DNA from: Deuterostichococcus epilithicus
Taxonomy: Eukaryota > Chlorophyta > Trebouxiophyceae > Prasiolales > Stichococcaceae
DNA length: 64,000 nucleotides
Assembly: GCA_033439295.1 (NCBI GenBank)
Contig: JAVTLE010000016.1
Span: 124,001 to 188,000 of the forward strand
Direction of reading: 5' to 3'
A program made the translations under genes and the position numbers. The stretch's first letter is position 1; every line of letters begins with the position of its first letter. The notes below the pieces were generated by a model. It ran no database searches and was not told where the DNA came from. It saw only the letters and a list, made by a program, of their open reading frames with translations. This document shows, in pieces, positions 1 to 64,000 of the stretch.

Positions 1-29
1 CTGCGGTACATGTGTGACTGACGCTGCAG

Positions 30-3000
30 GCGCACTCTGCGGACCTCGCCGTCGGCCGCAAGCAGGGCGGACCCATACGGTCCAGGAAGCGGCAGGAGTC
101 GCAGAAGCGATGGGTCGACAGGCAGAGGGCAAGTGCCTCTGTGCTTCACAGGACATGTCACCAGCAGCTCACGCATGCCTGCCAGGCGTGCAGTGTGTGT
201 TCATTCCCTTCTGTGAGTAGTGGAACAGGCTAGCTGAAGAAGCTCTAGCTGTGCATGAGCAAGCCCACTGCATGGACTGCAAATGCCGTCCCGCAGGCGC
301 GGGTACAGAACACACAGGCGACCATCGAACAGCTGGAGGCGCAGATGAAAACAATGCGCCTCGCGGGCGCCTCGCTGACGCAGCGCAACGTATTGCTCGA
401 GGAGGCCTATGCTGCGCGGTCTCCCGGCGAGCCGGCGGCCCCAGCGGAGGCGCGGGCGGCTGACGCGACTGACCTCAGCGGCGCGGCGGCAATTGCCCCG
501 GCGGCGGCGGCAGGCAGCGGTGGCCCGCCGGAGTCGGCCACAGAATGGTCAGCCGACTCGTTGGCGGCAGCGGCGGCGGTGCCGCCTGCACGGCTGGACT
601 CGAATGGGGGGCCAGAGGCATGGTGGCTCACCGACAGGATACAGGTGCGGCGGGCTGCTGCCTGCCTGCTGTTGTCCCTTCAGTTGCGTGTGATGCGGCG
701 CGTGCCGCCCATGGCCGCATGAACTGCGCTTCCTTCATGTCGCCAGCGACTGATGAGATGTGCCTGCTAAGAAACGGTTTGAAAGGGATCGTGTAGAGGA
801 GGCATACACATGCGGTGGCGCAGGGGCAGATGGCACAGGAGCTGCTGCTTGACCGCGAGCTGGTCTTTACTGTGCGACGGGACGCTCCATTGCGCCTCAC
901 TCGCGGCCAGGTGTGCTACCTGCTTCTTACCTCCTTTGCAGTCCTGGCCGTTTAGGTGCCCTGCGCACCTTGGAGCAACTCCGGACGAGCTGCAGCCTGC
1001 ACCGGTAGCCGGGAAGCAGGTATCTCGAGAAGGTGTTGCGAGACGGTCAAGACAGCACAGAGGTGCGCGCTCCCGTGCCTGCACAACAGGATCGTCGTTT
1101 GAGATGTTCTTTTACAATGTTGCAGGTGCCGCAGATGACGCCGCAGGAGCATGGCAAGCTGTGGTACGACTTCATTGTGGAGTTTGCACACCAGCTTCTC
1201 CTGGTCCATGGCGGCGGCGCCGCCGCGGCTGCTGCCAGCGCCCGCCTCGAGCGCCTCGTGTTCGAGGCCAGCCAGGTGGGAAGTCGGTCTGATGTCGGGG
1301 CATCATCGGCTGTTCCAGCGCTGAAATAGCTTGATGGAGTTGACCAGCTCCTGCCGAACAGCGAGCCCATAAGCGAGTCGGTTGCTGACCTGCTCCGCCC
1401 ACTTACGGTGGATCCTTAGGTCGAGCGCATGGCAGATTCGGCATCAGGTGAAAGTCGCAAAGTTGACGTCGTTCCTGCCGGCCTGCGCAGCTCAAGGGCA
1501 GCACCATCACCACGTTCCCGGACCAGAACAAGATCCTGCCGCTGCTTGGGTTTGCGGTTGACGACCCTCCAGACGAGACCTGGGCGCAGGCGAGGCGACT
1601 CCTCTCGCTTGTGTGAACTCCCTTTCAGGCCACGCATAGCCCATCTGCGGCGTGTGTGCTCATGTCCACTTGACTCACCCATTCTTGCCAGACACCCGGC
1701 CATGTCGCCGCGCAGCTGGGCATGTGTCTTGGCGGTCTCGCACAGCGGGCTAGGTGCACTGCGCGGCTCCCCGCGGCTGCGGCCACGGCGGCGGCAGCCT
1801 CCGCTCTGCCTGGCGTGCAGGACCTTTCCTGAGCACTCGCAACCACTCCCTGTGCCGCAGATCGTGTCGACGGCGCGGCTGAGCCCGCTGCAGCAGCAGG
1901 TGGTGGTGGAACTTCGAGCTGTCCACCTGGAGAACATGCGGACGCTCGCAGCCCGCCGCAGGGCGCGCGTCACAGAACTGGAGGTGGGCCTCTGAGCGCA
2001 CAGCTGACAAACACTCAAAACATTGCACCCAGACACATGGGGACTCGCTCGGTCCCCTGCACAGAGCGCATCCCTTGTTCTGGTCGGAGCGGTCAGCGCA
2101 GGGGAGCTGCCTAGCGGCTGGCATTGCCGCGAGTCGCTGCGGGGCCACCTGCTCGGGGCTGAGACGGCAGTCGACGTCTGTCGTCTTGCGTCATGCAGGC
2201 GGCAGGGCCTCGCCGCAGCAGCCTCGATGCCGAGTCAGTGGAGGTTGCCAGGGAGCCCGCCGTCGAGCCGCGCACTTTGAGCCTCATTTCTCGCCTGCAC
2301 GAGGCGCTGCGGGAGGAGCAGTCCTGCCAGTTGCAGGTGGGGCTCGAACTAAGTAGGAAACACATTGCGGCGCTGCCCTTTGGGATGCATGCTTCGGGCC
2401 AGGTTTTGGCCACGAAGCAGGAAGCCAACGGACAGGGTTTGGATCTGGCAGCAAGTTCAGGACCCGCTTTGGATGGCCTCGCTGAGACCAGTCTGCTTGT
2501 GTCCCAGCTAAGATACCTGCGAACATGCTTCGGGTGGTGAGACTCTCTGTGTTCGGTGACACAGTTCATCCTCACGCTGTGGCGGCGGGTACTCACACCG
2601 CTTCAGGTGCAGCCACCTTTGGCCGATGACATCCCCAATCTAATCCGGAGCTCATAACATGTTGCCGCATACATGGCCAAGACCGATGCTGCATGCCACT
2701 TGCTGACTGACTGGCTCGAGACGCATGTTCCTGGATTGCCCGCTCCTGGTTTGCACCGACACATCGATGTGGCGCAGAAGACGCTGCACCTCTCGGAACA
2801 TGGGCGCCTCATCGGAACCGTCCCATCGCCTCTCTGTTGTCTCGAAAATACAGCAACAACATTCTAACAAACCCGCAGTTTGCGCACCTGAACGTGGCGG
2901 CGTGGCCGGCGCACACGGAGCTGCTGCGCATTGCGGAGGTGGTGTCGCGATCGGCGGGGCAGCCGCCAAGTGAGGCCATCCTGGCACAAGGTGCCCCCTT

Positions 3001-3841
3001 TTCACCACCGCCCGTTGACATGTCAAGAGACACAAGTCCTGGTTTGCAAAGCGACTCTGGCATCGCAGAAGCGGCTGGATGGCATCCTGACGCGAGGTGT
3101 TCTTCATCTGCTCACCCCCCCCGACCACCACCACCACCTCTGGTCTGCACTGCCTGCTGCGGAGGCGTTGGATTGGCTGAGGCTGGGGCAACAAGGCCGT
3201 TTTGGCGCGCTACCCTTCCCGTCTCCTTCCCCACAGTCTTTCTCTCCCGCAGCCCTCCTTGCATCACTGGTTTGGAACGTGACGTCGGAACTGAGCAGCA
3301 GCCCCACCAGCATGAACGTCCTGGCGGGAGCAGGGGATGGATTTCCCTGCTGCCCAAGACAGCAACTATCTGTTCTGCCACTCCCTTTGCTAACTCGGAT
3401 GTTGGCCAGTGATCCAGGTTGTTAATCTAAAATGTCCTTTCGCTCGAGGGCCTGAGGCTGTCACTGTGGGCCGTGTTACGCCGGCACACCCTTCTGAGGG
3501 GGCAAGGCCATGCCCTGGTCGAGCAACTTGCCTTCAGCAAGGACCGAGTGGATTGACAATCAGCGCACTGACATCGTCTGGGCTGTGCAGGCGACGCAGA
3601 CCCGGACGCGCGGTTACAGTCGCTGGAGGAGGTGCTTCCGACTTCCATGCGGCAGTTGCGGGTGCCGGACGCGGACCTGCCCACGCTGTACCCGCACCTG
3701 CCGCCTGACGCGCTGGTGCTGGCGCCGTCGCTGGCGCGGGACTCGTTCGCCAGCAGCAGGGGCAGCGGCAGCTTCGGTGGCGGCCGATCGTCTCCCTCCA
3801 ATAGCGGCTGCGACCGTACCAGCTCTGGCTTCTCGGCCTGA
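30..3841 (+). CDS. bZIP transcription factor 1 with long C-terminal module (5' end outside window)
   Basis: Predicted DNA-binding regulator acting in the nucleus. Resolved exons: 30-128 (basic region), 297-644 (zipper plus an Ala-rich linker ending in a WWLTD motif), 824-910, 1126-1275, 1861-1983, 2199-2336, 2565-2606, 2879-2990, 3591-3841 (stop). One exon between 1276 and 1860 is present but I could not fix its frame. Every exon has a counterpart of equal or similar length and phase in the next gene, which is the main support. The basic region reads RKRQESQKRWVDRQR and continues directly into RVQNTQATIEQLEAQM. At the position of the invariant bZIP Asn this copy has Arg, so DNA specificity may differ or be lost. 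The first visible intron (129-296) uses a GC donor. The C-terminal module (exons from 1126 on) matches the tails of the kinases at 44-58 kb. Earlier exons lie left of the window. Confidence 0.85.
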
Positions 3842-5126
3842 CGCCCACGCAGCATCGGTTGCCGGAAGTTGCAGGGTGCAACTGGGCAGGAAGCGACAGT
3901 GAGGTTGTGGCGCTCACGGCCGAGTGGCGGCCGAGCCTCACAAGGCTGGGCAGATAGACGCCGCGTCAGCCTGGCTACCGTCCTGGTGCTGCTGCTGTCG
4001 GCCAGCAGCACCGCCGCAGGATGCACAGCCTGCCTCGATCCAGATCAGCGGGCACAGCTGTGCAATTTCAAACATCGTGCCGCAGCAGCGCGGCTGGCTG
4101 CGGAGGGGCAGCGCTGCTGGCAGGAAGTTGTGCGGCACTCTGAAGAGGGAGAGGCGGCCAGTTGAAGTACGATGGGGTGCTGATGGGGTGTTGTAAGTAA
4201 GTAGGGAACTGAAGGGGTGGCACTCTCGGTTGCAGGGCAGTAGGACAGGCCCTACCTCTGCCTGCCGCAGCCGCGCGCAAGATCTTGAAGTGCGTTGCCT
4301 CGAGGCGTGGGTCTGACAGCCACAGCTCGACTGGGGCTGCGGGTGTGACAGTGTTTCTTTCATGAACGTGCGACTTTGGGCGTGAAGGCAGGTCTCAGTT
4401 TGATTGTCGAAAGGAACTTCAGTTGCAGAGGCAAGCAGCGGCTTGTTGGCGGCGGCATTGCTGACCAGGGCTTGGCCCTGTTTATTGTGCCTCGTTGCGT
4501 GGTTGCTTTAGTCAAACATGGTGTCGCTGAGGCGCCCGATGGTCGATATTGATGAAGTCCTGCATGAATGGTGTAACGATTGCCCTTTGTCTTAGATTCA
4601 CCCTTTACAAGGCTGATTTAGTTTTGTGCGTCGCCGCGCCGATCGCCGCGCTGCCCCTTTGCAGGAACACATCCTTGACTACATGTGGATTGCACTGCAG
4701 GCACGAGCCTTGAGTCCGGATCCTTGTTGTTCTATGTGGAAGACCATTGCCAATGCCAGCCATGCCTTGCGTTTAGAAATGGTGATCCATCTGGAGCATT
4801 ACATATTAGCGTAAGATCTTGCAAATGTGCGGAGATCCAATAACACCTGCGCGGCAGTCACATCTGGGTGCTCACGTCGTTGTGCCCGGATGACGACGGG
4901 TTCGTTCACTTCTGATTGCCTGTCCGCTGCCCTGTGATTCATTGCCATAATCTCTTCAACCTTGACGACCGATCCCAATGGGCATTGCCCGATCCCTCCT
5001 CTGCGCTGGTACACGTATGTACACACAGACGCAACTTAACCTGCGATCCCGTGCAGCCCCACCTCGCAGCCTGCAGCGGGTACACACTGCCTCATATTGC
5101 TCAGAACTCAGAAGGGGCTTAAAGTG
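3842..5126. other. Intergenic: 3' UTR of bZIP-1 and 5' region of bZIP-2
   Basis: No gene can be supported here with confidence. The left part should hold the 3' untranslated region of bZIP-1; a TGTAA motif, the usual green-algal poly(A) signal, occurs near 4194. The right part probably holds the 5' UTR and perhaps short first coding exons of bZIP-2: an ATG at 4517 opens a short frame, and EHILDYMWIALQ at about 4663-4698 looks exon-like before a CAG, but no donor/acceptor phases join these to the solid exon at 5127. Confidence 0.5.
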
Positions 5127-8100
5127 ATGGGCGGAACGGACGATCCGCTGCCTGGGTGGGGCCAAGCCATGCGAGAGGAGGAGCAGGTGCATCCGTCGGA
5201 GGCTGACCGTGACTTGCGGCTGGCACTGCCATCAGACCTCCTGGAGCTCGGATCAAGTGACGAGCTACCTCCCGGCGGCCAGGAGGTGCGGGCTCGCGCT
5301 CAGCTCCACACGCAAATCTGACGTGAACTCGGGGCTCGCCTAACTTACGTAACATGCTGCCTAATTGATGTGTTAGCGGGGGGCCAAATTGCCAATCAAA
5401 CAGTGCAAAACTCCAGATGCGTGGTTCAGGCTTCGCCTGACTCTTCTTCCGCGAACCTGCAGGATGCAGCCTTTCCCTTTGGGCTCGACGATGCTTTCCT
5501 ACTGCCCACGCGCTTCGTCAGCGCGTCAGGGTTCGGTGCGGAAGGGCCTAGCCCGCTGCCGCTGCCATTGCCGCCACCGCAGTCTCCGCAGCATGGCGGC
5601 GCACCAGCGCTGCGGCGCGTTGCGAGCGCCGGCGCCGCGCCCGGCACTATCCGCCGACTCAGCGGCACCGGCACAGCATCGACCTTTCGCAGTGCTTCAG
5701 GCACACTGCTGGATGGCCAGGTGCCGTGCTTGATTGGTCCAGCTTCACTGCAGCGTCAGACACTGCGCCGGGTGTCCTAGTGTTGATGCTCCTGTGCTTT
5801 CTGGAACACCTGCGGCTGCGCAGTAATGTCAGGATATCACAGTCTCTGCGAAGTTGTGCCCTCCTCAGCCTGAGCTCGCCCTTGCCTTTGGTCGCAGCAT
5901 TCGAGCCATGAGCAATTGCACCTTGTGCAGGTGGGCCAGGCGGCTGATGCGGGCCGGCTGGCAAAGGTCCGGCGCACGAACCGGGTCTCGCAACAACGGT
6001 GGCGCGCACGTCACAAGGTGAGCATGATGATGAGAAGTGACATTCCAATGGACCTGCTGATCGATTGAGATTTACTCAACATACTAACAATGCCATAGTT
6101 GCATTCTCAAATGCAGTGCCACGTTGTATTGCACAGCCCACTTCTGGCTGTGTCTGTCAGGCTGGTGCTCTGCAAAAGGGCATGATAATGGTGTTGGTGC
6201 CCAAGCTTGTGCAGGCTACATTCAGCGTGCAGACATGTCAGAGGCCTCTGCTGCCCATGCTGCAGGAGCGAGTCCAAAACAACCGCCAGCAGGTCGCCAG
6301 CCTTACGCAACTGGTAGGGGAGATGCGGCTGCAGCAGGTGGGCAGACTGCTTTTCAATCTACAGATCTTTAGTCATCAGTAGCAACCATCAAATTGCAAC
6401 TGTATGTGCCGTGGCACGTCCGTTCACGATTTGATCTGGAGGGGATGGCATCTCCGGCACCTGCATGCTCTATGGGATGGGGGCTGTGATCCGCGCGTGG
6501 GGACATCTGACACTGCTGTCGCAGGGGTGTGTAGTAGGATAGTCACTGGGAATACTCACTCGCGTGCGGACAGCATGAATGCACAATCCAGCCACTGCGA
6601 CATGCGCGATGTCGTTTCGCCCTTGTGCATGGTTTGTTGCTAAACATGGGCTGACCCTTCAGGACTGGCGCCTGTTGCAGGGGCTGCTGGAGCAGCGGAA
6701 CGCGCTGCTGGAGCACACCTTCGAGATGAGCCAGGCGGCAGCGGCAGCCGATGCCGCAGCTGCGCAGGCGACCGACCGTCACAGATCTGGCGTCGAGACG
6801 TGTGCCACAGCGTGGTGGCTCACGGACGACATGCAGGTTTGTTCCTTGAAACCTGCATATCTGAGCCAAAGGCGGTCTGCCGGCTATGTGCACCTAGCGG
6901 ACCTCGCCGACGAATAGCACATGTGACAACCGTACCGAAACCTTCTCTGCTTGAGTGGCTTCGACTGCTTGCTGCCACCGCTGTCATCGTGCCTGTCGCC
7001 GCTGCGCCGCCACCGCCGCTGCAGCAGCGGCGGCAGCGTGTCAAAGTTACAATGCCGGCGATTGTAGTGGCCTGCTCGAGCCTCCTGCTGCTCATGGCCT
7101 GCTCGTGCACCGTAGCGTAGCAGTCTATAACGGTTCCGCTTCATTCCGTTACAGGAGCGCCTGCAGGAAGAGCTGCAGCTTTCGGGTGACATGCTGTTCA
7201 CTGTCGGCCCGGGCGCGCCCCTCCAGCTGAACCAGCTGCAGGTCACCAATTATCTCGAATGTGTCCATTCGATGACCTGCCAGCCACCTGCTGCGCTCTG
7301 CTGCTGCTGTGTCCTACCATACTGGTAGCGGTCTTGCCATACTGGGTGTCGTCATGCTGCCATACGTCAAGACCATGCGCCTGCGGTAATGCCAATGCGC
7401 GCACACCATTCTCGTAACTTCGCGGTCCCAACGGCACACAGGTGGCTGCGCTGCCTCACCAGCAGTATGGGCGGTTGCTCCGGGATTACGTCGAGGCCTT
7501 CGCACACCATCTGCTGCAGCGCACGGCGCCGCTCAACGAGTGGACTGCCGCGGAGGGCGACGCGCGGCTGGTGAGGGCTTTGACACTGAGCTGGCGCTGT
7601 CGCGGTGCCGCTGGCCGCCGCCCGTCGCAGTCAGCAGCAACGCCTTGTGCCACGGATTCATTCAGTCATGTGGGAGCAGAACACTAGCCTTCAGTGACTG
7701 CTGTCGGGGGGAGGGGATTTGCTCGCCATGGTGCGATGGATGGCGCCCGGGTGCGATGGATGGCGCCCGGGTGCAGTCCTGATGCCTGGCGGTCGGTCAA
7801 CCCTAAACCCTACACAACCTGCGAGTCCACCAAAACCTGCGGTGCAGGCAGCACAGCGGCTATGACACTGTTTGTGAAGTATAACCCAACATCGTGCCTT
7901 TTGAATCACAACACAGTATCGTGTCCAGGCTGAGCTGGTGCTGGAGGCGGGGCAGCTGAGAGCAATGCTGCTGCTGTCATTCCCGGACCAGCTGGCCGCG
8001 CTGCGGATGCGGCAATGCCCCCATGCCGCGGCTGCGCCGGAGCCTGCCTCCGCCAGGCACGAGGGCTGGATCCAGGTGTGCTGCCTGTCGCGCGCGGCGG

Positions 8101-9449
8101 CAGTGGTGACGGGACTGGCACAAGGCTGGCAGGCCATGTCGCAGCGCTCCCATGCCGCAGCCTGCTCGCCCACAGTTCCATGCTGCTCAGCCGGCCAGGT
8201 AAGCAGCCTCCACCTCCAGCCGAAGGTCTGATGCTCATATGTGTCCCCGCCGTGCTTTTCAGGTGGTGGAGGCATTGCAGCTGACGCCGTGGCAGCGGGA
8301 GGCGATTGTGCGACTCCGATCTGCATTCCTCACCAACTTGGCGTCGTTCTCGCGGAACCGGACCGTGCTCACCTATCGCCTGAAGGTGAGGCCGCTGCAG
8401 TTTTTGCATCATCCGGCCTCACACGCAGACGTGCGCCGCAGACCAGGTCGCCGGCTCTGCAAGGCCTGCGCTGGAGCGCTCAACCCTGCAGCTCGTCGTT
8501 CAAGACCCATGCTGTCCCAGTGCCTGGGTGAGTCCCAGTGCTGGGGGCGGGCCCTGACGTCAGTGCGGCCCCGTTTCAGTGATGTGTAGCATTATGGAGT
8601 TTCTGGGCCCTCGAAACTGTGACGCTGCCGCCTGCAGGCCCTGGCGCCACTGCCTCCGCCCGAGCAGCGAGACGCAACCGCGGCGGCTGGCGCCGCGGCC
8701 GCACTCAGCCGCCAGCCGTCAGAGGACACTATGGCGAGGGATCACCTGGTGGCGGCCATCGCCGAGCTGCGGGCGTGCCTGCGTGATGAGCACTCCAACC
8801 TGGTGCAGGTAGGGTTCAGGGTCTGGCAGCAGCCGCCGGCGCAGGTTGTGCGATGCGGCACCTTCGCTCCCTGGCAATGCTGCCATCGGCAGGGCTGCAG
8901 ATCGTGTGGGCTGCGCCTTGCACTGCCTGAGCCCGGTCTGGAGCCCCTCCAGATGTCATGGTTGATGTAATGAGGTGCTTACGCACTGCAGGCGGTCCTG
9001 CTGCTGTGGCGCCGCATCCTCCTGCCGGCGCAAGTGGCGCACCTCTACGTGGCAGCCTCGCCGTGGCCACCTGACATGCTCCGCTTGGCGGAGACCGTTG
9101 CCGTCCAGGCGGGCCACCCCGACACCGCCGCTGCGCTTGCCCAAGGTGCGGCCTGCAGCAGCTGCTTCGAACCCTCCTGTAGGCACCGACTGCACGTCAG
9201 TAGCCGCTGGACACCAACGGCAGAGGCCACGAGTTTCGCCACGGATGCGTGTCCCTGTACAGCAGGCGTGATGCGGCGCAGGGGCCGGTGGCCGCTGCTG
9301 GCAGAGGCGCCACGTCAGTCGTTGGAGTGGAGGCCAGCATACAGGCTACCTAACCTGACAGCTGCCTTTCGTTTCTGAACGCAGTGCTCCCGGACGCTGA
9401 GCTGCAACCGTTGGACGCACAGCTCCCGCCGGGCGCTGACCTCCTCTAG
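5127..9449 (+). CDS. bZIP transcription factor 2 with long C-terminal module
   Basis: Nuclear DNA-binding regulator, tandem paralog of the gene to its left. Exons: (5127)-5285, 5463-5720, 5931-6017 (basic region), 6266-6337 and 6663-6836 (zipper, then AWWLTDD), 7155-7241, 7442-7570, 7929-8075, 8263-8385, 8638-8808, 8992-9145, 9385-9449. Phases join without a break to about 541 residues if translation starts at the first in-frame ATG (5127); an upstream spliced start is possible. The basic region shows the canonical N-x7-R as NRVSQQRWR, followed by a coil with Val/Leu/Met heptads through RVQNNRQQVASLTQL. The region after the zipper is predicted helical and contains ALQLTPWQREAI, LLLWRRILLPAQVAHL and VAASPWPPDMLRLAE, in the order seen in plant TGA/DOG1-type bZIP tails; that resemblance is inference. 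A telomere-like CCCTAAACCCTA lies in the intron at 7571-7928. Confidence 0.88.
7735..7774. repeat. 20-bp direct tandem repeat, two copies, in a bZIP-2 intron
   Basis: The unit GTGCGATGGATGGCGCCCGG occurs twice in direct succession, followed by a partial third start. It lies inside the intron between exons 7442-7570 and 7929-8075. No function is evident. Confidence 0.8.
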
Positions 9450-11014
9450 CAAGCGGGCGCTGGGCAGTGGACCATCTTGGCAGCACCGCCACGCCTTATG
9501 GCGACCACGCACATCAGGGGTCGAGCGCAGCGAGCTCGAGAGTGGCGGGCCGGACGGCGTGCTGGCTGCAGACTTTTGAGCGAGAGAATCTCGAGTCCAC
9601 GCGCTGCCACCATTATTTGAGTGGGAGATATGGTCCAGTTGGGCAAAGCGCCTTTGGCGCTGCCACTGCGAAATCACGCTTTTTTGCTTATGCGCTGAGA
9701 GAGAGGCCATGAGTGTTTGGTGACCGAAACAGCGAATCATGCCGTGAACAAGCTGCCAGGACCGAACAATTGGCAGCGATGGCAGTCAGCAGCGAACCCC
9801 ATGATAAGGAACCATGATGTGCTGCCGTTGCAGTGCCGCTTATTGAGGGTATTGTGGTGTCAAATTTGTTGCCATTTTTTCGTTATTTGCGTTGTCATCT
9901 GCTTGTGCCATGTTTACATTGGAGTTATAGAGTTTTGACAGAATTGCTATTGAGATTGCCATATCCGTTTTTGCAAGCCCCCATCTAAGAAAAGTGTATT
10001 TGACACACTGCTGGCAAAGCTGCAACCGTTCCACCTAGTTTCCAGCATGGTCTGGTCGCAATGATCGGCATGTTCTGACCTGCTTTCATATTGCTGACTC
10101 CACTGCCGGCGCGGTTGCACAGCATTCGTAAGGGTAGGCAGGCTGTCCGGCACAGCAGTAGCCTGCCGCCGACTTTACAGCGCCCTTGTACGGCCGCATG
10201 CTCGTTTCGAAGCTGCCACGATGTTGCGGCCCAGAAAGATCGGAACCTGCCGCGTTCCCAGCGTTTGAAGCTGGCAGGCCCTTCACACCTGCTGCGAAAG
10301 GTTGAATGTCGGCCCAATGCGGTGGCTGCGGGTGAGTGGCGCCCGCCTGGCCCAGCCACGCCGGTAGGTGCCATCGCATTGTGGTCGCCGGCATGCGGCG
10401 GCAGGTACCGCTACCGCAGTACAATTCATTGTTCCGGAATAGAATGAAGGAGCAGCGCCGAAAGCTCCTGGATGGCTCCAGACACCAATGCCGGCGGGCT
10501 TCGGCGGCACGGTAGTGCAGTTTTCGTCAAACTTTTGCAAGCCACCAGATGACACCAGAGCGAACGCGCACAAAGAAACACTTGCTGAGATCGTTTGAGT
10601 CCTCACGCCACCAAGCAATTGGCACTCTGAATGTCCAACTTCCGTGGCCAGAACCCGCCTCCACCATCATGTGTGGCCTTAAACAACCCTGGTCAACAGA
10701 CTGGCAGCAATACCTCTGCATCATCTGCTCGACAACCACTGGGGCAGCTGCCTGTGCATTCTAAGTTAGTTGCCCCTTGGTGGAAGCAGTGCGTCAAATT
10801 GCAGGGGGGAGACGCTGGCCGCAAGCAATGATGAGCGCTCACAGCGCATCCTGCTGATGACAGGCTCCATCTTCTTGCAGCAGCCCTTACGTCTGCAGCC
10901 GACCGACGAGCCCGCTCGTGGCCGCTGTCACCTTGTTTCTCATGGCCGCGCCGCCGAGGCGGCGCCAGCCTCACTGAGGGGTGGCCGGCGACAGGCAGCC
11001 TGAGCAGGCGGCGC
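9450..11014. other. Intergenic between convergent bZIP-2 and IF-3 genes
   Basis: About 1.5 kb between two convergent stop codons, so it must hold both 3' UTRs. GC content is lower than in flanking exons (for example around 9840-9980). Short open frames on both strands lack splice-compatible partners or any recognisable family. I see no RNA gene or mobile element. Confidence 0.5.
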
Positions 11015-14000
11015 TCAGGCCGCTGTCCTGTTGCCGATGATCATGGTCATTGTCTTGCCCTGCATCTTGGCACGGGCCTCGACGGCCACCTCACTGACGC
11101 CGTCAGCCTTCTCCAGGTCGGCTATGAAACGCTGCGAGCATGGGAGACACAGGGCGGATCAGCTGGGACGCATGGGATGCGAGATCACACTATCCCCAAT
11201 CCTCTGGGCTGGGCTGCAAACAGGCTGCAGGTGCACGCACCTGTATGTGTGGAGGTCAGTGATGGGGGCAATGGCGCAGTGCACAGCGACATGTCCCGCA
11301 CCCTGCAGCAGGTGTTCTGCTGCGGACCAGCGTCCGGACCGACACGGCAGGGGCAGCATGGCAGGTCAACGCAGCTGTGTGGTGCACACCTCACTGCGCC
11401 AGGAAAGGCTGACGGCGGCCGGCGCGGTGATGGCCATCAGGACTGGACTCTCAAATGCGCAGGCAGTCGAGAGGCCCGGCGACACATGTCGAGGGTAGAT
11501 GTTGGGAGTGGAAGGCAGAACCAGAGGCCCACCTCGAACATCTCGCGCGCGATGTTTTGAAACTCCATTTCCCGCCCGCGGAAGTTGCACGTCAGCTTCA
11601 CCTTGTGACCCTGGCGCATGCGCAGGCTGCAACCTCAGTCCGGGTGTCTTTTTCCTGAAGTCTTGCCGGAGTCTGGCCGCAGAGAACCAGCGTCACGCGC
11701 CAAAGCATACGTTGTCCATCGGGCCTGTTCGGAGCGCCCACCGGTGCGTGCACAGGTGCACGTGTGCTGGGGCATGCTGCCGGGAGGGGGACCACAGCTG
11801 ACGGCACAGGAATGACCTGGGAGCTGAGGACATGGCCGGGGGGCCGAATCAAGGTGCTGATTCCTCAACGAATCCGTCAGGCAAGGCCCGCACCTTCTGC
11901 AGGAACTTGGTGGCTGAGCGCAACCGGACCTGGTAGTCGTGCTCGTCCGTCGACGGCCGCATCTTCAGCTCCTTCAGATCAGACCTGTAGGCCAGGTTTG
12001 CTCGCATGTCAGTTGAGCATGGTTGCAATTGATTGTCCAGGTGTCGTGCGCGTCCACTGACGGCCGCATCTCCAGCTGCTTCAGCACCTGTAGGCCATCA
12101 ATGGACCCGACTTTCGGTCGCATTTACCTGAGATCAGCCTGTGACTGCTGACCAGCAGCATGACGGTCAGACATTCACGTTGACTGTGGAACGCGTTCGA
12201 CCTCGTGAGTTCAGGTCAGCTGGCAGCTAGGCGTCTGGTCGCGGCGTGCGCAACCAGCCCGGCGATTAGGCGCCGGGACAGCAGACTCAAGCTCAGGCTG
12301 AAGGTGGCTTCCCGTACAGTCATGCTCACAGAGAGAAAGGGGAGGGGGGGCACGTGCTGCTGCAGGGGCAATGCTGCAAGCTCCTGTTCGAAGGTCGCCT
12401 CAGTCGCCAGGATCAGGGGGCTCCGGCCTGTCTCAACCCGGTGCACGAGCCAGCGGCGCCCAATGCCGGGGTGGAGGCGGAGGACGTCGCAAACCCATCC
12501 CTGTTACCCATGCATTCACACATGCGGGCAGAGGTCCTGGGGTCCTGGAGGAGCGGAAAGAGGCGGAAGGAGGCCCACCGTGCGGCGCGGCTCTTGCGGC
12601 CGGCCTCCTTCTTCGCCTTCTCCTGCTCGTACTTGAGCTTGGAGACCTCGACAAGGCGGCACACCGGTGGGCTGGCGTCGGGGGACAGCAGCACCACGTC
12701 CGTGCCCGCCTCGTCAGCCAGGTCCAGCGCCTGCGGTGTGCAAGCCACAGAGACCGTGATGTCACGGCGGGAAGCACTGGGAGCACTGAAAGTTGGGAGA
12801 CAGCAGCACCACGTCCGTGCCCGCCTCCTCAGCCAGGTCCAGCGCCTGCGGGGTGAACGACTGGAGCGGTTCAGTATTCAAGAGGCTGAAAAAGGTCAGG
12901 GGTGTATCGGTGTCTGTGTGGGGGGACAGCAGCACCACGTCGGCTGCCAATTTCGCCCCGCCAATCCAGTGCNATCTNCTAGGATCACAAACACTGGGGG
13001 GGTCNGGGAGGGAAGCACTGGAAGCATGGAGGTTGGGCGACAAGAGCACCGCCCCAATTTCCCGCCTCATCTGCCAGGTCCAGCGCCTGCAGGGTGCTCA
13101 AAGGACGGCTGAGCTCGGAGACAGTAGCCACAGAGGCATCAGCGCAGACAGGACACCAGCGCCTCAGAAGCAGCAGGATATCCCGGGTCCTAGGCTCCAG
13201 AACACAGCAGGTAACACGGTCGGCGGCGCCATGCTGGGCCATGCCATGGCAGCCATGTCCGGCGCTGCGAGTCGCGTGAATCGACTGCACTCGCACGAAT
13301 GTCCAGACGTGCAAACTTGCCAGGCAGTCACGTGTCATCATGCTGAAGTGCGCATGCGTGTGCGCCGAGCTGCTGATGTAAGGGATCAGGCCGCGGCACA
13401 AGAACACATGCCTGTCAACGGGGGGAAGGCTGAGGGACAGTCAGAGGTGTGAACGTGTAGGAGGGATGGGGAAAGGAGCACCTCGGAGAGGCTCATGACA
13501 CCGAGCTGCTCTTTCTGCTCTCCCAGCAACCGGATCTCCTGAGACCTGCAGAGCGGCACAGCAGACGCTTGAGAACCGAGTGGCAGCACAACACAGTAAG
13601 TGCTTGCCTGCCACAGCACTTTGGCGACTGGCTGCCGGTAACACCTTCCCACCTGCCAGCCAGAATCCTTCTGGCTTGCAGCAGGCAGCAGGCAACAGCA
13701 AGAACGCACCCCGCTTGACGACCAAAGCGGCTGCACAGCTTCGTGCAAGCCACCTCCGTCCCATCACCAGCCACATAGTGCAAACGCAGCAGCTGCATGC
13801 CCTGGTGTATACAGCACGAGGCATGGGGTCTGACACCGCGGCCTGCCATGGGACTGCTTTGAAGCTGCCTGCACAGCATCAGCTCTGGGGCCGGCACCCT
13901 ACTGTGCCAATGTCGCAGCGCAGCACCGCCATCCCTGGGGTCACGCACGGAGCAGGTCACTGCCAGCAGGGCCGAGCGGCCCCGGCAGATGCCTCCTCCG

Positions 14001-14911
14001 AAAGGTTTCAGCAGCCTCACCTGATCTCATCGTTGACGATGAAGCCGTCGGCGGGGCCTCTGTTGTCCCGGCGCTGCTGGTCCCGCTGCGCCCGCTCCTG
14101 CGTGTTGGTCAGCGGCTCCTGCGGCTGCTGCGGGGCCTGCGCCTGCCGCTGCTCCTCCCCCTGGCCCTGCTGCCCCTGGAAGCCCTGCCCCGTTGGGCCG
14201 CGGCCCTGCTGCTGGTAGCCGCCGCCCCGGCCCTGGTAGCTGCCGCTGCTGCCGCGACCCTGGTATGTGCCGCCGCCGCCGCGGCCTTGATAGGTGCCGC
14301 CACCGCCGCGACCCTGGTACCCGCCACGGCCGCCGCTGCCGCCGCGGCCTTGGTACCCGCCGCCGCTGCCGCCGCCGCGGCCCTGGTAGCCGCCNCCGCC
14401 GCCGCGCCCGCCGGTCGTCGGCCGAGACGGCTGCTGCGGCCGGGAGGGCGCCTCTGTGCCCTCTGCGCGCGTCGCTATCAGGCACTGCAAGTTCACATTG
14501 CGATTTCCTGTCAGATATTGCGTCAAACGGCACTGGAAAAGCTTGCCAGGGGTCTGGCTTCGACTACCACGCCAGCTGCTGGGCCCACATCGCCAGAACG
14601 CTGTCATGTTATCCACGGATGGGCGTGCTGCGGCCAGTCTGCGATGCATAAAAGCTAGGAGGATGCACGAGTGACTGTTGAAACATCAAGTTGGCGAGCA
14701 ATCGCGGAATCCACGCAGCGAATGCAGATTCGAACACCTGTGAGCGTCCTGTGGCAACTGATCGCAGCTGCAGGCGCCCGAAGCTGTGCGTAAGGGGCTG
14801 CCGAGATCGCAGCATGGAAGCTGGCTGTCTTGAGCAGGCAACGTGCGCCGGCTGCAGCAAAGCGCTACTGCAGACGCACGAGCCTGCAGCATTGTGCTGC
14901 ATCGCATGCAT
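11015..14911 (-). CDS. infC: Plastid translation initiation factor IF-3
   Basis: Nucleus-encoded organellar IF-3, which binds the small ribosomal subunit and polices initiator selection; plastid location is inferred. Exons in transcript order: 14738-14911, 14021-14484, 13482-13545, 12579-12730, 11894-11984, 11533-11610, 11015-11131; phases close to 379 residues. Exon 1 (58 residues, Ser/Arg/Ala-rich, few acidic residues) looks like a transit peptide. The N-terminal IF-3 domain is seen in IVNDEIRSQEIRLLGE, EQLGVMSLSE, ALDLADEAGTDVVLLSPDA and PPVCRLVEVSKLKYEQEKAK. The C-terminal domain is seen in KELKMRPSTDEHDYQVRL, KVKLTCNFRGREM and the Met-rich end. Between transit peptide and domain lies an unusual extension with about eight YQGRGG repeats and a Gln-rich stretch. 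The intron before the ALDLAD exon carries extra tandem copies of that exon's 5' part (separate entry). Confidence 0.95.
12686..13092 (-). repeat. Tandem array of about 115-bp units copying the 5' end of an IF-3 exon with its acceptor
   Basis: Four units, offsets about 115, 126 and 114 bp. Landmarks on the + strand are CAGCAGCACCACGTC at 12686, 12801, 12927 and a diverged form at 13041. Units 1, 2 and 4 also keep the acceptor-proximal CCAGGTCCAGCGCCTGC. Unit 1 is the functional exon (12579-12730). Unit 2 keeps CAG followed by a frame for ALDLAEEAGTDVVLLSP. Unit 3 is partial and flanked by N bases. Unit 4 keeps ALDLADEAG and then diverges. The extra units lie in the intron 12731-13481, so alternative acceptors are available to the spliceosome. 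The N bases suggest the array also troubled the assembly. Confidence 0.85.
14209..14408 (-). repeat. Coding repeat for YQGRGG motifs in IF-3
   Basis: GC-rich degenerate tandem repeat inside IF-3 exon 2, encoding successive YQGRGG or YQGRGS blocks separated by Gly/Ser spacers. It is RGG-box-like and low complexity, and one N base lies in it at 14395. Confidence 0.85.
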
Positions 14912-15334
14912 GGTACGCCTGTCGCAGTAAACCGTGCTTGCTGCTGGTAGTTATCTCCCAGGGTGTGTGTTGGCAAGTTGTGCAGCTCGACTTGGCTGCG
15001 GTGCGGCGCTTTTCGAAGTGAATTCCAGTCGCTTCGTAATGTCACTGTGCTGGTCAGAGAATTGCGCAAGTCTGATTTGTGGAACGCAAACCCACGTCGG
15101 CAGCGGAGATGGGAGGGTTTTCCACCAATTTTGACATCTTGGCAAAGTCAGCCATTCTGCCTTCACACCACCCTGTACTCGTATATGGGTGTGCTGTCCG
15201 ATCTTGGTGGAGCACGTACGAGCTGTGAATTCCTAGAAGGGGCACAACCAATATGACGCCTGGTACATGGCGAAGTAGGTAGCCCGCCCACGCGGGTCTC
15301 TTCCTGAAGCCCGGCATACTTCTGACGAGCAGCA
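14912..15334. other. Intergenic: upstream of IF-3, downstream of the Ala/Pro-rich gene
   Basis: About 420 bp between two minus-strand genes. It should contain the promoter/5' UTR of IF-3 and the 3' UTR of the next gene. No further gene or distinctive element is visible. Confidence 0.5.
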
Positions 15335-17061
15335 TCAGGCACTCTCGTCCATGGGCTGCGGGGTGTCTGCAGGCGGCTGCTGCGCTGCGCCGGCCACTGG
15401 GGCAGTTTCCTGGGGCGACTTGGGCGCGGCACCGGCAGGCGCAAGCAAGTCGGGTGCACTGCTCATTCTGCCCGCTGTTGGGGAGGACAAGACAGGGGCG
15501 TCGCACTGCGACGGTGGCGAGCGGCTGCCGGATCCCCCTGCCGCCGGGGCGTCGGGCTGCTTTGCTGGCACACCAGCTGCCGCTGTCGCATCTTGCGCAT
15601 TGGCTGCCGCTGCGGCTGGGCTGCCACCGCCAGACCCTGGGCCGGCAGGCGGAGGTCCCACCTCCTCTGCGACACCGGGCGCCTGGGCAGCAGGGTCAAC
15701 ATCTGTCCCGCTCGGTGCAGCAGCCAGCGCCACGGCTGCAGATGTTGCCGGCGGCGGCACAGGCTGGTCGTCGGCTGGCTGCGCCGCTAGCACGCCAGCC
15801 ACCGGCGAGCCGCTGCTGCCAGCTGGCGCAAGCAAACCTACGCTACCCTGCTGTGGCTGCTGCGGTGGCGGTGCGGCAGGGCTTCCCGACACCGGCGTCT
15901 GAGCATCCGGCCGAGCCACCAGCGCAGCTGCCGGCGGCACCCCACCGCCGCCGACANCGCCACCGCCAGCGGAGGCACCCTGCACCGGGTGCAGCGCCGC
16001 TGCAGCTGGCGCTACTGGCGCTGCCGCTTCCGCTGATGGTCCCGAAACCGCTGCTGTCGTCGATGCCACTGCCGGCTGTGCGCCCACAGTCTCCTGTGGG
16101 CCCGCCGGTGAGTGCGCGCTTCCCGCCAGGGTCGTATCGCCGCCTGGTGACGTTGGCGCCGCCGCTGACGGCGTGCCGCCCTCGCCACCGCCGCCAGACG
16201 AGGAGCGGCCGCCCAGCTTCACACGAATGCGCATCGGCTGCGGCTGGGCGCCACCCGGCTGCCCGTTCTGTGCGGCAGTGACGGTGGCGCCGTTGGCGCC
16301 GTCGGCGACGTTCGGCGCGCCGTTTGGCGTCGCGGCAGCGTCCGTTGCGCCGGCTGCGGGCTGTGCACCCTGCGTAGTGTATCAAAAAATATACCGCATT
16401 CTGGCGAACTGTGCTGGCAGGAGCGACGAAGTGACAGAGCGACCACTATTGATGCCGCGACGTACCATCCGGTTCAGGTGGATGAGCTGTCGAATCACCA
16501 TCTCGACATACCACTGATGCATCCAGCGTGCATCGCGCCCCAACAGCAGTTGCACAAGACGGTCATGTCATCCAGCTCTGCGCCAGCTGCCCCGTGCTGG
16601 CTGGACAACCTCCAGCGGACCGGCAGTGCCAGCGCCCGAATGCTCGACTTATTCGAGCCAGACTACAAACAGACTTTTCAAAGGAGAGAAATGACAGGGG
16701 CCGCTTTGTAAGCGCACCTTCTCACCCTCACGCAGGATGGTCACCCTGCGGTGCTCCAGGGTGGTCAAGTCCGGCCGCCGAGGGCCCGCCAGCGGCTCGC
16801 TGCGCTCCTCTGCAGCTTTCAAATCGCATCGTGCCGTCGCTCCATGTGCTTTCCATGCCAGTGTGGCACTTACAGAGGGTTTCGGCCCGCTGTGACGCAG
16901 CCTGGAGCAGGCTGTCGCAGGATCCAAAGTCGACATGTGTAGCAGTGGTCTGAGATGGGAGAAGCTCACCTGTGGGCACCCAACGCAGGACATTGAGACC
17001 TTGCTTGTTGGCGATTCGCTTTGCGGGCTCGACGCTGTCAGCGACCGTGGCAGGCACCCAC
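15335..17061 (-). CDS. Unrecognised protein: short conserved-looking N part, long Ala/Pro/Gly-rich tail (5' end unresolved)
   Basis: I do not recognise the family. Exons in transcript order with matching phases: 16970-17061, 16718-16809, 16466-16513, 15335-16369 (stop). At least one further 5' exon must lie above 17061 because 16970-17061 enters in phase 2. The N-terminal part looks folded: WVPATVADSVEPAKRIA, KQGLNVLRWVPTEERSEP, RRPDLTTLEHRRVTIL, then WYVEMVIRQLIHLNRM. The last exon gives 344 residues of mostly disordered Ala/Gly/Pro/Ser sequence with a basic patch MRIRVKLGGRSSS and a C-terminal end PQPMDESA. Composition and the basic patch would fit a chromatin- or transcription-associated scaffold, but that is a guess. 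One N base lies at 15957. Confidence 0.6.
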
Positions 17062-18068
17062 CTGTCGGCGCAGGGCGCAGCGCAGTAGATTCAGAGCTGG
17101 TTGCAGCAGGCGCTGCAACACCATCAATCCAGCAAATCATTCAGGCTTCGTGTCGCTTCCGTCGTGAAGTATCTGTTGAATGCTCGGATGAGCGCATCGC
17201 CATGAGGTGCGCATGGACGCACGGACGCACCGCTGCGTCCATTTGCGCACGCGACCTGTGAAGGCTGGTTTCTGATTGTTGCGGTCTTTGCTACCTCTTG
17301 TGGACATGGGGCGCTCTCTTGGCTGTGTACTGGTTGCACTCTGCTATGCTGTGATCGCATGCCAGGTGGTGCCGCTGCTGCTCGTTAGGACTAGCTGTCG
17401 ACCAACGCCTGGGTGGCTGCGACTTTCCAAGAACGATGGAGCCGCTGGCTTGTTTGCATAGACCAGTGCTGAGCGCAGCTGCAAGAGTCCGTCCGAGATC
17501 GACTTGTTTGGTGTGAGGTGCTGTGCTAATTTTTCTCGCGGGAGAGCCTGGCTCGACCACAGCGCGAGGGTAGCAATGTAGAACCCAGTTGCAGATTTGG
17601 CGACTTTGAGTGTTCTGGGCCTGCTGCAAACTGCAAGTGGCAATGCATTTAAGATTACCGCCGAACTGGCCTCGGCGGTCATCGTCTTGGACAGCCATGT
17701 CCCTTGTCATCGGCCGACAACGGCCTGTGGGCAGCCAGAACTGACATAAGTGAGTGCTTGTGCTAGTGCGTGATGACACTAGTGCGCGCGGTTCGACTCA
17801 AGGTGGATCATCAGGCAGGGCATGCCTGCGGGCGACTTGGAGACGCAAATAGGTAGTTCGCAGCAGCTCTCTGAACCGGACGCTTGACAGGCGTGAGGCA
17901 GGCAGGCAACAAAGAGAACACTGAATAGCTGACGCAGAAGCATTCGGCCCCGCATAGGTGGTACATTGCGGAGCTCATCGCGGCGGCGGCCGCGGTTCGC
18001 TGCGCATGGTGCGTCCCAGCGGTATTGCGATTCCCGCACAAGCTGCTGCCTCTTCTCGGGTCTGCTGA
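17062..18068. other. Gap between the Ala/Pro-rich gene and GPAT
   Basis: About 1 kb. Near the left edge it should contain the unresolved first exon(s) of the minus-strand Ala/Pro-rich gene, and at the right edge the 3' UTR of GPAT. I found no exon whose phase and content I could defend. Confidence 0.4.
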
Positions 18069-21000
18069 TCACTGCTTCCACGGCTGCACGTAATCGGTGC
18101 CGCGCTTTGAGGGGTCGTTCATGGCCGCCGTCATGCGCTGGTACTCCTCCTTCACCTACGTTCGAACTCCTGGAGGATTGAGACTTGCGCTGCCACGCGG
18201 CAGGGAGGCGCAGGCACTGAGGCAGCTGCGAGGCGCCGAAGCGGATGACACAGCGACACGTACTGCAGCACTGACCGCAAAGGTGGCAAGGGCGCACAGG
18301 TTGCGAAATCCGGAGCACTGAGCTGAAACAGGAAGGGGGGAAGGTGCGCGCCTGCTGCCAAGCGGTGTCCGCAAGCGCCTGGCTGCGCCCCGCCTTCACC
18401 TCCTGTGACACACCTGCACAAGGTGGGAGGACGGTGCGTCAGGGTTACAGGGCGGCCGACTCGGCATTGCAGCAGCGTAGTCCCAGGGTGCGGACAGCAG
18501 CTCTGCGAGACGAATGGCGTCTGGGCGGCCGCCGACACGGCGCGCGCCCTGCTATTGCGGCGCACTACAGATGCCGCCACCGCTGGGCGACCCGCTGACC
18601 TTCTTCGGCCCCTCAGGAGCAGCCACGGCGCTGCTGTCCGGGTCGTCATCAGCATCAAGAGGCAGGACCTTTCACGTCAGGCCCAGAACAACGGATCAGG
18701 GCTGTTTCAGAGGTTGTGTCGAGCGCCGCACCCGTGCCGCCGACGATGCCGTCGACATCCAGTTTGGGCATGACGGAGATGCCGCACGGCGCAAAGTACG
18801 TCAGCCGTCGCTCACCCATCTCCTTCTGCAGCTCCTGCACTCAGGTACGGCACCGGTGTGGATGAACCAGCAACCGGGTTCGGGAGCAGCGCAGCACGCA
18901 CGTGCAGCCAGCTTGCGGGTCTGAAGGCGGTTCACGCGGCGGATGGGTGACCATGGTGGCCCCCATCCGGCGCTGCAGCAATACCATACAAGGCAGCGAC
19001 ACATGCAGCTCCCGCACGAGGGCCACCTTGTTCCGTGGTCGTGCAACGGAAAGGGACTGAAGCGCCTGGTGCGGGCGCCGCACTGCAGCGGCAGCAGCAT
19101 GGCGAAGGACGAGATGGCGATGGGGCAGGGGGGCCCTGTCCGGCCCTGTCAGGCACTAGGGGTATGCAAGGGACCCCTACCGGCACCAGAAAGGTCAACA
19201 GCATGCGCGGCGCCAGCGCGCGCCAGCGCCTGTTCGTCTGGGTCCAAGCATGGGACGGGAGTGCCGCACCTGCGGCGGCGGCATGATGGCCCAGGACGAC
19301 ATGGCGAAGGGGTACAGGTGGCCGTCCGGCGCCGCCTTGGTCAGCATGGTGCGCATGAGCTCCGCCGCCGAGCCGTCGAACGGCGCCGGCAGCCACTCCC
19401 CGTCGGCGCTCGGGCGGTCGCGTCCGCCGCTCGGTGCAATCCACACCAGCTGCCCCCCCTGCGAAGCAGCACACAGGGGCTCGGGCATGGGGTTAATCGG
19501 GAGTGCCGGTCTGTCTGCGAAGGCTGATGGTCCGATGCTCGGAGCGCCTCTGCTCGCTGATCAGAAGCCTCAGCATTTGCAAGACCATATCGCACGGGCG
19601 GCGCACGCGCATGCGGCAGTGACTCGGCCACTGCCGGCTTCGTAGGACTTTGACAAGAATGCAAGTCACGCCATTCCATTGCACATTGAAAGACGTGTGC
19701 AGTTCCTCTTGCCTCATTGAACTTGCGGCCCATGGTGACAAGCGTCGTGCGGTTCTGCTTCTGCTTGGCGGCCTTGAGCTCCGGGACGTCGTCCAGCCGC
19801 TTCTTGGAGTGCACGCAGAACAGGTTGCGCCCCATGGAGAAGGGCTTGCACAGCGGGTCCGTCACCTGCGCACCGGGCACAGGGGGTAAGGTGCAAAGGC
19901 GCTCAGGGGCTGAGACGCAGCTGCTTGGTGCGCGAGGTCACGTCTTCTGGGGCATCAGCATCAAACTGATGTGCTTGGCATTGCATGCAACACGCATTGT
20001 TAGCGTGGCCTTGAGTCGTGGTGTCGAATGAGAAACGGTGACACATAATGAACATGACTTCTGCATAAGATGCGGCTGATGGCTCACTGGCTTGGCCATG
20101 GATATGCAAAGCAAATTGGTGTCCGCACGATTTGCTCACCACGCGATCGCCGGCAACGTAAATGACGTCGGTGGCGAGCCGTGGGTGCGTCTTCTCCAGC
20201 AGCAGCGCCCACACCTGCGCCGCTGATACCTTGACACCATCATGGCAGGCCTTCTGCAGAGTTGTCGCAGCAAGACAAGTTGGGTTGTGGTCGCAGCAAG
20301 CGTGTCAGATGACTTGTGCGGCTTGGCCGCTTCTGGATGGGTGCCCCAGCCGCAAGGTCCGCAGCATAACTGTTGCCCGGGCTCCAGGCAGCCGTGGCAT
20401 ATGAGCCAGTGCCGCTGACCAGCGCCAACATTGAAATGGTCACGCCGCACGCTTGACGGTTCAGCGTTTTGGGACTTCAAGCGCTCCGGCGGCTTGTGAT
20501 TTTGGATTTGAGGGACCGTGCCGTGCTGCCCCCCGGCCAATCCAGCGCGACGCTGGAGGCCACTTCCTAGGGGCACGGCAGCAGCGAACCGGCAAAGCAG
20601 CACAGAAGCGGCCGCCCAGGCCAGCGCGCTGCTCAGGCACTGTCCCAGCCAGAACAGACGCCATGGTTCCGGAACCAAGGAAAGAAACGACCTCCAGGAG
20701 CTTCCAGACCGAACTAAGACGATGTCAAAACCCCTTAAGGGAAAACCCACCGCAGGGTCGGCCTCCGTCTGGTGGTTGGCCAGCAGCACCACGTTCTCGC
20801 CAGCCGCCAGCTGCGCCTCCATTGTGTCGAAGATCTCCGGATGCCCCAGCACGCTGTTGTCGAAGTCGATGAGGTTGCGCACATAGCGCTGCCCGAACTC
20901 ATAGTAGTCGTACGGTTCCTGTATGCGGGTGTGGAAGGAAGGGAAGGAGTACGGGTCCACGAACTGGTTCGCCGACCTGCATTTCGGGAGCGGTGATCGT

Positions 21001-22342
21001 GTTGATTGGTTCCATCGGCACATGCACCCTGGATGCGATGAAGTGTACGAGGAGGGGCAAGGAGTAGGGGTCCACGAACTGGTTTGCCGACCTGGACAAC
21101 AGGAATATCATGGCAAGCATGCCGTTTGCATGGTTGCCGCCACCCCTGGCCACGATTGTGTCGCTGTCATAACGGTGCATCGCCGCCCCGCCAGCTCATG
21201 TCCTCGATGATGCGAGGATGCCACACGCCAGGCTATCGGTCCTTGCAGGTTGGCGTCCCGATACAATTGGCCACCCCGCCAGCGTCTGCCGTGAATGGCG
21301 GCCATGACAAGAGTTGGCCCAGCCACTCTTCCTTTAGGGACGCTCGAAGCAGGCCCAGAGGCACGCGATCCTCAGGGTTTTTAGAGTTTACACGGCGCAC
21401 CTGTCGGCGATGGCGGCCATGACCGAGGCGACGAGCGCCTCGTCGGCGCCGGGCACGCCGCTGCCGACCACTGCCTGTTTGTAGTTGTTGTAAAAGTCCA
21501 GCATGCCCGGCACCAGCTGCTCCGGCAGCACCTGCGGGAGGGACGCAGGTAGCTGTCTGTTGTGAGTTGCCCGGTTTGAGGCAGAAGCTGCTCAATGGTT
21601 TGCGGCCTGTGTTCCGGCGGATGCCTGGTGCTGCGCCAGCACGCTCTCAATTCGGTCACCTCACCGAAGGCTGGTTATGCCCCTCCTTCCAGACGGCCTG
21701 CCGGGTACGACACTGCACCAGCAGCCCGGACATAGTGCAGCATCGGGGTGCTCTGCCGCAAGCGGCCCGCCCGCCACTGCATATGCTCAGAGGCGCGCCC
21801 ACGCGCCGGAGCATGGCGCACCAGAGCACCATTGCAGCAGTTGCAGCATGCTGCGCATCTCGCAACATGTGAGGCTCAGTGCCAACATGCAAGCGTGGGC
21901 ATCCTGGCCGCGCTGCGTGGCTTGTGCGACGGAGACGCGCGGGGCAACGGCGGCACCTTGGCAGCGACCTTGTGCTTCAGCACTGCAACGAAATCCTCTT
22001 CTGTCTTCACGTCCGTGAACTCTGCAGGCGCTGCTGCCGTCGCGGCGCGCGCGACGTGCGCTCCTGCATGCAAGGCATGCCCGTGTGTATTCTCCACCTC
22101 AAACGCAGCGTCACCGTCGCCATTCCGCAAGCTGCTCTGGCGACAGCACTGCCGAGGAGGTGCACTGCTTGGCCATCCATAGTGGTCACACCTGCGCAGG
22201 CTCTACGTGACCGCAGCTGCCGCTGTGCGTGTCGCAGGTGGTGCGTGTGCTGCTGACGCTGCGGCGGCAGGCCACACCGCTCTGCCGTGCATGTTTGCCT
22301 CGCGGGGGGGCCCGCCAGGCCGCCGATGCTGACGTGCAGCAT
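18069..22342 (-). CDS. Plastid glycerol-3-phosphate 1-O-acyltransferase (plant ATS1 type)
   Basis: Transfers an acyl group from acyl-ACP to the sn-1 position of glycerol-3-phosphate, the first step of plastid glycerolipid synthesis; soluble stromal enzyme in plants. Exons in transcript order: 22192-22342 (transit peptide), 21957-22063, 21401-21531, 20751-20976, 20140-20214, 19713-19865, 19270-19458, 18732-18834, an unresolved acidic stretch between 18156 and 18731, and 18069-18155 (stop). The helical N-terminal domain is seen in LPEQLVPGMLDFYNNY. The catalytic H-x4-D is in LLANHQTEADPA. Substrate-binding blocks are DPLCKPFSMGRNLFCVHSKK and WIAPSGGRDRP, followed by FAMSSWAIMPPPQ, GERRLTYFAPCGISV and the plant-like end DYVQPWKQ. 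The intron after MGRKFNE (donor at 19712) is GC-AG; alignment to plant enzymes leaves no gap there. A partial duplicate of the RSANQFVDPYS exon start lies 115 bp upstream of the real one. Confidence 0.95.
20940..21098 (-). repeat. 115-bp tandem duplication of a GPAT exon start with its acceptor
   Basis: The + strand block GAGTACGGGTCCACGAACTG (from 20947) recurs as GAGTAGGGGTCCACGAACTG (from 21062), offset 115 bp. Both copies end at an AG acceptor and encode RSANQFVDPYS. The proximal copy continues into the family-conserved RIQEPYDYYEFGQ and is the functional exon. The distal copy diverges after about 13 codons. Confidence 0.85.
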
Positions 22343-23170
22343 GACGGCCGGATCAAAACTGGCCGCTGCTGCGCGACGCCCCCTCGATGTACGACGCTCG
22401 GGTGGGTGCGTTGACAGACACCGCCAGTATGGCAGCTGCAGGTGGGGGCGTCACAATCTGTGCAAGCTGCAGATGCGTGGCTGGATTGAGCGGCAGTCAC
22501 GACTGTGTGTGATAGATCCTCAGGCGCCGTGATTCGGCACTGCACTCCTCAATCGGTGGCGATCAGTGGCGATCACATGGCGTGAGACTCTGGCCCAAGG
22601 TGCCAGCGCGAGTTCTTCAAGGGCGATGATGAGAGTGGATAGAGAAAAGTCCAGCTGCGTCGCGACTACCGAATGCAGTCACCTTGTCATCCGGTGTGCA
22701 GGCGGTCCTATCAATCTCGGAACCGTCGTAACCACTGTGATTTCTATCCACAGAAATCAGCCTACTGTTCTGCGACCGCGCGCGCGATAGCGGCGCCACA
22801 TATCGAAATATCTTAGAAGCAGGTGCGGGTTTCGGAGCGGCGATTCCGACGAATCCCCCAACTGAGATCGCTCCAAATGCGATCGTTAAGACTTTTGTCA
22901 CGGTTTACAACCATTGCAGGCATGTAGATCACTTGATCGCGTGAGCGAGCTTGAACGGCTGAAACCTTACCTAGTCCAGCGGGTCAGACGACCCGCGTTC
23001 GTCCCAAGGCCTGGCAAACAGAGAGGATCAGGTGTCACAGCTGATGCGCATCCCAGCTGAAAGACTCCTGAGGCATGGCGCCCCCTGCGTGCTCACCGAA
23101 TCGAGCTTTTGGGCAGAGTGGCGTAAGTCTTGAATTTAAGCTAATCCGAGCGCAGGTTGCGGCTGCCGCC
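22343..23170. promoter_or_regulatory. Divergent promoter region between GPAT and formate dehydrogenase
   Basis: About 830 bp separate the two start codons, so both promoters and 5' UTRs must lie here. GC is lower around 22600-22900. I see no clear TATA box, riboswitch or other named element. The assignment rests on geometry only. Confidence 0.55.
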
Positions 23171-26100
23171 ATGGGGCTGCAACGCCTTGCGATAGCTGCG
23201 GCTCAGGGCGCGAGGCGCCTGGGCGCGGGGGGCCTGACCGGATCGGCCGGGATGATCGGCGTGCAGGTACAACAATCAATGACGTGTGAACGAATGCAGA
23301 TTCCTTAGTCACCAAGACATTGGGGCGCATTCCAGCTGCACCGTGCGGCGGAGACTTCACGGATTTGGCGTTTGTGCGACGCCTCGGTTGTCCGATGCTT
23401 CTTACGCTCCTCTATGCGTTTGCTCCTGCGCATCATTCAGTGACGTCAAATCATGCTTGCCGGGACAAGCAGGGCGGCGCCGTGCGGACGGCAGAAGCGG
23501 CGGCGATACTCGGGGTGCGCACGGCCACAACGTCCAGCTTAGCCGGCAAGGAGGGCCTGAAGATCACCGCCGTGCTGTATGACGGCGGTGAGCCCGCGCG
23601 CAATGAGCCCAGGTGACGCTCTGCAGGGTTGGTCTGTGATCTGCCGGCGTGGCCCAGCAGCACTGCGGACTCGTGGGGCTGGTGCGGCTTCAGGCATGAG
23701 TCTGGTGGGGAACGTGGCACTCATCAAGACCTTCCTGCCAATTTCAAAAAACGCTGCGGAACAGAGTGCTTGGGCCGGAGCCTTGCCAGCCCACCGCGAC
23801 TCAGGCGTGATGGGTTCTCGACACTCAACAGGCTGCTGGGCACGACAGAGAACGCACTGGGGCTGCGCGACTGGCTGAAGGAGCGCGGCCACACACTGGT
23901 CGTGACTTCCGACAAGGAGGGCGACGACAGCGAGCTGGACAAGAACCTGCCAGACAGCGACATTTTGATCACAACGGTGCGCCCAAGTCGCAAAAGGGTC
24001 CGCTGGGTCACCCCTGCCCAAAAAAAAAGCAGAGGCAGCTGAAGTACCAAAGGTAGTGCTGTGCCGTTCTGCTCTGGTGCATTTGCTGCAGTGCTGCGTG
24101 GGTGCGCGCCGGTGACCAGTTGTATAATTCATTGCCACAGCCCTTCTGGCCGGCGTACGTGACCGAAGAAAGGCTCAAAAAGTCCCCCAAGTTGGCGCTG
24201 TCGCTGACGGCTGGCATTGGCTCCGACCACGTGGACCTCATCGCCGCCTCCAAGGTGAGCTACTTCTCCAAATTTACATCAAGATCTGCGATGATCATGT
24301 TGTTCTGCACATCGCAGCAGCGACCATGTTGACCATGTCGCTGCGTCCAAGGTGTCTCGTCTGATTTGCTGAGGCATTCAGGATTGCATGTTGTTCGAGA
24401 GAGAGCGCGGCCACATAAGGCCCGCTGTGGCAAGGCTGCTGTGCCGTCCTGTGGCGGCAAGGGAGTGGCAAGTGAGGGCAACAGCTGCAATCAAACACGC
24501 GATGCCAAGCCCCGCTCGAGTTCCAAGGCCTTGCTGGCTGAACACCCAGCTCCTGGTCAACCAGGAGCCCCACTCCCAAAGCCCGGGATAACATCATGAA
24601 GCGAGGATGTTTTTCCATAATGTTTCTGCCGTGCGCGACAGGCGGGCTTGACAGTGGCGGAGGTCACTGGCAGCAACACTGTCAGCGTCGCCGAGCACGT
24701 GCTGATGATGATCCTGGTGCGGCCTGACATGGTCCCCTACACCTGGTCGTTCATGGTATCATCGTCTAGCCTTGCCACCCAGCACCGACTTCACTGCACC
24801 GAGCGAGCATGGGCCTGTTGCATCCGGTGCTTGCCCAAGGGTCAGAGCGCTGCCTCCCAGCGCTGGAGCAGGTGGTACCGGCCCGCACGCCAATCGGTTG
24901 TTAAACTCCTGGAAAACTGAACCACTGAGGATGCACGAGTTCGACCGCTTGTCTGCAATCACTGCACCGATCACCACCGTTGGATGCTGTGTCCCATGCA
25001 GAGCCTCGTGCGCAACTACATGCCAGCTCACCAGCAGGTGCTCAACGGCGAGTGGAACATCTCCGCCATCGCCGCCAAGTGAGTCTTGCATTGTTGCACA
25101 CGATAGCATGGACATCTCCTACCGCGCCCAACCCTAAACTTGAAATCCTTCATCTGAGGTCACTGTGGCAGCTGCTTGCTGGCGGTACTGCTGGTGCACG
25201 GCCCGCTGCCACTGTCATGGGCGCACTGTTGGGTTGAAATGTCACCTGGCAGCGCCTGCGCTCGTCACATTGCAGGGCATTTGACCTGGAAGGGAAGGTG
25301 GTCGGCACCGTTGGCGCCGGCCGCATCGGTCAACTGGTGCTACAACGCCTGGGGGTGTGTCTTCAATTCTAAAAGCCGGAACAAAAAGCGAAACGCTCTC
25401 TGAGACTTGACTGCACGCCAAGCCCTTGAAAGGCGGCGGAGCCTGTGGCAGCGCTCCCGTACGGACAGGACAGTCCTGCTGCCAACGATGGCTTCTCTGG
25501 GCGGGCGACAATACGGAGGTGATGACGCTGCAGTTGAGCGGTCGGGTCTACCTGGAGGAACTTAGTGGGGTTCACCGCGGCACTTGCATGTTTGCAGTTG
25601 CTTAGGCTTCTCCAAGGCTTCACTCGTGGGGAGCTGCCACACTGCGGCAGCATCTGCGGCAGCATCTGTCGCCTTTCAAAGGGATGCGAGCAGCAGCAGA
25701 ACCTGACAGCCCCCTGCGGGCAGACTTCATCAGGGAGGAGCCGCTCGGATGAATCCATTACCTGAACCCCCTTCAGACTGGTTGACTCGGAGGACGTGTG
25801 CTTAGGGCTTCAACTGCGAGGAGCTGCTGTACTACGACTACGTTGGCCTGGACTCGGAGACGGAGAAGCGTCTCGGGGCCCGCCAGGTGGAGCTGGAGGA
25901 GCTCGTCAGGTGTGCTTGGTATCCTGCGTGTTGGTTCCCGTCTCCAGTCGTACCATTGTCCGCAGGTCGAAAAGGCAGCTGTCTTCAGCGCTGGCAAAAA
26001 CGCCCTCTCGCTTGCCGAGTGGCTGCCCCAAACAAACCACACAAGCTCATCTCGTCACATTTGCCGACGCGGCCGCGGGCGGCCTGCCGCAGCCAGCAGT

Positions 26101-28036
26101 GGCTCCGGCAGGGATCGGACTTTCTTGCTTTTGCCGCAGCGATTGCTGATCTAGATTGTTCTTGTGCTTTGTCCGCAGCTCCTGCGACGTGGTGACCATC
26201 AACTGCCCGCTGCACGAGGGCACCAAGGGTCTCTTCAACAAGGAGCTCATCGGCAAGATGAAGAAGGGAGCCTACTTGGTACGCTTTCTGTTCTGCACCT
26301 GAAAGTACGCCAGCATCACTGCACACGGTCCTGCCGAGTGAAAACAAGGGCCAAACTACCACGACCAGATTGGCCAAACGAAAGAAGAACGCATGCCCAC
26401 CAGTATCCTGTCCTCCTGTGTTGGCAACCATCTTGAACTATGCGCGGCGAGGGCGGCCTGGTCGACTTGCGCAGGTGAACACGGCTCGCGGCGCCATCTG
26501 TGACACCGAGGCAGTCCGGGAGGTAAGCTGAACTCCTGCCATGCGTGCGCATGTTATCAATGCAGCGTCAGCCCTTTTGTCTCCATGTCATCAAATGCCC
26601 GATAACGCCTCTTCTTCATCTTCTCTGTGCAGGCGCTGGAGAGCGGCCACCTGGCCGGCTACGCAGGTGCGGTCACAGTAAGCTGTGCAGGAGCATGTCA
26701 GTGACAGTCTGGTTGCTCAGACCGCAGCATCGCGAGCATTTGCACGTGCATCAGTGCCCTGGTAGAGGTGCGAACCGGCAACTGAGAGAGAAGCGGCACC
26801 TATTCCCCTCCTGACACGCTGCGCAGGTGACGTGTGGTACCCGCAGCCGGCGCCGAAGGACCACCCGTGGCGCAGCATGCCCAACCAGGCCATGTGGGTT
26901 TATCAAATCAATCAAACGATCAATGGATGGTTGTTGGTAGCTTGATTTGGCGCTGCTGTTGATGTTGCCATCTTCTGGACCTGATTGCGGCCATGTCCAG
27001 TGCTGGCCTCATCAAGCATGCTGTCATTGGTGCCTGCAGGACACCCCACTACTCTGGCACGACTCTGGATGCTCAGGTGCGCGTGGCCTCTGCGGGTTGG
27101 GTTAGGGTTGAGATTATGGTCGTGTTCCCACGCATGCCTTCTGAAGCATTTAACTGCACACGCTTGGGCACATCTGCACTGCCATCGGCGCCGCAGGCTC
27201 CTTGCGCATGTCACAGTTCACGATTCACTGCTCCTGGCGGCAGCCGCAGCGGCACGCGGCAAGGAACCCGCGTACAACCTGGACTTAATGCTCCGGTGTC
27301 CCAGTATCCTCAAGCTCAAGCTCGAGCTACAACTTCACTGCTCGACTGATCTGCAGGCTCGGTACGCAGCCGGCGTCAAGGACATCCTGCAGCGCACATT
27401 TGACGGCAAGGACCTGAAACCTGCTGACATCATCGTGAAGGAGGGCAAGCTGGCGCCGCAGGTGGGCTATCTATCACAGGGCCGATCAGGCACCGGCACC
27501 GGCTACAAAACCGCTTTACCGACTGATGACGCCTGCCTGCAAGACTGGTTGAATTCCACCTGTGCTCGCTGGGAGGTCGTGCTGCAGGTTACGGTGCCGT
27601 CGTCGGTGCAGGGTTTCGCGACCCCAATGTCGTATTCGTTTTGGCGGGTGATTCCGGGCAAACGTTTGCTGTGAGGGAGGAGAAACCTAATTCTCACCTG
27701 TGATGGCTGCAGTACGACAAGGCAGCCAAGAAGGAGGAGCGCAACCTGAAGCACGAGCCCGGGTGCGCATTGCATGCATATCCCCTTCCCCCAACCCCCC
27801 CTCGCCGCGCGGGGGCCGCCTGGAGCGAGCGGCCGGATGATCGCCGAGTTGGCTGGTCATCTGCCCGGTGCTGTGCACAAATATCCCGCTGTTGTTGCCT
27901 AAGATCAGTCTGCCAGGGGTATACTTTGCGCAATGCACGCACCTGCAAGCGTATCGCTGTCTCCTGCCCTTTCAGGTGGGAGAGGCAGGCGAAGAAGCAG
28001 GCCAAGGATAAGACTGCCGGCCAGACGCTGTCCTGA
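23171..28036 (+). CDS. FDH: NAD-dependent formate dehydrogenase, organellar
   Basis: Oxidises formate to CO2 with NAD+; plant orthologs are mitochondrial. Sixteen exons: 23171-23266, 23473-23612, 23832-23976, 24141-24254, 24642-24716, 25002-25078, 25276-25354, 25806-25909, 26179-26278, 26475-26522, 26633-26666, 26827-26893, 27040-27076, 27357-27461, 27713-27762, 27976-28036, all GT-AG and phase-consistent, giving 443 residues. The N-terminus [18 protein letters not shown] is a likely targeting peptide. Family signatures: [46 protein letters not shown], the Rossmann glycines [10 protein letters not shown] followed by YYDY (the Asp selects NAD+), [12 protein letters not shown], catalytic Arg in [27 protein letters not shown], and the Gln/His pair in [15 protein letters not shown] short Lys-rich C-terminal extension follows KLAPQYDKAAK. 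Divergent from GPAT. Confidence 0.97.
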
Positions 28037-28686
28037 AACACTGAACCGCGGAAATCCTTCACCCTGGCGCCGAAATGGGGCTGTGGCTATTGCGCCGCCA
28101 GCTTCCGTGCGTGGATGATCGGGAGGCGCAAAACACCTACCAGACGAGAACAGCAGCGGCTGTAGCAGCCGCTGCTGTTCTCGCTGCAGCCGCTGTGCAG
28201 CCAGCAGAGTGGGCATGGGGAAGACTTGGCTTTTGCAAGAGACTAGTCGAGGGCGTTAACGACCATTGGTATTTTCCCAACGCCTTGGCTGCAGTGGCGT
28301 TGGGCAAGCCGGACCAGATTGGCGCTTTGGCCTATGAATGTTTCATCTCGAGATGCAGCTTGGATTATTACCAACCTGCGTCCTATTGATGAGGGACCGG
28401 GTGTGTGCCGGCATGACATATTGTTCTATGCGCAACAGCGGCAGACCCTGGTCGTTATTAGCTGCATCAATTCAAGGGCAAACACATTATCACACAACCT
28501 CCCTGGTTATATGTTGTAGCGCTGCAGAATGCTGCACAAACGGTGGATCTAGTTACGAAAGCATTTGAAACGCTACTACGACTAGCACACTTAGCTTGCA
28601 ACCCATGCCGCACCCAAATCTTCAGTGTTGTCCACCAAGCATCCATCCACCTGCCTCGCAATCTAGCCATTTCGGTACGCCTGACC
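28037..28686. other. Intergenic between convergent formate dehydrogenase and methyltransferase
   Basis: About 650 bp holding both 3' UTRs. The only distinctive element is the perfect hairpin at 28145-28183. No coding signal is convincing. Confidence 0.5.
28145..28183. other. Perfect 18-bp inverted repeat (hairpin) in the formate dehydrogenase 3' flank
   Basis: CGAGAACAGCAGCGGCTG at 28145-28162 is followed by TAG and then its exact reverse complement at 28166-28183. It lies 109 nt past the FDH stop, probably in the 3' UTR. Transcribed from either strand it would fold into a very stable stem with a 3-nt loop. Confidence 0.85.
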
Positions 28687-31600
28687 TCAGAACTCGTCGT
28701 TTCCGGCAAATGCAGCACACCAGCCGTGCGGGTGCACCGCCACAGGGCTGCCAAACAGCTGCGCAACCTGCAGGCAGCACCGCCAAGTTTGTCACTGAGG
28801 CATCATTCCATGACGGCAGCTTCAACAAGCCAATGCTGGCCTTGTGATTCATCAGTCCGCTTTCGAGTTCCCCAGACTCGGTGTCAGCGAGCCGTCGACG
28901 CGTCGTGTGATCACATTTCAGGGAAGCTGGCGCTATCCACCAGCGCTGGCATGTCGTCACTGGCAATAGCGAAGCAACTGGTGAAGGTGCGCACCTTTCG
29001 GCATCCGGGCGCCGCCGACATGAGCTCCAGGTATTGGCTGTGGTGGTGTGGCTCGCACAGCATGACCTGCCGTACACCCAGAAGCTCTTGTATTATGTAT
29101 CGCCAGCGGAGCGGAGACCGAAAGTGCTCCTCTAGCAAGCGCGATGCAACAATCGAGTTTGCTCGTGAGCGAGCTCCCACGGCTTGGCATGATCGCTGCA
29201 CAGCGATAAATAATGGCCAACAAGGGGCTTCGTGTCTCTGAAAAAGGCCAAAGACTCTGCCGGAATCTGCCGCACCTTGTTGTGGCCTATATAGAAGGGC
29301 ATGAGCTTGTCCTGGGACCCTCCGATCTGCGCAAGCGGAACTCGGAATCAACTGCGTGCCCCACATGTTGGCACGACTCTGCCCAGGCTAGGCACTTCCC
29401 CAGTTGGCAGCATACGCGCGATTGAGCAAAACACGAGGGCAGCGGCTTGACGCCCACACTGCGGCACGCCTGCTGCGCGCCAACTGTCTTTGAACACACG
29501 ACCAAGGCACTTGCGTGTAGTCGATCAAAAGCTCGCCTGCAGCTGCTCGTAAATGAAACCCTCCATGAACAGCGCCAGCCCCAGGTACACCTCAGGCCAA
29601 TCGGCGTTGAACACGTCGTCAACAATGACGACGCCTCCGTCTGTGTGGTAGGTGCAGGAAAGTGGAACGTGACCGGTCCTGCGCCTTCCTCATCCACATC
29701 CAGAGCCACAAGCAGCGGTCCAACAGCAGCTGAGGCATTGGGTCCAGGCGAGTCTGATGGGCCCGCGACATCGAGGAGCCAGCAGGCGTCAGGGCAGCTG
29801 ACATCGAGTCTGCCGGCAGCTGAAGCCGCGTCACACATCCAACGGCAGGGCTTGCCTGCAAGGGAGGCCGCTGCAAGGCGCAGGTCGATGCATGTGGCCC
29901 TCGCGCTGTGGCAGCCGTCCACACTGAAGATTCGCACGCCTGGGAACGGGAGACAGGGTGACAGGAGGGTCGGGCTCTTGCCAGTGGGGTCATGTTCCCA
30001 TGCGCATTGGTGTGTCAGGGACGGCGCCGAACACCACTTTGCACCACTGCGCAGAGGCGCTCGGGTGCTCGGGCGCTGCGGCAGCCGTGCCCAAGAAAGC
30101 GAGTCAGGCCAGATCGCATGGTGGCAAGAATGATGACAGCCTCGCACCCTGGTCGCTGGACTGAGGGAGCGACTTTGACAGCGCCACGCGCACGTCGACG
30201 TGCGCGACCCGTGCCGAGTCGGACTTCATGAGCACCACCCGGTCTGGCAGCGTCTTGGAGGTTTCGCCTGCAGGTGCAGTGGTTCTCCGTTTCAGAGAGG
30301 GCGCAGTGGGATGCAACACGTAGGGGGGCTCTGCTCCTGGGGAGCCCTGCTGAGTCCCCTAAACCCTGGACTTCAAGGGCACGACCCACCGGCCCGCCAG
30401 CATTTTGGCGGGGAGTGCGCAACAGCTATGTTTTTTGCAAGATGATGGTTGGCACTGGATGTGGGCAGCAGCCCGCCTGCGGAGCCTGGCCTGCAGCCAG
30501 CAGCCATGTGGGAAGCACCTGCGCAAGGGCAACCCTGCACCGCTGCCCCCGGCGCCCCGACCACAGCGGGCCAGCCCTGTGAGAACGGTGCGCATTGCGC
30601 CCGCTCCTTCGCCCAAGGGGGACCCCGCTGCAGAGCCTGGCATTCACACTGCGGCTGGGTGTGTGCACACAGCCAGCCGCATAGGAGCAGCGGGGGCACC
30701 GCACCGGTCGACAACGCGTCCTGGAGGTTGCGCCAGGTGCCCTCCAGGGAGCCGACGCCCGAGTTGTCCTCCGGCTGCGCCGGCTCCTCAAACAGGTCGA
30801 TGCCCACGGCGCCTTCCTGCGAGTTCAAGTTTTCGAAGAGGTTACAGCCTGCATCTGCTGGCGTTGGAGCTGCCAGGTGCGGCGTTTGAGCACGGACCCG
30901 TGTGTGGCACCGGATGGAGCGCCGGCCCTGTTGCTGCAGCTTTTCTAGGAATCAATCAGTTGTGCTGGGCTTCGGGACCTCATCCAGGCTCATGCGGCAA
31001 GCAGTCGGGATCGACATGCGAGGCTGACCGCGGTGTGCACAGCCGCATGGGCTTGCTGGATGGAGCACCAGCTGCCATACCGAAACATGTCAGCAGGGTA
31101 TGAGCTGCATGCACACCTGGGGCCCGCATAGCAGCGTTAACGGGATGAAGCTGCGGCCGTGATACACTCCGACCTCCGCGACATGGCCGCCGATGCCCTG
31201 CTCCCGCTGGCAGGCGTGCAGCCGCGCATACGTCTGCGCGTCAGGAGGCGCAACCTGTTGATCAGGGGGAAGGATGGAAAAGATGTGTGATCAGACCAGC
31301 TGCCTGCCCCGGGTCCCGACAGGCCTCAGAAACCGCGCCAGCTGTTTGCGGACGGCGGCGGTGATAGCAGGCGCAATGGGTGCACGCCACACAGCCTCAT
31401 CATGGACACCAGAGGCAAACGAAGGGGAGGCAGGCCCTGCGAACAGTACGGACGGTGGACTACGGATGGAGGCTTCTCGCACTGTGCAGGATGTGATCGC
31501 TGTGCGGCGAGCAGCGCCCACCTCCAAAAGTGCTGGCTCGAAGAAGCCGGGGATGCCGTCCACCTGGTCTGCAAAACCCAGCAGCGCCGCCACCTCTGCC

Positions 31601-31740
31601 GCCGCTGGGTGTTCGTCCGCCCACAGACGCTGCGTCAGCAGCCCCAAGCGGCCCTTCCAGGTTCCGGGCGCTGCGCGCTTCCGCTGCGCGGCCTGCAGCC
31701 GCCGCTGCTCCGCCGCGACGGCCCTGTGCAGCGGGCAGCG
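28687..31740 (-). CDS. Class I SAM-dependent methyltransferase-like protein (5' end unresolved)
   Basis: Predicted small-molecule or sugar methyltransferase of the Rossmann-fold type; the substrate is unknown. Exons in transcript order: from about 31730 down to 31522 (first exon border unsure), 31117-31254, 30705-30816, 30148-30267, 29856-29939, 29537-29640, 29276-29311, 28995-29066, 28687-28767 (stop); all phases agree. Signatures: SAM motif I in VAEVGVYHGRSF, an acidic loop in GIDLFEEPAQPEDNSG, SVDGCHSARATCIDL, then SLADGGVVIVDDVFNADWPE and DKLMPFYIGHNK. It ends in VAVHPHGW and GNDEF. Two introns use GC donors (at 29855 and 29536); in both cases only the GC-AG splice restores an unbroken family-like sequence. 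Convergent with FDH, divergent from ribosomal P2. Confidence 0.82.
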
Positions 31741-32516
31741 TAGGCGGTGGGGTCAGGAGGTGGCTTCTCCGTCATAAGAGGCCGGATACAGCTGATACAG
31801 GCGTGATCTTTCGCGACTCCCTAACAGTCTCCTCTCTCCGTTGGCCTGTGCAGGCTTGCGATGTGGTGTGTGGCGCTATCGAAGTACCTGGCATTTTCAG
31901 GCGCAATCCAGCCGTTTTTTGGTCGGACCGGGGCAGTTGCAATGAACTCAGGTCATTCGAATATACTCACCCGCGTCGGGCCTCCTGGTTCTCGCCGGTG
32001 GCGGATGCTTGAGGGGTGCGGCCAATGCAGCGGCGGCGCCCTGAATTCAAATTTCGATTGCAGCTTCGCCGGGTGGGCTGGTGCAATCCGGATTGGCACC
32101 TGAGCAAGCTGAAGTATTTTGAGCAGTTTCTGAGCATCGATGAGCCACTGGTCAGCAGCGGGAAACTGCGGCGATCTGGGGACACCTCAGTGAGTGCAAA
32201 TTCTCTTGAAGCGGGGACAGCAATGTCCCGCAGAAGACCGATAGCAAGCAGGAACAACGCTGCGGAGGGCTAGACGCAGGATTTGATGCGGCTGCACTGC
32301 TCATATTGTGATACTGCAGTCACGGTGGCCTTTCAAAGTTTGCCGTTCCGGCGTTCGGCACCTTTCGACAAAACTGCCTGTCCGGTCCTGGTTCTACGGG
32401 CGCAGGTGCAACTAAACTTATAGTCCCGCGCGGCTGGCACCAAATTTTGCAGCCTGCTCCGCTGGTGCCCTCTTCCCCAGGTCTCGGCGAAGCGGTTAAA
32501 ACGACGCACGTCCAAG
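31741..32516. promoter_or_regulatory. Region between the divergent methyltransferase and P2 genes
   Basis: Should contain the P2 promoter and the unresolved 5' end of the methyltransferase. A possible ATG for the latter lies at about 31776 (minus), but its frame does not join directly. No named regulatory motif is evident. Confidence 0.4.
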
Positions 32517-33601
32517 ATGCGTGTGATCTCCGCCTACTTGCTGGTGAGTCGTGCGCGCATGTTTGCCACTGGCAGTGGAGGCTGCTGCGTGCAAGGCGGC
32601 TCAACCGAGCTGCAGGACTAGCCTACCGCGTGCCGCGAACAAACTCCAGCCTTTGCGATGTGCTGAGCTTTCGTTTGGCCTGCAGGCTGTGCTGGGAGGA
32701 AACAGCTCGCCCTCGAAGGATGACATCACGTCCATCCTGAGCTCTGGTGGGCTGTTGCTCCAGTGTGCCAAACCGCACCACACAACTGAGGAGGCCTGCC
32801 GGTCATGCTTGAGGATGCCAACTATTGGATTCCTGGGACGCATACACGACCGAGAACACCACAGGCCCGGACGCCGCTGTACTGACGGGAATGTTCCCGT
32901 CGCACTGCAGTTGGCATTGAGGCGGAGGACGACAAGATCGAGCTGCTGATCAAGGAGCTCGACGGCAAGGATGTGAACGAGGTCATCGCCGAGGGTGCGC
33001 CATGCAGTCAGTTTCTGGCGAGTTGATGTCGCCGTCAGCCATCAGACCTGAAATAAAACCGCGAGGACATCGACGAGCTCATCGTTGAGGGAGAGACAAC
33101 TCTGCGTCCTGAACACTAGGTCCTTGGGCCAACCCACATGATGTGCAAACCCAAAGCTGCAAGGGCGGCGGGCATTGCGTCAAGCCGGGTGTGAGATGTT
33201 CGGTGCACAGGTGCCAGCAAGCTGGCGTCCGTGAGCGCGGGCGGCGGCGGCGGCGGTGGTGGCGGCGGCGGCGGTGGTGGCGGCGGCGGAGGCGGCGGTG
33301 CCGCGGCAGAGGCCGAGGAGGAGAAGAAGGAGGAGGAGGAGGAAGAGGAGGACGACGTGAGTCGCACATTTGTAGATATCTAAACCATTTGCTGGCTTGC
33401 CTTGTCGAGCGTGGGCAGTCCTGGCATGGCAGCCATTCTGACAAACCGCCTGGCAGTGTGCTCTGCACCGACGCATTGAGGTCGGCATCTATGACCCTGT
33501 GTGGTTGGGCTTCAGTCCGCAGGCTACTGCACCATTGCCAAATGCTGAGCCATCTTGTGTTTCCAATCGTGCAGGACATGGGCTTCTCTCTGTTCGACTA
33601 G
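32517..33601 (+). CDS. RPP2: 60S acidic ribosomal protein P2
   Basis: Lateral stalk protein of the cytosolic large ribosomal subunit; dimerises with P1 and recruits translation factors. Exons: 32517-32543, 32686-32746, 32911-32994, 33211-33356, 33575-33601, giving 114 residues. The N-terminal dimerisation helices read MRVISAYLLAVLGGNSSPSK, DDITSILSSVGIEAEDDKIE and LLIKELDGKDVNEVIAEG, followed by SKLASVSA, a tract of about 20 glycines, an acidic Lys/Glu stretch and the invariant stalk tail DDDMGFSLFD. The first exon codes only nine residues and the last only eight plus stop. A second frame very like the DVNEVIAEG exon end lies 96 bp downstream in the intron at 33066. Confidence 0.95.
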
Positions 33602-34112
33602 ACGCCCCGCCGGCGGGGAGGACGCTGCACTTGGCTGCAGTGTCAGGCGCAGCACGACCGAATCCGTTTTCGATGGACGCGAGGACCTGCAGCCAGCCCT
33701 GCGCTTGCTTTCAGTCCAGCGGCTCTCGAATGCTGCAGCTGAGCTCACATGATGTCGTTCTACGCGCATCGGCAGTGTCGCTTGCAATGTGTGTCCGCTG
33801 TAATCCTGTTCGTGACCTTTGTGTCAGCGCGAGGTGGTGAGAGCCACCTTTCCTGGTCATCAGATTTCGTGCTGGTTCCGTATCCATGCATGAGGCCTCG
33901 GAGACCTGCATCTCCAGCTCAGGTTACCAGGCTCCCTGCATCCGGGGTGCAGTAGTAGCTAAGCACCGATGCCCAGTGTGGTCTTGCGTGTGGCGGGATC
34001 AAGAGAGGGTGTCAAAAGCGGGTGATGGTCTGCGTGTAGCATTACAGCAGGAAAGTGCAACCTGATCTGACAACGACGAGGACAGTGCTGCAGGGTGTCT
34101 GCGCTGACGCGC
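33602..34112. other. Intergenic between convergent P2 and plastid L6 genes
   Basis: About 510 bp holding two 3' UTRs. No further element seen. Confidence 0.5.
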
Positions 34113-35860
34113 CTACTTCCCGCGCTTGCCCTCCTTCTTGCGGACCACCTCGTCCGAATACCGCACACCCTGCGGCGGACAGTATGACACTCAGACCCAA
34201 TACTGGCATGCGCCAAAACACCGACCAGCAGCAGTCCGCCTTTCGGGCGCAAACACAGTGCAAACAGCCGCTGTCACCAGGACATACTGTCCCTGCAGGT
34301 CATGAGGCAACAGCCGGGACGACAGCGCCGCCAGGCAGGGGGGCGGCGGCTGGCGTCCAGCATGAGGGTTGCGGCAGAGTTTCATGCCCGCCTTTCGAGG
34401 CCCGTGAGTGACAATATGGTCTCTTAGCTCTTGGAGAGCTCACCTTGCCCTTGTATGGCTCCGGCTTGCGCTTTGAGCGGATCTTCGCGCAGAAGTCGCC
34501 CACTGCGACCTTGTCATGCCCCGTGACGATCAGTGTCGTGTTCTTCACCACCTGTGGGGTGAGGCGGCAGCACGTCAAGCTGCTGTACACCAGCGAAGTG
34601 CGGCTAGGCTGCTGCCGCTGTCCCGGGCGCAGCTACAGCCTGCCGCCGCAGGCGTGCGCTGGAGAGAGCCACGCTGAAGGCAGCCCCTGGGCGCCCCTCG
34701 CTTGGGGTTCACGCCACCGCGTCTCGACCATCACTGGCAAGGCGACTGCACGACTTCTTGTGGCAGCAAGGGGTTCATGGAAGCCACCTGAAGCCTGTTG
34801 TGTGGCTGGGCCTCGCTCAGCACCACAAACGCCTTCCGCACAGGATAGTCCCATCAACTTAAAGCATCCCACCTGGACCTGGACGCCCTCCGGGATCGCC
34901 ATGACGACCGGGTGGCTGTAGCCCAGGTTCATGGTGAGGTCCGCGCCGCTCATGGAGGCGCGGTACCCGACGCCAATGAGCTTCAGCTCCTTCGTGAAGC
35001 CCTCCGACACGCCCAACACCATGTTGTTGGTCAGGCTCCTGCGGTGCGGTGGCGGAGGCAGAGGTTGGTAGATTAAGTGATAGGACAGATATTGCCTTAG
35101 TGTGTGTGTGTGTGTGTGTTCCGGTCATGCAGGACCCTCACTGGTGTGCAGGAGTGCATCCGGGCGACCGTATCACCGTACCGAATGCTTTGCCGCAAGG
35201 CAGGCGGGTCCAGAAGCCCACCTGAATAGCCCGTGGAGCTGGTCTGCCTGTCGGGTGTCCTGCCGCTTGCTGATTTTGTATGTGCCATTTTCCAACTGCG
35301 AGTAAAGGCACACTTCCTTCCGGCTCCAGTTGGCAGAGGCATGGCGGCAGCCGCATGCAGGAGCATTGCTCTGCCTGGAGGCTTGAGCACGTGCAAACCC
35401 CCAACGTCAGAAGCCAGAAGGCTGTCGCTTCCTATGTGCATGGTTGCACCATGTCTGGGAGAGCAGATGTGGATTCCGCTCTCACCTGGTTAATCTCCAG
35501 GAGGGCTGGGAGCGTCTGCTGCATCTCGTGGCCCTTGCCCTGCACGTTTCAAGCTCTGTGTCAGCCTTCACAACGCAGAGCAGCAGGTTTGCGCTGGCTT
35601 GACAGGCGTCAGCTAGCGCAGGATGATACGGTGCAACAGGACAACTCGCAGCACCACACCTTGACGGTGATCGTCTGGCCCTGCACATCGAAGGTCACGC
35701 CGGAGGGCACGGTGATAGGCGCCTTGCCGATCCGACTCTCCTTGGCTGCCTGCGCCCTGTTGGTGATGACCTGTGCAGTGCGGCCGACAGCAACATGTTG
35801 TCGTGCCCGGATGGGCAACGGCCGCCCCGAGACCCCGGCGTGGAGCTGGGTGACCTGCAT
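34113..35860 (-). CDS. rpl6: 50S ribosomal protein L6, plastid
   Basis: Nucleus-encoded bacterial-type L6; binds 23S rRNA near the factor-binding site; plastid location inferred. Exons in transcript order: 35660-35860 (first in-frame ATG), 35486-35539, 35222-35295, 34873-35038, 34444-34551, 34113-34169 (stop), all phases agreeing, about 219 residues. Family blocks: [126 protein letters not shown] and a basic end. The residues before ESRIGK are Arg/Ala-rich and resemble a transit peptide. A different first exon joined at 35756 cannot be excluded. Divergent from the PRCC-like gene. Confidence 0.93.
35101..35119. repeat. (TG)n microsatellite in an L6 intron
   Basis: About nine and a half TG dinucleotides in the intron between exons 34873-35038 and 35222-35295. 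Confidence 0.9.
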
Positions 35861-36173
35861 GGCTGCTGCTGCACGGTCAAACGGCTGGTTAACGACTCTT
35901 GTTTGGCCGTGCAGTCGAGCCCTGGCCCATGCAAGCGTCAGCCAATTCTGGGCAAAAACCTGCAAATGGGGCAGAAGCAGGCCTGGGCGATGAATTCTGC
36001 TTCCAGAGCAGGTGCAGCGCCTCTGCGCCTCACAAGAAGCTTGAACTGCCTCGTGACTATCGTCAGAGCAGCTTCAGTGCCACTGCTGCTTCTGCTGGCG
36101 TCCTGTGCGGCGTGACGCGAAGTTCCATAGACGACACGATCGCTGTTTCGCCTTCCTGGTCCCGAGGAAGCGA

Positions 36174-38747
36174 ATGGATCTTCTGGCCGGCTATGGCTCA
36201 GACGTGAGCGACGGTGATGGAGGTGGCTCCTCCCAGCAGGTATCGCCCGCTTCGGCTCTTGCTGTCAGGGAAACAACATCGCAGGCGTCACTCAGCGGCA
36301 GCCTGGCGGGTCTGCCGCCGCCGCAGCAGCTGGGCGGGACCGGCCTCGGCCGCAGCGGCCTCTTCGCGTCGCTGCCTCCGCCATCCAGCAACGATGACGC
36401 CTTTGCAGCCGCTGGTTTCGGCCTCGCTCCCCAGACCGCCGCCAGCCCTGCGGCGACGGCGGCAGCGCCAAAGCCTGCCGCGCGCAAAGTCGTGCAATTG
36501 CGCACATTAAAGCCGCTGGTGCCGGACGCAGATGACGAGGTGCGGCAAGTCTCATGCACCTGAGCAGACGGGCTCTGCACCTGCCAGCTCCAAGCTGCAC
36601 CATGCAAGCTGCAAGCTGACTCGCAGCAGCGGCGATGCTCATTTGAGTTCCTGCGTCTGCCTCCTGTGCAGGATGAGCAGCCCAAGAAGAAAAAGCTGAA
36701 GGGCAGCACCAAGGGCCTCAGCTTCCTGGACAGCCTGCCGAAACCGGTGCATGACGCCGGTCCGCCGGCAGGAACCGCCCTGGGCGCCGGCAGCGCGGTG
36801 AGCTGGAGGTTCACCAACTGCAGACGCTGATGCAGGAGTCCAGTGGCGCCTCGTCGATCATAGGTGGCATGGCGCTCACAGCATCCCCGGGGCAGGATCA
36901 ACTCCCCCAGCGTGTTGCTGATGTACAGGAATGTTTGGGACATGCAGCGGAAGAGCCCAAGCCTGGGAAGCCACGTGCGGTCAGCAAGGACGTACGGCGA
37001 ATGCTGTGAGCGCCAGCTTCGAGAGGCATTGCCTGCTGGTGCACCGCAGAGCGCCCGGGCGCTGGGTGGCGGCCTCGACAGCGAGCCTGCGGCCCACCCG
37101 CTGCCTGCCGCCTTCTTTGATGATGGTGGTGGCAGTGGCGGCGCCTCCGGCGCCGTTGAGCCGGACGCCGCAGCTCAGTACACTTCAAATGACGCCTACC
37201 GCGTCAGTGCGGCAGAGGCAGCAGTAGCGGCGAGCTACGATGCCGAGGTCGGTCCCGCCCGGCCGCCGGCGGGCAGCTATGAAGGCTATGGCGGCTATGC
37301 AGATTACGTCGCTGCAGGGCATGGAGCGGCACCGGCGCCGGCGATGGCGGTGCCGAAGCAGCAGCAGCGGCAGCACCACTACGGTGGCAGCGCCGGGTGA
37401 GCACCTCGATGCATTCTGACGCTCTCTGCAGGGGCAGCTGCATGGTTCTATGGGTGCGGGGCATGCCTGCAGCTGTTCAACCCCACAACTGCACTGCAGC
37501 TTGGCGACTGGACGTCCAACCGCCGCGTCGTTGTTGCTCTGTTGTCGTCACCGGTCTGTAGCATGAAGTCTCGTTCTATGATGAACAGGACCCTCGACAC
37601 GCGACTTTGATTGATCAATTGACTGGGGAAATATGCCCACGCCGCCAGGTATGGCCCGGCGGCGCCGACGGCGCGACCAGACGGCGACACGATGCTGGCG
37701 GCGGCGATCGCGGCGGACTCGGGGCGCGGCGGCGGCGGCGTGGACCCCTTTGCCGGCACGGGCATCAAGTTCAAGGAGGTAGAAAGTCGCAAGTCGCCTC
37801 GGGCTCGGCGTCAGACCTGTGCTGCACCAGCTGTGGCTGGGGCGGCCTCATGCTCAGCAAGGGCACCGCCGAGCATTTGTGCTTGAGGGTGGCTCGCTGC
37901 ATGGTGACGACACATACACTGTGTAACGCTTGTCCTGCAGAGGCACGAGAGGAGGTTGACTGAGGCATCGACAGCCTCCCGGCTGTCTGGCAGCGTGAAG
38001 TTGGAGGCATTGACATACCTTTGGCTACATTGGCTGTTTCTCAGCATGGACCATGCTGCGCGCAGGTAAACCAAAAGAGCCTCACATATGTGGACCCGGC
38101 GCGGGCGGCGGCCAAGCAAGGGCTGCGTCAGGCACTCGGTGGGCACTCATCGATTTCGATGCAAGTAACCGCTGGTCTTCTGAGGGCTGCGCGCAGCATA
38201 GGCTGATCGTCGGGATTGCAGCTTCTCTGCATCTGTCAGTTCTTTTGCCTTATGAGGTCCCTGTCTGATGACAATGACATTGCATATTGTCAGACCACTG
38301 TCGCACGCTGCTCCTCCGGCTTTGTTGCAGGCAAGGAGCACGAGATGCAGCTTCGCCGGGAGGCGGATGCAGTTGAGCCCGAAAAGCTGGCCAAGCGCAA
38401 GCACCAGATCAGCTCCCTGTACCATGCCGCCAAGCTGAAGGTGTGTCAGTCATTTTAGGAAGGCAGCACAATATTAACGGGAGGCAGAGCTGTGCTGCGC
38501 ATGGACTGGCCACTTCATGTGGAAACGGTACATATGCAGGACCGCCTTGTCACGAGCTTCATGCAGACGATGTGACGATTGCAGCATCACAGGCAGCCAC
38601 TTGCTAAACCAGCAGCCTTTGCGGCCTGAAGACGTGGTTGAAGCATGCAACACTTGGGCACGTGTTGTGCAGGAGTTGGAGATGCTGAGCGACCATGGGG
38701 GCATGCTCAAGACAAAGCGCGAGACACAGGCCAAGTACGGCTGGTGA
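36174..38747 (+). CDS. PRCC-like protein (proline-rich mitotic checkpoint control factor family)
   Basis: PRCC homologs are nuclear proteins linked to pre-mRNA splicing and mitotic checkpoint control in animals, with plant orthologs of unclear role. Exons: 36174-36539, 36672-36797, 37050-37396, 37649-37778, 38066-38138, 38331-38440, 38673-38747, giving 408 residues. The start MDLLAGYGSDVSDGDG is the acidic N-terminus typical of the family, followed by Ala/Pro-rich disorder and a basic stretch EQPKKKKLKGSTKGLSFLD that could be a nuclear localisation signal. The diagnostic C-terminal block is KRKHQISSLYHAAKLK followed by ELEMLSDHGGMLKTKRETQ and the family ending QAKYGW. Divergent from plastid L6 with about 310 bp between start codons. 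Confidence 0.9.
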
Positions 38748-39248
38748 GGCAGTTGCGGCGGGCGGCGGGTTGTAGTAGAGGCGCATCATAAGCGCTTTTG
38801 GCAGCTTGTAGGGACCGTGCACGACCGCAGGGGCAAGCGTTGCGCTGTCAGTGGCAAGCTTTCAAACTGAATAGCTCGAGCCAGCAAACAACATCTCCGC
38901 TTCCCCACAGTGCGGCATCACCAGCGGTGCAGCAGACGTTTCAGAAGGAGTCGACTATCGCACGTGCACCTCCGGCAATTAATGTGCCCCCCATCCTGAC
39001 ACACGTCATCAAAGCTCCTGGGAACGAACTGGGTCAATGATGCAGGGAAGATGAGCCTGATGCACAGCCACTGCCAGTGTATGCACACCTAGCCTTTCGC
39101 AACCTATCGCTGCTTGCGCAGGTGTTCGAGACTGCTGCCCAAGCCATCCCATCAAAATTGCACTGAACATGCTCTAGTGATACGCGCAGCCTGGTCGTGC
39201 CTGCCCATTCTTCCCCCGGCCACCCGTCCAGTGCGGCTGCGCCACCCT
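38748..39248. other. Intergenic between convergent PRCC-like and repeat-protein genes
   Basis: About 500 bp holding two 3' UTRs. No further element seen. Confidence 0.5.
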
Positions 39249-40904
39249 TCAGGGCTTGAGCTCATCAAAGCTGACCTTGGCCAGAGACTCTGCCGTGAAC
39301 AGCACCGAGCCGTCGTCGTAGGTGTGGTCCGGCTCGTGGCTGCCCTTCTCCCGGCTCCCGCCGGACGGCGCGGCAGGCTGCTTGCCCTTTTCGCGACTCC
39401 CGCTGGACGGCGTGGCAGGCTGCTTGCCCTTTTCGCGGCTCCCGCCGGACGGCGCGGCAGGCTGCTTGCCCTTCTCCCGGCTACTGCCGGACGGCGCGGC
39501 AGGCTGCTTGCCCTTCTCCCGGCTCCCGCCAAGCGGTGCGGCAGGCTGCTTGCCCTTCTTCCGGCTCCCGCCAGACGGCGCGTCAGGCTGCTTGCCCTTC
39601 TCCCGGCTCCCGTCGGACGGCGCGGCGAGCTGAGCGTCGGCACCACTGTCAGCGTTGCCGCCCTGGGTGGCACCGCTGCTGCTTTTGCCGCTGCCGCCGG
39701 CTGACGCCTCGTCCGCTCCGCTCTGCGCCGTGGGAGGAGCGCGCCATCATACACATGTCTCACAGCGCGGCGCTTTGATAAAAGGCAACCAGGGGGTGTG
39801 TCCTCTCTCCCTCGAACCCCTGTGGGGCGCAAAGACGTGCGCGCAGGTGTGCTGCCAGTCTACCCATCGCCATACGACATGCACGACCAACACGCATGCG
39901 CACACTGGATGCAGGTTTCCCTGCGATGCGCCTGAAGACTGCGACCCTCTCCTTCCCTTGCCTTATTGTGGCCGAGCAGTCGGTCGATGGCGCCCTGCAC
40001 GTCGCTCTGCGACATGTGCGGCACCCGTTTCTTCAGCTCCTCCAGCGCCTTCACGCTGGCTTCCCTCTCCTCATCTGTCGCTGGCCGGAGCTCCGACTGC
40101 GGCGCTGGCTCGTCCTCCTCTGCCGACCTGTCATGTTGGCGCAAACAGCAGGTCTGAGGCTCTGAGGGCGGCAAACCACTGTTCGCCAGATCAATGGTTG
40201 GTGGTGCGTTCAGGCGCGGGCTGTTGCCGCTCTGCTGCATGCGCTTCGTTTGCTGCGCAGCCCACACATGCTGCACGTGTTCCTGCTCAGTTGTGATGAG
40301 GATCATTGGCTGCTCCGCTTCCGGCAGATGACGGCTGCTGCCGAACCACGACACCGACAAGCGCCTGGATGCTTCGGGCCTGCCGCTCATCACATCGTCA
40401 CAGCGCCGCCGCCGACAGCTGGCTGAACATGGGTGGTGAAGGGCTCACGCTGCAGCAGGAGCCTGCTCACTGTTGGCGGAGCTGCCGTCACCCTTCTTGC
40501 TGGCGGCGAACTGCAGCTGCCTGTCCAGTGCCGACTTGACCTGGTCCGGGGACAGATCTCCCACAGTGTCCTGATTCCTGCAGCAAGCATGTGCGTTTTG
40601 ATGTACAATACAGCATGGCGGGCGATACCCAGCGCCCCTGCAGCTGCATTTGCATCGCGGCGCACAAGCAGCCATGCGGTGCCCTGCTGCTCGACCCATT
40701 GCGGCCGTCGCGGCCAGACTCGGTGCAGTTCAGCACACAGGCTCACTTTGAGCGGTCAGCTTCGGCGTTGCGGATGATCAGCTGCGGCCGCCTGCCCGGG
40801 GTCCCGGCCCCGCACTGCGGCCGGAATGCGGCTTGGCTATTTGCGCGCCCGGCCTGGGGGCAGCAGCGGACGTGCATGCTGCCGAATGCTGCGCATGGCG
40901 CCAT
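39249..40904 (-). CDS. Unrecognised probable plastid protein with 14-residue basic repeats
   Basis: Family not recognised. Exons in transcript order: 40747-40904, 40449-40577, 39962-40127, 39249-39722 (stop); all phases agree, 308 residues. Exon 1 starts MAPCAAFGSMHVRCCPQAGR and is rich in Arg, Ala and Cys with few acids, consistent with a chloroplast transit peptide. The middle holds two related-looking helical segments, DLSPDQVKSALDRQLQFAA and SVKALEELKKRVPHM plus SQSDVQGAIDRLLGH. The last exon has seven near-perfect repeats of GKQPAAPSGGSREK, then a probably structured end DDGSVLFTAESLAKVSFDEL. The third intron uses a GC donor (AAG|GCAAGG at 39961). Location is inferred from the N-terminus only. 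Confidence 0.75.
39346..39630 (-). repeat. Seven tandem 42-bp coding repeats
   Basis: In-frame minisatellite in the last exon of the unrecognised plastid protein; each unit encodes a variant of GKQPAAPSGGSREK. Units differ by a few substitutions (Thr, Ser, Leu, Asp variants), so the array is not freshly expanded. Confidence 0.9.
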
Positions 40905-41639
40905 CTGCGACTGACATACAACAACATAAGCATTACACGTCCCGGCATGCGTAAAAGATGGGATGCGGCATTTCCGACCATCTGATGATGGTGCCAGCAC
41001 GTCGCATGATAAGTGCAGATTGCCACGCAGCGACCATATTTGCTGCACTGTACCACAGAGTGTCGCGCGGGTCGGAACATGCAGCAGGGTGAGATCGTCA
41101 CCAACGCAAAACCAGCGGTGACGCACTCTGAGCTGCTGCTTCGTGTGGGCAGGCTCCGACCGTGCTTCCTGTGTCGAGTTCTCTCGGTTGTGCACTGGAT
41201 TGACGACTGCTGCGCTCAGATCCAGTTCAAGTTCTCCAAGCCTGATCTGGAATGGGACTCTCGACACGCAGCTGATGAGCAACATTAGTCATGGCTCATG
41301 GGCAGCCGATCTCCCCTTGCTGGTCGCTGAAAAGCAGGATGCCGATATGCAGATCCCGCCGGAAGCCGCACATCGCAGACTGTATCCGCACGCAGCCGCT
41401 GCGAGCAGCAGCGCTTAATTACACGGATACTGCATTTCATCGCACGACCAGCTCGTGCTGTTCGAAGTTCAAATCGACTGTTGAAGCAGTCTCATTCGTT
41501 CATCAAAACAAGAATTGAACGTTGAAACACGTTGCAGGTGAGCGAGTCCGCAGGGGATCAGGGCTGATCATCTCATCGCCGCAAGACAGCATTCGATTTC
41601 GACTCTGCATGCAGGCTCTGAGGATCATTCACTTTTGTG
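40905..41639. other. Intergenic between the repeat protein (minus) and the GFA pseudogene (plus)
   Basis: About 730 bp. It should hold the promoter of the minus-strand gene and whatever remains of the 5' region of the GFA pseudogene. Nothing specific is recognised. Confidence 0.5.
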
Positions 41640-42461
41640 AGGTGCAGCAATGCAGCGGCTGCAGAAGCACGGGCCTTGAACTCATTGGCAAGCCCATCTT
41701 CTGCGGTGGGTGCGGCCGTGTCTGATCGTCATGGAGCATTCGAGCTCAAGATGTGCGTTCCATGGTGCTGTAACATGCGTGACTTACCATGGAAAAAAAC
41801 TTGAACCCTAGGAGATGTGTCCTCGCCTCAAGCTTGGCAAATTCAACATCACATCTGGGTTCCATGTGTCGCAGCAAAGTGCCACTGCACCGTGTGCCAA
41901 AAGCTCACGGGGTCGGACTTCGCGCACAACATGGCATAGCCGACCGGTCAGGCAGGTGCAGCGGCTGTGCTGTGCAGGCTTCAACACTGCGCAAATGCAC
42001 CTGCCAATCTGGCATGTGCCGTGACATGCAGTTTTCCCACCGACTGCAATCTTGCATGTTGAGTGGTGCCACAGGTGAAGATACGGACAGGGGAGCACTG
42101 GCTCATGAAATGGAAACCGTCGGAGGATGTGACGCGCTGTTGATCAGCCCAATAATAGCCCAAACGACAGCACCTTTGCCCTTCAGCATCTATTCTATGG
42201 CACACGCGTCAATTACGTGCACGATTATGTGCCAAAGTGGTGAGCATTGACATCCATCGTTCTACTTGTGAGAAATTTGTGCCTGTTGTCATGGAGCGAT
42301 GATCAAGTGCTCATGGTGGCAATTCTGCATCATAAGGGTACACTGCGATGGCGGGACGTGGGAGTAAAGCTCACAAAGTCTTGCAAGATGCCGACAGGTT
42401 CCGCGACGCTCTGCTGCACGCAGGGCTGGCTTCATGGAGAAATCGGAAAGGCTCGTAGGGA
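41640..42461 (+). pseudogene. Decayed tandem copy of the GFA/CENP-V zinc protein gene
   Basis: Aligns exon by exon with the intact gene to its right. Exon 1 remnant near 41650-41704 (CSGCRSTGLELIGKPIFC); exon 2 41875-41951, exactly 77 nt as in the intact copy, keeping CHCTVCQKLTGSDFAHNMA but with an in-frame TAG at 41937; exon 3 remnant from 42075 (VKIRTGEHW, MKWKPSEDVTRC) ending at a stop; a fused exon 4 remnant around 42168-42240 (LFYGTRVNYVHDYVPKW) with its donor; last exon remnant from 42424 (AGFMEKSERL). The stretch holding the second zinc pair CSTCGG is missing. A host gene duplicate that has lost function; expression as a short protein is unlikely. Confidence 0.8.
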
Positions 42462-42982
42462 GCCGCTGCGGCCAGAGCGCGAACGCGGCAGCACATCTTA
42501 CCAGTGGTGGAAAACCTAGACACAGGAGCTCACAAACATACGAAGGTTGATAAAGCAAAACTTTTCTCGAACCACAATCGTGGCCTGGCTGCGGTAACTG
42601 ATCATATGGTTCCTTGATTGAAAGCATCGCAGGTTCATGGGATCCTTCCAAGATGACTCATCGCATGATGTGGCAAAGCAGCCGCAAGGCAAAATTCTAT
42701 ATTCTATATCGTGCATCTCTTCTCCTCCACCTAACCAGAAGCCTCTTGACCTCCCTGCAGAACCGCTTCGAGTAACATCTGGAGGAGTATCGCTGCACCT
42801 ATAGCTCTAAACACATCCTTGATACATCAGAGCAACACTGCTCACATCTTGAGTCGGACTGTGCAGGTGTTCAGGTAGGCAGATCACGGCACCATGAAAG
42901 TGATGGTGCATAAACGGGATTCCTTCGCGCAAGCACCGACATCAGGCTCAAAGAAGTTTTGCCCTCTGCGGCATTTGCAGCT

Positions 42983-44064
42983 ATGGCGCAGCAGCTGTTG
43001 ACGTCCTGCCTTTGTAAGAGCACGGGGTTGGAGCTCAAGGGCAAGCCCAAGTTTCAAGGCGGGTTACCCCTCCGATCATGCTGCAATTGTGCACTGCCTG
43101 ATCTGCACCGCCGTGCATCCTCGATGCTGTGCGCACTTGCATGAGCGGTCATTCGATCGCAGGCTCATCCAAGGTGCTTGCGTGCTTTGGTACCTTGAGC
43201 ACACACTGGTCTCGCTTGCTGGTCTCTGATTTGAGCGTGCTCGTTTGCGTCGCAGTCCTGTGCCACTGCAAGATCTGCCAGAAGCTAACGGGGTCAGACT
43301 TTGCGCACAACATGGCTTATGCGCCTGACCAGGTACGCCCAAGCGATGTAGAAGCCATCGTAGCATCCTGGGTGATTGTGGACGACAGCTCCAACATCCG
43401 TGCTACTTCACAAGGAGGATGGCGTGCCATGCTTTTCGTTGCATGTTCATCAGACTGCCCTCGCCGCGCGCAGGTCACCGTGCGGAAGGGGGAGGGCAGC
43501 TTCATCAAGTGGAACACGTCGGAGAGCCTGACGCGATACAACTGCAGCACCTGCGGCGGCTACATGATGGGCGACAAGACGGGCGACGACCCTGTTGTGG
43601 TGCGCTGTGGATCCAGTGCGGCATGAACCTCCTGTGCGGCTTTCATCGTGGCTCCCGTCCACAGCTGCCTCCACCAGAACCCGGGTTTCTTCACAGCGGC
43701 ATCCTCTCAGCATTGGCAGGGTGCGAGGTGTTGAGACACAAATGACAACATGGGACTCGATTGCAAACTGCAGGCAGTGCCCGTCGGCACCGTTGACCGG
43801 TCAACGGGGCCGAATGACGGCAGCTTTGCCCCGCAGCACCACATCTTCTATGACACGCGTGTTGCAGACGTGCGTGATGACCTGCCGAAATGGTGCGCAC
43901 AAGGACGCATGGCGAGCAGTCAACATAGACAGCTTCCGGGCGGGCGAGGGTTTCAAGTAGTCATGGAGTGTTCAGAACCCGATTCCGTCGCCCCTTCCAC
44001 CCTGATTGTTGGCGCTGCCATGTGCAGGGCTGGCTTCATGAAGGCCTCCGAGAGGCTCGGCTGA
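42983..44064 (+). CDS. GFA/CENP-V-type zinc-binding protein
   Basis: Member of the glutathione-dependent formaldehyde-activating enzyme fold (CENP-V/GFA); most members have unknown substrates. Exons: 42983-43058, 43256-43332, 43474-43599, 43774-43892, 44028-44064, giving 144 residues, a full-length domain. Zinc ligands are visible in SCLCKSTG, CHCKICQKLTGSDF and YNCSTCGGYM. The end DDLPKWAGFMKASERLG matches the usual family tail. The short last exon is confirmed by its conservation in the pseudogene copy. The first intron has a GC donor (CAAG|GCGGGT at 43059), where the pseudogene has GT. Possible link to one-carbon metabolism with the FDH gene in this window is speculative. Confidence 0.88.
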
Positions 44065-44505
44065 AGGGGCTGGCAAACTTGATGCCTTTCAGATGTCTCA
44101 GCACAGGAGTCATGCAGCTGAATGGCTGAAAACCCGACAAGGTGGGAGTTGCGTCAATGCATCTGCAAGATGCTTCCTGTGACGGTAGTGGGTCCACTCA
44201 TTGCGCCTCTTCAGTCCAATGCGTGGCAGGATGGTCTCACCAGAAGCTCAGCCTTTGACGGTTGTAAGTAGCAGTCCCAAATCATTCACATGCAACCCAG
44301 AAAGCGGCACCACTAGCTCACGAGTTGCTGGCAATCTGCACATATGAGACTCTCGCACAGGCACAAGTATTCATGTACAGCGTTTACCTACGTAGGTCTG
44401 AAGCTCTAGAAAGGGAATGCAGCGCCCAAGCTTGGGAGCTCAAACACAGCTACAGTGCCATTCTATTGGACCACCCCAAAATTGAATTTCTTTGCAAGCA
44501 CGACA

Positions 44506-47500
44506 TCACGTGCAATGTCGGCACCGCTCTAGGGCCAAATCCCCGCACGCAATGCCATCAAGCATGCGCGGCCACGCCGCCACCTGCTCATAATGAACAA
44601 GGGTGCCAGATCATCAGCATGGCGCCCACACATAATGGCGGGGCAAACATGCCAGCCTGCAATCAGCACCCGCCTGCAAAGCCAGATCCAACTCGAATCC
44701 GAACACGCCCAGAAATCGGTGCATGCGCACTGGAAAAGAGCGGCCACTCTTTGCTTTGAGCAGGGCATCACGCACCTCGCTCCGCGCATATTGCATCGGG
44801 GTCAGCAGGTCGCACACGATGTACACCTGCGCAGCACAGCCCGCGCGCACCTCGAACGCCGCGAGCAATCCCAGACGGACGCTGAAACTTCAACTGTCAT
44901 GGTGCCGCACCGCACCCGATCCTGCGCAGGATTTTCCCGGGTGCCACACAGGCAGCTGACCGCTAGCCCGGAGCTGGCGCCTGCAAAGGGGCTTCCAATC
45001 ACAGGTGCACAAGCGGCGCCGCCGGCCCACGGCGGGTCACCTGGAACAGGTGGTTGGCCTGGCTCTCGTTATGCATGTTGGTTCGCAGGTGCGTCGCTGC
45101 CTGCGCCGCCTCCTCAACGGCGTCCACGCTGTCCGTGGCCGCCAAACCCTGCAGCTTGGCGACCAGCTCGGCGCGCTCGCTGTGCAGGTGGTCAGTCCGC
45201 GCGCCCACCCGCAGCCGCGCCTGCGGCGGGGTTTCAGGGTGTGGAGTTCAGGGCTCAGCTCGGGGGATACTTGGAAGAGCACACGATGGCTGGGCAAGCC
45301 AGTTGGTCATCGGACGACTGCCAGCCTCGCCGTCTTGTCAAGCCCAGCGGCAGCGTGTGCGATGCAAGCCTGAATCTGATGACGGCCTGCAGTTTAGTAG
45401 TCGACACAGAGAGCTGACAGAGCCGCCTCCCCGAGCCCGCTCTGGGCGCCGTACTCTGCTGGGTTCCCCTGCAACTCAAGTCAAACAGGCGCGAGACCTG
45501 CTCCCAAGGTGCTTGCTAGGCTTGCTCACCTCGGCATACGCCTCCAGCTGCTCGTCTGTAAGCTGCATGGCAGCCAGCACACGTTCCCACAGCCCCTGGT
45601 CCGGCGATGGCCGCCGCGCCGTCTGCTTTTCTGTCGCATACTCATCCACTTCCTCTGCAGCAGCGGAGACGGCGACTACGGCAGCCCCAGGGTCGCCCTC
45701 TGCAGCGGCGGCGGCGGCGGCGGCGGTGTCGCCGCCGCCGCCGCCGCCAGCGTCGCCCGCGCTGCCATGGTCGGGGTCGCTGCCGCCGCCGGGCCCGTTG
45801 CTGGCGCTGCCGCCGGCGCCGCCGCGCACCGCTGCCGGCAGGCTGTCGACCAGCTTGCCCAGCTCGTTCACGTCCGTGAAGCGGAGCTCCTGGAACACCC
45901 GTGTGCTCATCTTGAGCTGCGCGGCGGCAGAACACGCTCGTCAGCAGCGCATCAATGCAGGCGTAGCACAGGGTAATCGTGACGCACATCGACAGGCGCA
46001 GCAGCGACACCCTAGGCGAGGGCGCGGTGGCTCGACAGGAAGATGGGGAGAGGCTGTGGGCCGTGCGCCACTCACGGGGCCACACGCCGCGGGGACAACA
46101 TACAGGCGGGACACACTTAGAGTGCCGACCTTGGTGCAGTAGCAGGGCAGGAAGTTGGCTATGAGGTCCTCCAGGCGCCGGCGCTGCGGGCTGCCGGCAT
46201 CCTCGATGTCTGCGTGCTCCAGCAGCGCCCGCAGCTGCTCGACCATGATGGAGTAGGACTTGCCTGCGCGCGGTGGGGCGGTGCCACGACAGTCGGCGGG
46301 CCGCAGCCTCCTCGGACCACGCAGGCCGCTGCTGTGCCGGGCCCAGGCAACACAACCCTCGCACACTCGAGCACAGGCACCAACACACGAGGCGCGTGTG
46401 CCGCCGGAGGTCGCAGCAGGGTCTCGGGGAGGGGTGCACGGGTGACTCGCCGTCAAAGGGTCGGATGCCCTCCACAACACTCTCCAGCGGCGGCTCTGCA
46501 GGCGGCAGCACGCGAGTCTTCACCAGGTCTGCACCCGCCTCCCGTGACATGAAATGCACAAGTCCAGGCAGCACCATGAGGTTGCCGCCACGCACGAGGC
46601 GCCGCGCCTCCGCAGCCCGTGGGCGGGCAACGTCGGACTGCAGCACCAGGGCGCCCGGCAGCCAGGGGCGCTCGAGGCAATGCGCCGCACCTCGGTAGCC
46701 GGCGGCAGCAGCTCCTTCCGGCCCTCCATGGATGCAGTAGTTGCACTGATTGTACAGATGCTGCAGGCGGATCCTGTCGTCCTGCAGGATGGCATCCTGC
46801 AGGTGCAGAGAACGGACCTGGGTGCTGCTCGAACGCAACAGTACATGGTCTGCCACCGCCTCAGGGCGCCACCTTGAACCCCGGCGCCGGGGGGACGTGT
46901 CGCCGCCCTGCAGCACACGGCGGGCTGGGACACGCCGCTGACAGCCGCAGCCTCGCGCAGAGGCATGCTCGAGAAGGGTGCGCAGCCCACATGGCGCGGC
47001 AGCCGCAGCCAGGCACAGCATGATGCGGAACCAGTGCGCGGGGCGGTGTGGCGACTGACCAGTGCCCTGCCGCGGCCGAGGTGGCAGCCGCTGCGGGGTT
47101 TAGGGTTTAGGGTTCAGGGCGCGCCTCGCAAAGCGCAAAATGCACACGCGCGTGTCAGTGGAAGTGAAGTGGAAGCAATGATGAGACCTCCTGCGCCGCA
47201 CATTGGCGCCGCTGCCGGTACCAGAGCCAGCGGTGGGCGTCCGCAGCGCCGCCACTGAGCAAGCCAGACACCTTTGATTCCTCAAAGGCCCCGGCACTTG
47301 CATAACGAACCAAACCAAGAAAACCCGCACCTCGGCGCCGTTGCCGGCGACAGAGTCGGTGGAGTGCGGCCGCGGCTGCGGCGCGTCCAGCGCGGCGGCG
47401 TCGCCCGCAAGCAGCGCCGCGATGGCGGCGGCGGTGGGCCGCGCGCGCGGGTTGCGCTCCATGCAGGCGGTGATGAGGTCCGCAACGCCCTGGGGGCACT

Positions 47501-50500
47501 CCTCGGGCGTCCTGCGCACGCGGCAGAAAGAGTTCAAGACGTCGATGGCCTCAGGGTTTGACACGTGGGGCAGACGCCGCGGAATCTGGACGGCACGACA
47601 CAGCAGAGTCGGGGGGGAGGGGGGTGAATGGCGCGCGCTAGAGCAAGACGCAGCCGATGCTCAGAGATCCGCTTTGGCCACGGCTGCCCTGCTCTTCACA
47701 AGCCCGCTGTGGCCGCTGGAGTGAGCTGACAAAGCGAGCTGACAAGCGTCCTCCTGCAGAAGCATGGGCGAGCTCTGGTGCCGGTGGCGCACCTGACAGC
47801 ACGCATCCTCCCACGGTGGGGAGCTTGCCCCGTGACAATCTCCCACAGCATGACGCCGTAGGAAAACACATCCACCTGCGGCGTTGGGTCCAAGGGTGGC
47901 CCCTGCATCTGGCAGATTGGAGGCGACAGGAATCGCAGGCATGTGCGACCCACAGTGCAGCAGCTGCCGCTCTGATCCGTTGCACAGCGGACCGCACCCA
48001 CCTTTTCGCTGCATTTGGCACCTGCAATGCACATGTGGCGCAGCGCATTGGTACAGCCCCTTTTCGACTCGGGCAGCTGCCTGGAGTTGCACCTGCATCA
48101 CTTACTTGTGTCGAGTGCCAGCATCCTCAAGAAGCCACGTGTCTTCTGCTTACAAGTCACAAACGAGCAAGAGTGTGGTGGCTCCCACCCATCAGCACCT
48201 CTGGCGCCTGCACAATCATGGTCAAGCCGGCGTCAGTGCTGCCGGCGAAACAGCACAATTGTCAGGGTCGGCGGCGCGGGCAGTCAGCAGAAGCCAGGAT
48301 CCAGATCCAATTCGAGGTTGAGATCCTTCGCAGCAAGGTCCGCACCGCCCAGGCGAAGGTGCCGGACACCGCCTGCGCGCTCATGTAGTCGTTGGGCATG
48401 AAGCGCGCCAGCCCAACGTCGCCGATCTTGGCGGCGTTGTCCGCCGTCAGCAGCACTGCATCACCACGGCAGCAGCCAAGAAGTCAGCATCGAGCCCTGG
48501 GCAGGGGTTCCGCAGCTAGCCGCTTTCAGACGGTTTCAGATGGCGCCGCTTGTTTCGCTGCTCACCCTTGGCAAGGCCTGTTGCGAGGACAACCCCCCAA
48601 GCCCTGCCCCCAAGGCGGCACCGTCCTCCGCTGCAGCTTGAACACCCTGCCCGGAGACTCCTGCCTCATCACCAGACCCTAGTCACCAGACACTGAACCT
48701 AAAACATGAGTAGGAGCATCCGCACCGTTGGGAGTCTTGAGGTCCAGGTGCACGATGTGCTGCGCGTGCAGGAACTCCAGCCCCCGCGCGACATCCAGCG
48801 CAATCTGCTTGCCCAGGCCCGGCTGCCGCGCGGAGCCCGGTCCCTGGGACCTGCGCAGCGGTGTGGACGACCCCGATTCAGCACGACAGGGTGCAGGCGC
48901 CAGCTGGCACGCGTGAGTCGTCGATCGGCGCGTGCCGACGCCGTCCGTCCTGCAGCGGAGGCGCGCTGGCGTGCGTGGCTTGCGGCACTGGCAGCCTGGC
49001 AGTCAGGACGCACAGAGACAGCCCTCACGACCGCTGGCTGCGTCCGTCGCCGCAGCCGGGTACAGAGCGGCGACGCTCCATCTCCGCACCGGGCACAGCA
49101 CGCAGCTGCATGGCTGTGGCCGATGGCTGGCGGGGGCGCAAGGTTCGGCTGCAAGCTGCCCTGCGGAGCCGTCAATCGCGGCATGGGGAGAGTTCTAGCC
49201 GAGGGACAGCAGACTGTTTATGAATATGTTACGAAACCTACCGTCGGTACCAGCGCAGGGCGCCGTCTTCGTCCTCGTTGAGAGCGGTCCTCAGGTCCCC
49301 ACCCTCCAGCAAGTCCATGGCCATGAGCAGGTGACCGGGAGCATCCAGGCATGCCGCCCTGCGGCGTCACCGTACCCTCTGGCTGTGGCAAAGTCTCTGC
49401 TGAGAAACTGGATGCGCCGTGTGCAGAAGCTCCGCAGTTGATGCGGATGTGGCCCATTGCCGGCGGCAGATGTCTTCACTGCAGGGTGGGCGGCAGCCGC
49501 ACCTGAAGCCCACGATGTGCTCGTTGGCGCACTTGCGCAGCAGCGCGATCTCCTTCCTGAACGACTCCTGCATCCGGGAGAGGAGCAGACTGCTCGGGGC
49601 AAACTCGACTGGAGCCGGCATCACAAGAAAGCAGCATGGTGGCTTGGAGTTGTGGGCGGACGGGTGCTGGTCCCCTTCGGCGGTGCAGGGGTCGACATGA
49701 AAGCAGCAGGGTTGCCTTGCGAGTCAGCGCTGGGCAGGAGTGGCAGACTGCCAGGCGTGTGCATGTTTGCAGGCGAACCTCAAGCCCGGCCCCTGCCTCT
49801 GCAATGCTCGCACCTCGCCCTTCGCCCTGTTCTTCTCATAGGGGAAGACCTTGACGGCGACCGGAACATCGCGGAATTGAGCCTTGTACACCTGCGGCGC
49901 AAAAGTGGGAAGCTGAAGGAGACCCTGCAGGCGTCTGTCCAGACAGAAGGTCGAAAGGGCAGGTCGAAGACCAGATGCACGCCGGCCTGCATCCCGCCCT
50001 CTCAAAATTCCCTGAGCCAGGGCGCCGGAAAAAGCAGCACAGCACTGGACAGCCGCTGCAGTTGTTTGGACAGCATTGTGGGCGCTTCTGAATGAAAGCC
50101 TGCCGAAGTCGTCAGGGGCGGCTGACCTGTCCGAAGTGGCCCGCTCCCAGCACCCACGGGCTGCCGTCAGGGTGGTGGTACAGCCGCAGGTCTTCCAGCG
50201 GTACAGTGCCCTCGCTGCTGTTTGAGCCGCTCGAGGCGCTGCGCACAGAGTCCTGCCAGGTGCCGCCGCCGCTCGTCAGCGCCTCCGCGACAGTGCGCTG
50301 CGGGCGCGGCTTGTCGTGCGCGCCGCCGCCGCCGCCACCGAAGGCGCTCAGCGACAGCACCGCAGACTGCGGCAGGCTGGAGAGGGTCGGTCCCCAGGTG
50401 ACTGTGCGCACAGAGCCGGCGCCCGTGCCGCCTACGCCACCTGCGCCCGCCGCCTCTGAGCCATCGGGGCCGGCGCTGTCGGGGGCCGCGCCGCCGGCGG

Positions 50501-51277
50501 AGTGCACGCCAAGGCGGCGCGGGGCCGGGAGCGCCGCCTGCTGCGCACCGCTGTCGGGCGCGCCGCCGGCGCGGAGGCCGTGNGGNTGNCGNGCTGNTGG
50601 NGNGGGNCGGCGGCGCCAGCTGTGTGCGGCGCCGCTGACGTCGACCGCATCTGCATCGAGTCGCGCGTCTCGTCTGCAACCCGCCCCGCCTGCTGCTGCT
50701 CCTCCGGCTGTGGCTGCACCTCAGCAGGCCGCCGCCGCTGCTGCTGCTGCTGCTGCTGCTCCTCGTCGAGCCGCTGCTCATGCTGCTGCTGGTCCGCGCG
50801 CCGCCGCTCCCGCTGCCGCTGCGCCTCAGCTCGAGCAGCTGCCTCCTCGGCCTGCGCCAGCTTGTGCCGCCGCAGGGCCTGCCGCACGGGCAGGCTGCCG
50901 GCGGCCGGCAGCGGCTCGGGCGGCCCTAGGGCCTCGGGATCTCCCTCCTCCGACGCCGACAGCCACTCCCAGCACCGGTCCACGCTCGTGCTGCCGCCGC
51001 GCACGGCGTCATGGAAGGGGGACCGCACCGCCGGCGCCGCCGGGCGCCGCCGCACCTGCGGATCATGGTCCGGGTGCCCAGCCTGCGGCTGCGCGGGTCC
51101 AGCTGGCAGCTGCGGCGGCGGCTGCGGCAGCGGCTGCGGCGGCTGCCAGGCCCCCTGCCGGCGGGACCGCAACCACAGGGCGGCTAGCGCCGCACTGGCA
51201 CCGCCCGCCGCTACAGCTACGGCTGCGAGGGCGAGGTACTGCCTGGCGTGGCTGCTGCCGGCGGGCTGGTCCGCCAT
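44506..51277 (-). CDS. Membrane-anchored TKL-like protein kinase 1 with bZIP-shared C-terminal module
   Basis: Exons in transcript order: 50127-51277, 49814-49891, 49503-49567, 49242-49358, 48726-48850, 48346-48455, 48189-48207, 47794 to about 47912 (start unsure), 47331-47511, 46451-46796, 46130-46263, 45530-45916, 45041-45220, 44776-44826, 44506-44583. The N-terminus has a hydrophobic segment LALAAVAVAAGGASAALAAL, then a CWEWLSA motif and long Gln/Arg/Ala-rich linker. Kinase domain: LGAGHFGQV, VPVAVKVF, SFRKEIALLRKC, HIVHLDLKTPN, AKIGDVGLARF, APEVLM, VDVFSYGVMLWEIVTG. The catalytic HRD is HLD and DFG is DVG. The tail includes LTPMQYARSEVAAWP, shared with the bZIP genes. One intron is GC-AG (donor at 46450). 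Exon 1 changes frame across a run of N bases (50583-50607), probably a sequence fault. Confidence 0.85.
47096..47120. repeat. Interstitial telomere-like motif in a kinase 1 intron
   Basis: GGTTTAGGGTTTAGGGTTCA, about three TTTAGGG units, in the intron 46797-47330. Shorter telomere-like pairs occur at 7801-7812, 30357-30366, 55401-55419 and 61071-61082. Confidence 0.85.
50583..50607. other. Cluster of ambiguous bases (N) inside kinase 1 exon 1
   Basis: Eight N bases interspersed in 25 nt of GC-rich sequence. The coding frame upstream (residues from MADQPAG to about SAAPHTAGAA) and downstream (GTVPLEDLRLYHHPDG) differ, so the number of bases here is probably wrong. Confidence 0.85.
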
Positions 51278-52342
51278 GCTGGGCGGCGCTGCGGGCCGTA
51301 AGCAGCTGCAGGACAGCGCAGCACCGCCGCTCGCACTGCCGAGTTTTGTGGGGCGCTCTGCGGACGCTGCTCAACGCAGTGCGGGCCCGGCTGTGGCCGT
51401 GGCCCCAGAACAGCAGAGGCGCTGGAGGCACCTGGCCACATGCAAGCATGGGAACTGGTACTGACACGCTTTGGGCGCAGCGGTAGTGTCTCTGTACCAA
51501 CACCGCCACCCGACATCCAACCGACCAGCGCATTTCTGGTAGATGTGTCAGCAGTGAGTACGGAGTGCGAAACCTCGCAGATTTGCTTGATAAACCACAG
51601 AAATTTGTGAAGACGGGGTCGGTGACACACCTCACCCCAGCTTGTACTGACTTCGGGTCGATCGACAACTCAGCTCGGCGCAAGGCGTTCAGGGCGTCGC
51701 CAAAATGTCACTGGAATCGCGTTACACCAGTTGACCACCGCCAATCTGTTCATCAGCAGATCGTCTTGGGCATGACCAGCAGCGTGTCCGACCAGCCGAG
51801 GCTACAAGACAACAGTGGTGGTCACACGGGGTTCAGCTGCAGAACTGGCGGGGAATGGCCGCGAAAGTGCGGATCCTCCAGGCGGTCCAGGTGTTGACTG
51901 TGGTACTGTAGTACTTACTGTGGCGGGTTCAGTGGTTGCATCGTGTCGTGAATGCGATTTGACATCAAGCAACGGTCGTACGTGAAGCTTAGCGACAGCG
52001 ACGAGAATGACAGTAGCAAGCTCATCCTTCATTGGCAGAAGCGTCTTAGGAGTGCCGAGGTCTGCGCGGTGCGGCACGCGGCACCCCGACACCGCAACCG
52101 CGCGAGCCGGAATGCCCACGGCGTCAGCGTGCGTGCTGAAAGCGATTTCTATCCACAATCCGAGCGCGATGAAAGCTCCTGAAAGAATCTGACAGGCAAA
52201 ATTGGGAGCGTCGGCAGCGCCTCTCCAGTCGCCGGGCGGATGCAGCCGACAAATGGGCGCCACAGCCTTGGCCCCTGGCCGGTGGTGATCATCGACAGGA
52301 GTGTCAACAAAACATCGAGTCTGTGCGTGTTGGCTTCTGAAC
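51278..52342. other. Intergenic: promoter side of kinase 1, 3' side of kinase 2
   Basis: About 1.06 kb between two minus-strand genes. It should contain the kinase 1 promoter and the kinase 2 3' UTR. GC drops near 51500-52000. No gene recognised. Confidence 0.5.
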
Positions 52343-55300
52343 TCATTGGTGCGCTCCCGCTGTGGAGTCTGCGCCCGATGCCGCCGGCTTGCGGTCTGTC
52401 AGGATGAGGTCGCCAACTGCAAGAGCGTCCATCATGCCTGGGAACGCCGCTGTCTCTGCGCGGGCCCACTGGACGAGCTCGGCCAGCTCGGAGACCAGCC
52501 AGATCTGGTACTGGGTCAGCTCCTGCGGTCACACAGACTCCATGTCAGGCTCCCCGCTCGCGACCCGGATGCACCGCACCAGGCCTGGTCTGGGATGCTG
52601 TCCAGGGGACACATATTTACAATTACTGCGATGCACGACGCGCCAGCAAAGCCGCACCGTGGACCACAACTCAGTTTGAACAGAACCAGCAGGGACGAGA
52701 CACAGGGAGATGGCTCACCCTGGTCTCTGCCGACATGTTGCGCTGGAGGGCGACGCTGGCCTCGACGGCCTCTTCGTATGCAGCGGGGTCGCTCTGATCG
52801 GAGAAGCCCTGTAGCTGCTTGAATAGGTCCTTCCTTGCGGTCCGCAGCTCCTTCAGGCGCCTGTTGACGCGCACCCGGGCCTGCACCGCGGCAGCGTGCG
52901 GCTGTGACCCGCCGGGAACGCGCTCCTGGCTCGACTTGCTTCAGCAGTTGCTGGACGCACGATGCGCAGGGGCAGCGCAGCGCAGCGCTGCCGGACACAA
53001 CATCCTCGAGGACTGCATCCGGCACAGCTGTCAGCAGCACATAGCAGAAGGAGGCATCATTCGATTGACCGGCCAGCCAGCCAGCCAGCCAGCCGCAGCC
53101 AGGGCAGGAAAGCTTCCAGGGGCCAGAACCCTACGTCCGCGATGGCGTCCCGCTGCTCCTGGCTGAGCCGCAGGGCGTCGAGCACAGCCCGCAACGCCTT
53201 TTGGTTCTTGGGCCCCCTGATGTAGGCGGCGGCGTCGATGGCGTACTCGTCGCGGCTGCCCTGCCGCGGCTCCAGGCCCGAGGAGTTTTCGCTGCAGGCG
53301 TCGCTGCCGCTGCTGTCAGCGCCGCCCTGCGATGCCCCCGGCACATGTCGCATGCTGGGTCAAGTGCCTCGCAGCTGCTGAAGATAGGAGCGATTGCTGC
53401 TGCAGTCATGAAGTACCGGCTGCAGTCATGAGAAACCGGCATGGCTGGGGTGTTGCCGCTTGGTCACCGCCGCAGTGCGAATGCTGTGTGGCGGCGGGGC
53501 GCCAGTAGAGTGACGATGCGGCAGGGGCGACACTGCTGGCCGTGGCATGGGATATGGGGCGGGCAGGTCGTCAGGACTGCAGCAGCGATGTGGGGTTTTG
53601 TGCGCACCACAGGCATGGCGTCCATGAGCTTGCCCAGCTCGGCCACGTCAGCATACCTGTGAGCAGGGACACCTGAGGTCATTCATTCATTCATTCATTC
53701 ATTCATTCATTCATTCATTCATTCATTCATTCATTCATTCATTCATTCATTCATTCATTCATTCATTCATTCAGCCGCACCTGATGTCCTGCAGCATGCG
53801 AGAGCTGAGCCGCAGCTGCGCATGGCAAACAGTCAGCGTCAGCAACCTGGGCGAGTTGAAGTAGCTCGCGGAAAATCTGCAACATCGAGACGACGAGCCG
53901 CAGACGACCACGCGGTCGTGCACGGCAGGACGAAGCATGCCTCAAGCAGCAGTGCCGCATATGGGGAGGTACCCATAGCCGCATCCCAGCAAGATGTCTG
54001 CTGACAGCGTCTTGCAGCCAGCTCAAATTTGACCCTGCCATGCTGAAGCCGTCCGAAACCTCACCTTGGTGCAGTAGACTTCCCGCAGCGACTCGGCAAG
54101 CTCCTCTAACCGGCGGCGGGGTGCGCTGCTGAAATCCTCGATGTCCGGGCTGCGCAGGCACTCCCGCCAAATGTCCACCAGGTCGCCATAGCTCTTGCCG
54201 TCATATGGCCGCGAGAAGTCGACGATTCTTTCCAGCGCCGGGTCTGCGGCAAGAAGATGCCGGGCTGAGGCACGCACGGCGGTGGACTAGATTTGCGCCT
54301 TGGTGAGTTCCTGCTCACGGGCGGCGCCAAGGGCTCGGTGCGCCTGCGCTGCCTGCACTCCCTGCAGGTGCTGGTTGAGGCATGTCTCACGCAAACCCCC
54401 TGCGCCGGCTGCGACTTCCTGCAGGCAGGTGCTGGTCAAAGGTAGATCCGCCCCAAACCCCCCTTTCGTTCTTGTGGTTGGGTTCCAGTGCCTGGCATCC
54501 CGCCGCCCAACAATCGCCTCGTCAAGCTTGATACAGCCAGCTGAGGGTGCACACGTCAGAACTCGCTTCCTCAGCCAAGCAGCATCAGCCCAGCAGCATA
54601 TGCCTTGTCCAGAAAATCACATCGATGGAACAGGCATTTTGGACCCATGCAGCGTTGGCTTTGACAGCAACGTTCCTCAAGTGGCAGCAAGGCGGTGAGC
54701 GCCGCCTGCGAGCACGCGCATCCACACCTGTGTAGCCCATGGCCTCCGCCGCTTCGAGGCTGCCATACAGCAGGATGTTGCATCCCCTGTAGAGTCGCTG
54801 GAGGTGGAGCCTGTCTTCGTGAGTGATGACCGCCTGCAGAGTGAAGGAGGGAGCTGTTAGCAACATGCGAGCTGCAATTCGATGGGCTGACCAACGCCCA
54901 CATGCTTGCCAAGGATCGCATGCCCACGACCTAGCGTTCAGCGGTGGTACGGCTTGACATGCACATATATGTCACAGCCGCCGGGCAGACCATGCTGTGC
55001 CCTGCCACCATGCCAGTCATCACTCTAGCAACTGCACGGCTGCGCACGGCAGGCCTCACCGGGTCGCTGGTGGCATGCTCGTAGTGGGTCGGCCGCGGCG
55101 CGTTCAGCGTCGCGGCGTCGCCCGCCAGCAGCGCAACGACCTCCGCCATCGTCGGCCGTGCAGACGCCTTGTGCGCCGTGCAGGCCTTGACCAAATCTGC
55201 GACGCCCGCTGGGCAGTCCTCGGGAACCCTGCGCCGGTGCAGAGAGCACAATCACGATCACACGCAGGGCTGTTGCTGCTAGCAGGGGTGCCACCACGAC

Positions 55301-58300
55301 CAGCTGAGGCAGGCTGTTGAGGCTTGCATGCTGCTGCGGTGCGGCAGTGCGGACAGCGCCGAAACAGCTGAGTCAAGCCCTTGCGGATGTGGCGCCGGCC
55401 TTTAGGGTTTGGGGTTTAGCGGTCAGGAGGCTGAAATACTTCCTGCACTGACATATTGCCGCTGGAACGGCTGATGTCATCACCTGAGGGGTCGCATCTG
55501 GCCTCTTTTTGGCGCCTTCCCGGTTATGATCTCCCAGACAATGACGCCGAAGCTGCATCGACAGAGACAGCCACATTGCCGGCGGGCAGGAGCTTTTTGT
55601 CACCCTTTCAAGCATTGAATGCAGAAGCAAGCAAGGACAGCTCGCGAATGCTGGTCGTGCAAAGGGTGCCATTGCGCACCCATAAACGTCAACTTTGCTC
55701 CCTGCCTGCTCTCCCATTAGAACCTCGGGAGCCTACGCGGATCCACCGCAAGGTCGTGCTTTTCAGGCATGATTCTTTCAAGACCCAAGATGTATGTCGC
55801 TTGAATGCCACTGGAGCAGGCGTGCAACCATGCACTGCTGCGCACGCCGACGGGTTTGCGGTTGCCGGAACCTCTTTGTCAGGCGCAGCGAGCACAGCGG
55901 CAGAGTGACGATTTGAGGTGCCTCCCCTCAGATCAGGCATTGCAGGGGCGGGCTGAGTGGCGCACCGCCCAGGCGAACGTGCCGACGGCGGCCTGGCTGC
56001 TGAGGTAGTCGTTGGGCATAAAGCGCGCCAGCCCAACATCCGCGACCTTGGCGCTGTTGGTCGACGTCAGCAGCACTGCGCCGCACATAATGCGACAGAG
56101 CGTCAATCATCGTTGCAGTGCGATGCAGTCGAGCCTGCGCGTGATGATTGTTCTTTTTGCGTGCACCAAGAGCAGCATGAGCCGACAGTCGCTGAGGCTG
56201 TGGCCCCAGGTTTGCATGGTCTGGCTTGGCAGCACGCAGCAGCGATTGTTTCCAGTGGCAGCGTGCCGGCCGCACCGTTGGGCGATTTCACGTCCAGATG
56301 CACAATGTGCTGTGCGTGCAGGAACTCCAGTCCCCGCGCAATATCCAGCGCGATCTGCTTGCCCAGGCCAAGCCGCCGCTGCCCATTGGCACCCCCGCCC
56401 CTGCGGGTAGAAGCGCCGGGCAAGTGGAGCACAATTACAGCGCAAAATTGACCAGCACGACTGCGAACAATGGTGCCCATTCCACCGGAACCCTACGTAA
56501 GAAGTTGGCTGCTCTGGAAGCGACAGCGGCGCAAAGAACCAGCAGCAACTGTCAGACGCTATGCCCCCACGTCATGGCGCACAGGGCGCTGTGCACGACT
56601 GACGGGATGTGGAAGCGCATGAGGACGAGCAGCGGGAGTCCGACCTCCGATACCACTTCAGGGCACCGTCCGAATCTGCGTTCAGCGCAGTGCGCAGGTC
56701 TCCGTTGCTCATCAGCTCGAGCACCATGAGCAGGTGGCCGGGAGCATCCAGGCAGGCGCCTCGGAAGCCCACGACATGCTGATGCTGGCATGCCCTGAGC
56801 AGCTCGATCTCCTTCCTGAACCCCTCCTGTCGTGCATGACCGTGCACAAGTTAGGGCGGCAATCCACGATCCGCAAAGGTGCAGGCTGTGCCCGCCATGT
56901 GGGTGGCTGCGCGGACACAGGCTGCTGGCACCGTCACGGATTATGACTGGGCAGCACACGCTGATTGTGCAGCGAAAATGGCAGGACCGTGCTTGCGACA
57001 CAATACTGACTGCTCCTGGATGGACAAGCGTTGACAAGAGGATAGTCACCTCACAGCTTTCCCTGGTCGCATCGTCCAGGCGAAACACCTTACAGGCCAC
57101 ATCCTCGTTCTGGTACCGCGCACGGAAGACCTGGCAATAGCATCGGTGCACACGACTCAAAAGCAGCTCAAGTGCATTGCCTGACTGCCCCTGAGCGGCA
57201 CCAGCACAGCCGCGCAGCCATACATGCAAGCTTGAATCCAACGCGATGCGGACGGCCAGACAATTGCCTACATGCAGCCAACCACATGTTGTGTCAATGC
57301 TAACCTGGCCAAAGCTTCCGCGTCCGAGACAGCTCGGGGCGCCGTCCGGGCGGCGGTACAGCTGCAGCTCGTGCAAGTGCACGCAGCCCTCGTCCTCGTC
57401 GCACGCGTCCGATGGCGCATGGCGCCCCGCCGGCGCTGCAGGCGCCTGTGCTGCAGTGTCTTCAGGATCCGCCAGCATGCAGATGGCGGCGCCAAGCTCA
57501 GGGAGCGACACAGATGCGAGCGAGCGCAGCGGCCGGCCACCGCTGCCGTCCTTGCTGGGCGCAGAGCCACGGCTCAGCCCATTTCCAGCGCCGCCGCCGC
57601 CTGCGGGGCCGCCGCCGCCGGCGACGCCGCCGCCGGGCCGCCTCGAGGTGCTGCCATGGTGCTGGTGCAGAGGGCTGCTTTGTGGCAATCGCCCGCTGGC
57701 GGCGCTGCCGGACTGCTGACCGCTGGCGGTTGTGCCAAAGAGGCTGGCTGTCGACGGGACCCGCAGCGACGATAGGTTGCCCTCCGACATAGGCTCCAGC
57801 TGCCAGCCGCCGTCCGTCAAGCTGCTGCAGGATTGCGCCTCGAGCAGCCGGGCGCTGGCTTCTGGCGGTGCCGCCTGCGACGGCGTGCTCGTGCCTAGCG
57901 GATCGCTGACTGCCCGCACCGTCGCCGGGGCACCGCTGTTTGCGCAGGCCTTGGCAGGCACCTTCACCTCCAGCGGGCTGTCTGCGGGGCACGGCGCCTC
58001 CATGTGGCAGCTGAGAGTCGAGGCTGTGCCCATGCGGTTGCTGGAGCGGGCGGGAAGCGAGGGGCTCGACTCCACGCTGCCTGACGACGCGGTCCTCCCG
58101 GATGTCGTGCGGGGCACGGCGGCATCCGGGGCCGTCACCCAGTCCCAGCAGCGCCCTTCGGAAGCAACCGGATCGCCGTCCACGGCTGCAGTCTTAAAGG
58201 GCGACTCGGGCGGCGAGATGCGTCGCCTCGAGGATGGCAGTGGTGACCTGCCAGCGGAGCCAGGCTGCCGCTCCCGTGTCCGCAGGAACCACAGTGCAGC

Positions 58301-58381
58301 GGCGATGCTGGCCGTCGAGACTGCCACCGCGGCGACAGCGGCCGCGGTTTGCCTGCGGCTGAGGCCGCTTTCGGTCGCCAT
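52343..58381 (-). CDS. Membrane-anchored TKL-like protein kinase 2 with bZIP-shared C-terminal module
   Basis: Exons in transcript order: 57305-58381, 57050-57130, 56645-56826, 56276-56400, 55966-56075, 55680-55732, 55484-55552, 55060-55228, 54728-54833, 54065-54243, 53781-53815, 53611-53656, 53135-53326, 52719-52880, 52343-52522 (stop). All phases agree, 921 residues. N-terminal signal anchor TAAAVAAVAVSTASIAAALW, then CWDWVTA and a 300-residue Ser/Gly/Pro linker. Kinase domain: LGRGSFGQV, VACKVFRL, GFRKEIELLRAC, HIVHLDVKSPN, AKVADVGLARF, APEVLMG, GVIVWEIITG, CPAGVADLVKAC. HRD is HLD and DFG is DVG, as in kinase 1. The tail carries ELGKLMDAMP, LDALRLSQEQRDAIAD, RLKELRTARKDLFKQLQGF and a final helical exon ending in PGMMDALAVGD. 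Paralog of kinase 1 and cleaner in sequence; several exons have identical length (125, 110 nt). Confidence 0.9.
53681..53772. repeat. (ATTC)23 microsatellite filling a kinase 2 intron
   Basis: Perfect tetranucleotide array of 92 bp. The host intron (53657-53780) is 124 nt, so three quarters of it is the repeat; on the transcript strand the repeat is (GAAT)n starting 9 nt after the donor. Confidence 0.95.
55401..55419. repeat. Telomere-like motif in a kinase 2 intron
   Basis: TTTAGGGTTTGGGGTTTAG, one exact and two near TTTAGGG units, in the intron 55229-55483. Confidence 0.8.
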
Positions 58382-59853
58382 GCCTGACCAGCTGGCAGTC
58401 GACCTAGGCCGCCGCGGCTGCCGGTGAAGGGCATTGTACCATCAGGCTGCACGCTGCAGGAGGATGCAGAGCCTGCGTTTCATGCCGGTGGTTTAACAAC
58501 GCGAACGCTGCCGCAGTCGCAAGGGCCTGTTGTTGTTCTCACGCACAGCGGGCGGAATCTCGCGCACAGCGGGCGGAAATTTCCATTGGCAATGATCGCA
58601 AGGCCGCGTTGTTGACAGGCGAGTCACGACTGGTGGCGAGGGCAAAGTTTAAACGAAAAGGTGCGGTTTGTTCCTTGTCAGACGAAACTCAGTACCCATG
58701 ACAATGGTGACTTGTACCAGCAAGACGCGTACTTTTAGAGAAGGGTTAAGTCCCGGAACCGCGTACACATTCTGCAGGGTTGGCTGGTGTTGCAGTGAAC
58801 TGCAACAACGAGGCCGTAAACTTTAGTTTTCGACAACCAAAAAGTGTCCGGATGAAGTCACCACGAAAGTACCTTCAAATTGAATGGGCTCCTGGATGAG
58901 AAGGCATCAGGCGCAAGTCGACGATGTATGAAACAGGGGCATCAAACAGCTCTGTGCAAGCTGCGCGTGCGAGAGATGGGTGCGTTGTCGTGCTGCGATC
59001 AGGCAGCGATCTGGATATGCAGTTTTGCTTCGCCTCGTCACCAGTCCCCAGCTCAATTTATCACGGACCCCTTGAGCCTCTCACAATGCAAGGGTTGCGG
59101 GACTGTGCCGTGTCGTACTTTCAAGTTCTCGCAATTTGTGCACGGGAAAGAATGCTTGCAAGCACCTTTCTTAGATGACGAGCGGCCGGGGAAATGAGCT
59201 GCCAGTCGGGTGCTTGCCGGCAGCCAGAGAACCGTGGAACGCCTGTTTCACGACCTGATGCACAGGACCTGGGCCAGGCAAGCTCAAATCTGCAGATGCC
59301 TTCTCTCGTGGTATACAACAAGCAGGGCCGGGTTTTATACAACATCACGTTGAGGCAGGCCGATGATGTGATCAGGACACCCAAGTCTGCACAGGTTGTG
59401 CTGGAAAAGGCCGAGCACCGTCTCACTGATGATGAGCTTCGTGTCGTGCATGTTGATGACAAGTTGATAGACTGCGATGCTTGGATTTGAGAAGATTTCT
59501 ACTTGCAAGCACCTGCAGCAGCTTCTGTTGGCAGAGTTCAGCAATGCAGTCGCTGCCAGCGTCGCAGTTGCTGGACGCCGATGCTGCCAGAGCGACCGCC
59601 TGGACACGCCAACAGCGCAACACCCACAGGATGGCCGGTGGCTGGCGTTGTCAATCGTTGGGGGAGCCTGCACCTGATGGGCGGCCGCAGCAATGCTGTA
59701 CCGTCGCTCACAACCCAGCAATGCCGCCTCCCTGCCAGCACTTTTCGGAGCGCCCCTCAGAGCCACCCAAAGGCCCGGGCAGCAGCCGTGCATCGCGTTT
59801 GGACAGGGAGCCAAGCAGGGCGGAATGCCCGCAGGCAGCAGCAGCAGCAGCAG

Positions 59854-59886
<33 letters not shown>

Positions 59887-60479
59887 ACCGCCAGTTCGGC
59901 ACTGCGCTGCCAGACGCTGAGCACGGTAAGGCCCCACCACCGCAGCCTGCAAGGCCAGGGCCCGCGCAGCGCTGCAAGCATGGGCAGCATCAGCTCGATC
60001 GCACGCCGGGTAGAGCTCGGCGGCGGCGTGGGCGGCGGCCCCAGCGGCCGCCGGATGCTGCTGCAAGGGCTCGCATCACAGAGCCGTTGCAGCGGCAGCG
60101 GCGGCCGCTCAGCCGAAATAGGCAGCAGGTCAGGCAGCGGCAGATCACGCGGCAGCGGCAGTCGTGGGATTTCTCGAAGTCTCAGCCGAGAGCGCTCGGG
60201 GCGCCCAGTCAGCCAGCAGACTTGACACCTGGACCTAGGGACTGCGCTGCGCGGCGGCCATGTCCGGCGGGCAGCTGCGCTGTAGGATCTGAACCGGTTC
60301 CCTGGTGCTCTTGCCGGCCCGACGCACGCAGGTTCACGTGCCAGGCCTTCGGTGCGTCACCATGCCGAATGCTGCACGCTGAGCAGACCTCCGGTGCCTT
60401 ACACCCAAACCTTGTCAGCCTGCATGTGCAATGCCGCCCCTTCTCTATCTGCTCCCGGGTGATGGTGAGGTGCATTCCC
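58382..60479. other. Long non-annotated stretch upstream of kinase 2
   Basis: About 2.1 kb. The left part should be the kinase 2 promoter; a 20-bp near-repeat around GCACAGCGGGCGGAA occurs twice at about 58543-58577. GC is low around 58620-59200. A (CAG)n-rich run lies at 59832-59884. An open frame at 59194-59490 and long GC-rich frames after 59480 have no supported partner. I cannot call a gene. Confidence 0.45.
59832..59884. repeat. (CAG)n / CAGTAG microsatellite
   Basis: Trinucleotide run of CAG interrupted by TAG triplets. Confidence 0.9.
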
Positions 60480-61000
60480 GTTGGATCTGGCAGGTCGTCA
60501 CGGCGCTGCGGCGGCGGCAGCAGGGGCCAGCAAGCGGCGCATCGTCAAGCGGCACGAGGCGGCCCGAGACGCAGCGGCGGCGGCGGAGCAAGTGAAGCCG
60601 ATGCCTGCCGCCATCTTGCTGCCGGGGGGAGACTGCCATTGTCAGGTGAGCAGGCGCTTGGCGGGGTGCAATCTGCATTTGTGCATTTGCTCAGCAGCCT
60701 GGCCCACTGAAGCATGCACCTGCATTGCCGCGTCGTGGGAGAGCTGTCGGAAGCTTGCCGGCATGCTATCACACCCCACGGTTTGTCGGCATGCGGCTCG
60801 GGACAGCTCGAAACCGCTCAGTGCGGTCTGCTCTGCCGGTGGCGGGGCTGCAGCACCAGCCTGAGCACGGCGCTGCTGCTGCTGCTGCAGGAGCGCCGGC
60901 GCATGGGCGCCGCACTGGACCACCTGTGCGCACTGAGCGCCAGGCGCTGGTGGCCCGGCTGCGGGGCCTGGCGGCCGTGACCCTATACCCTGAACATTGC
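60480..61000 (+). pseudogene. Frameshifted fragment of a third gene with the kinase/bZIP tail module
   Basis: After a CAG at 60890 the sequence reads ERRRMGAALDHL in one frame and then RTERQALVARLRGLAAVT in another. Kinase 1 exon 45041-45220 reads RLRVGARTDHL then HSERAELVAKLQGLAAT at the same place, so this is the same exon with a frame change of one base. No stretch matching the following VAAWP exon was found. The region 60480-60700 upstream has low-complexity Arg/Ala/Gly frames that may be a decayed linker. It is either a broken paralog or an assembly error; a telomere-like motif lies just after it at 61071. Confidence 0.5.
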
Positions 61001-61721
61001 GGGCGCCGCCCGCAGGCCGGGGTGCCGGCGCTGCCCACGCCGGCGCGCTGTCCTCCGCGCTGCGCGGCAGACCCTAAACCCTCGTGGAGGAGCAAGGTCG
61101 GCCGCCCGGCGGGTTTTAGCTGTGGTTGGCATGCAGATGTGCTGACACCGTAGCAGCACATGCGGTGCGATGTCGCCGCATCTCCTTCTCTGCTGTCTGC
61201 GCTCGGTATAGGAGACACGCTTGTGGACGAGACGGGCTGGGGACGGTGGACCTGGGCTGCCGCTGTTTGAATTGCAGTGCTGCGCTGCGCAAATGAAATT
61301 AGATTCGTGTCAAGTGTATGTAAGCCTGTGATGCGGCGGCCTGGTTGTGAGGTTCTCCCGTTTCGTTTGCTTCCGATGTGCAGTTAGATCTCTTTCTTGA
61401 CCTTTCGCAATTCTTTGCCAATGAACGGACCCAGGCTGCCATTGTCATGCGCATGAGGGTTGCCAAATCACAATGCGCCTGCACCGTCATGCCCAACCAC
61501 AGCTTGCAAAGTGCACGGCATGACCAACAAAGTCAGTGCAGCACCAGCAACGCTCTTACTGAGAAACCCGAGTCAGTGCCCGCAGCTGAGGCCGTTGCAT
61601 GCTATCAAATGCACCTGACACCACCAACACAACAGATATCCCTGCGGTGCAACGTCACCGCTGTCAGGTAGTGTCTGCCGCCCGCAGTGATAAGCTCGTC
61701 GTCGTCAGAGTCGTGCCTTAC
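61001..61721. other. Gap between the module fragment and the F-box gene
   Basis: About 700 bp. The 3' end of the minus-strand F-box/LRR gene should lie here, but no terminal exon could be fixed. Contains the telomere-like CCCTAAACCCT at 61073. Confidence 0.4.
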
Positions 61722-62902
61722 CTGCCAGCCCGGCAGCGTATCGCACGAGCTCAGCGGGTGTCCACTGCCACCCACGCTGCAGCTTGCCATAGTGACGCGC
61801 AATGTTCTTGGCGGCAGCAGCGCCATGTCTTCAATGTGGAACATTCGTAACTCCAGCTCCCTGAGTCCTGTCAGACCCTGCATTTCGGATGCTGCGCTTG
61901 AGCAGCTGTGGATCAGCCAAACATTTACTTGTGCGCAGCCTGGCGGTCACGTCCCATCCAAGAAAGCTGCGCACCTCGTCACCCAAGCGGGAATGGCTGC
62001 AGCCTTGGGCACCCCACTCGACAAGGCTCGACGTTCGCAGCCGTGAGGTGGCTGCTGCATTTCAGAGCTGGCGGTGCTGAAATTCATGTGTCACCTGTAA
62101 CGCCTCGCCAAGGGGTGGCAGCCCCGGCGGGTCTTGGGCCTCCAGCAGCAGCCGCAGCTCTTCGTCTGGGTCCTCAGTCTGCTCCGAGCCGCTGAGGTTG
62201 TAGAGCCGCCAGATGCCAGACGGCAGCGGCGCGGGCGGCAGCGGCCCAGCCAGGGTGAGGACCTGCAGCTTGCTGTACACCGCCTCGATGCCTGTCATAT
62301 CAACGCCGGCCTCAGAGCACAGGGCGAGCAGCGTGCCGGCAGAGCGACGCTGGAAGTCCGGGCTGTGCAACAGCCGCGTGAGCTGCGAGCGGCGCTTGTG
62401 GTAGGGGCGCGGCTTCCACGACCGGCCCCACACCATGCCGAGGCTGGACAGCGGCGGGCGGCGGCCTGCGGCGCCGGCCCAGCGGCAGACCCGCGCAAAG
62501 ATATCAGCATCCACGCTGCCCAGGCAGATCGACTGCGCCTCCATGAGCACCTGCCACCTGCCTCCACGTTCTGATTGGTCAGCCGTTGTGCCAGGGTCAT
62601 GAGTCCAGGACTGTGGCCCAAGGCACAGCTAGGCAGCTGCGAACGCAGGGGTGCCGCAGGGCAAGTCTACATCTCAAGGGCTCTCCACCGGCTCTCATGA
62701 ATGCGAGGTGGTATCCCTTTCTTTTGTGTGCCACGCAGAAACCTCGCCTGTGGCATACGAGCGACAGCTGTACCCAGAGCCGCACGCTTGGCTGGCTGTG
62801 CCGGTCATCCCGCGAGTTTTGCTGGTATTGGTGCTGCGTCAGCACCGAGTTAAGGATGGCACCGAGAACTTCGTCTGGCAGGTCATCGATGCATGCACCC
62901 AT
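61722..62902 (-). CDS. F-box protein with leucine-rich-repeat-like part (model incomplete)
   Basis: Likely substrate adaptor of an SCF ubiquitin ligase. The first in-frame ATG is at 62902: MGACIDDLPDEVLGAILNSV is a good F-box start (LPDEVL), followed after a Gln-rich loop by VQLSLVCHRR, the second half of the motif. A long exon 62095-62557 follows (MEAQSICLGSV, GIEAVYSKLQVLTLAGPLPP, RLYNLSG). Another exon, 61722-61877, reads GLTGLRELELRMFHIEDMAL and LPPRTLRVTMASC, with LRR-type spacing. The border of exon 1, an exon between 61878 and 62094, and the 3' end are unresolved. Target and pathway are unknown. Confidence 0.65.
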
Positions 62903-63856
62903 CTTGCCGAGGCTTCGCAATCGTGACCTATCCTCGATTGTGTTGAACAACCGAAAACTTTACCTATGTCAAGGCGCAGGTTGTCTTTGGATCGAAGTCA
63001 CTCTTGTATTGATCGGAGTTCAGGTTGATCGAAGTCAACTGCAGTAGAAAGCTTCAGTTTGAAAAATTGGCTAGGTTTCAAGGGATTTCGCTGTGGAGGT
63101 GGGTTTTGGTTGATCACGCGAATTTCCTGGTGAGTGTTTCAGCTATACCGGTTTCCCCTCCCTCCTCTTTCCTCCTCTCCTACCTTCCACCGCCAACCTT
63201 TTCCCAGCCCTTTACCCAAGGACATTCGCGTCACCACCGGTTTGATTGAAAGGGCCGCCGGCGGGAACACTGGCGGGCTCGAATGGACGCTGTCCCCGCA
63301 ACTGTCCCCGCAACTAAGGAAACGAGAACCAGAGTGCGAGCGGGTGGAATTCACTCAGGCGGGGTCGGCCAAGCAGCATGCATATAACAGGAAAGGCATC
63401 TAACTCGAGGGTCAGGCTGTCACTGTCCCCGCAGCGATGGAAACAAAAACTCCAAAGCGCGAGCGGGTGGGATGCGCTCAAGCGGGGTTGGTCAAGCGTG
63501 CAACACAGACAGAGGAGGAACCTGGGTCAAATGGAGATGGAAGCGAGCCCTCGCGACTCAACATGCATCTGCGCGCTTCATCTGGGCACCCAAGCTGCTG
63601 ATTTGGTGTGAATGCGCCGCTGGCCTTATAGTCAGGCCTCGCTCTGGCTAGCTGAGCCGCCACACTGTGCCCAGCTGGCCGCTCTGAGGCTGCCGCTGTC
63701 GATTGTCTGCTTCGTTTTTGCCGGCCTTGTTGTCGGGCATGCAAAGCGCTGATCCGTGCATGTGCACGGTGATGGGCCAAGTGATCTGATGGCGATCAAA
63801 TAGGTATATAATGTGCAAGACCTCACGTCGGCCAGTCCACTTGACCTCCCATTGAC
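62903..63856. other. Intergenic with a tandem duplication
   Basis: Should hold the F-box gene promoter and the 3' UTR of the gene at the right edge. Contains a diverged direct repeat, 63301-63373 and 63422-63496 (offset about 121 bp), each starting ACTGTCCCCGCA and ending CAAGC. A TATATAA motif occurs near 63804. Confidence 0.5.
63301..63496. repeat. Diverged tandem duplication, unit about 121 bp
   Basis: Two copies share CTGTCCCCGCA, a purine-rich block, GCGAGCGGGTGG and GCGGGGT(C/T)GG(C/T)CAAGC in the same order. Unit size is close to the 115-bp exon duplications in IF-3 and GPAT. Confidence 0.75.
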
Positions 63857-63951
63857 TCATATGTCAAGATGGAGGTTGACTCGCAGGAGGTCGTCTGCTG
63901 CAATCTCGTAGATCTCCTGCAGCTTTTTCTTCCCCAACCGGCGCCCTTTGC
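63857..63951 (-). CDS. Last exon of an unrecognised gene running off the right edge
   Basis: An acceptor CATACAG at 63952-63958 (minus) opens a phase-1 exon that encodes GKGRRLGKKKLQEIYEIAAD then DLLRVNLHLDI and a stop at 63857-63859. Mixed basic and amphipathic sequence with no codon breaks suggests real coding, but 30 residues are too few to name a family. The remainder of the gene lies beyond position 64000. Confidence 0.5.
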
Positions 63952-64000
63952 CTGTATGCAGCGCGAGAGAATGAAACTACTATGTAGGCACTCGTGCATG

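Follow-up and report, generated by a model that had tools for sequence, protein, structure and literature searches.

Results

A C-terminal module common to bZIP-like proteins and kinases

The comparison of the proteins predicted in the window (the whole stretch of 64,000 nucleotides analyzed in this work) supports the idea that one module is found after the zipper in two bZIP-like proteins and after the kinase domain in two putatively anchored kinases. In the splice models this module is C-terminal, probably helical and 115–140 residues long; the two bZIP-like genes lie in tandem on the + strand (30–3841 and 5127–9449), and the two genes for anchored TKL-like kinases lie in tandem on the - strand (51277–44506 and 58381–52343).

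A shared module of this kind had been proposed in a first-pass annotation of the same DNA, and the profile-profile comparison of the tails is in agreement with it, the match being significant (E about 1e-5) and above all the shuffles. Indeed, hhalign aligned the bZIP-pair and kinase-pair profiles over 113–114 columns with E-values of 1.3e-5 and 1.0e-5 (probability 80–82%, score 44.0–44.8), a score reached by none of 300 column shuffles (best 23.5) and none of 300 shuffles of 11-residue blocks (best 30.3). Against the opposite pair, the single tails scored 41.3 (kinase 1), 26.0 (kinase 2), 32.4 (bZIP-1) and 33.9 (bZIP-2); the highest scores among 23 in-frame chunks of the other predicted proteins of the window were 19.7 with the bZIP profile and 25.2 with the kinase one. 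The strongest single pair is, as previously noticed, bZIP-1/kinase 1 (E 2.3e-4), but it depends on two hand-added exons: no single frame contains LTPLQFAHLNVAAWP or LTPMQYARSEVAAWP, peptides that are present only after splicing, each needing an exon missed by the default gene finder (bZIP-1 2565–2606; kinase 1 44506–44583). Without the two hand-added exons the profile match still exceeds all of 150 column shuffles (best 23.4), with a score of 34.0, an E-value of 4.6e-4 and a probability of 33%. The bZIP-2 tail matches those of kinases 1 and 2 weakly (E 0.006–0.007), no significant match between the bZIP-1 and kinase 2 tails was obtained by BLASTP (E 6.1) or hhalign (E 0.15), the kinase cores share only 20–23% identity with the bZIP-1 core, and kinase 2 reads AEL where the other tails have LTP or LLP.

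The similarity between the two classes is confined to the stretch that begins with the first LTxxQ helix and continues to the end, for which the proposed common tail holds; it does not extend to the half upstream of that helix, where no significant bZIP–kinase similarity was found (E 0.15–0.4, with 8 out of 100 shuffles as good). Nine of the peptides previously quoted were found in frame in the DNA, on the + strand for bZIP-2 (YGRLLRDYVEAF at 7466–7501, SFPDQLAALRM at 7977–8009, ALQLTPWQREAI at 8272–8307 and VAASPWPPDMLRL at 9049–9087) and on the - strand for kinase 2 (YGDLVDIWRECL at 54190–54155, ADVAELGKLMDAMP at 53652–53611, ALRLSQEQRDAIAD at 53176–53135, RLKELRTARKDLF at 52859–52821 and AFPGMMDAL at 52447–52421). 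Structure prediction was applied to four single module exons, in two alignments; they folded as helices (mean pLDDT 85.4 and 81.1), two of them in the kinase 1 exon 45041–45220, for which the mean pLDDT was 85.4.

Two corners, 78–101 residues apart in the algal tails, characterize the module. Two-block profiles of one class, whose blocks were picked after the alignment had been viewed, located both expected corners of the other class in all four tails (0 out of 300 shuffles each). When the LTxxQ columns were masked, both corners were still correctly placed in three of the four tails (p 0.000 for bZIP-1, 0.043 for bZIP-2, 0.017 for kinase 1 and 0.000 for kinase 2).

The possibility that Ala-rich helices with LTxxQ-type N-caps came to resemble each other by convergence, and not by common descent, has to be considered. 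The tail of bZIP-2, one of the four, gave a marginal match to Pfam LTXXQ with E 0.0038 and 18.4 bits, short of the 24.3-bit cut-off; CnrR is of that fold group. Spy and CpxP are likewise helical proteins in which LTxxQ begins two helices, at a distance of 73 residues in Spy. This bacterial chaperone of the periplasm matches the two-corner profile in register (p 0.004 and 0.007 in two tests) purely through LTxxQ, which, together with the weaker match left without the hand-added exons, speaks for convergence. However, the likeness of these bacterial, periplasmic proteins vanishes once LTxxQ is masked (Spy p 0.858; CpxP from p 0.078 to 0.532) and is therefore an analogy only, whereas the signal of the algal tails persists after the same masking (p 0.000–0.043) and exceeds both column and block shuffles; convergence thus appears quite improbable.

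The bZIP-like genes

The bZIP-1 gene (30–3841, +), whose 5' end is cut by the window start, was modeled from DNA alone with a Viterbi gene finder and curated by hand from its bZIP-2 paralogue. It has 10 exons (30–128, 297–644, 824–910, 1126–1275, 1491–1589, 1861–1983, 2199–2336, 2565–2606, 2879–2990 and 3591–3841), the first and the eighth of which are hand additions. The bZIP-2 gene (5127–9449, +) has 12 exons (5127–5285, 5463–5720, 5931–6017, 6266–6337, 6681–6836, 7155–7241, 7442–7570, 7929–8075, 8263–8385, 8638–8808, 8992–9145 and 9385–9449) in a gene model whose exon 5 was lengthened by hand.

The signature of the bZIP basic region is N-x7-R-x9-L. The basic region and zipper of bZIP-2 (5931 to about 6734, +), recognized from Pfam bZIP_1 and from the motif, keep N-x7-R, followed by N at the first zipper position, the heptads being read by eye as N-L-M-L-L; the bZIP_1 match (13.8 bits, E 0.063) is under the 27.6-bit gathering cut-off, and a PDB search with the zipper region retrieved no bZIP. 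In bZIP-1 (30 to about 413, +, read from the sequence) the basic region is degenerate, with R and V at the N and R positions of bZIP-2; its heptads are T-L-M-L-L (by eye), and the full protein gave no Pfam bZIP match. Profile comparison and alignment placed the shared module at residues 257–384 of bZIP-1 (about 1575–2944, +; hhalign to the kinase tails and intron map, four introns) and at residues 361–499 of bZIP-2 (about 8061–9099, +; three introns).

The kinase genes

Both kinase genes, kinase 1 with 18 exons (44506–51277, -) and kinase 2 with 15 (52343–58381, -), encode an N-terminal hydrophobic segment, a low-complexity linker (which in kinase 1 contains 8 Ns at 50583–50607), a TKL-like kinase domain and the C-terminal tail. 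The domains match Pfam PF07714 with E-values of 4.7e-49 (kinase 1) and 2.5e-48 (kinase 2) and are identical at 173 of 268 aligned residues. Their assignment as TKL-like derives from the best PDB sequence matches of kinase 1, the only query, which are CTR1 and MLK4. Compared with these, the kinases described here have HLD instead of HRD and DVG instead of DFG, and add the hydrophobic segment and the helical tail; the catalytic Lys (AVK/ACK), the C-helix Glu, the Asp and Asn (HLDLKTPN/HLDVKSPN) and APE are, by eye, kept in both, which are probably active, non-RD kinases.

The hydrophobic segment of kinase 1 (YLALAAVAVAAGGASAALAALWL, 51170–51238, -) is followed by RSRR and that of kinase 2 (TAAAVAAVAVSTASIAAALWFL, 58283–58348, -) by RTRER; the Kyte–Doolittle maxima are 2.0 (19-residue window) and 2.04, and the Wimley–White means 0.07/0.15 and 0.11/0.09, respectively. 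The two proteins are probably anchored to a membrane through this segment. According to profile comparison, alignment and intron map, the module covers residues 828–942 of kinase 1 (about 44536–45595, -; pieces 45530–45595, 45041–45220, 44776–44826 and 44536–44583) and residues 788–902 of kinase 2 (52406–53200, -; pieces 53135–53200, 52719–52880 and about 52406–52522).

These models, too, were predicted from DNA alone, and the kinase tail exons might belong to separate genes or be wrongly spliced. Kinase introns of 74–534 bases, the acceptance of GC donors (one in kinase 1, two in bZIP-1) and the behavior of the gene finder, which initially joined bZIP-2 and both kinases to neighboring exons and missed several others, would fit such an artefact; several exons of kinase 1, including the last, were added by hand, and four of kinase 2 (57050–57130, 55680–55732, 55484–55552 and 53781–53815) were added or extended in the same way. 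Nonetheless, the exons of the paralogous kinases correspond for the most part, in number and order, as far as a stop codon, and their tails are identical at 115 of 289 aligned residues, so that we regard an artefact as very improbable.

A decayed fifth copy of the tail, of the kinase type, lies on the + strand at about 60891–61267 (start by eye). Its helix pieces are in differing frames, with an in-frame TAG within the LTP-Q corner followed by DVAASPSLLSALGIGDTLVDE; it was detected by the kinase-tail HMM in the six-frame translation (iE 0.025 at 61154–61267) and by tblastn with kinase 1, filters off, across the stop (E 0.005 at 60926–61228).

Discussion

Nature and possible role of the module

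By description, the closest known system is the chlorophyte SAK1 domain, a poorly conserved, mostly alpha-helical C-terminal domain of about 150 residues (PMC4067076), which is closer than DOG1/TGA. In Chlamydomonas, SAK1 has a key regulatory role in the acclimation to singlet oxygen, under which this mainly cytosolic protein is further phosphorylated (hyperphosphorylated); its domain was uncharacterized, and the kinase phosphorylating it was not known to the authors, who hoped to identify it (PMC4067076). A bZIP accompanies the domain in 13 of the 37 members, in seven of these below the Pfam threshold, and an mTERF in one; bZIP association alone does not define the domain, as 24 of the 37 lack it (PMC4067076). 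The tails described here resemble that family, as far as it is described in the available portion of the paper, in being C-terminal, probably helical modules encoded by neighboring genes, in the sub-threshold bZIP of bZIP-2 (bZIP-1 having no match, and heptads seen by eye) and perhaps in the marginal LTXXQ hint of bZIP-2, CnrR being the top PHYRE match of the SAK1 domain (PMC4067076). As judged from this description, the shared tail is most likely a SAK1-type domain. What differs is the partner: in that portion bZIP and mTERF are described and no kinase is mentioned, and none of the entries listed is a kinase with such a tail, as the first-pass annotation had supposed. The best reading is that a SAK1-type domain on kinases represents a new architecture.

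A common tail suggests how kinases and regulators might be brought together. We tentatively favor, at somewhat less than an even chance, the idea that the SAK1-type domain serves for docking, joining bZIP-like proteins to anchored kinases that phosphorylate them. The domain would act as a helical docking or dimerization cradle, with a partner-binding face made up of its two LTxxQ corners; through it the kinases, in a membrane and facing the cytosol, would pair with bZIP-like regulators bearing a SAK1 domain, either directly or by way of a common adaptor, and phosphorylate them. Several observations speak against this explanation, namely the low core identity, the missing bZIP-1/kinase 2 signal, the deviating AEL of kinase 2, a strongest pair resting on hand-added exons, gene models derived from DNA alone, the failure of the PDB profile search with the tails to find CnrR or TGA, and a non-significant TGA profile.

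Alternatively, the homology might be real without any functional link, the module being common in the proteome and each protein having its own partner, so that neither its occurrence on both classes nor the proximity of the genes would bear on pairing. Three to 14 SAK1-domain proteins are reported per genus listed, some in Chlamydomonas with neighboring locus numbers (Cre03.g179150/179200/179250; PMC4067076), and unrelated genes separate the bZIP pair from the kinase pair. The introns point in the same direction: within the module they follow alignment columns 5, 46 and 103 in the bZIPs, plus 117 in bZIP-1, and columns 22, 101 and 122 in kinase 1 and 22 and 95 in kinase 2, so that across the four genes no position is common to bZIPs and kinases, and either the split or the introns must be old. 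Phase-0 introns shared before the LTP helix and before VAAWP had been claimed; the phase is correct, 0 being also the commonest one (18 of 20 bZIP and 18 of 31 kinase introns), but the positions are not shared, and in bZIP-1 the intron splits LTPLQ|FAHLNVAAWP instead of preceding VAAWP. With the introns at different positions, nothing indicates that exons passed recently from one gene pair to the other. However, the same two corners are kept in both classes, and the absence of a link seems to us somewhat unlikely.

A bolder version of the docking idea is that the kinases form an unrecognized family on the organelle surface (chloroplast or mitochondrial outer envelope), share their SAK1-type domain with their targets, and might be the missing kinases phosphorylating cytosolic SAK1-domain regulators in retrograde stress signaling. 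Organelle outer-envelope anchors are described as having a Wimley–White hydrophobicity below 0.4 in most cases and at least three basic residues just after the segment (PMC4010795), and the kinase anchors fit this rule (0.07–0.15); we consider this version a long shot. If a kinase does share a domain with bZIP-like regulators, SAK1-type-tailed kinases can be cheaply searched for in Chlamydomonas, Chlorella and Coccomyxa.

Comparison with DOG1/TGA proteins

The tail had originally been likened to the DOG1-type region of plant TGA factors, and in the strict sense this would make the proteins algal TGA-like factors and TGA-tailed kinases. As stated, the proposal is not supported. Pfam DOG1 (PF14144) matched none of the four full proteins and four tail pieces at E-values up to 10 (HMMER filters dropping most matches above about 0.1), while the TGA2 control matched at E 2.7e-35. 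No match of the tails to a TGA2/3/7 profile was found by hhalign (E 0.34–0.62; a narrow profile of three sequences), and neither TGA nor CnrR was retrieved when a profile of all four tails was run against the PDB. Moreover, the first block is out of register by 8 residues in all three TGAs, and the upstream half, where DOG1 maps in TGA2 (residues 11–86 of 213), carries no common bZIP–kinase signal. On the other hand, the last-helix block finds its best position exactly at LTTRQ in TGA2/3/7 (p 0.018, 0.055 and 0.058), and the combined two-block fit is suggestive (0 out of 1000 shuffles for TGA2; p 0.016 for TGA3 and 0.022 for TGA7; with LTxxQ masked, 0.070 and 0.067 for the latter two). On balance, we consider the strict DOG1/TGA reading improbable.

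The TGA factors (group D, with a DOG1/NPR1-interacting domain; 7tac, 7tae and 8gyz) are nonetheless similar in overall layout, their bZIP preceding a helical C-terminus that carries two LTxxQ corners, and ILTTRQAAR in TGA can be set beside LLTPMQYAR here; they differ in that the algal tails lack any DOG1 Pfam or TGA profile match and the bZIP-1 basic region is degenerate. In TGA3, NPR1 is contacted by Glu263, Pro264, Thr266 and Asp267 and by Thr351, Thr352, Arg353 and Arg357, and this C-terminus also participates in dimerization (PMC9360754); the contacts may be read as an EPLTD and a TTRQAAR corner, in the same order and at a comparable spacing (85 residues, 78–101 in the algal tails), and by analogy they favor the proposed docking face. 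A deep link with TGA/DOG1 is possible, because distant relatives of the SAK1 domain, bZIPs included, are reported in land plants (PMC4067076), and through the shared tail one could examine whether the SAK1 domain of algae and the TGA/DOG1 tail of land plants belong to a single ancient family.

Organization of the bZIP and Kinase Genes

Gene models were obtained with a self-trained, splice-aware Viterbi script and then corrected by comparison between paralogues, the exons added by hand including 30-128 and 2565-2606 of bZIP-1 and 44506-44583, with which kinase 1 ends. The two bZIP-like genes are arranged in tandem on the + strand (bZIP-1, 30-3841, cut by the window start; bZIP-2, 5127-9449) and the two TKL-like kinase genes in tandem on the - strand (kinase 1, 51277-44506; kinase 2, 58381-52343). 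Unrelated genes separate the two pairs; in six pieces lying between them, Pfam recognised a 2-hydroxyacid dehydrogenase, a GPAT-type acyltransferase and a GFA protein. The GFA (formaldehyde-activating enzyme) domain lies at about 43474-43892 and the dehydrogenase at about 23473-28036, the latter looking, by eye, like a formate dehydrogenase.

Candidate GC-AG introns with donors at 129 and 1590 (+, bZIP-1) and at 46450 (-, kinase 1) were accepted in the models. Eight of the 13 Ns of the window fall in the first exon of kinase 1 (50583-50607), which leaves its low-complexity linker uncertain in part. In kinase 2, an intron (about 53680-53776, -) contains a GAAT (TGAATGAA) tandem repeat just before the exon bearing ADVAELGKLM.

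A Shared C-Terminal Module

What the analysis shows is the architecture of the two bZIPs and of the two kinases, and a common helical module of 115-140 residues in which all four end. That bZIP and kinase tails share one module had been proposed in the first-pass annotation, and profile-profile comparison bears this out: hhalign of the bZIP-pair against the kinase-pair tails gave E-values of 1.3e-5 and 1.0e-5 (probability 80-82%, 113-114 columns), and the observed score of 44.0 was reached by none of 300 column shuffles (best 23.5) and by none of 300 eleven-residue block shuffles (best 30.3), reversed profiles scoring 18.5-18.6. When the last kinase helix was left out the E-value was 0.0021, and with that helix alone it was 0.013. 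Taken singly, the kinase tails scored 41.3 (kinase 1) and 26.0 (kinase 2) against the bZIP profile, and the bZIP tails 32.4 (bZIP-1) and 33.9 (bZIP-2) against the kinase profile; 23 in-frame decoy chunks of other predicted proteins of the window scored at most 19.7 and 25.2, respectively. Between single proteins, bZIP-1 and kinase 2 gave no pairwise signal (BLASTP E 6.1; hhalign E 0.15), and the remaining bZIP-kinase pairs gave E-values from 2.3e-4 to 0.007. A BLASTP E-value of 2.7e-7 for bZIP-1 and kinase 1 was given little weight, composition correction and the low-complexity filter being off and Ala-rich linkers included.

Two-block profiles of one class, run against the other, placed both corners (the two LTxxQ-type helix starts of the module) as expected in all four tails, the blocks having been picked after the alignment had been seen. 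With the LTxxQ columns masked, p was 0.000 (bZIP-1), 0.043 (bZIP-2), 0.017 (kinase 1) and 0.000 (kinase 2), and both corners were right in three of the four; kinase 2 carries AEL in place of the LTP or LLP of the other tails. Four single module exons, from two alignments, were predicted to be helical, each model being that of the first sequence of its alignment; they show helices only, and pairs of short helices resemble many different folds.

Since two of the tail exons (bZIP-1 2565-2606 and kinase 1 44506-44583) are hand-added, hhalign was repeated without them, giving E 4.6e-4, a probability of 33% and a score of 34.0 (best of 150 shuffles 23.4). This weaker result slightly lowers the weight of the SAK1-type reading set out below and slightly raises that of two alternatives: that the tails of the kinases are an artefact of the gene models, which seems very improbable, and that the tails have converged, which we regard as unlikely.

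The upstream extension first proposed is not significant: the YGRLLRDYVEAF/YGDLVDIWRECL and SFPDQLAALRM/ADVAELGKLMDAMP correspondences gave E 0.15-0.4, with 8 of 100 shuffles equally good, and the upstream half was rejected as part of the module. Nor are intron positions shared. All introns within the module are in phase 0, at columns 5, 46, 103 and 117 in the bZIPs and 22, 95 or 101, and 122 in the kinases; no position is common to the two classes, and a recent exon transfer is therefore not indicated.

A fifth, decayed copy of the module, of the kinase type, lies at about 60891-61267 (+), on the strand opposite to the kinases (kinase-tail HMM iE 0.025; tblastn E 0.005, across a stop); its pieces are in differing frames, and its second LTxxQ corner is interrupted by an in-frame TAG. 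Short CCCTAAA plant-type telomere-like repeats, noted by eye at about 7801-7812, 47091-47120, 55401-55418 and 61070-61083, sit within introns and near this copy; along with the gene content and the introns, they point to a green alga. Pattern matches to the tails in viral contigs and, with only the kinase tails as query, in prokaryote genome contigs yielded no confirmed relative, and PDB searches with the tails gave no match or matches at E 0.07 or worse. The best NCBIfam match, to the sll1863 family stress response protein, concerned one of the four tails (E 0.00063, the family cut-off not being given).

The Kinases and the bZIPs

At the N-terminus of both kinases is a hydrophobic segment with a Kyte-Doolittle maximum of 2.0. 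RSRR or RTRER comes next, and a long low-complexity linker then leads into the kinase domain (about 50150-47331 and 57331-55060, -), which matches PF07714 at E 4.7e-49 (kinase 1) and 2.5e-48 (kinase 2); the best PDB matches of kinase 1 are CTR1 and MLK4. On visual inspection, both retain the APE motif and the catalytic Lys, Glu, Asp and Asn, with HLD replacing HRD and DVG replacing DFG, so that both look like active, non-RD kinases. In the kinase domain 173 of 268 aligned residues are identical between them; their tails, with 115 of 289 identical, are paralogues.

The bZIP tails, with 101 of 259 aligned residues identical, are likewise paralogues. The basic region looks intact in bZIP-2 (5931-6017, +) and degenerate in bZIP-1 (30-128, +). 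In bZIP-2, N-x7-R and the heptad series are kept, the Pfam bZIP score of 13.8 bits falls short of the cut-off (27.6), and no bZIP was matched when the zipper region was searched against the PDB. Pfam found no bZIP match in bZIP-1, where both signature residues are replaced, and this protein might be a non-DNA-binding partner. A second conserved block, AWWLTD...FTV...APL.L...Q, occupies the zipper-to-tail region (bZIP-1 618-910, bZIP-2 6810-7241, +); by eye, none was seen in the kinases.

Comparison with TGA and SAK1 Domains

The first-pass annotation had likened the module to the DOG1 region of plant TGA factors. DOG1 membership was set aside on two negative tests: Pfam gave no DOG1 match in the four proteins or the four tail pieces, whereas a TGA2 control matched at 2.7e-35, and hhalign against a TGA2/3/7 profile gave E 0.34-0.62. 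The two-block profile fitted TGA2 above all 1000 shuffles, TGA3 with p 0.016 and TGA7 with p 0.022; in all three the last-helix block fell exactly on LTTRQ (block alone, p 0.018-0.058) and the first block was displaced from register by 8 residues. With LTxxQ masked, in TGA3 and TGA7 only, p was 0.070 and 0.067. Spy gave an in-register fit (p 0.004-0.007) via LTxxQ only (masked, p 0.858), and CpxP gave p 0.078 (masked, 0.532). With Pfam and hhalign negative and the two-block fit partly positive, a deep relation to TGA is possible rather than demonstrated.

As described in PMC4067076, the SAK1 domain is a C-terminal, mostly helical and weakly conserved chlorophyte domain of about 150 residues. 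Of the 37 proteins listed as carrying it, 13 have a possible bZIP, which in 7 of them is below the Pfam threshold, and one is an mTERF. Its top PHYRE match is CnrR, and among the Chlamydomonas genes listed some are neighbours by locus number. The features checked against this description fit the algal module, and from this comparison, made by description only and not by sequence, we infer a SAK1-type domain. The bZIP-2 tail has a marginal Pfam LTXXQ match. No kinase is named as a SAK1-domain member in the accessible part of PMC4067076, and our literature search found none. The same paper reports distant SAK1 domains in plant proteins, bZIPs included, which would reconcile the SAK1 reading with the TGA idea.

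Our main reading, that anchored kinases and bZIP-like regulators carry a SAK1-type docking domain, is held tentatively, at somewhat less than an even chance. The kinase anchors fit the description of organelle outer-membrane signal-anchored proteins in PMC4010795; such anchoring would be in keeping with a retrograde pathway, although a different membrane is possible. By analogy with the TGA3 C-terminus, the module may act as a docking or dimerisation cradle that would bring the anchored kinase to the bZIP-like regulators, the binding, the substrate and the membrane all being inferred. In TGA3, the C-terminus binds NPR1 and has a role in dimerisation, according to PMC9360754, where, by our reading of the numbering, NPR1 contacts lie at the two corresponding corners; the spacing from T266 to T351 is 85 residues, as compared with 78-101 in the algal tails.
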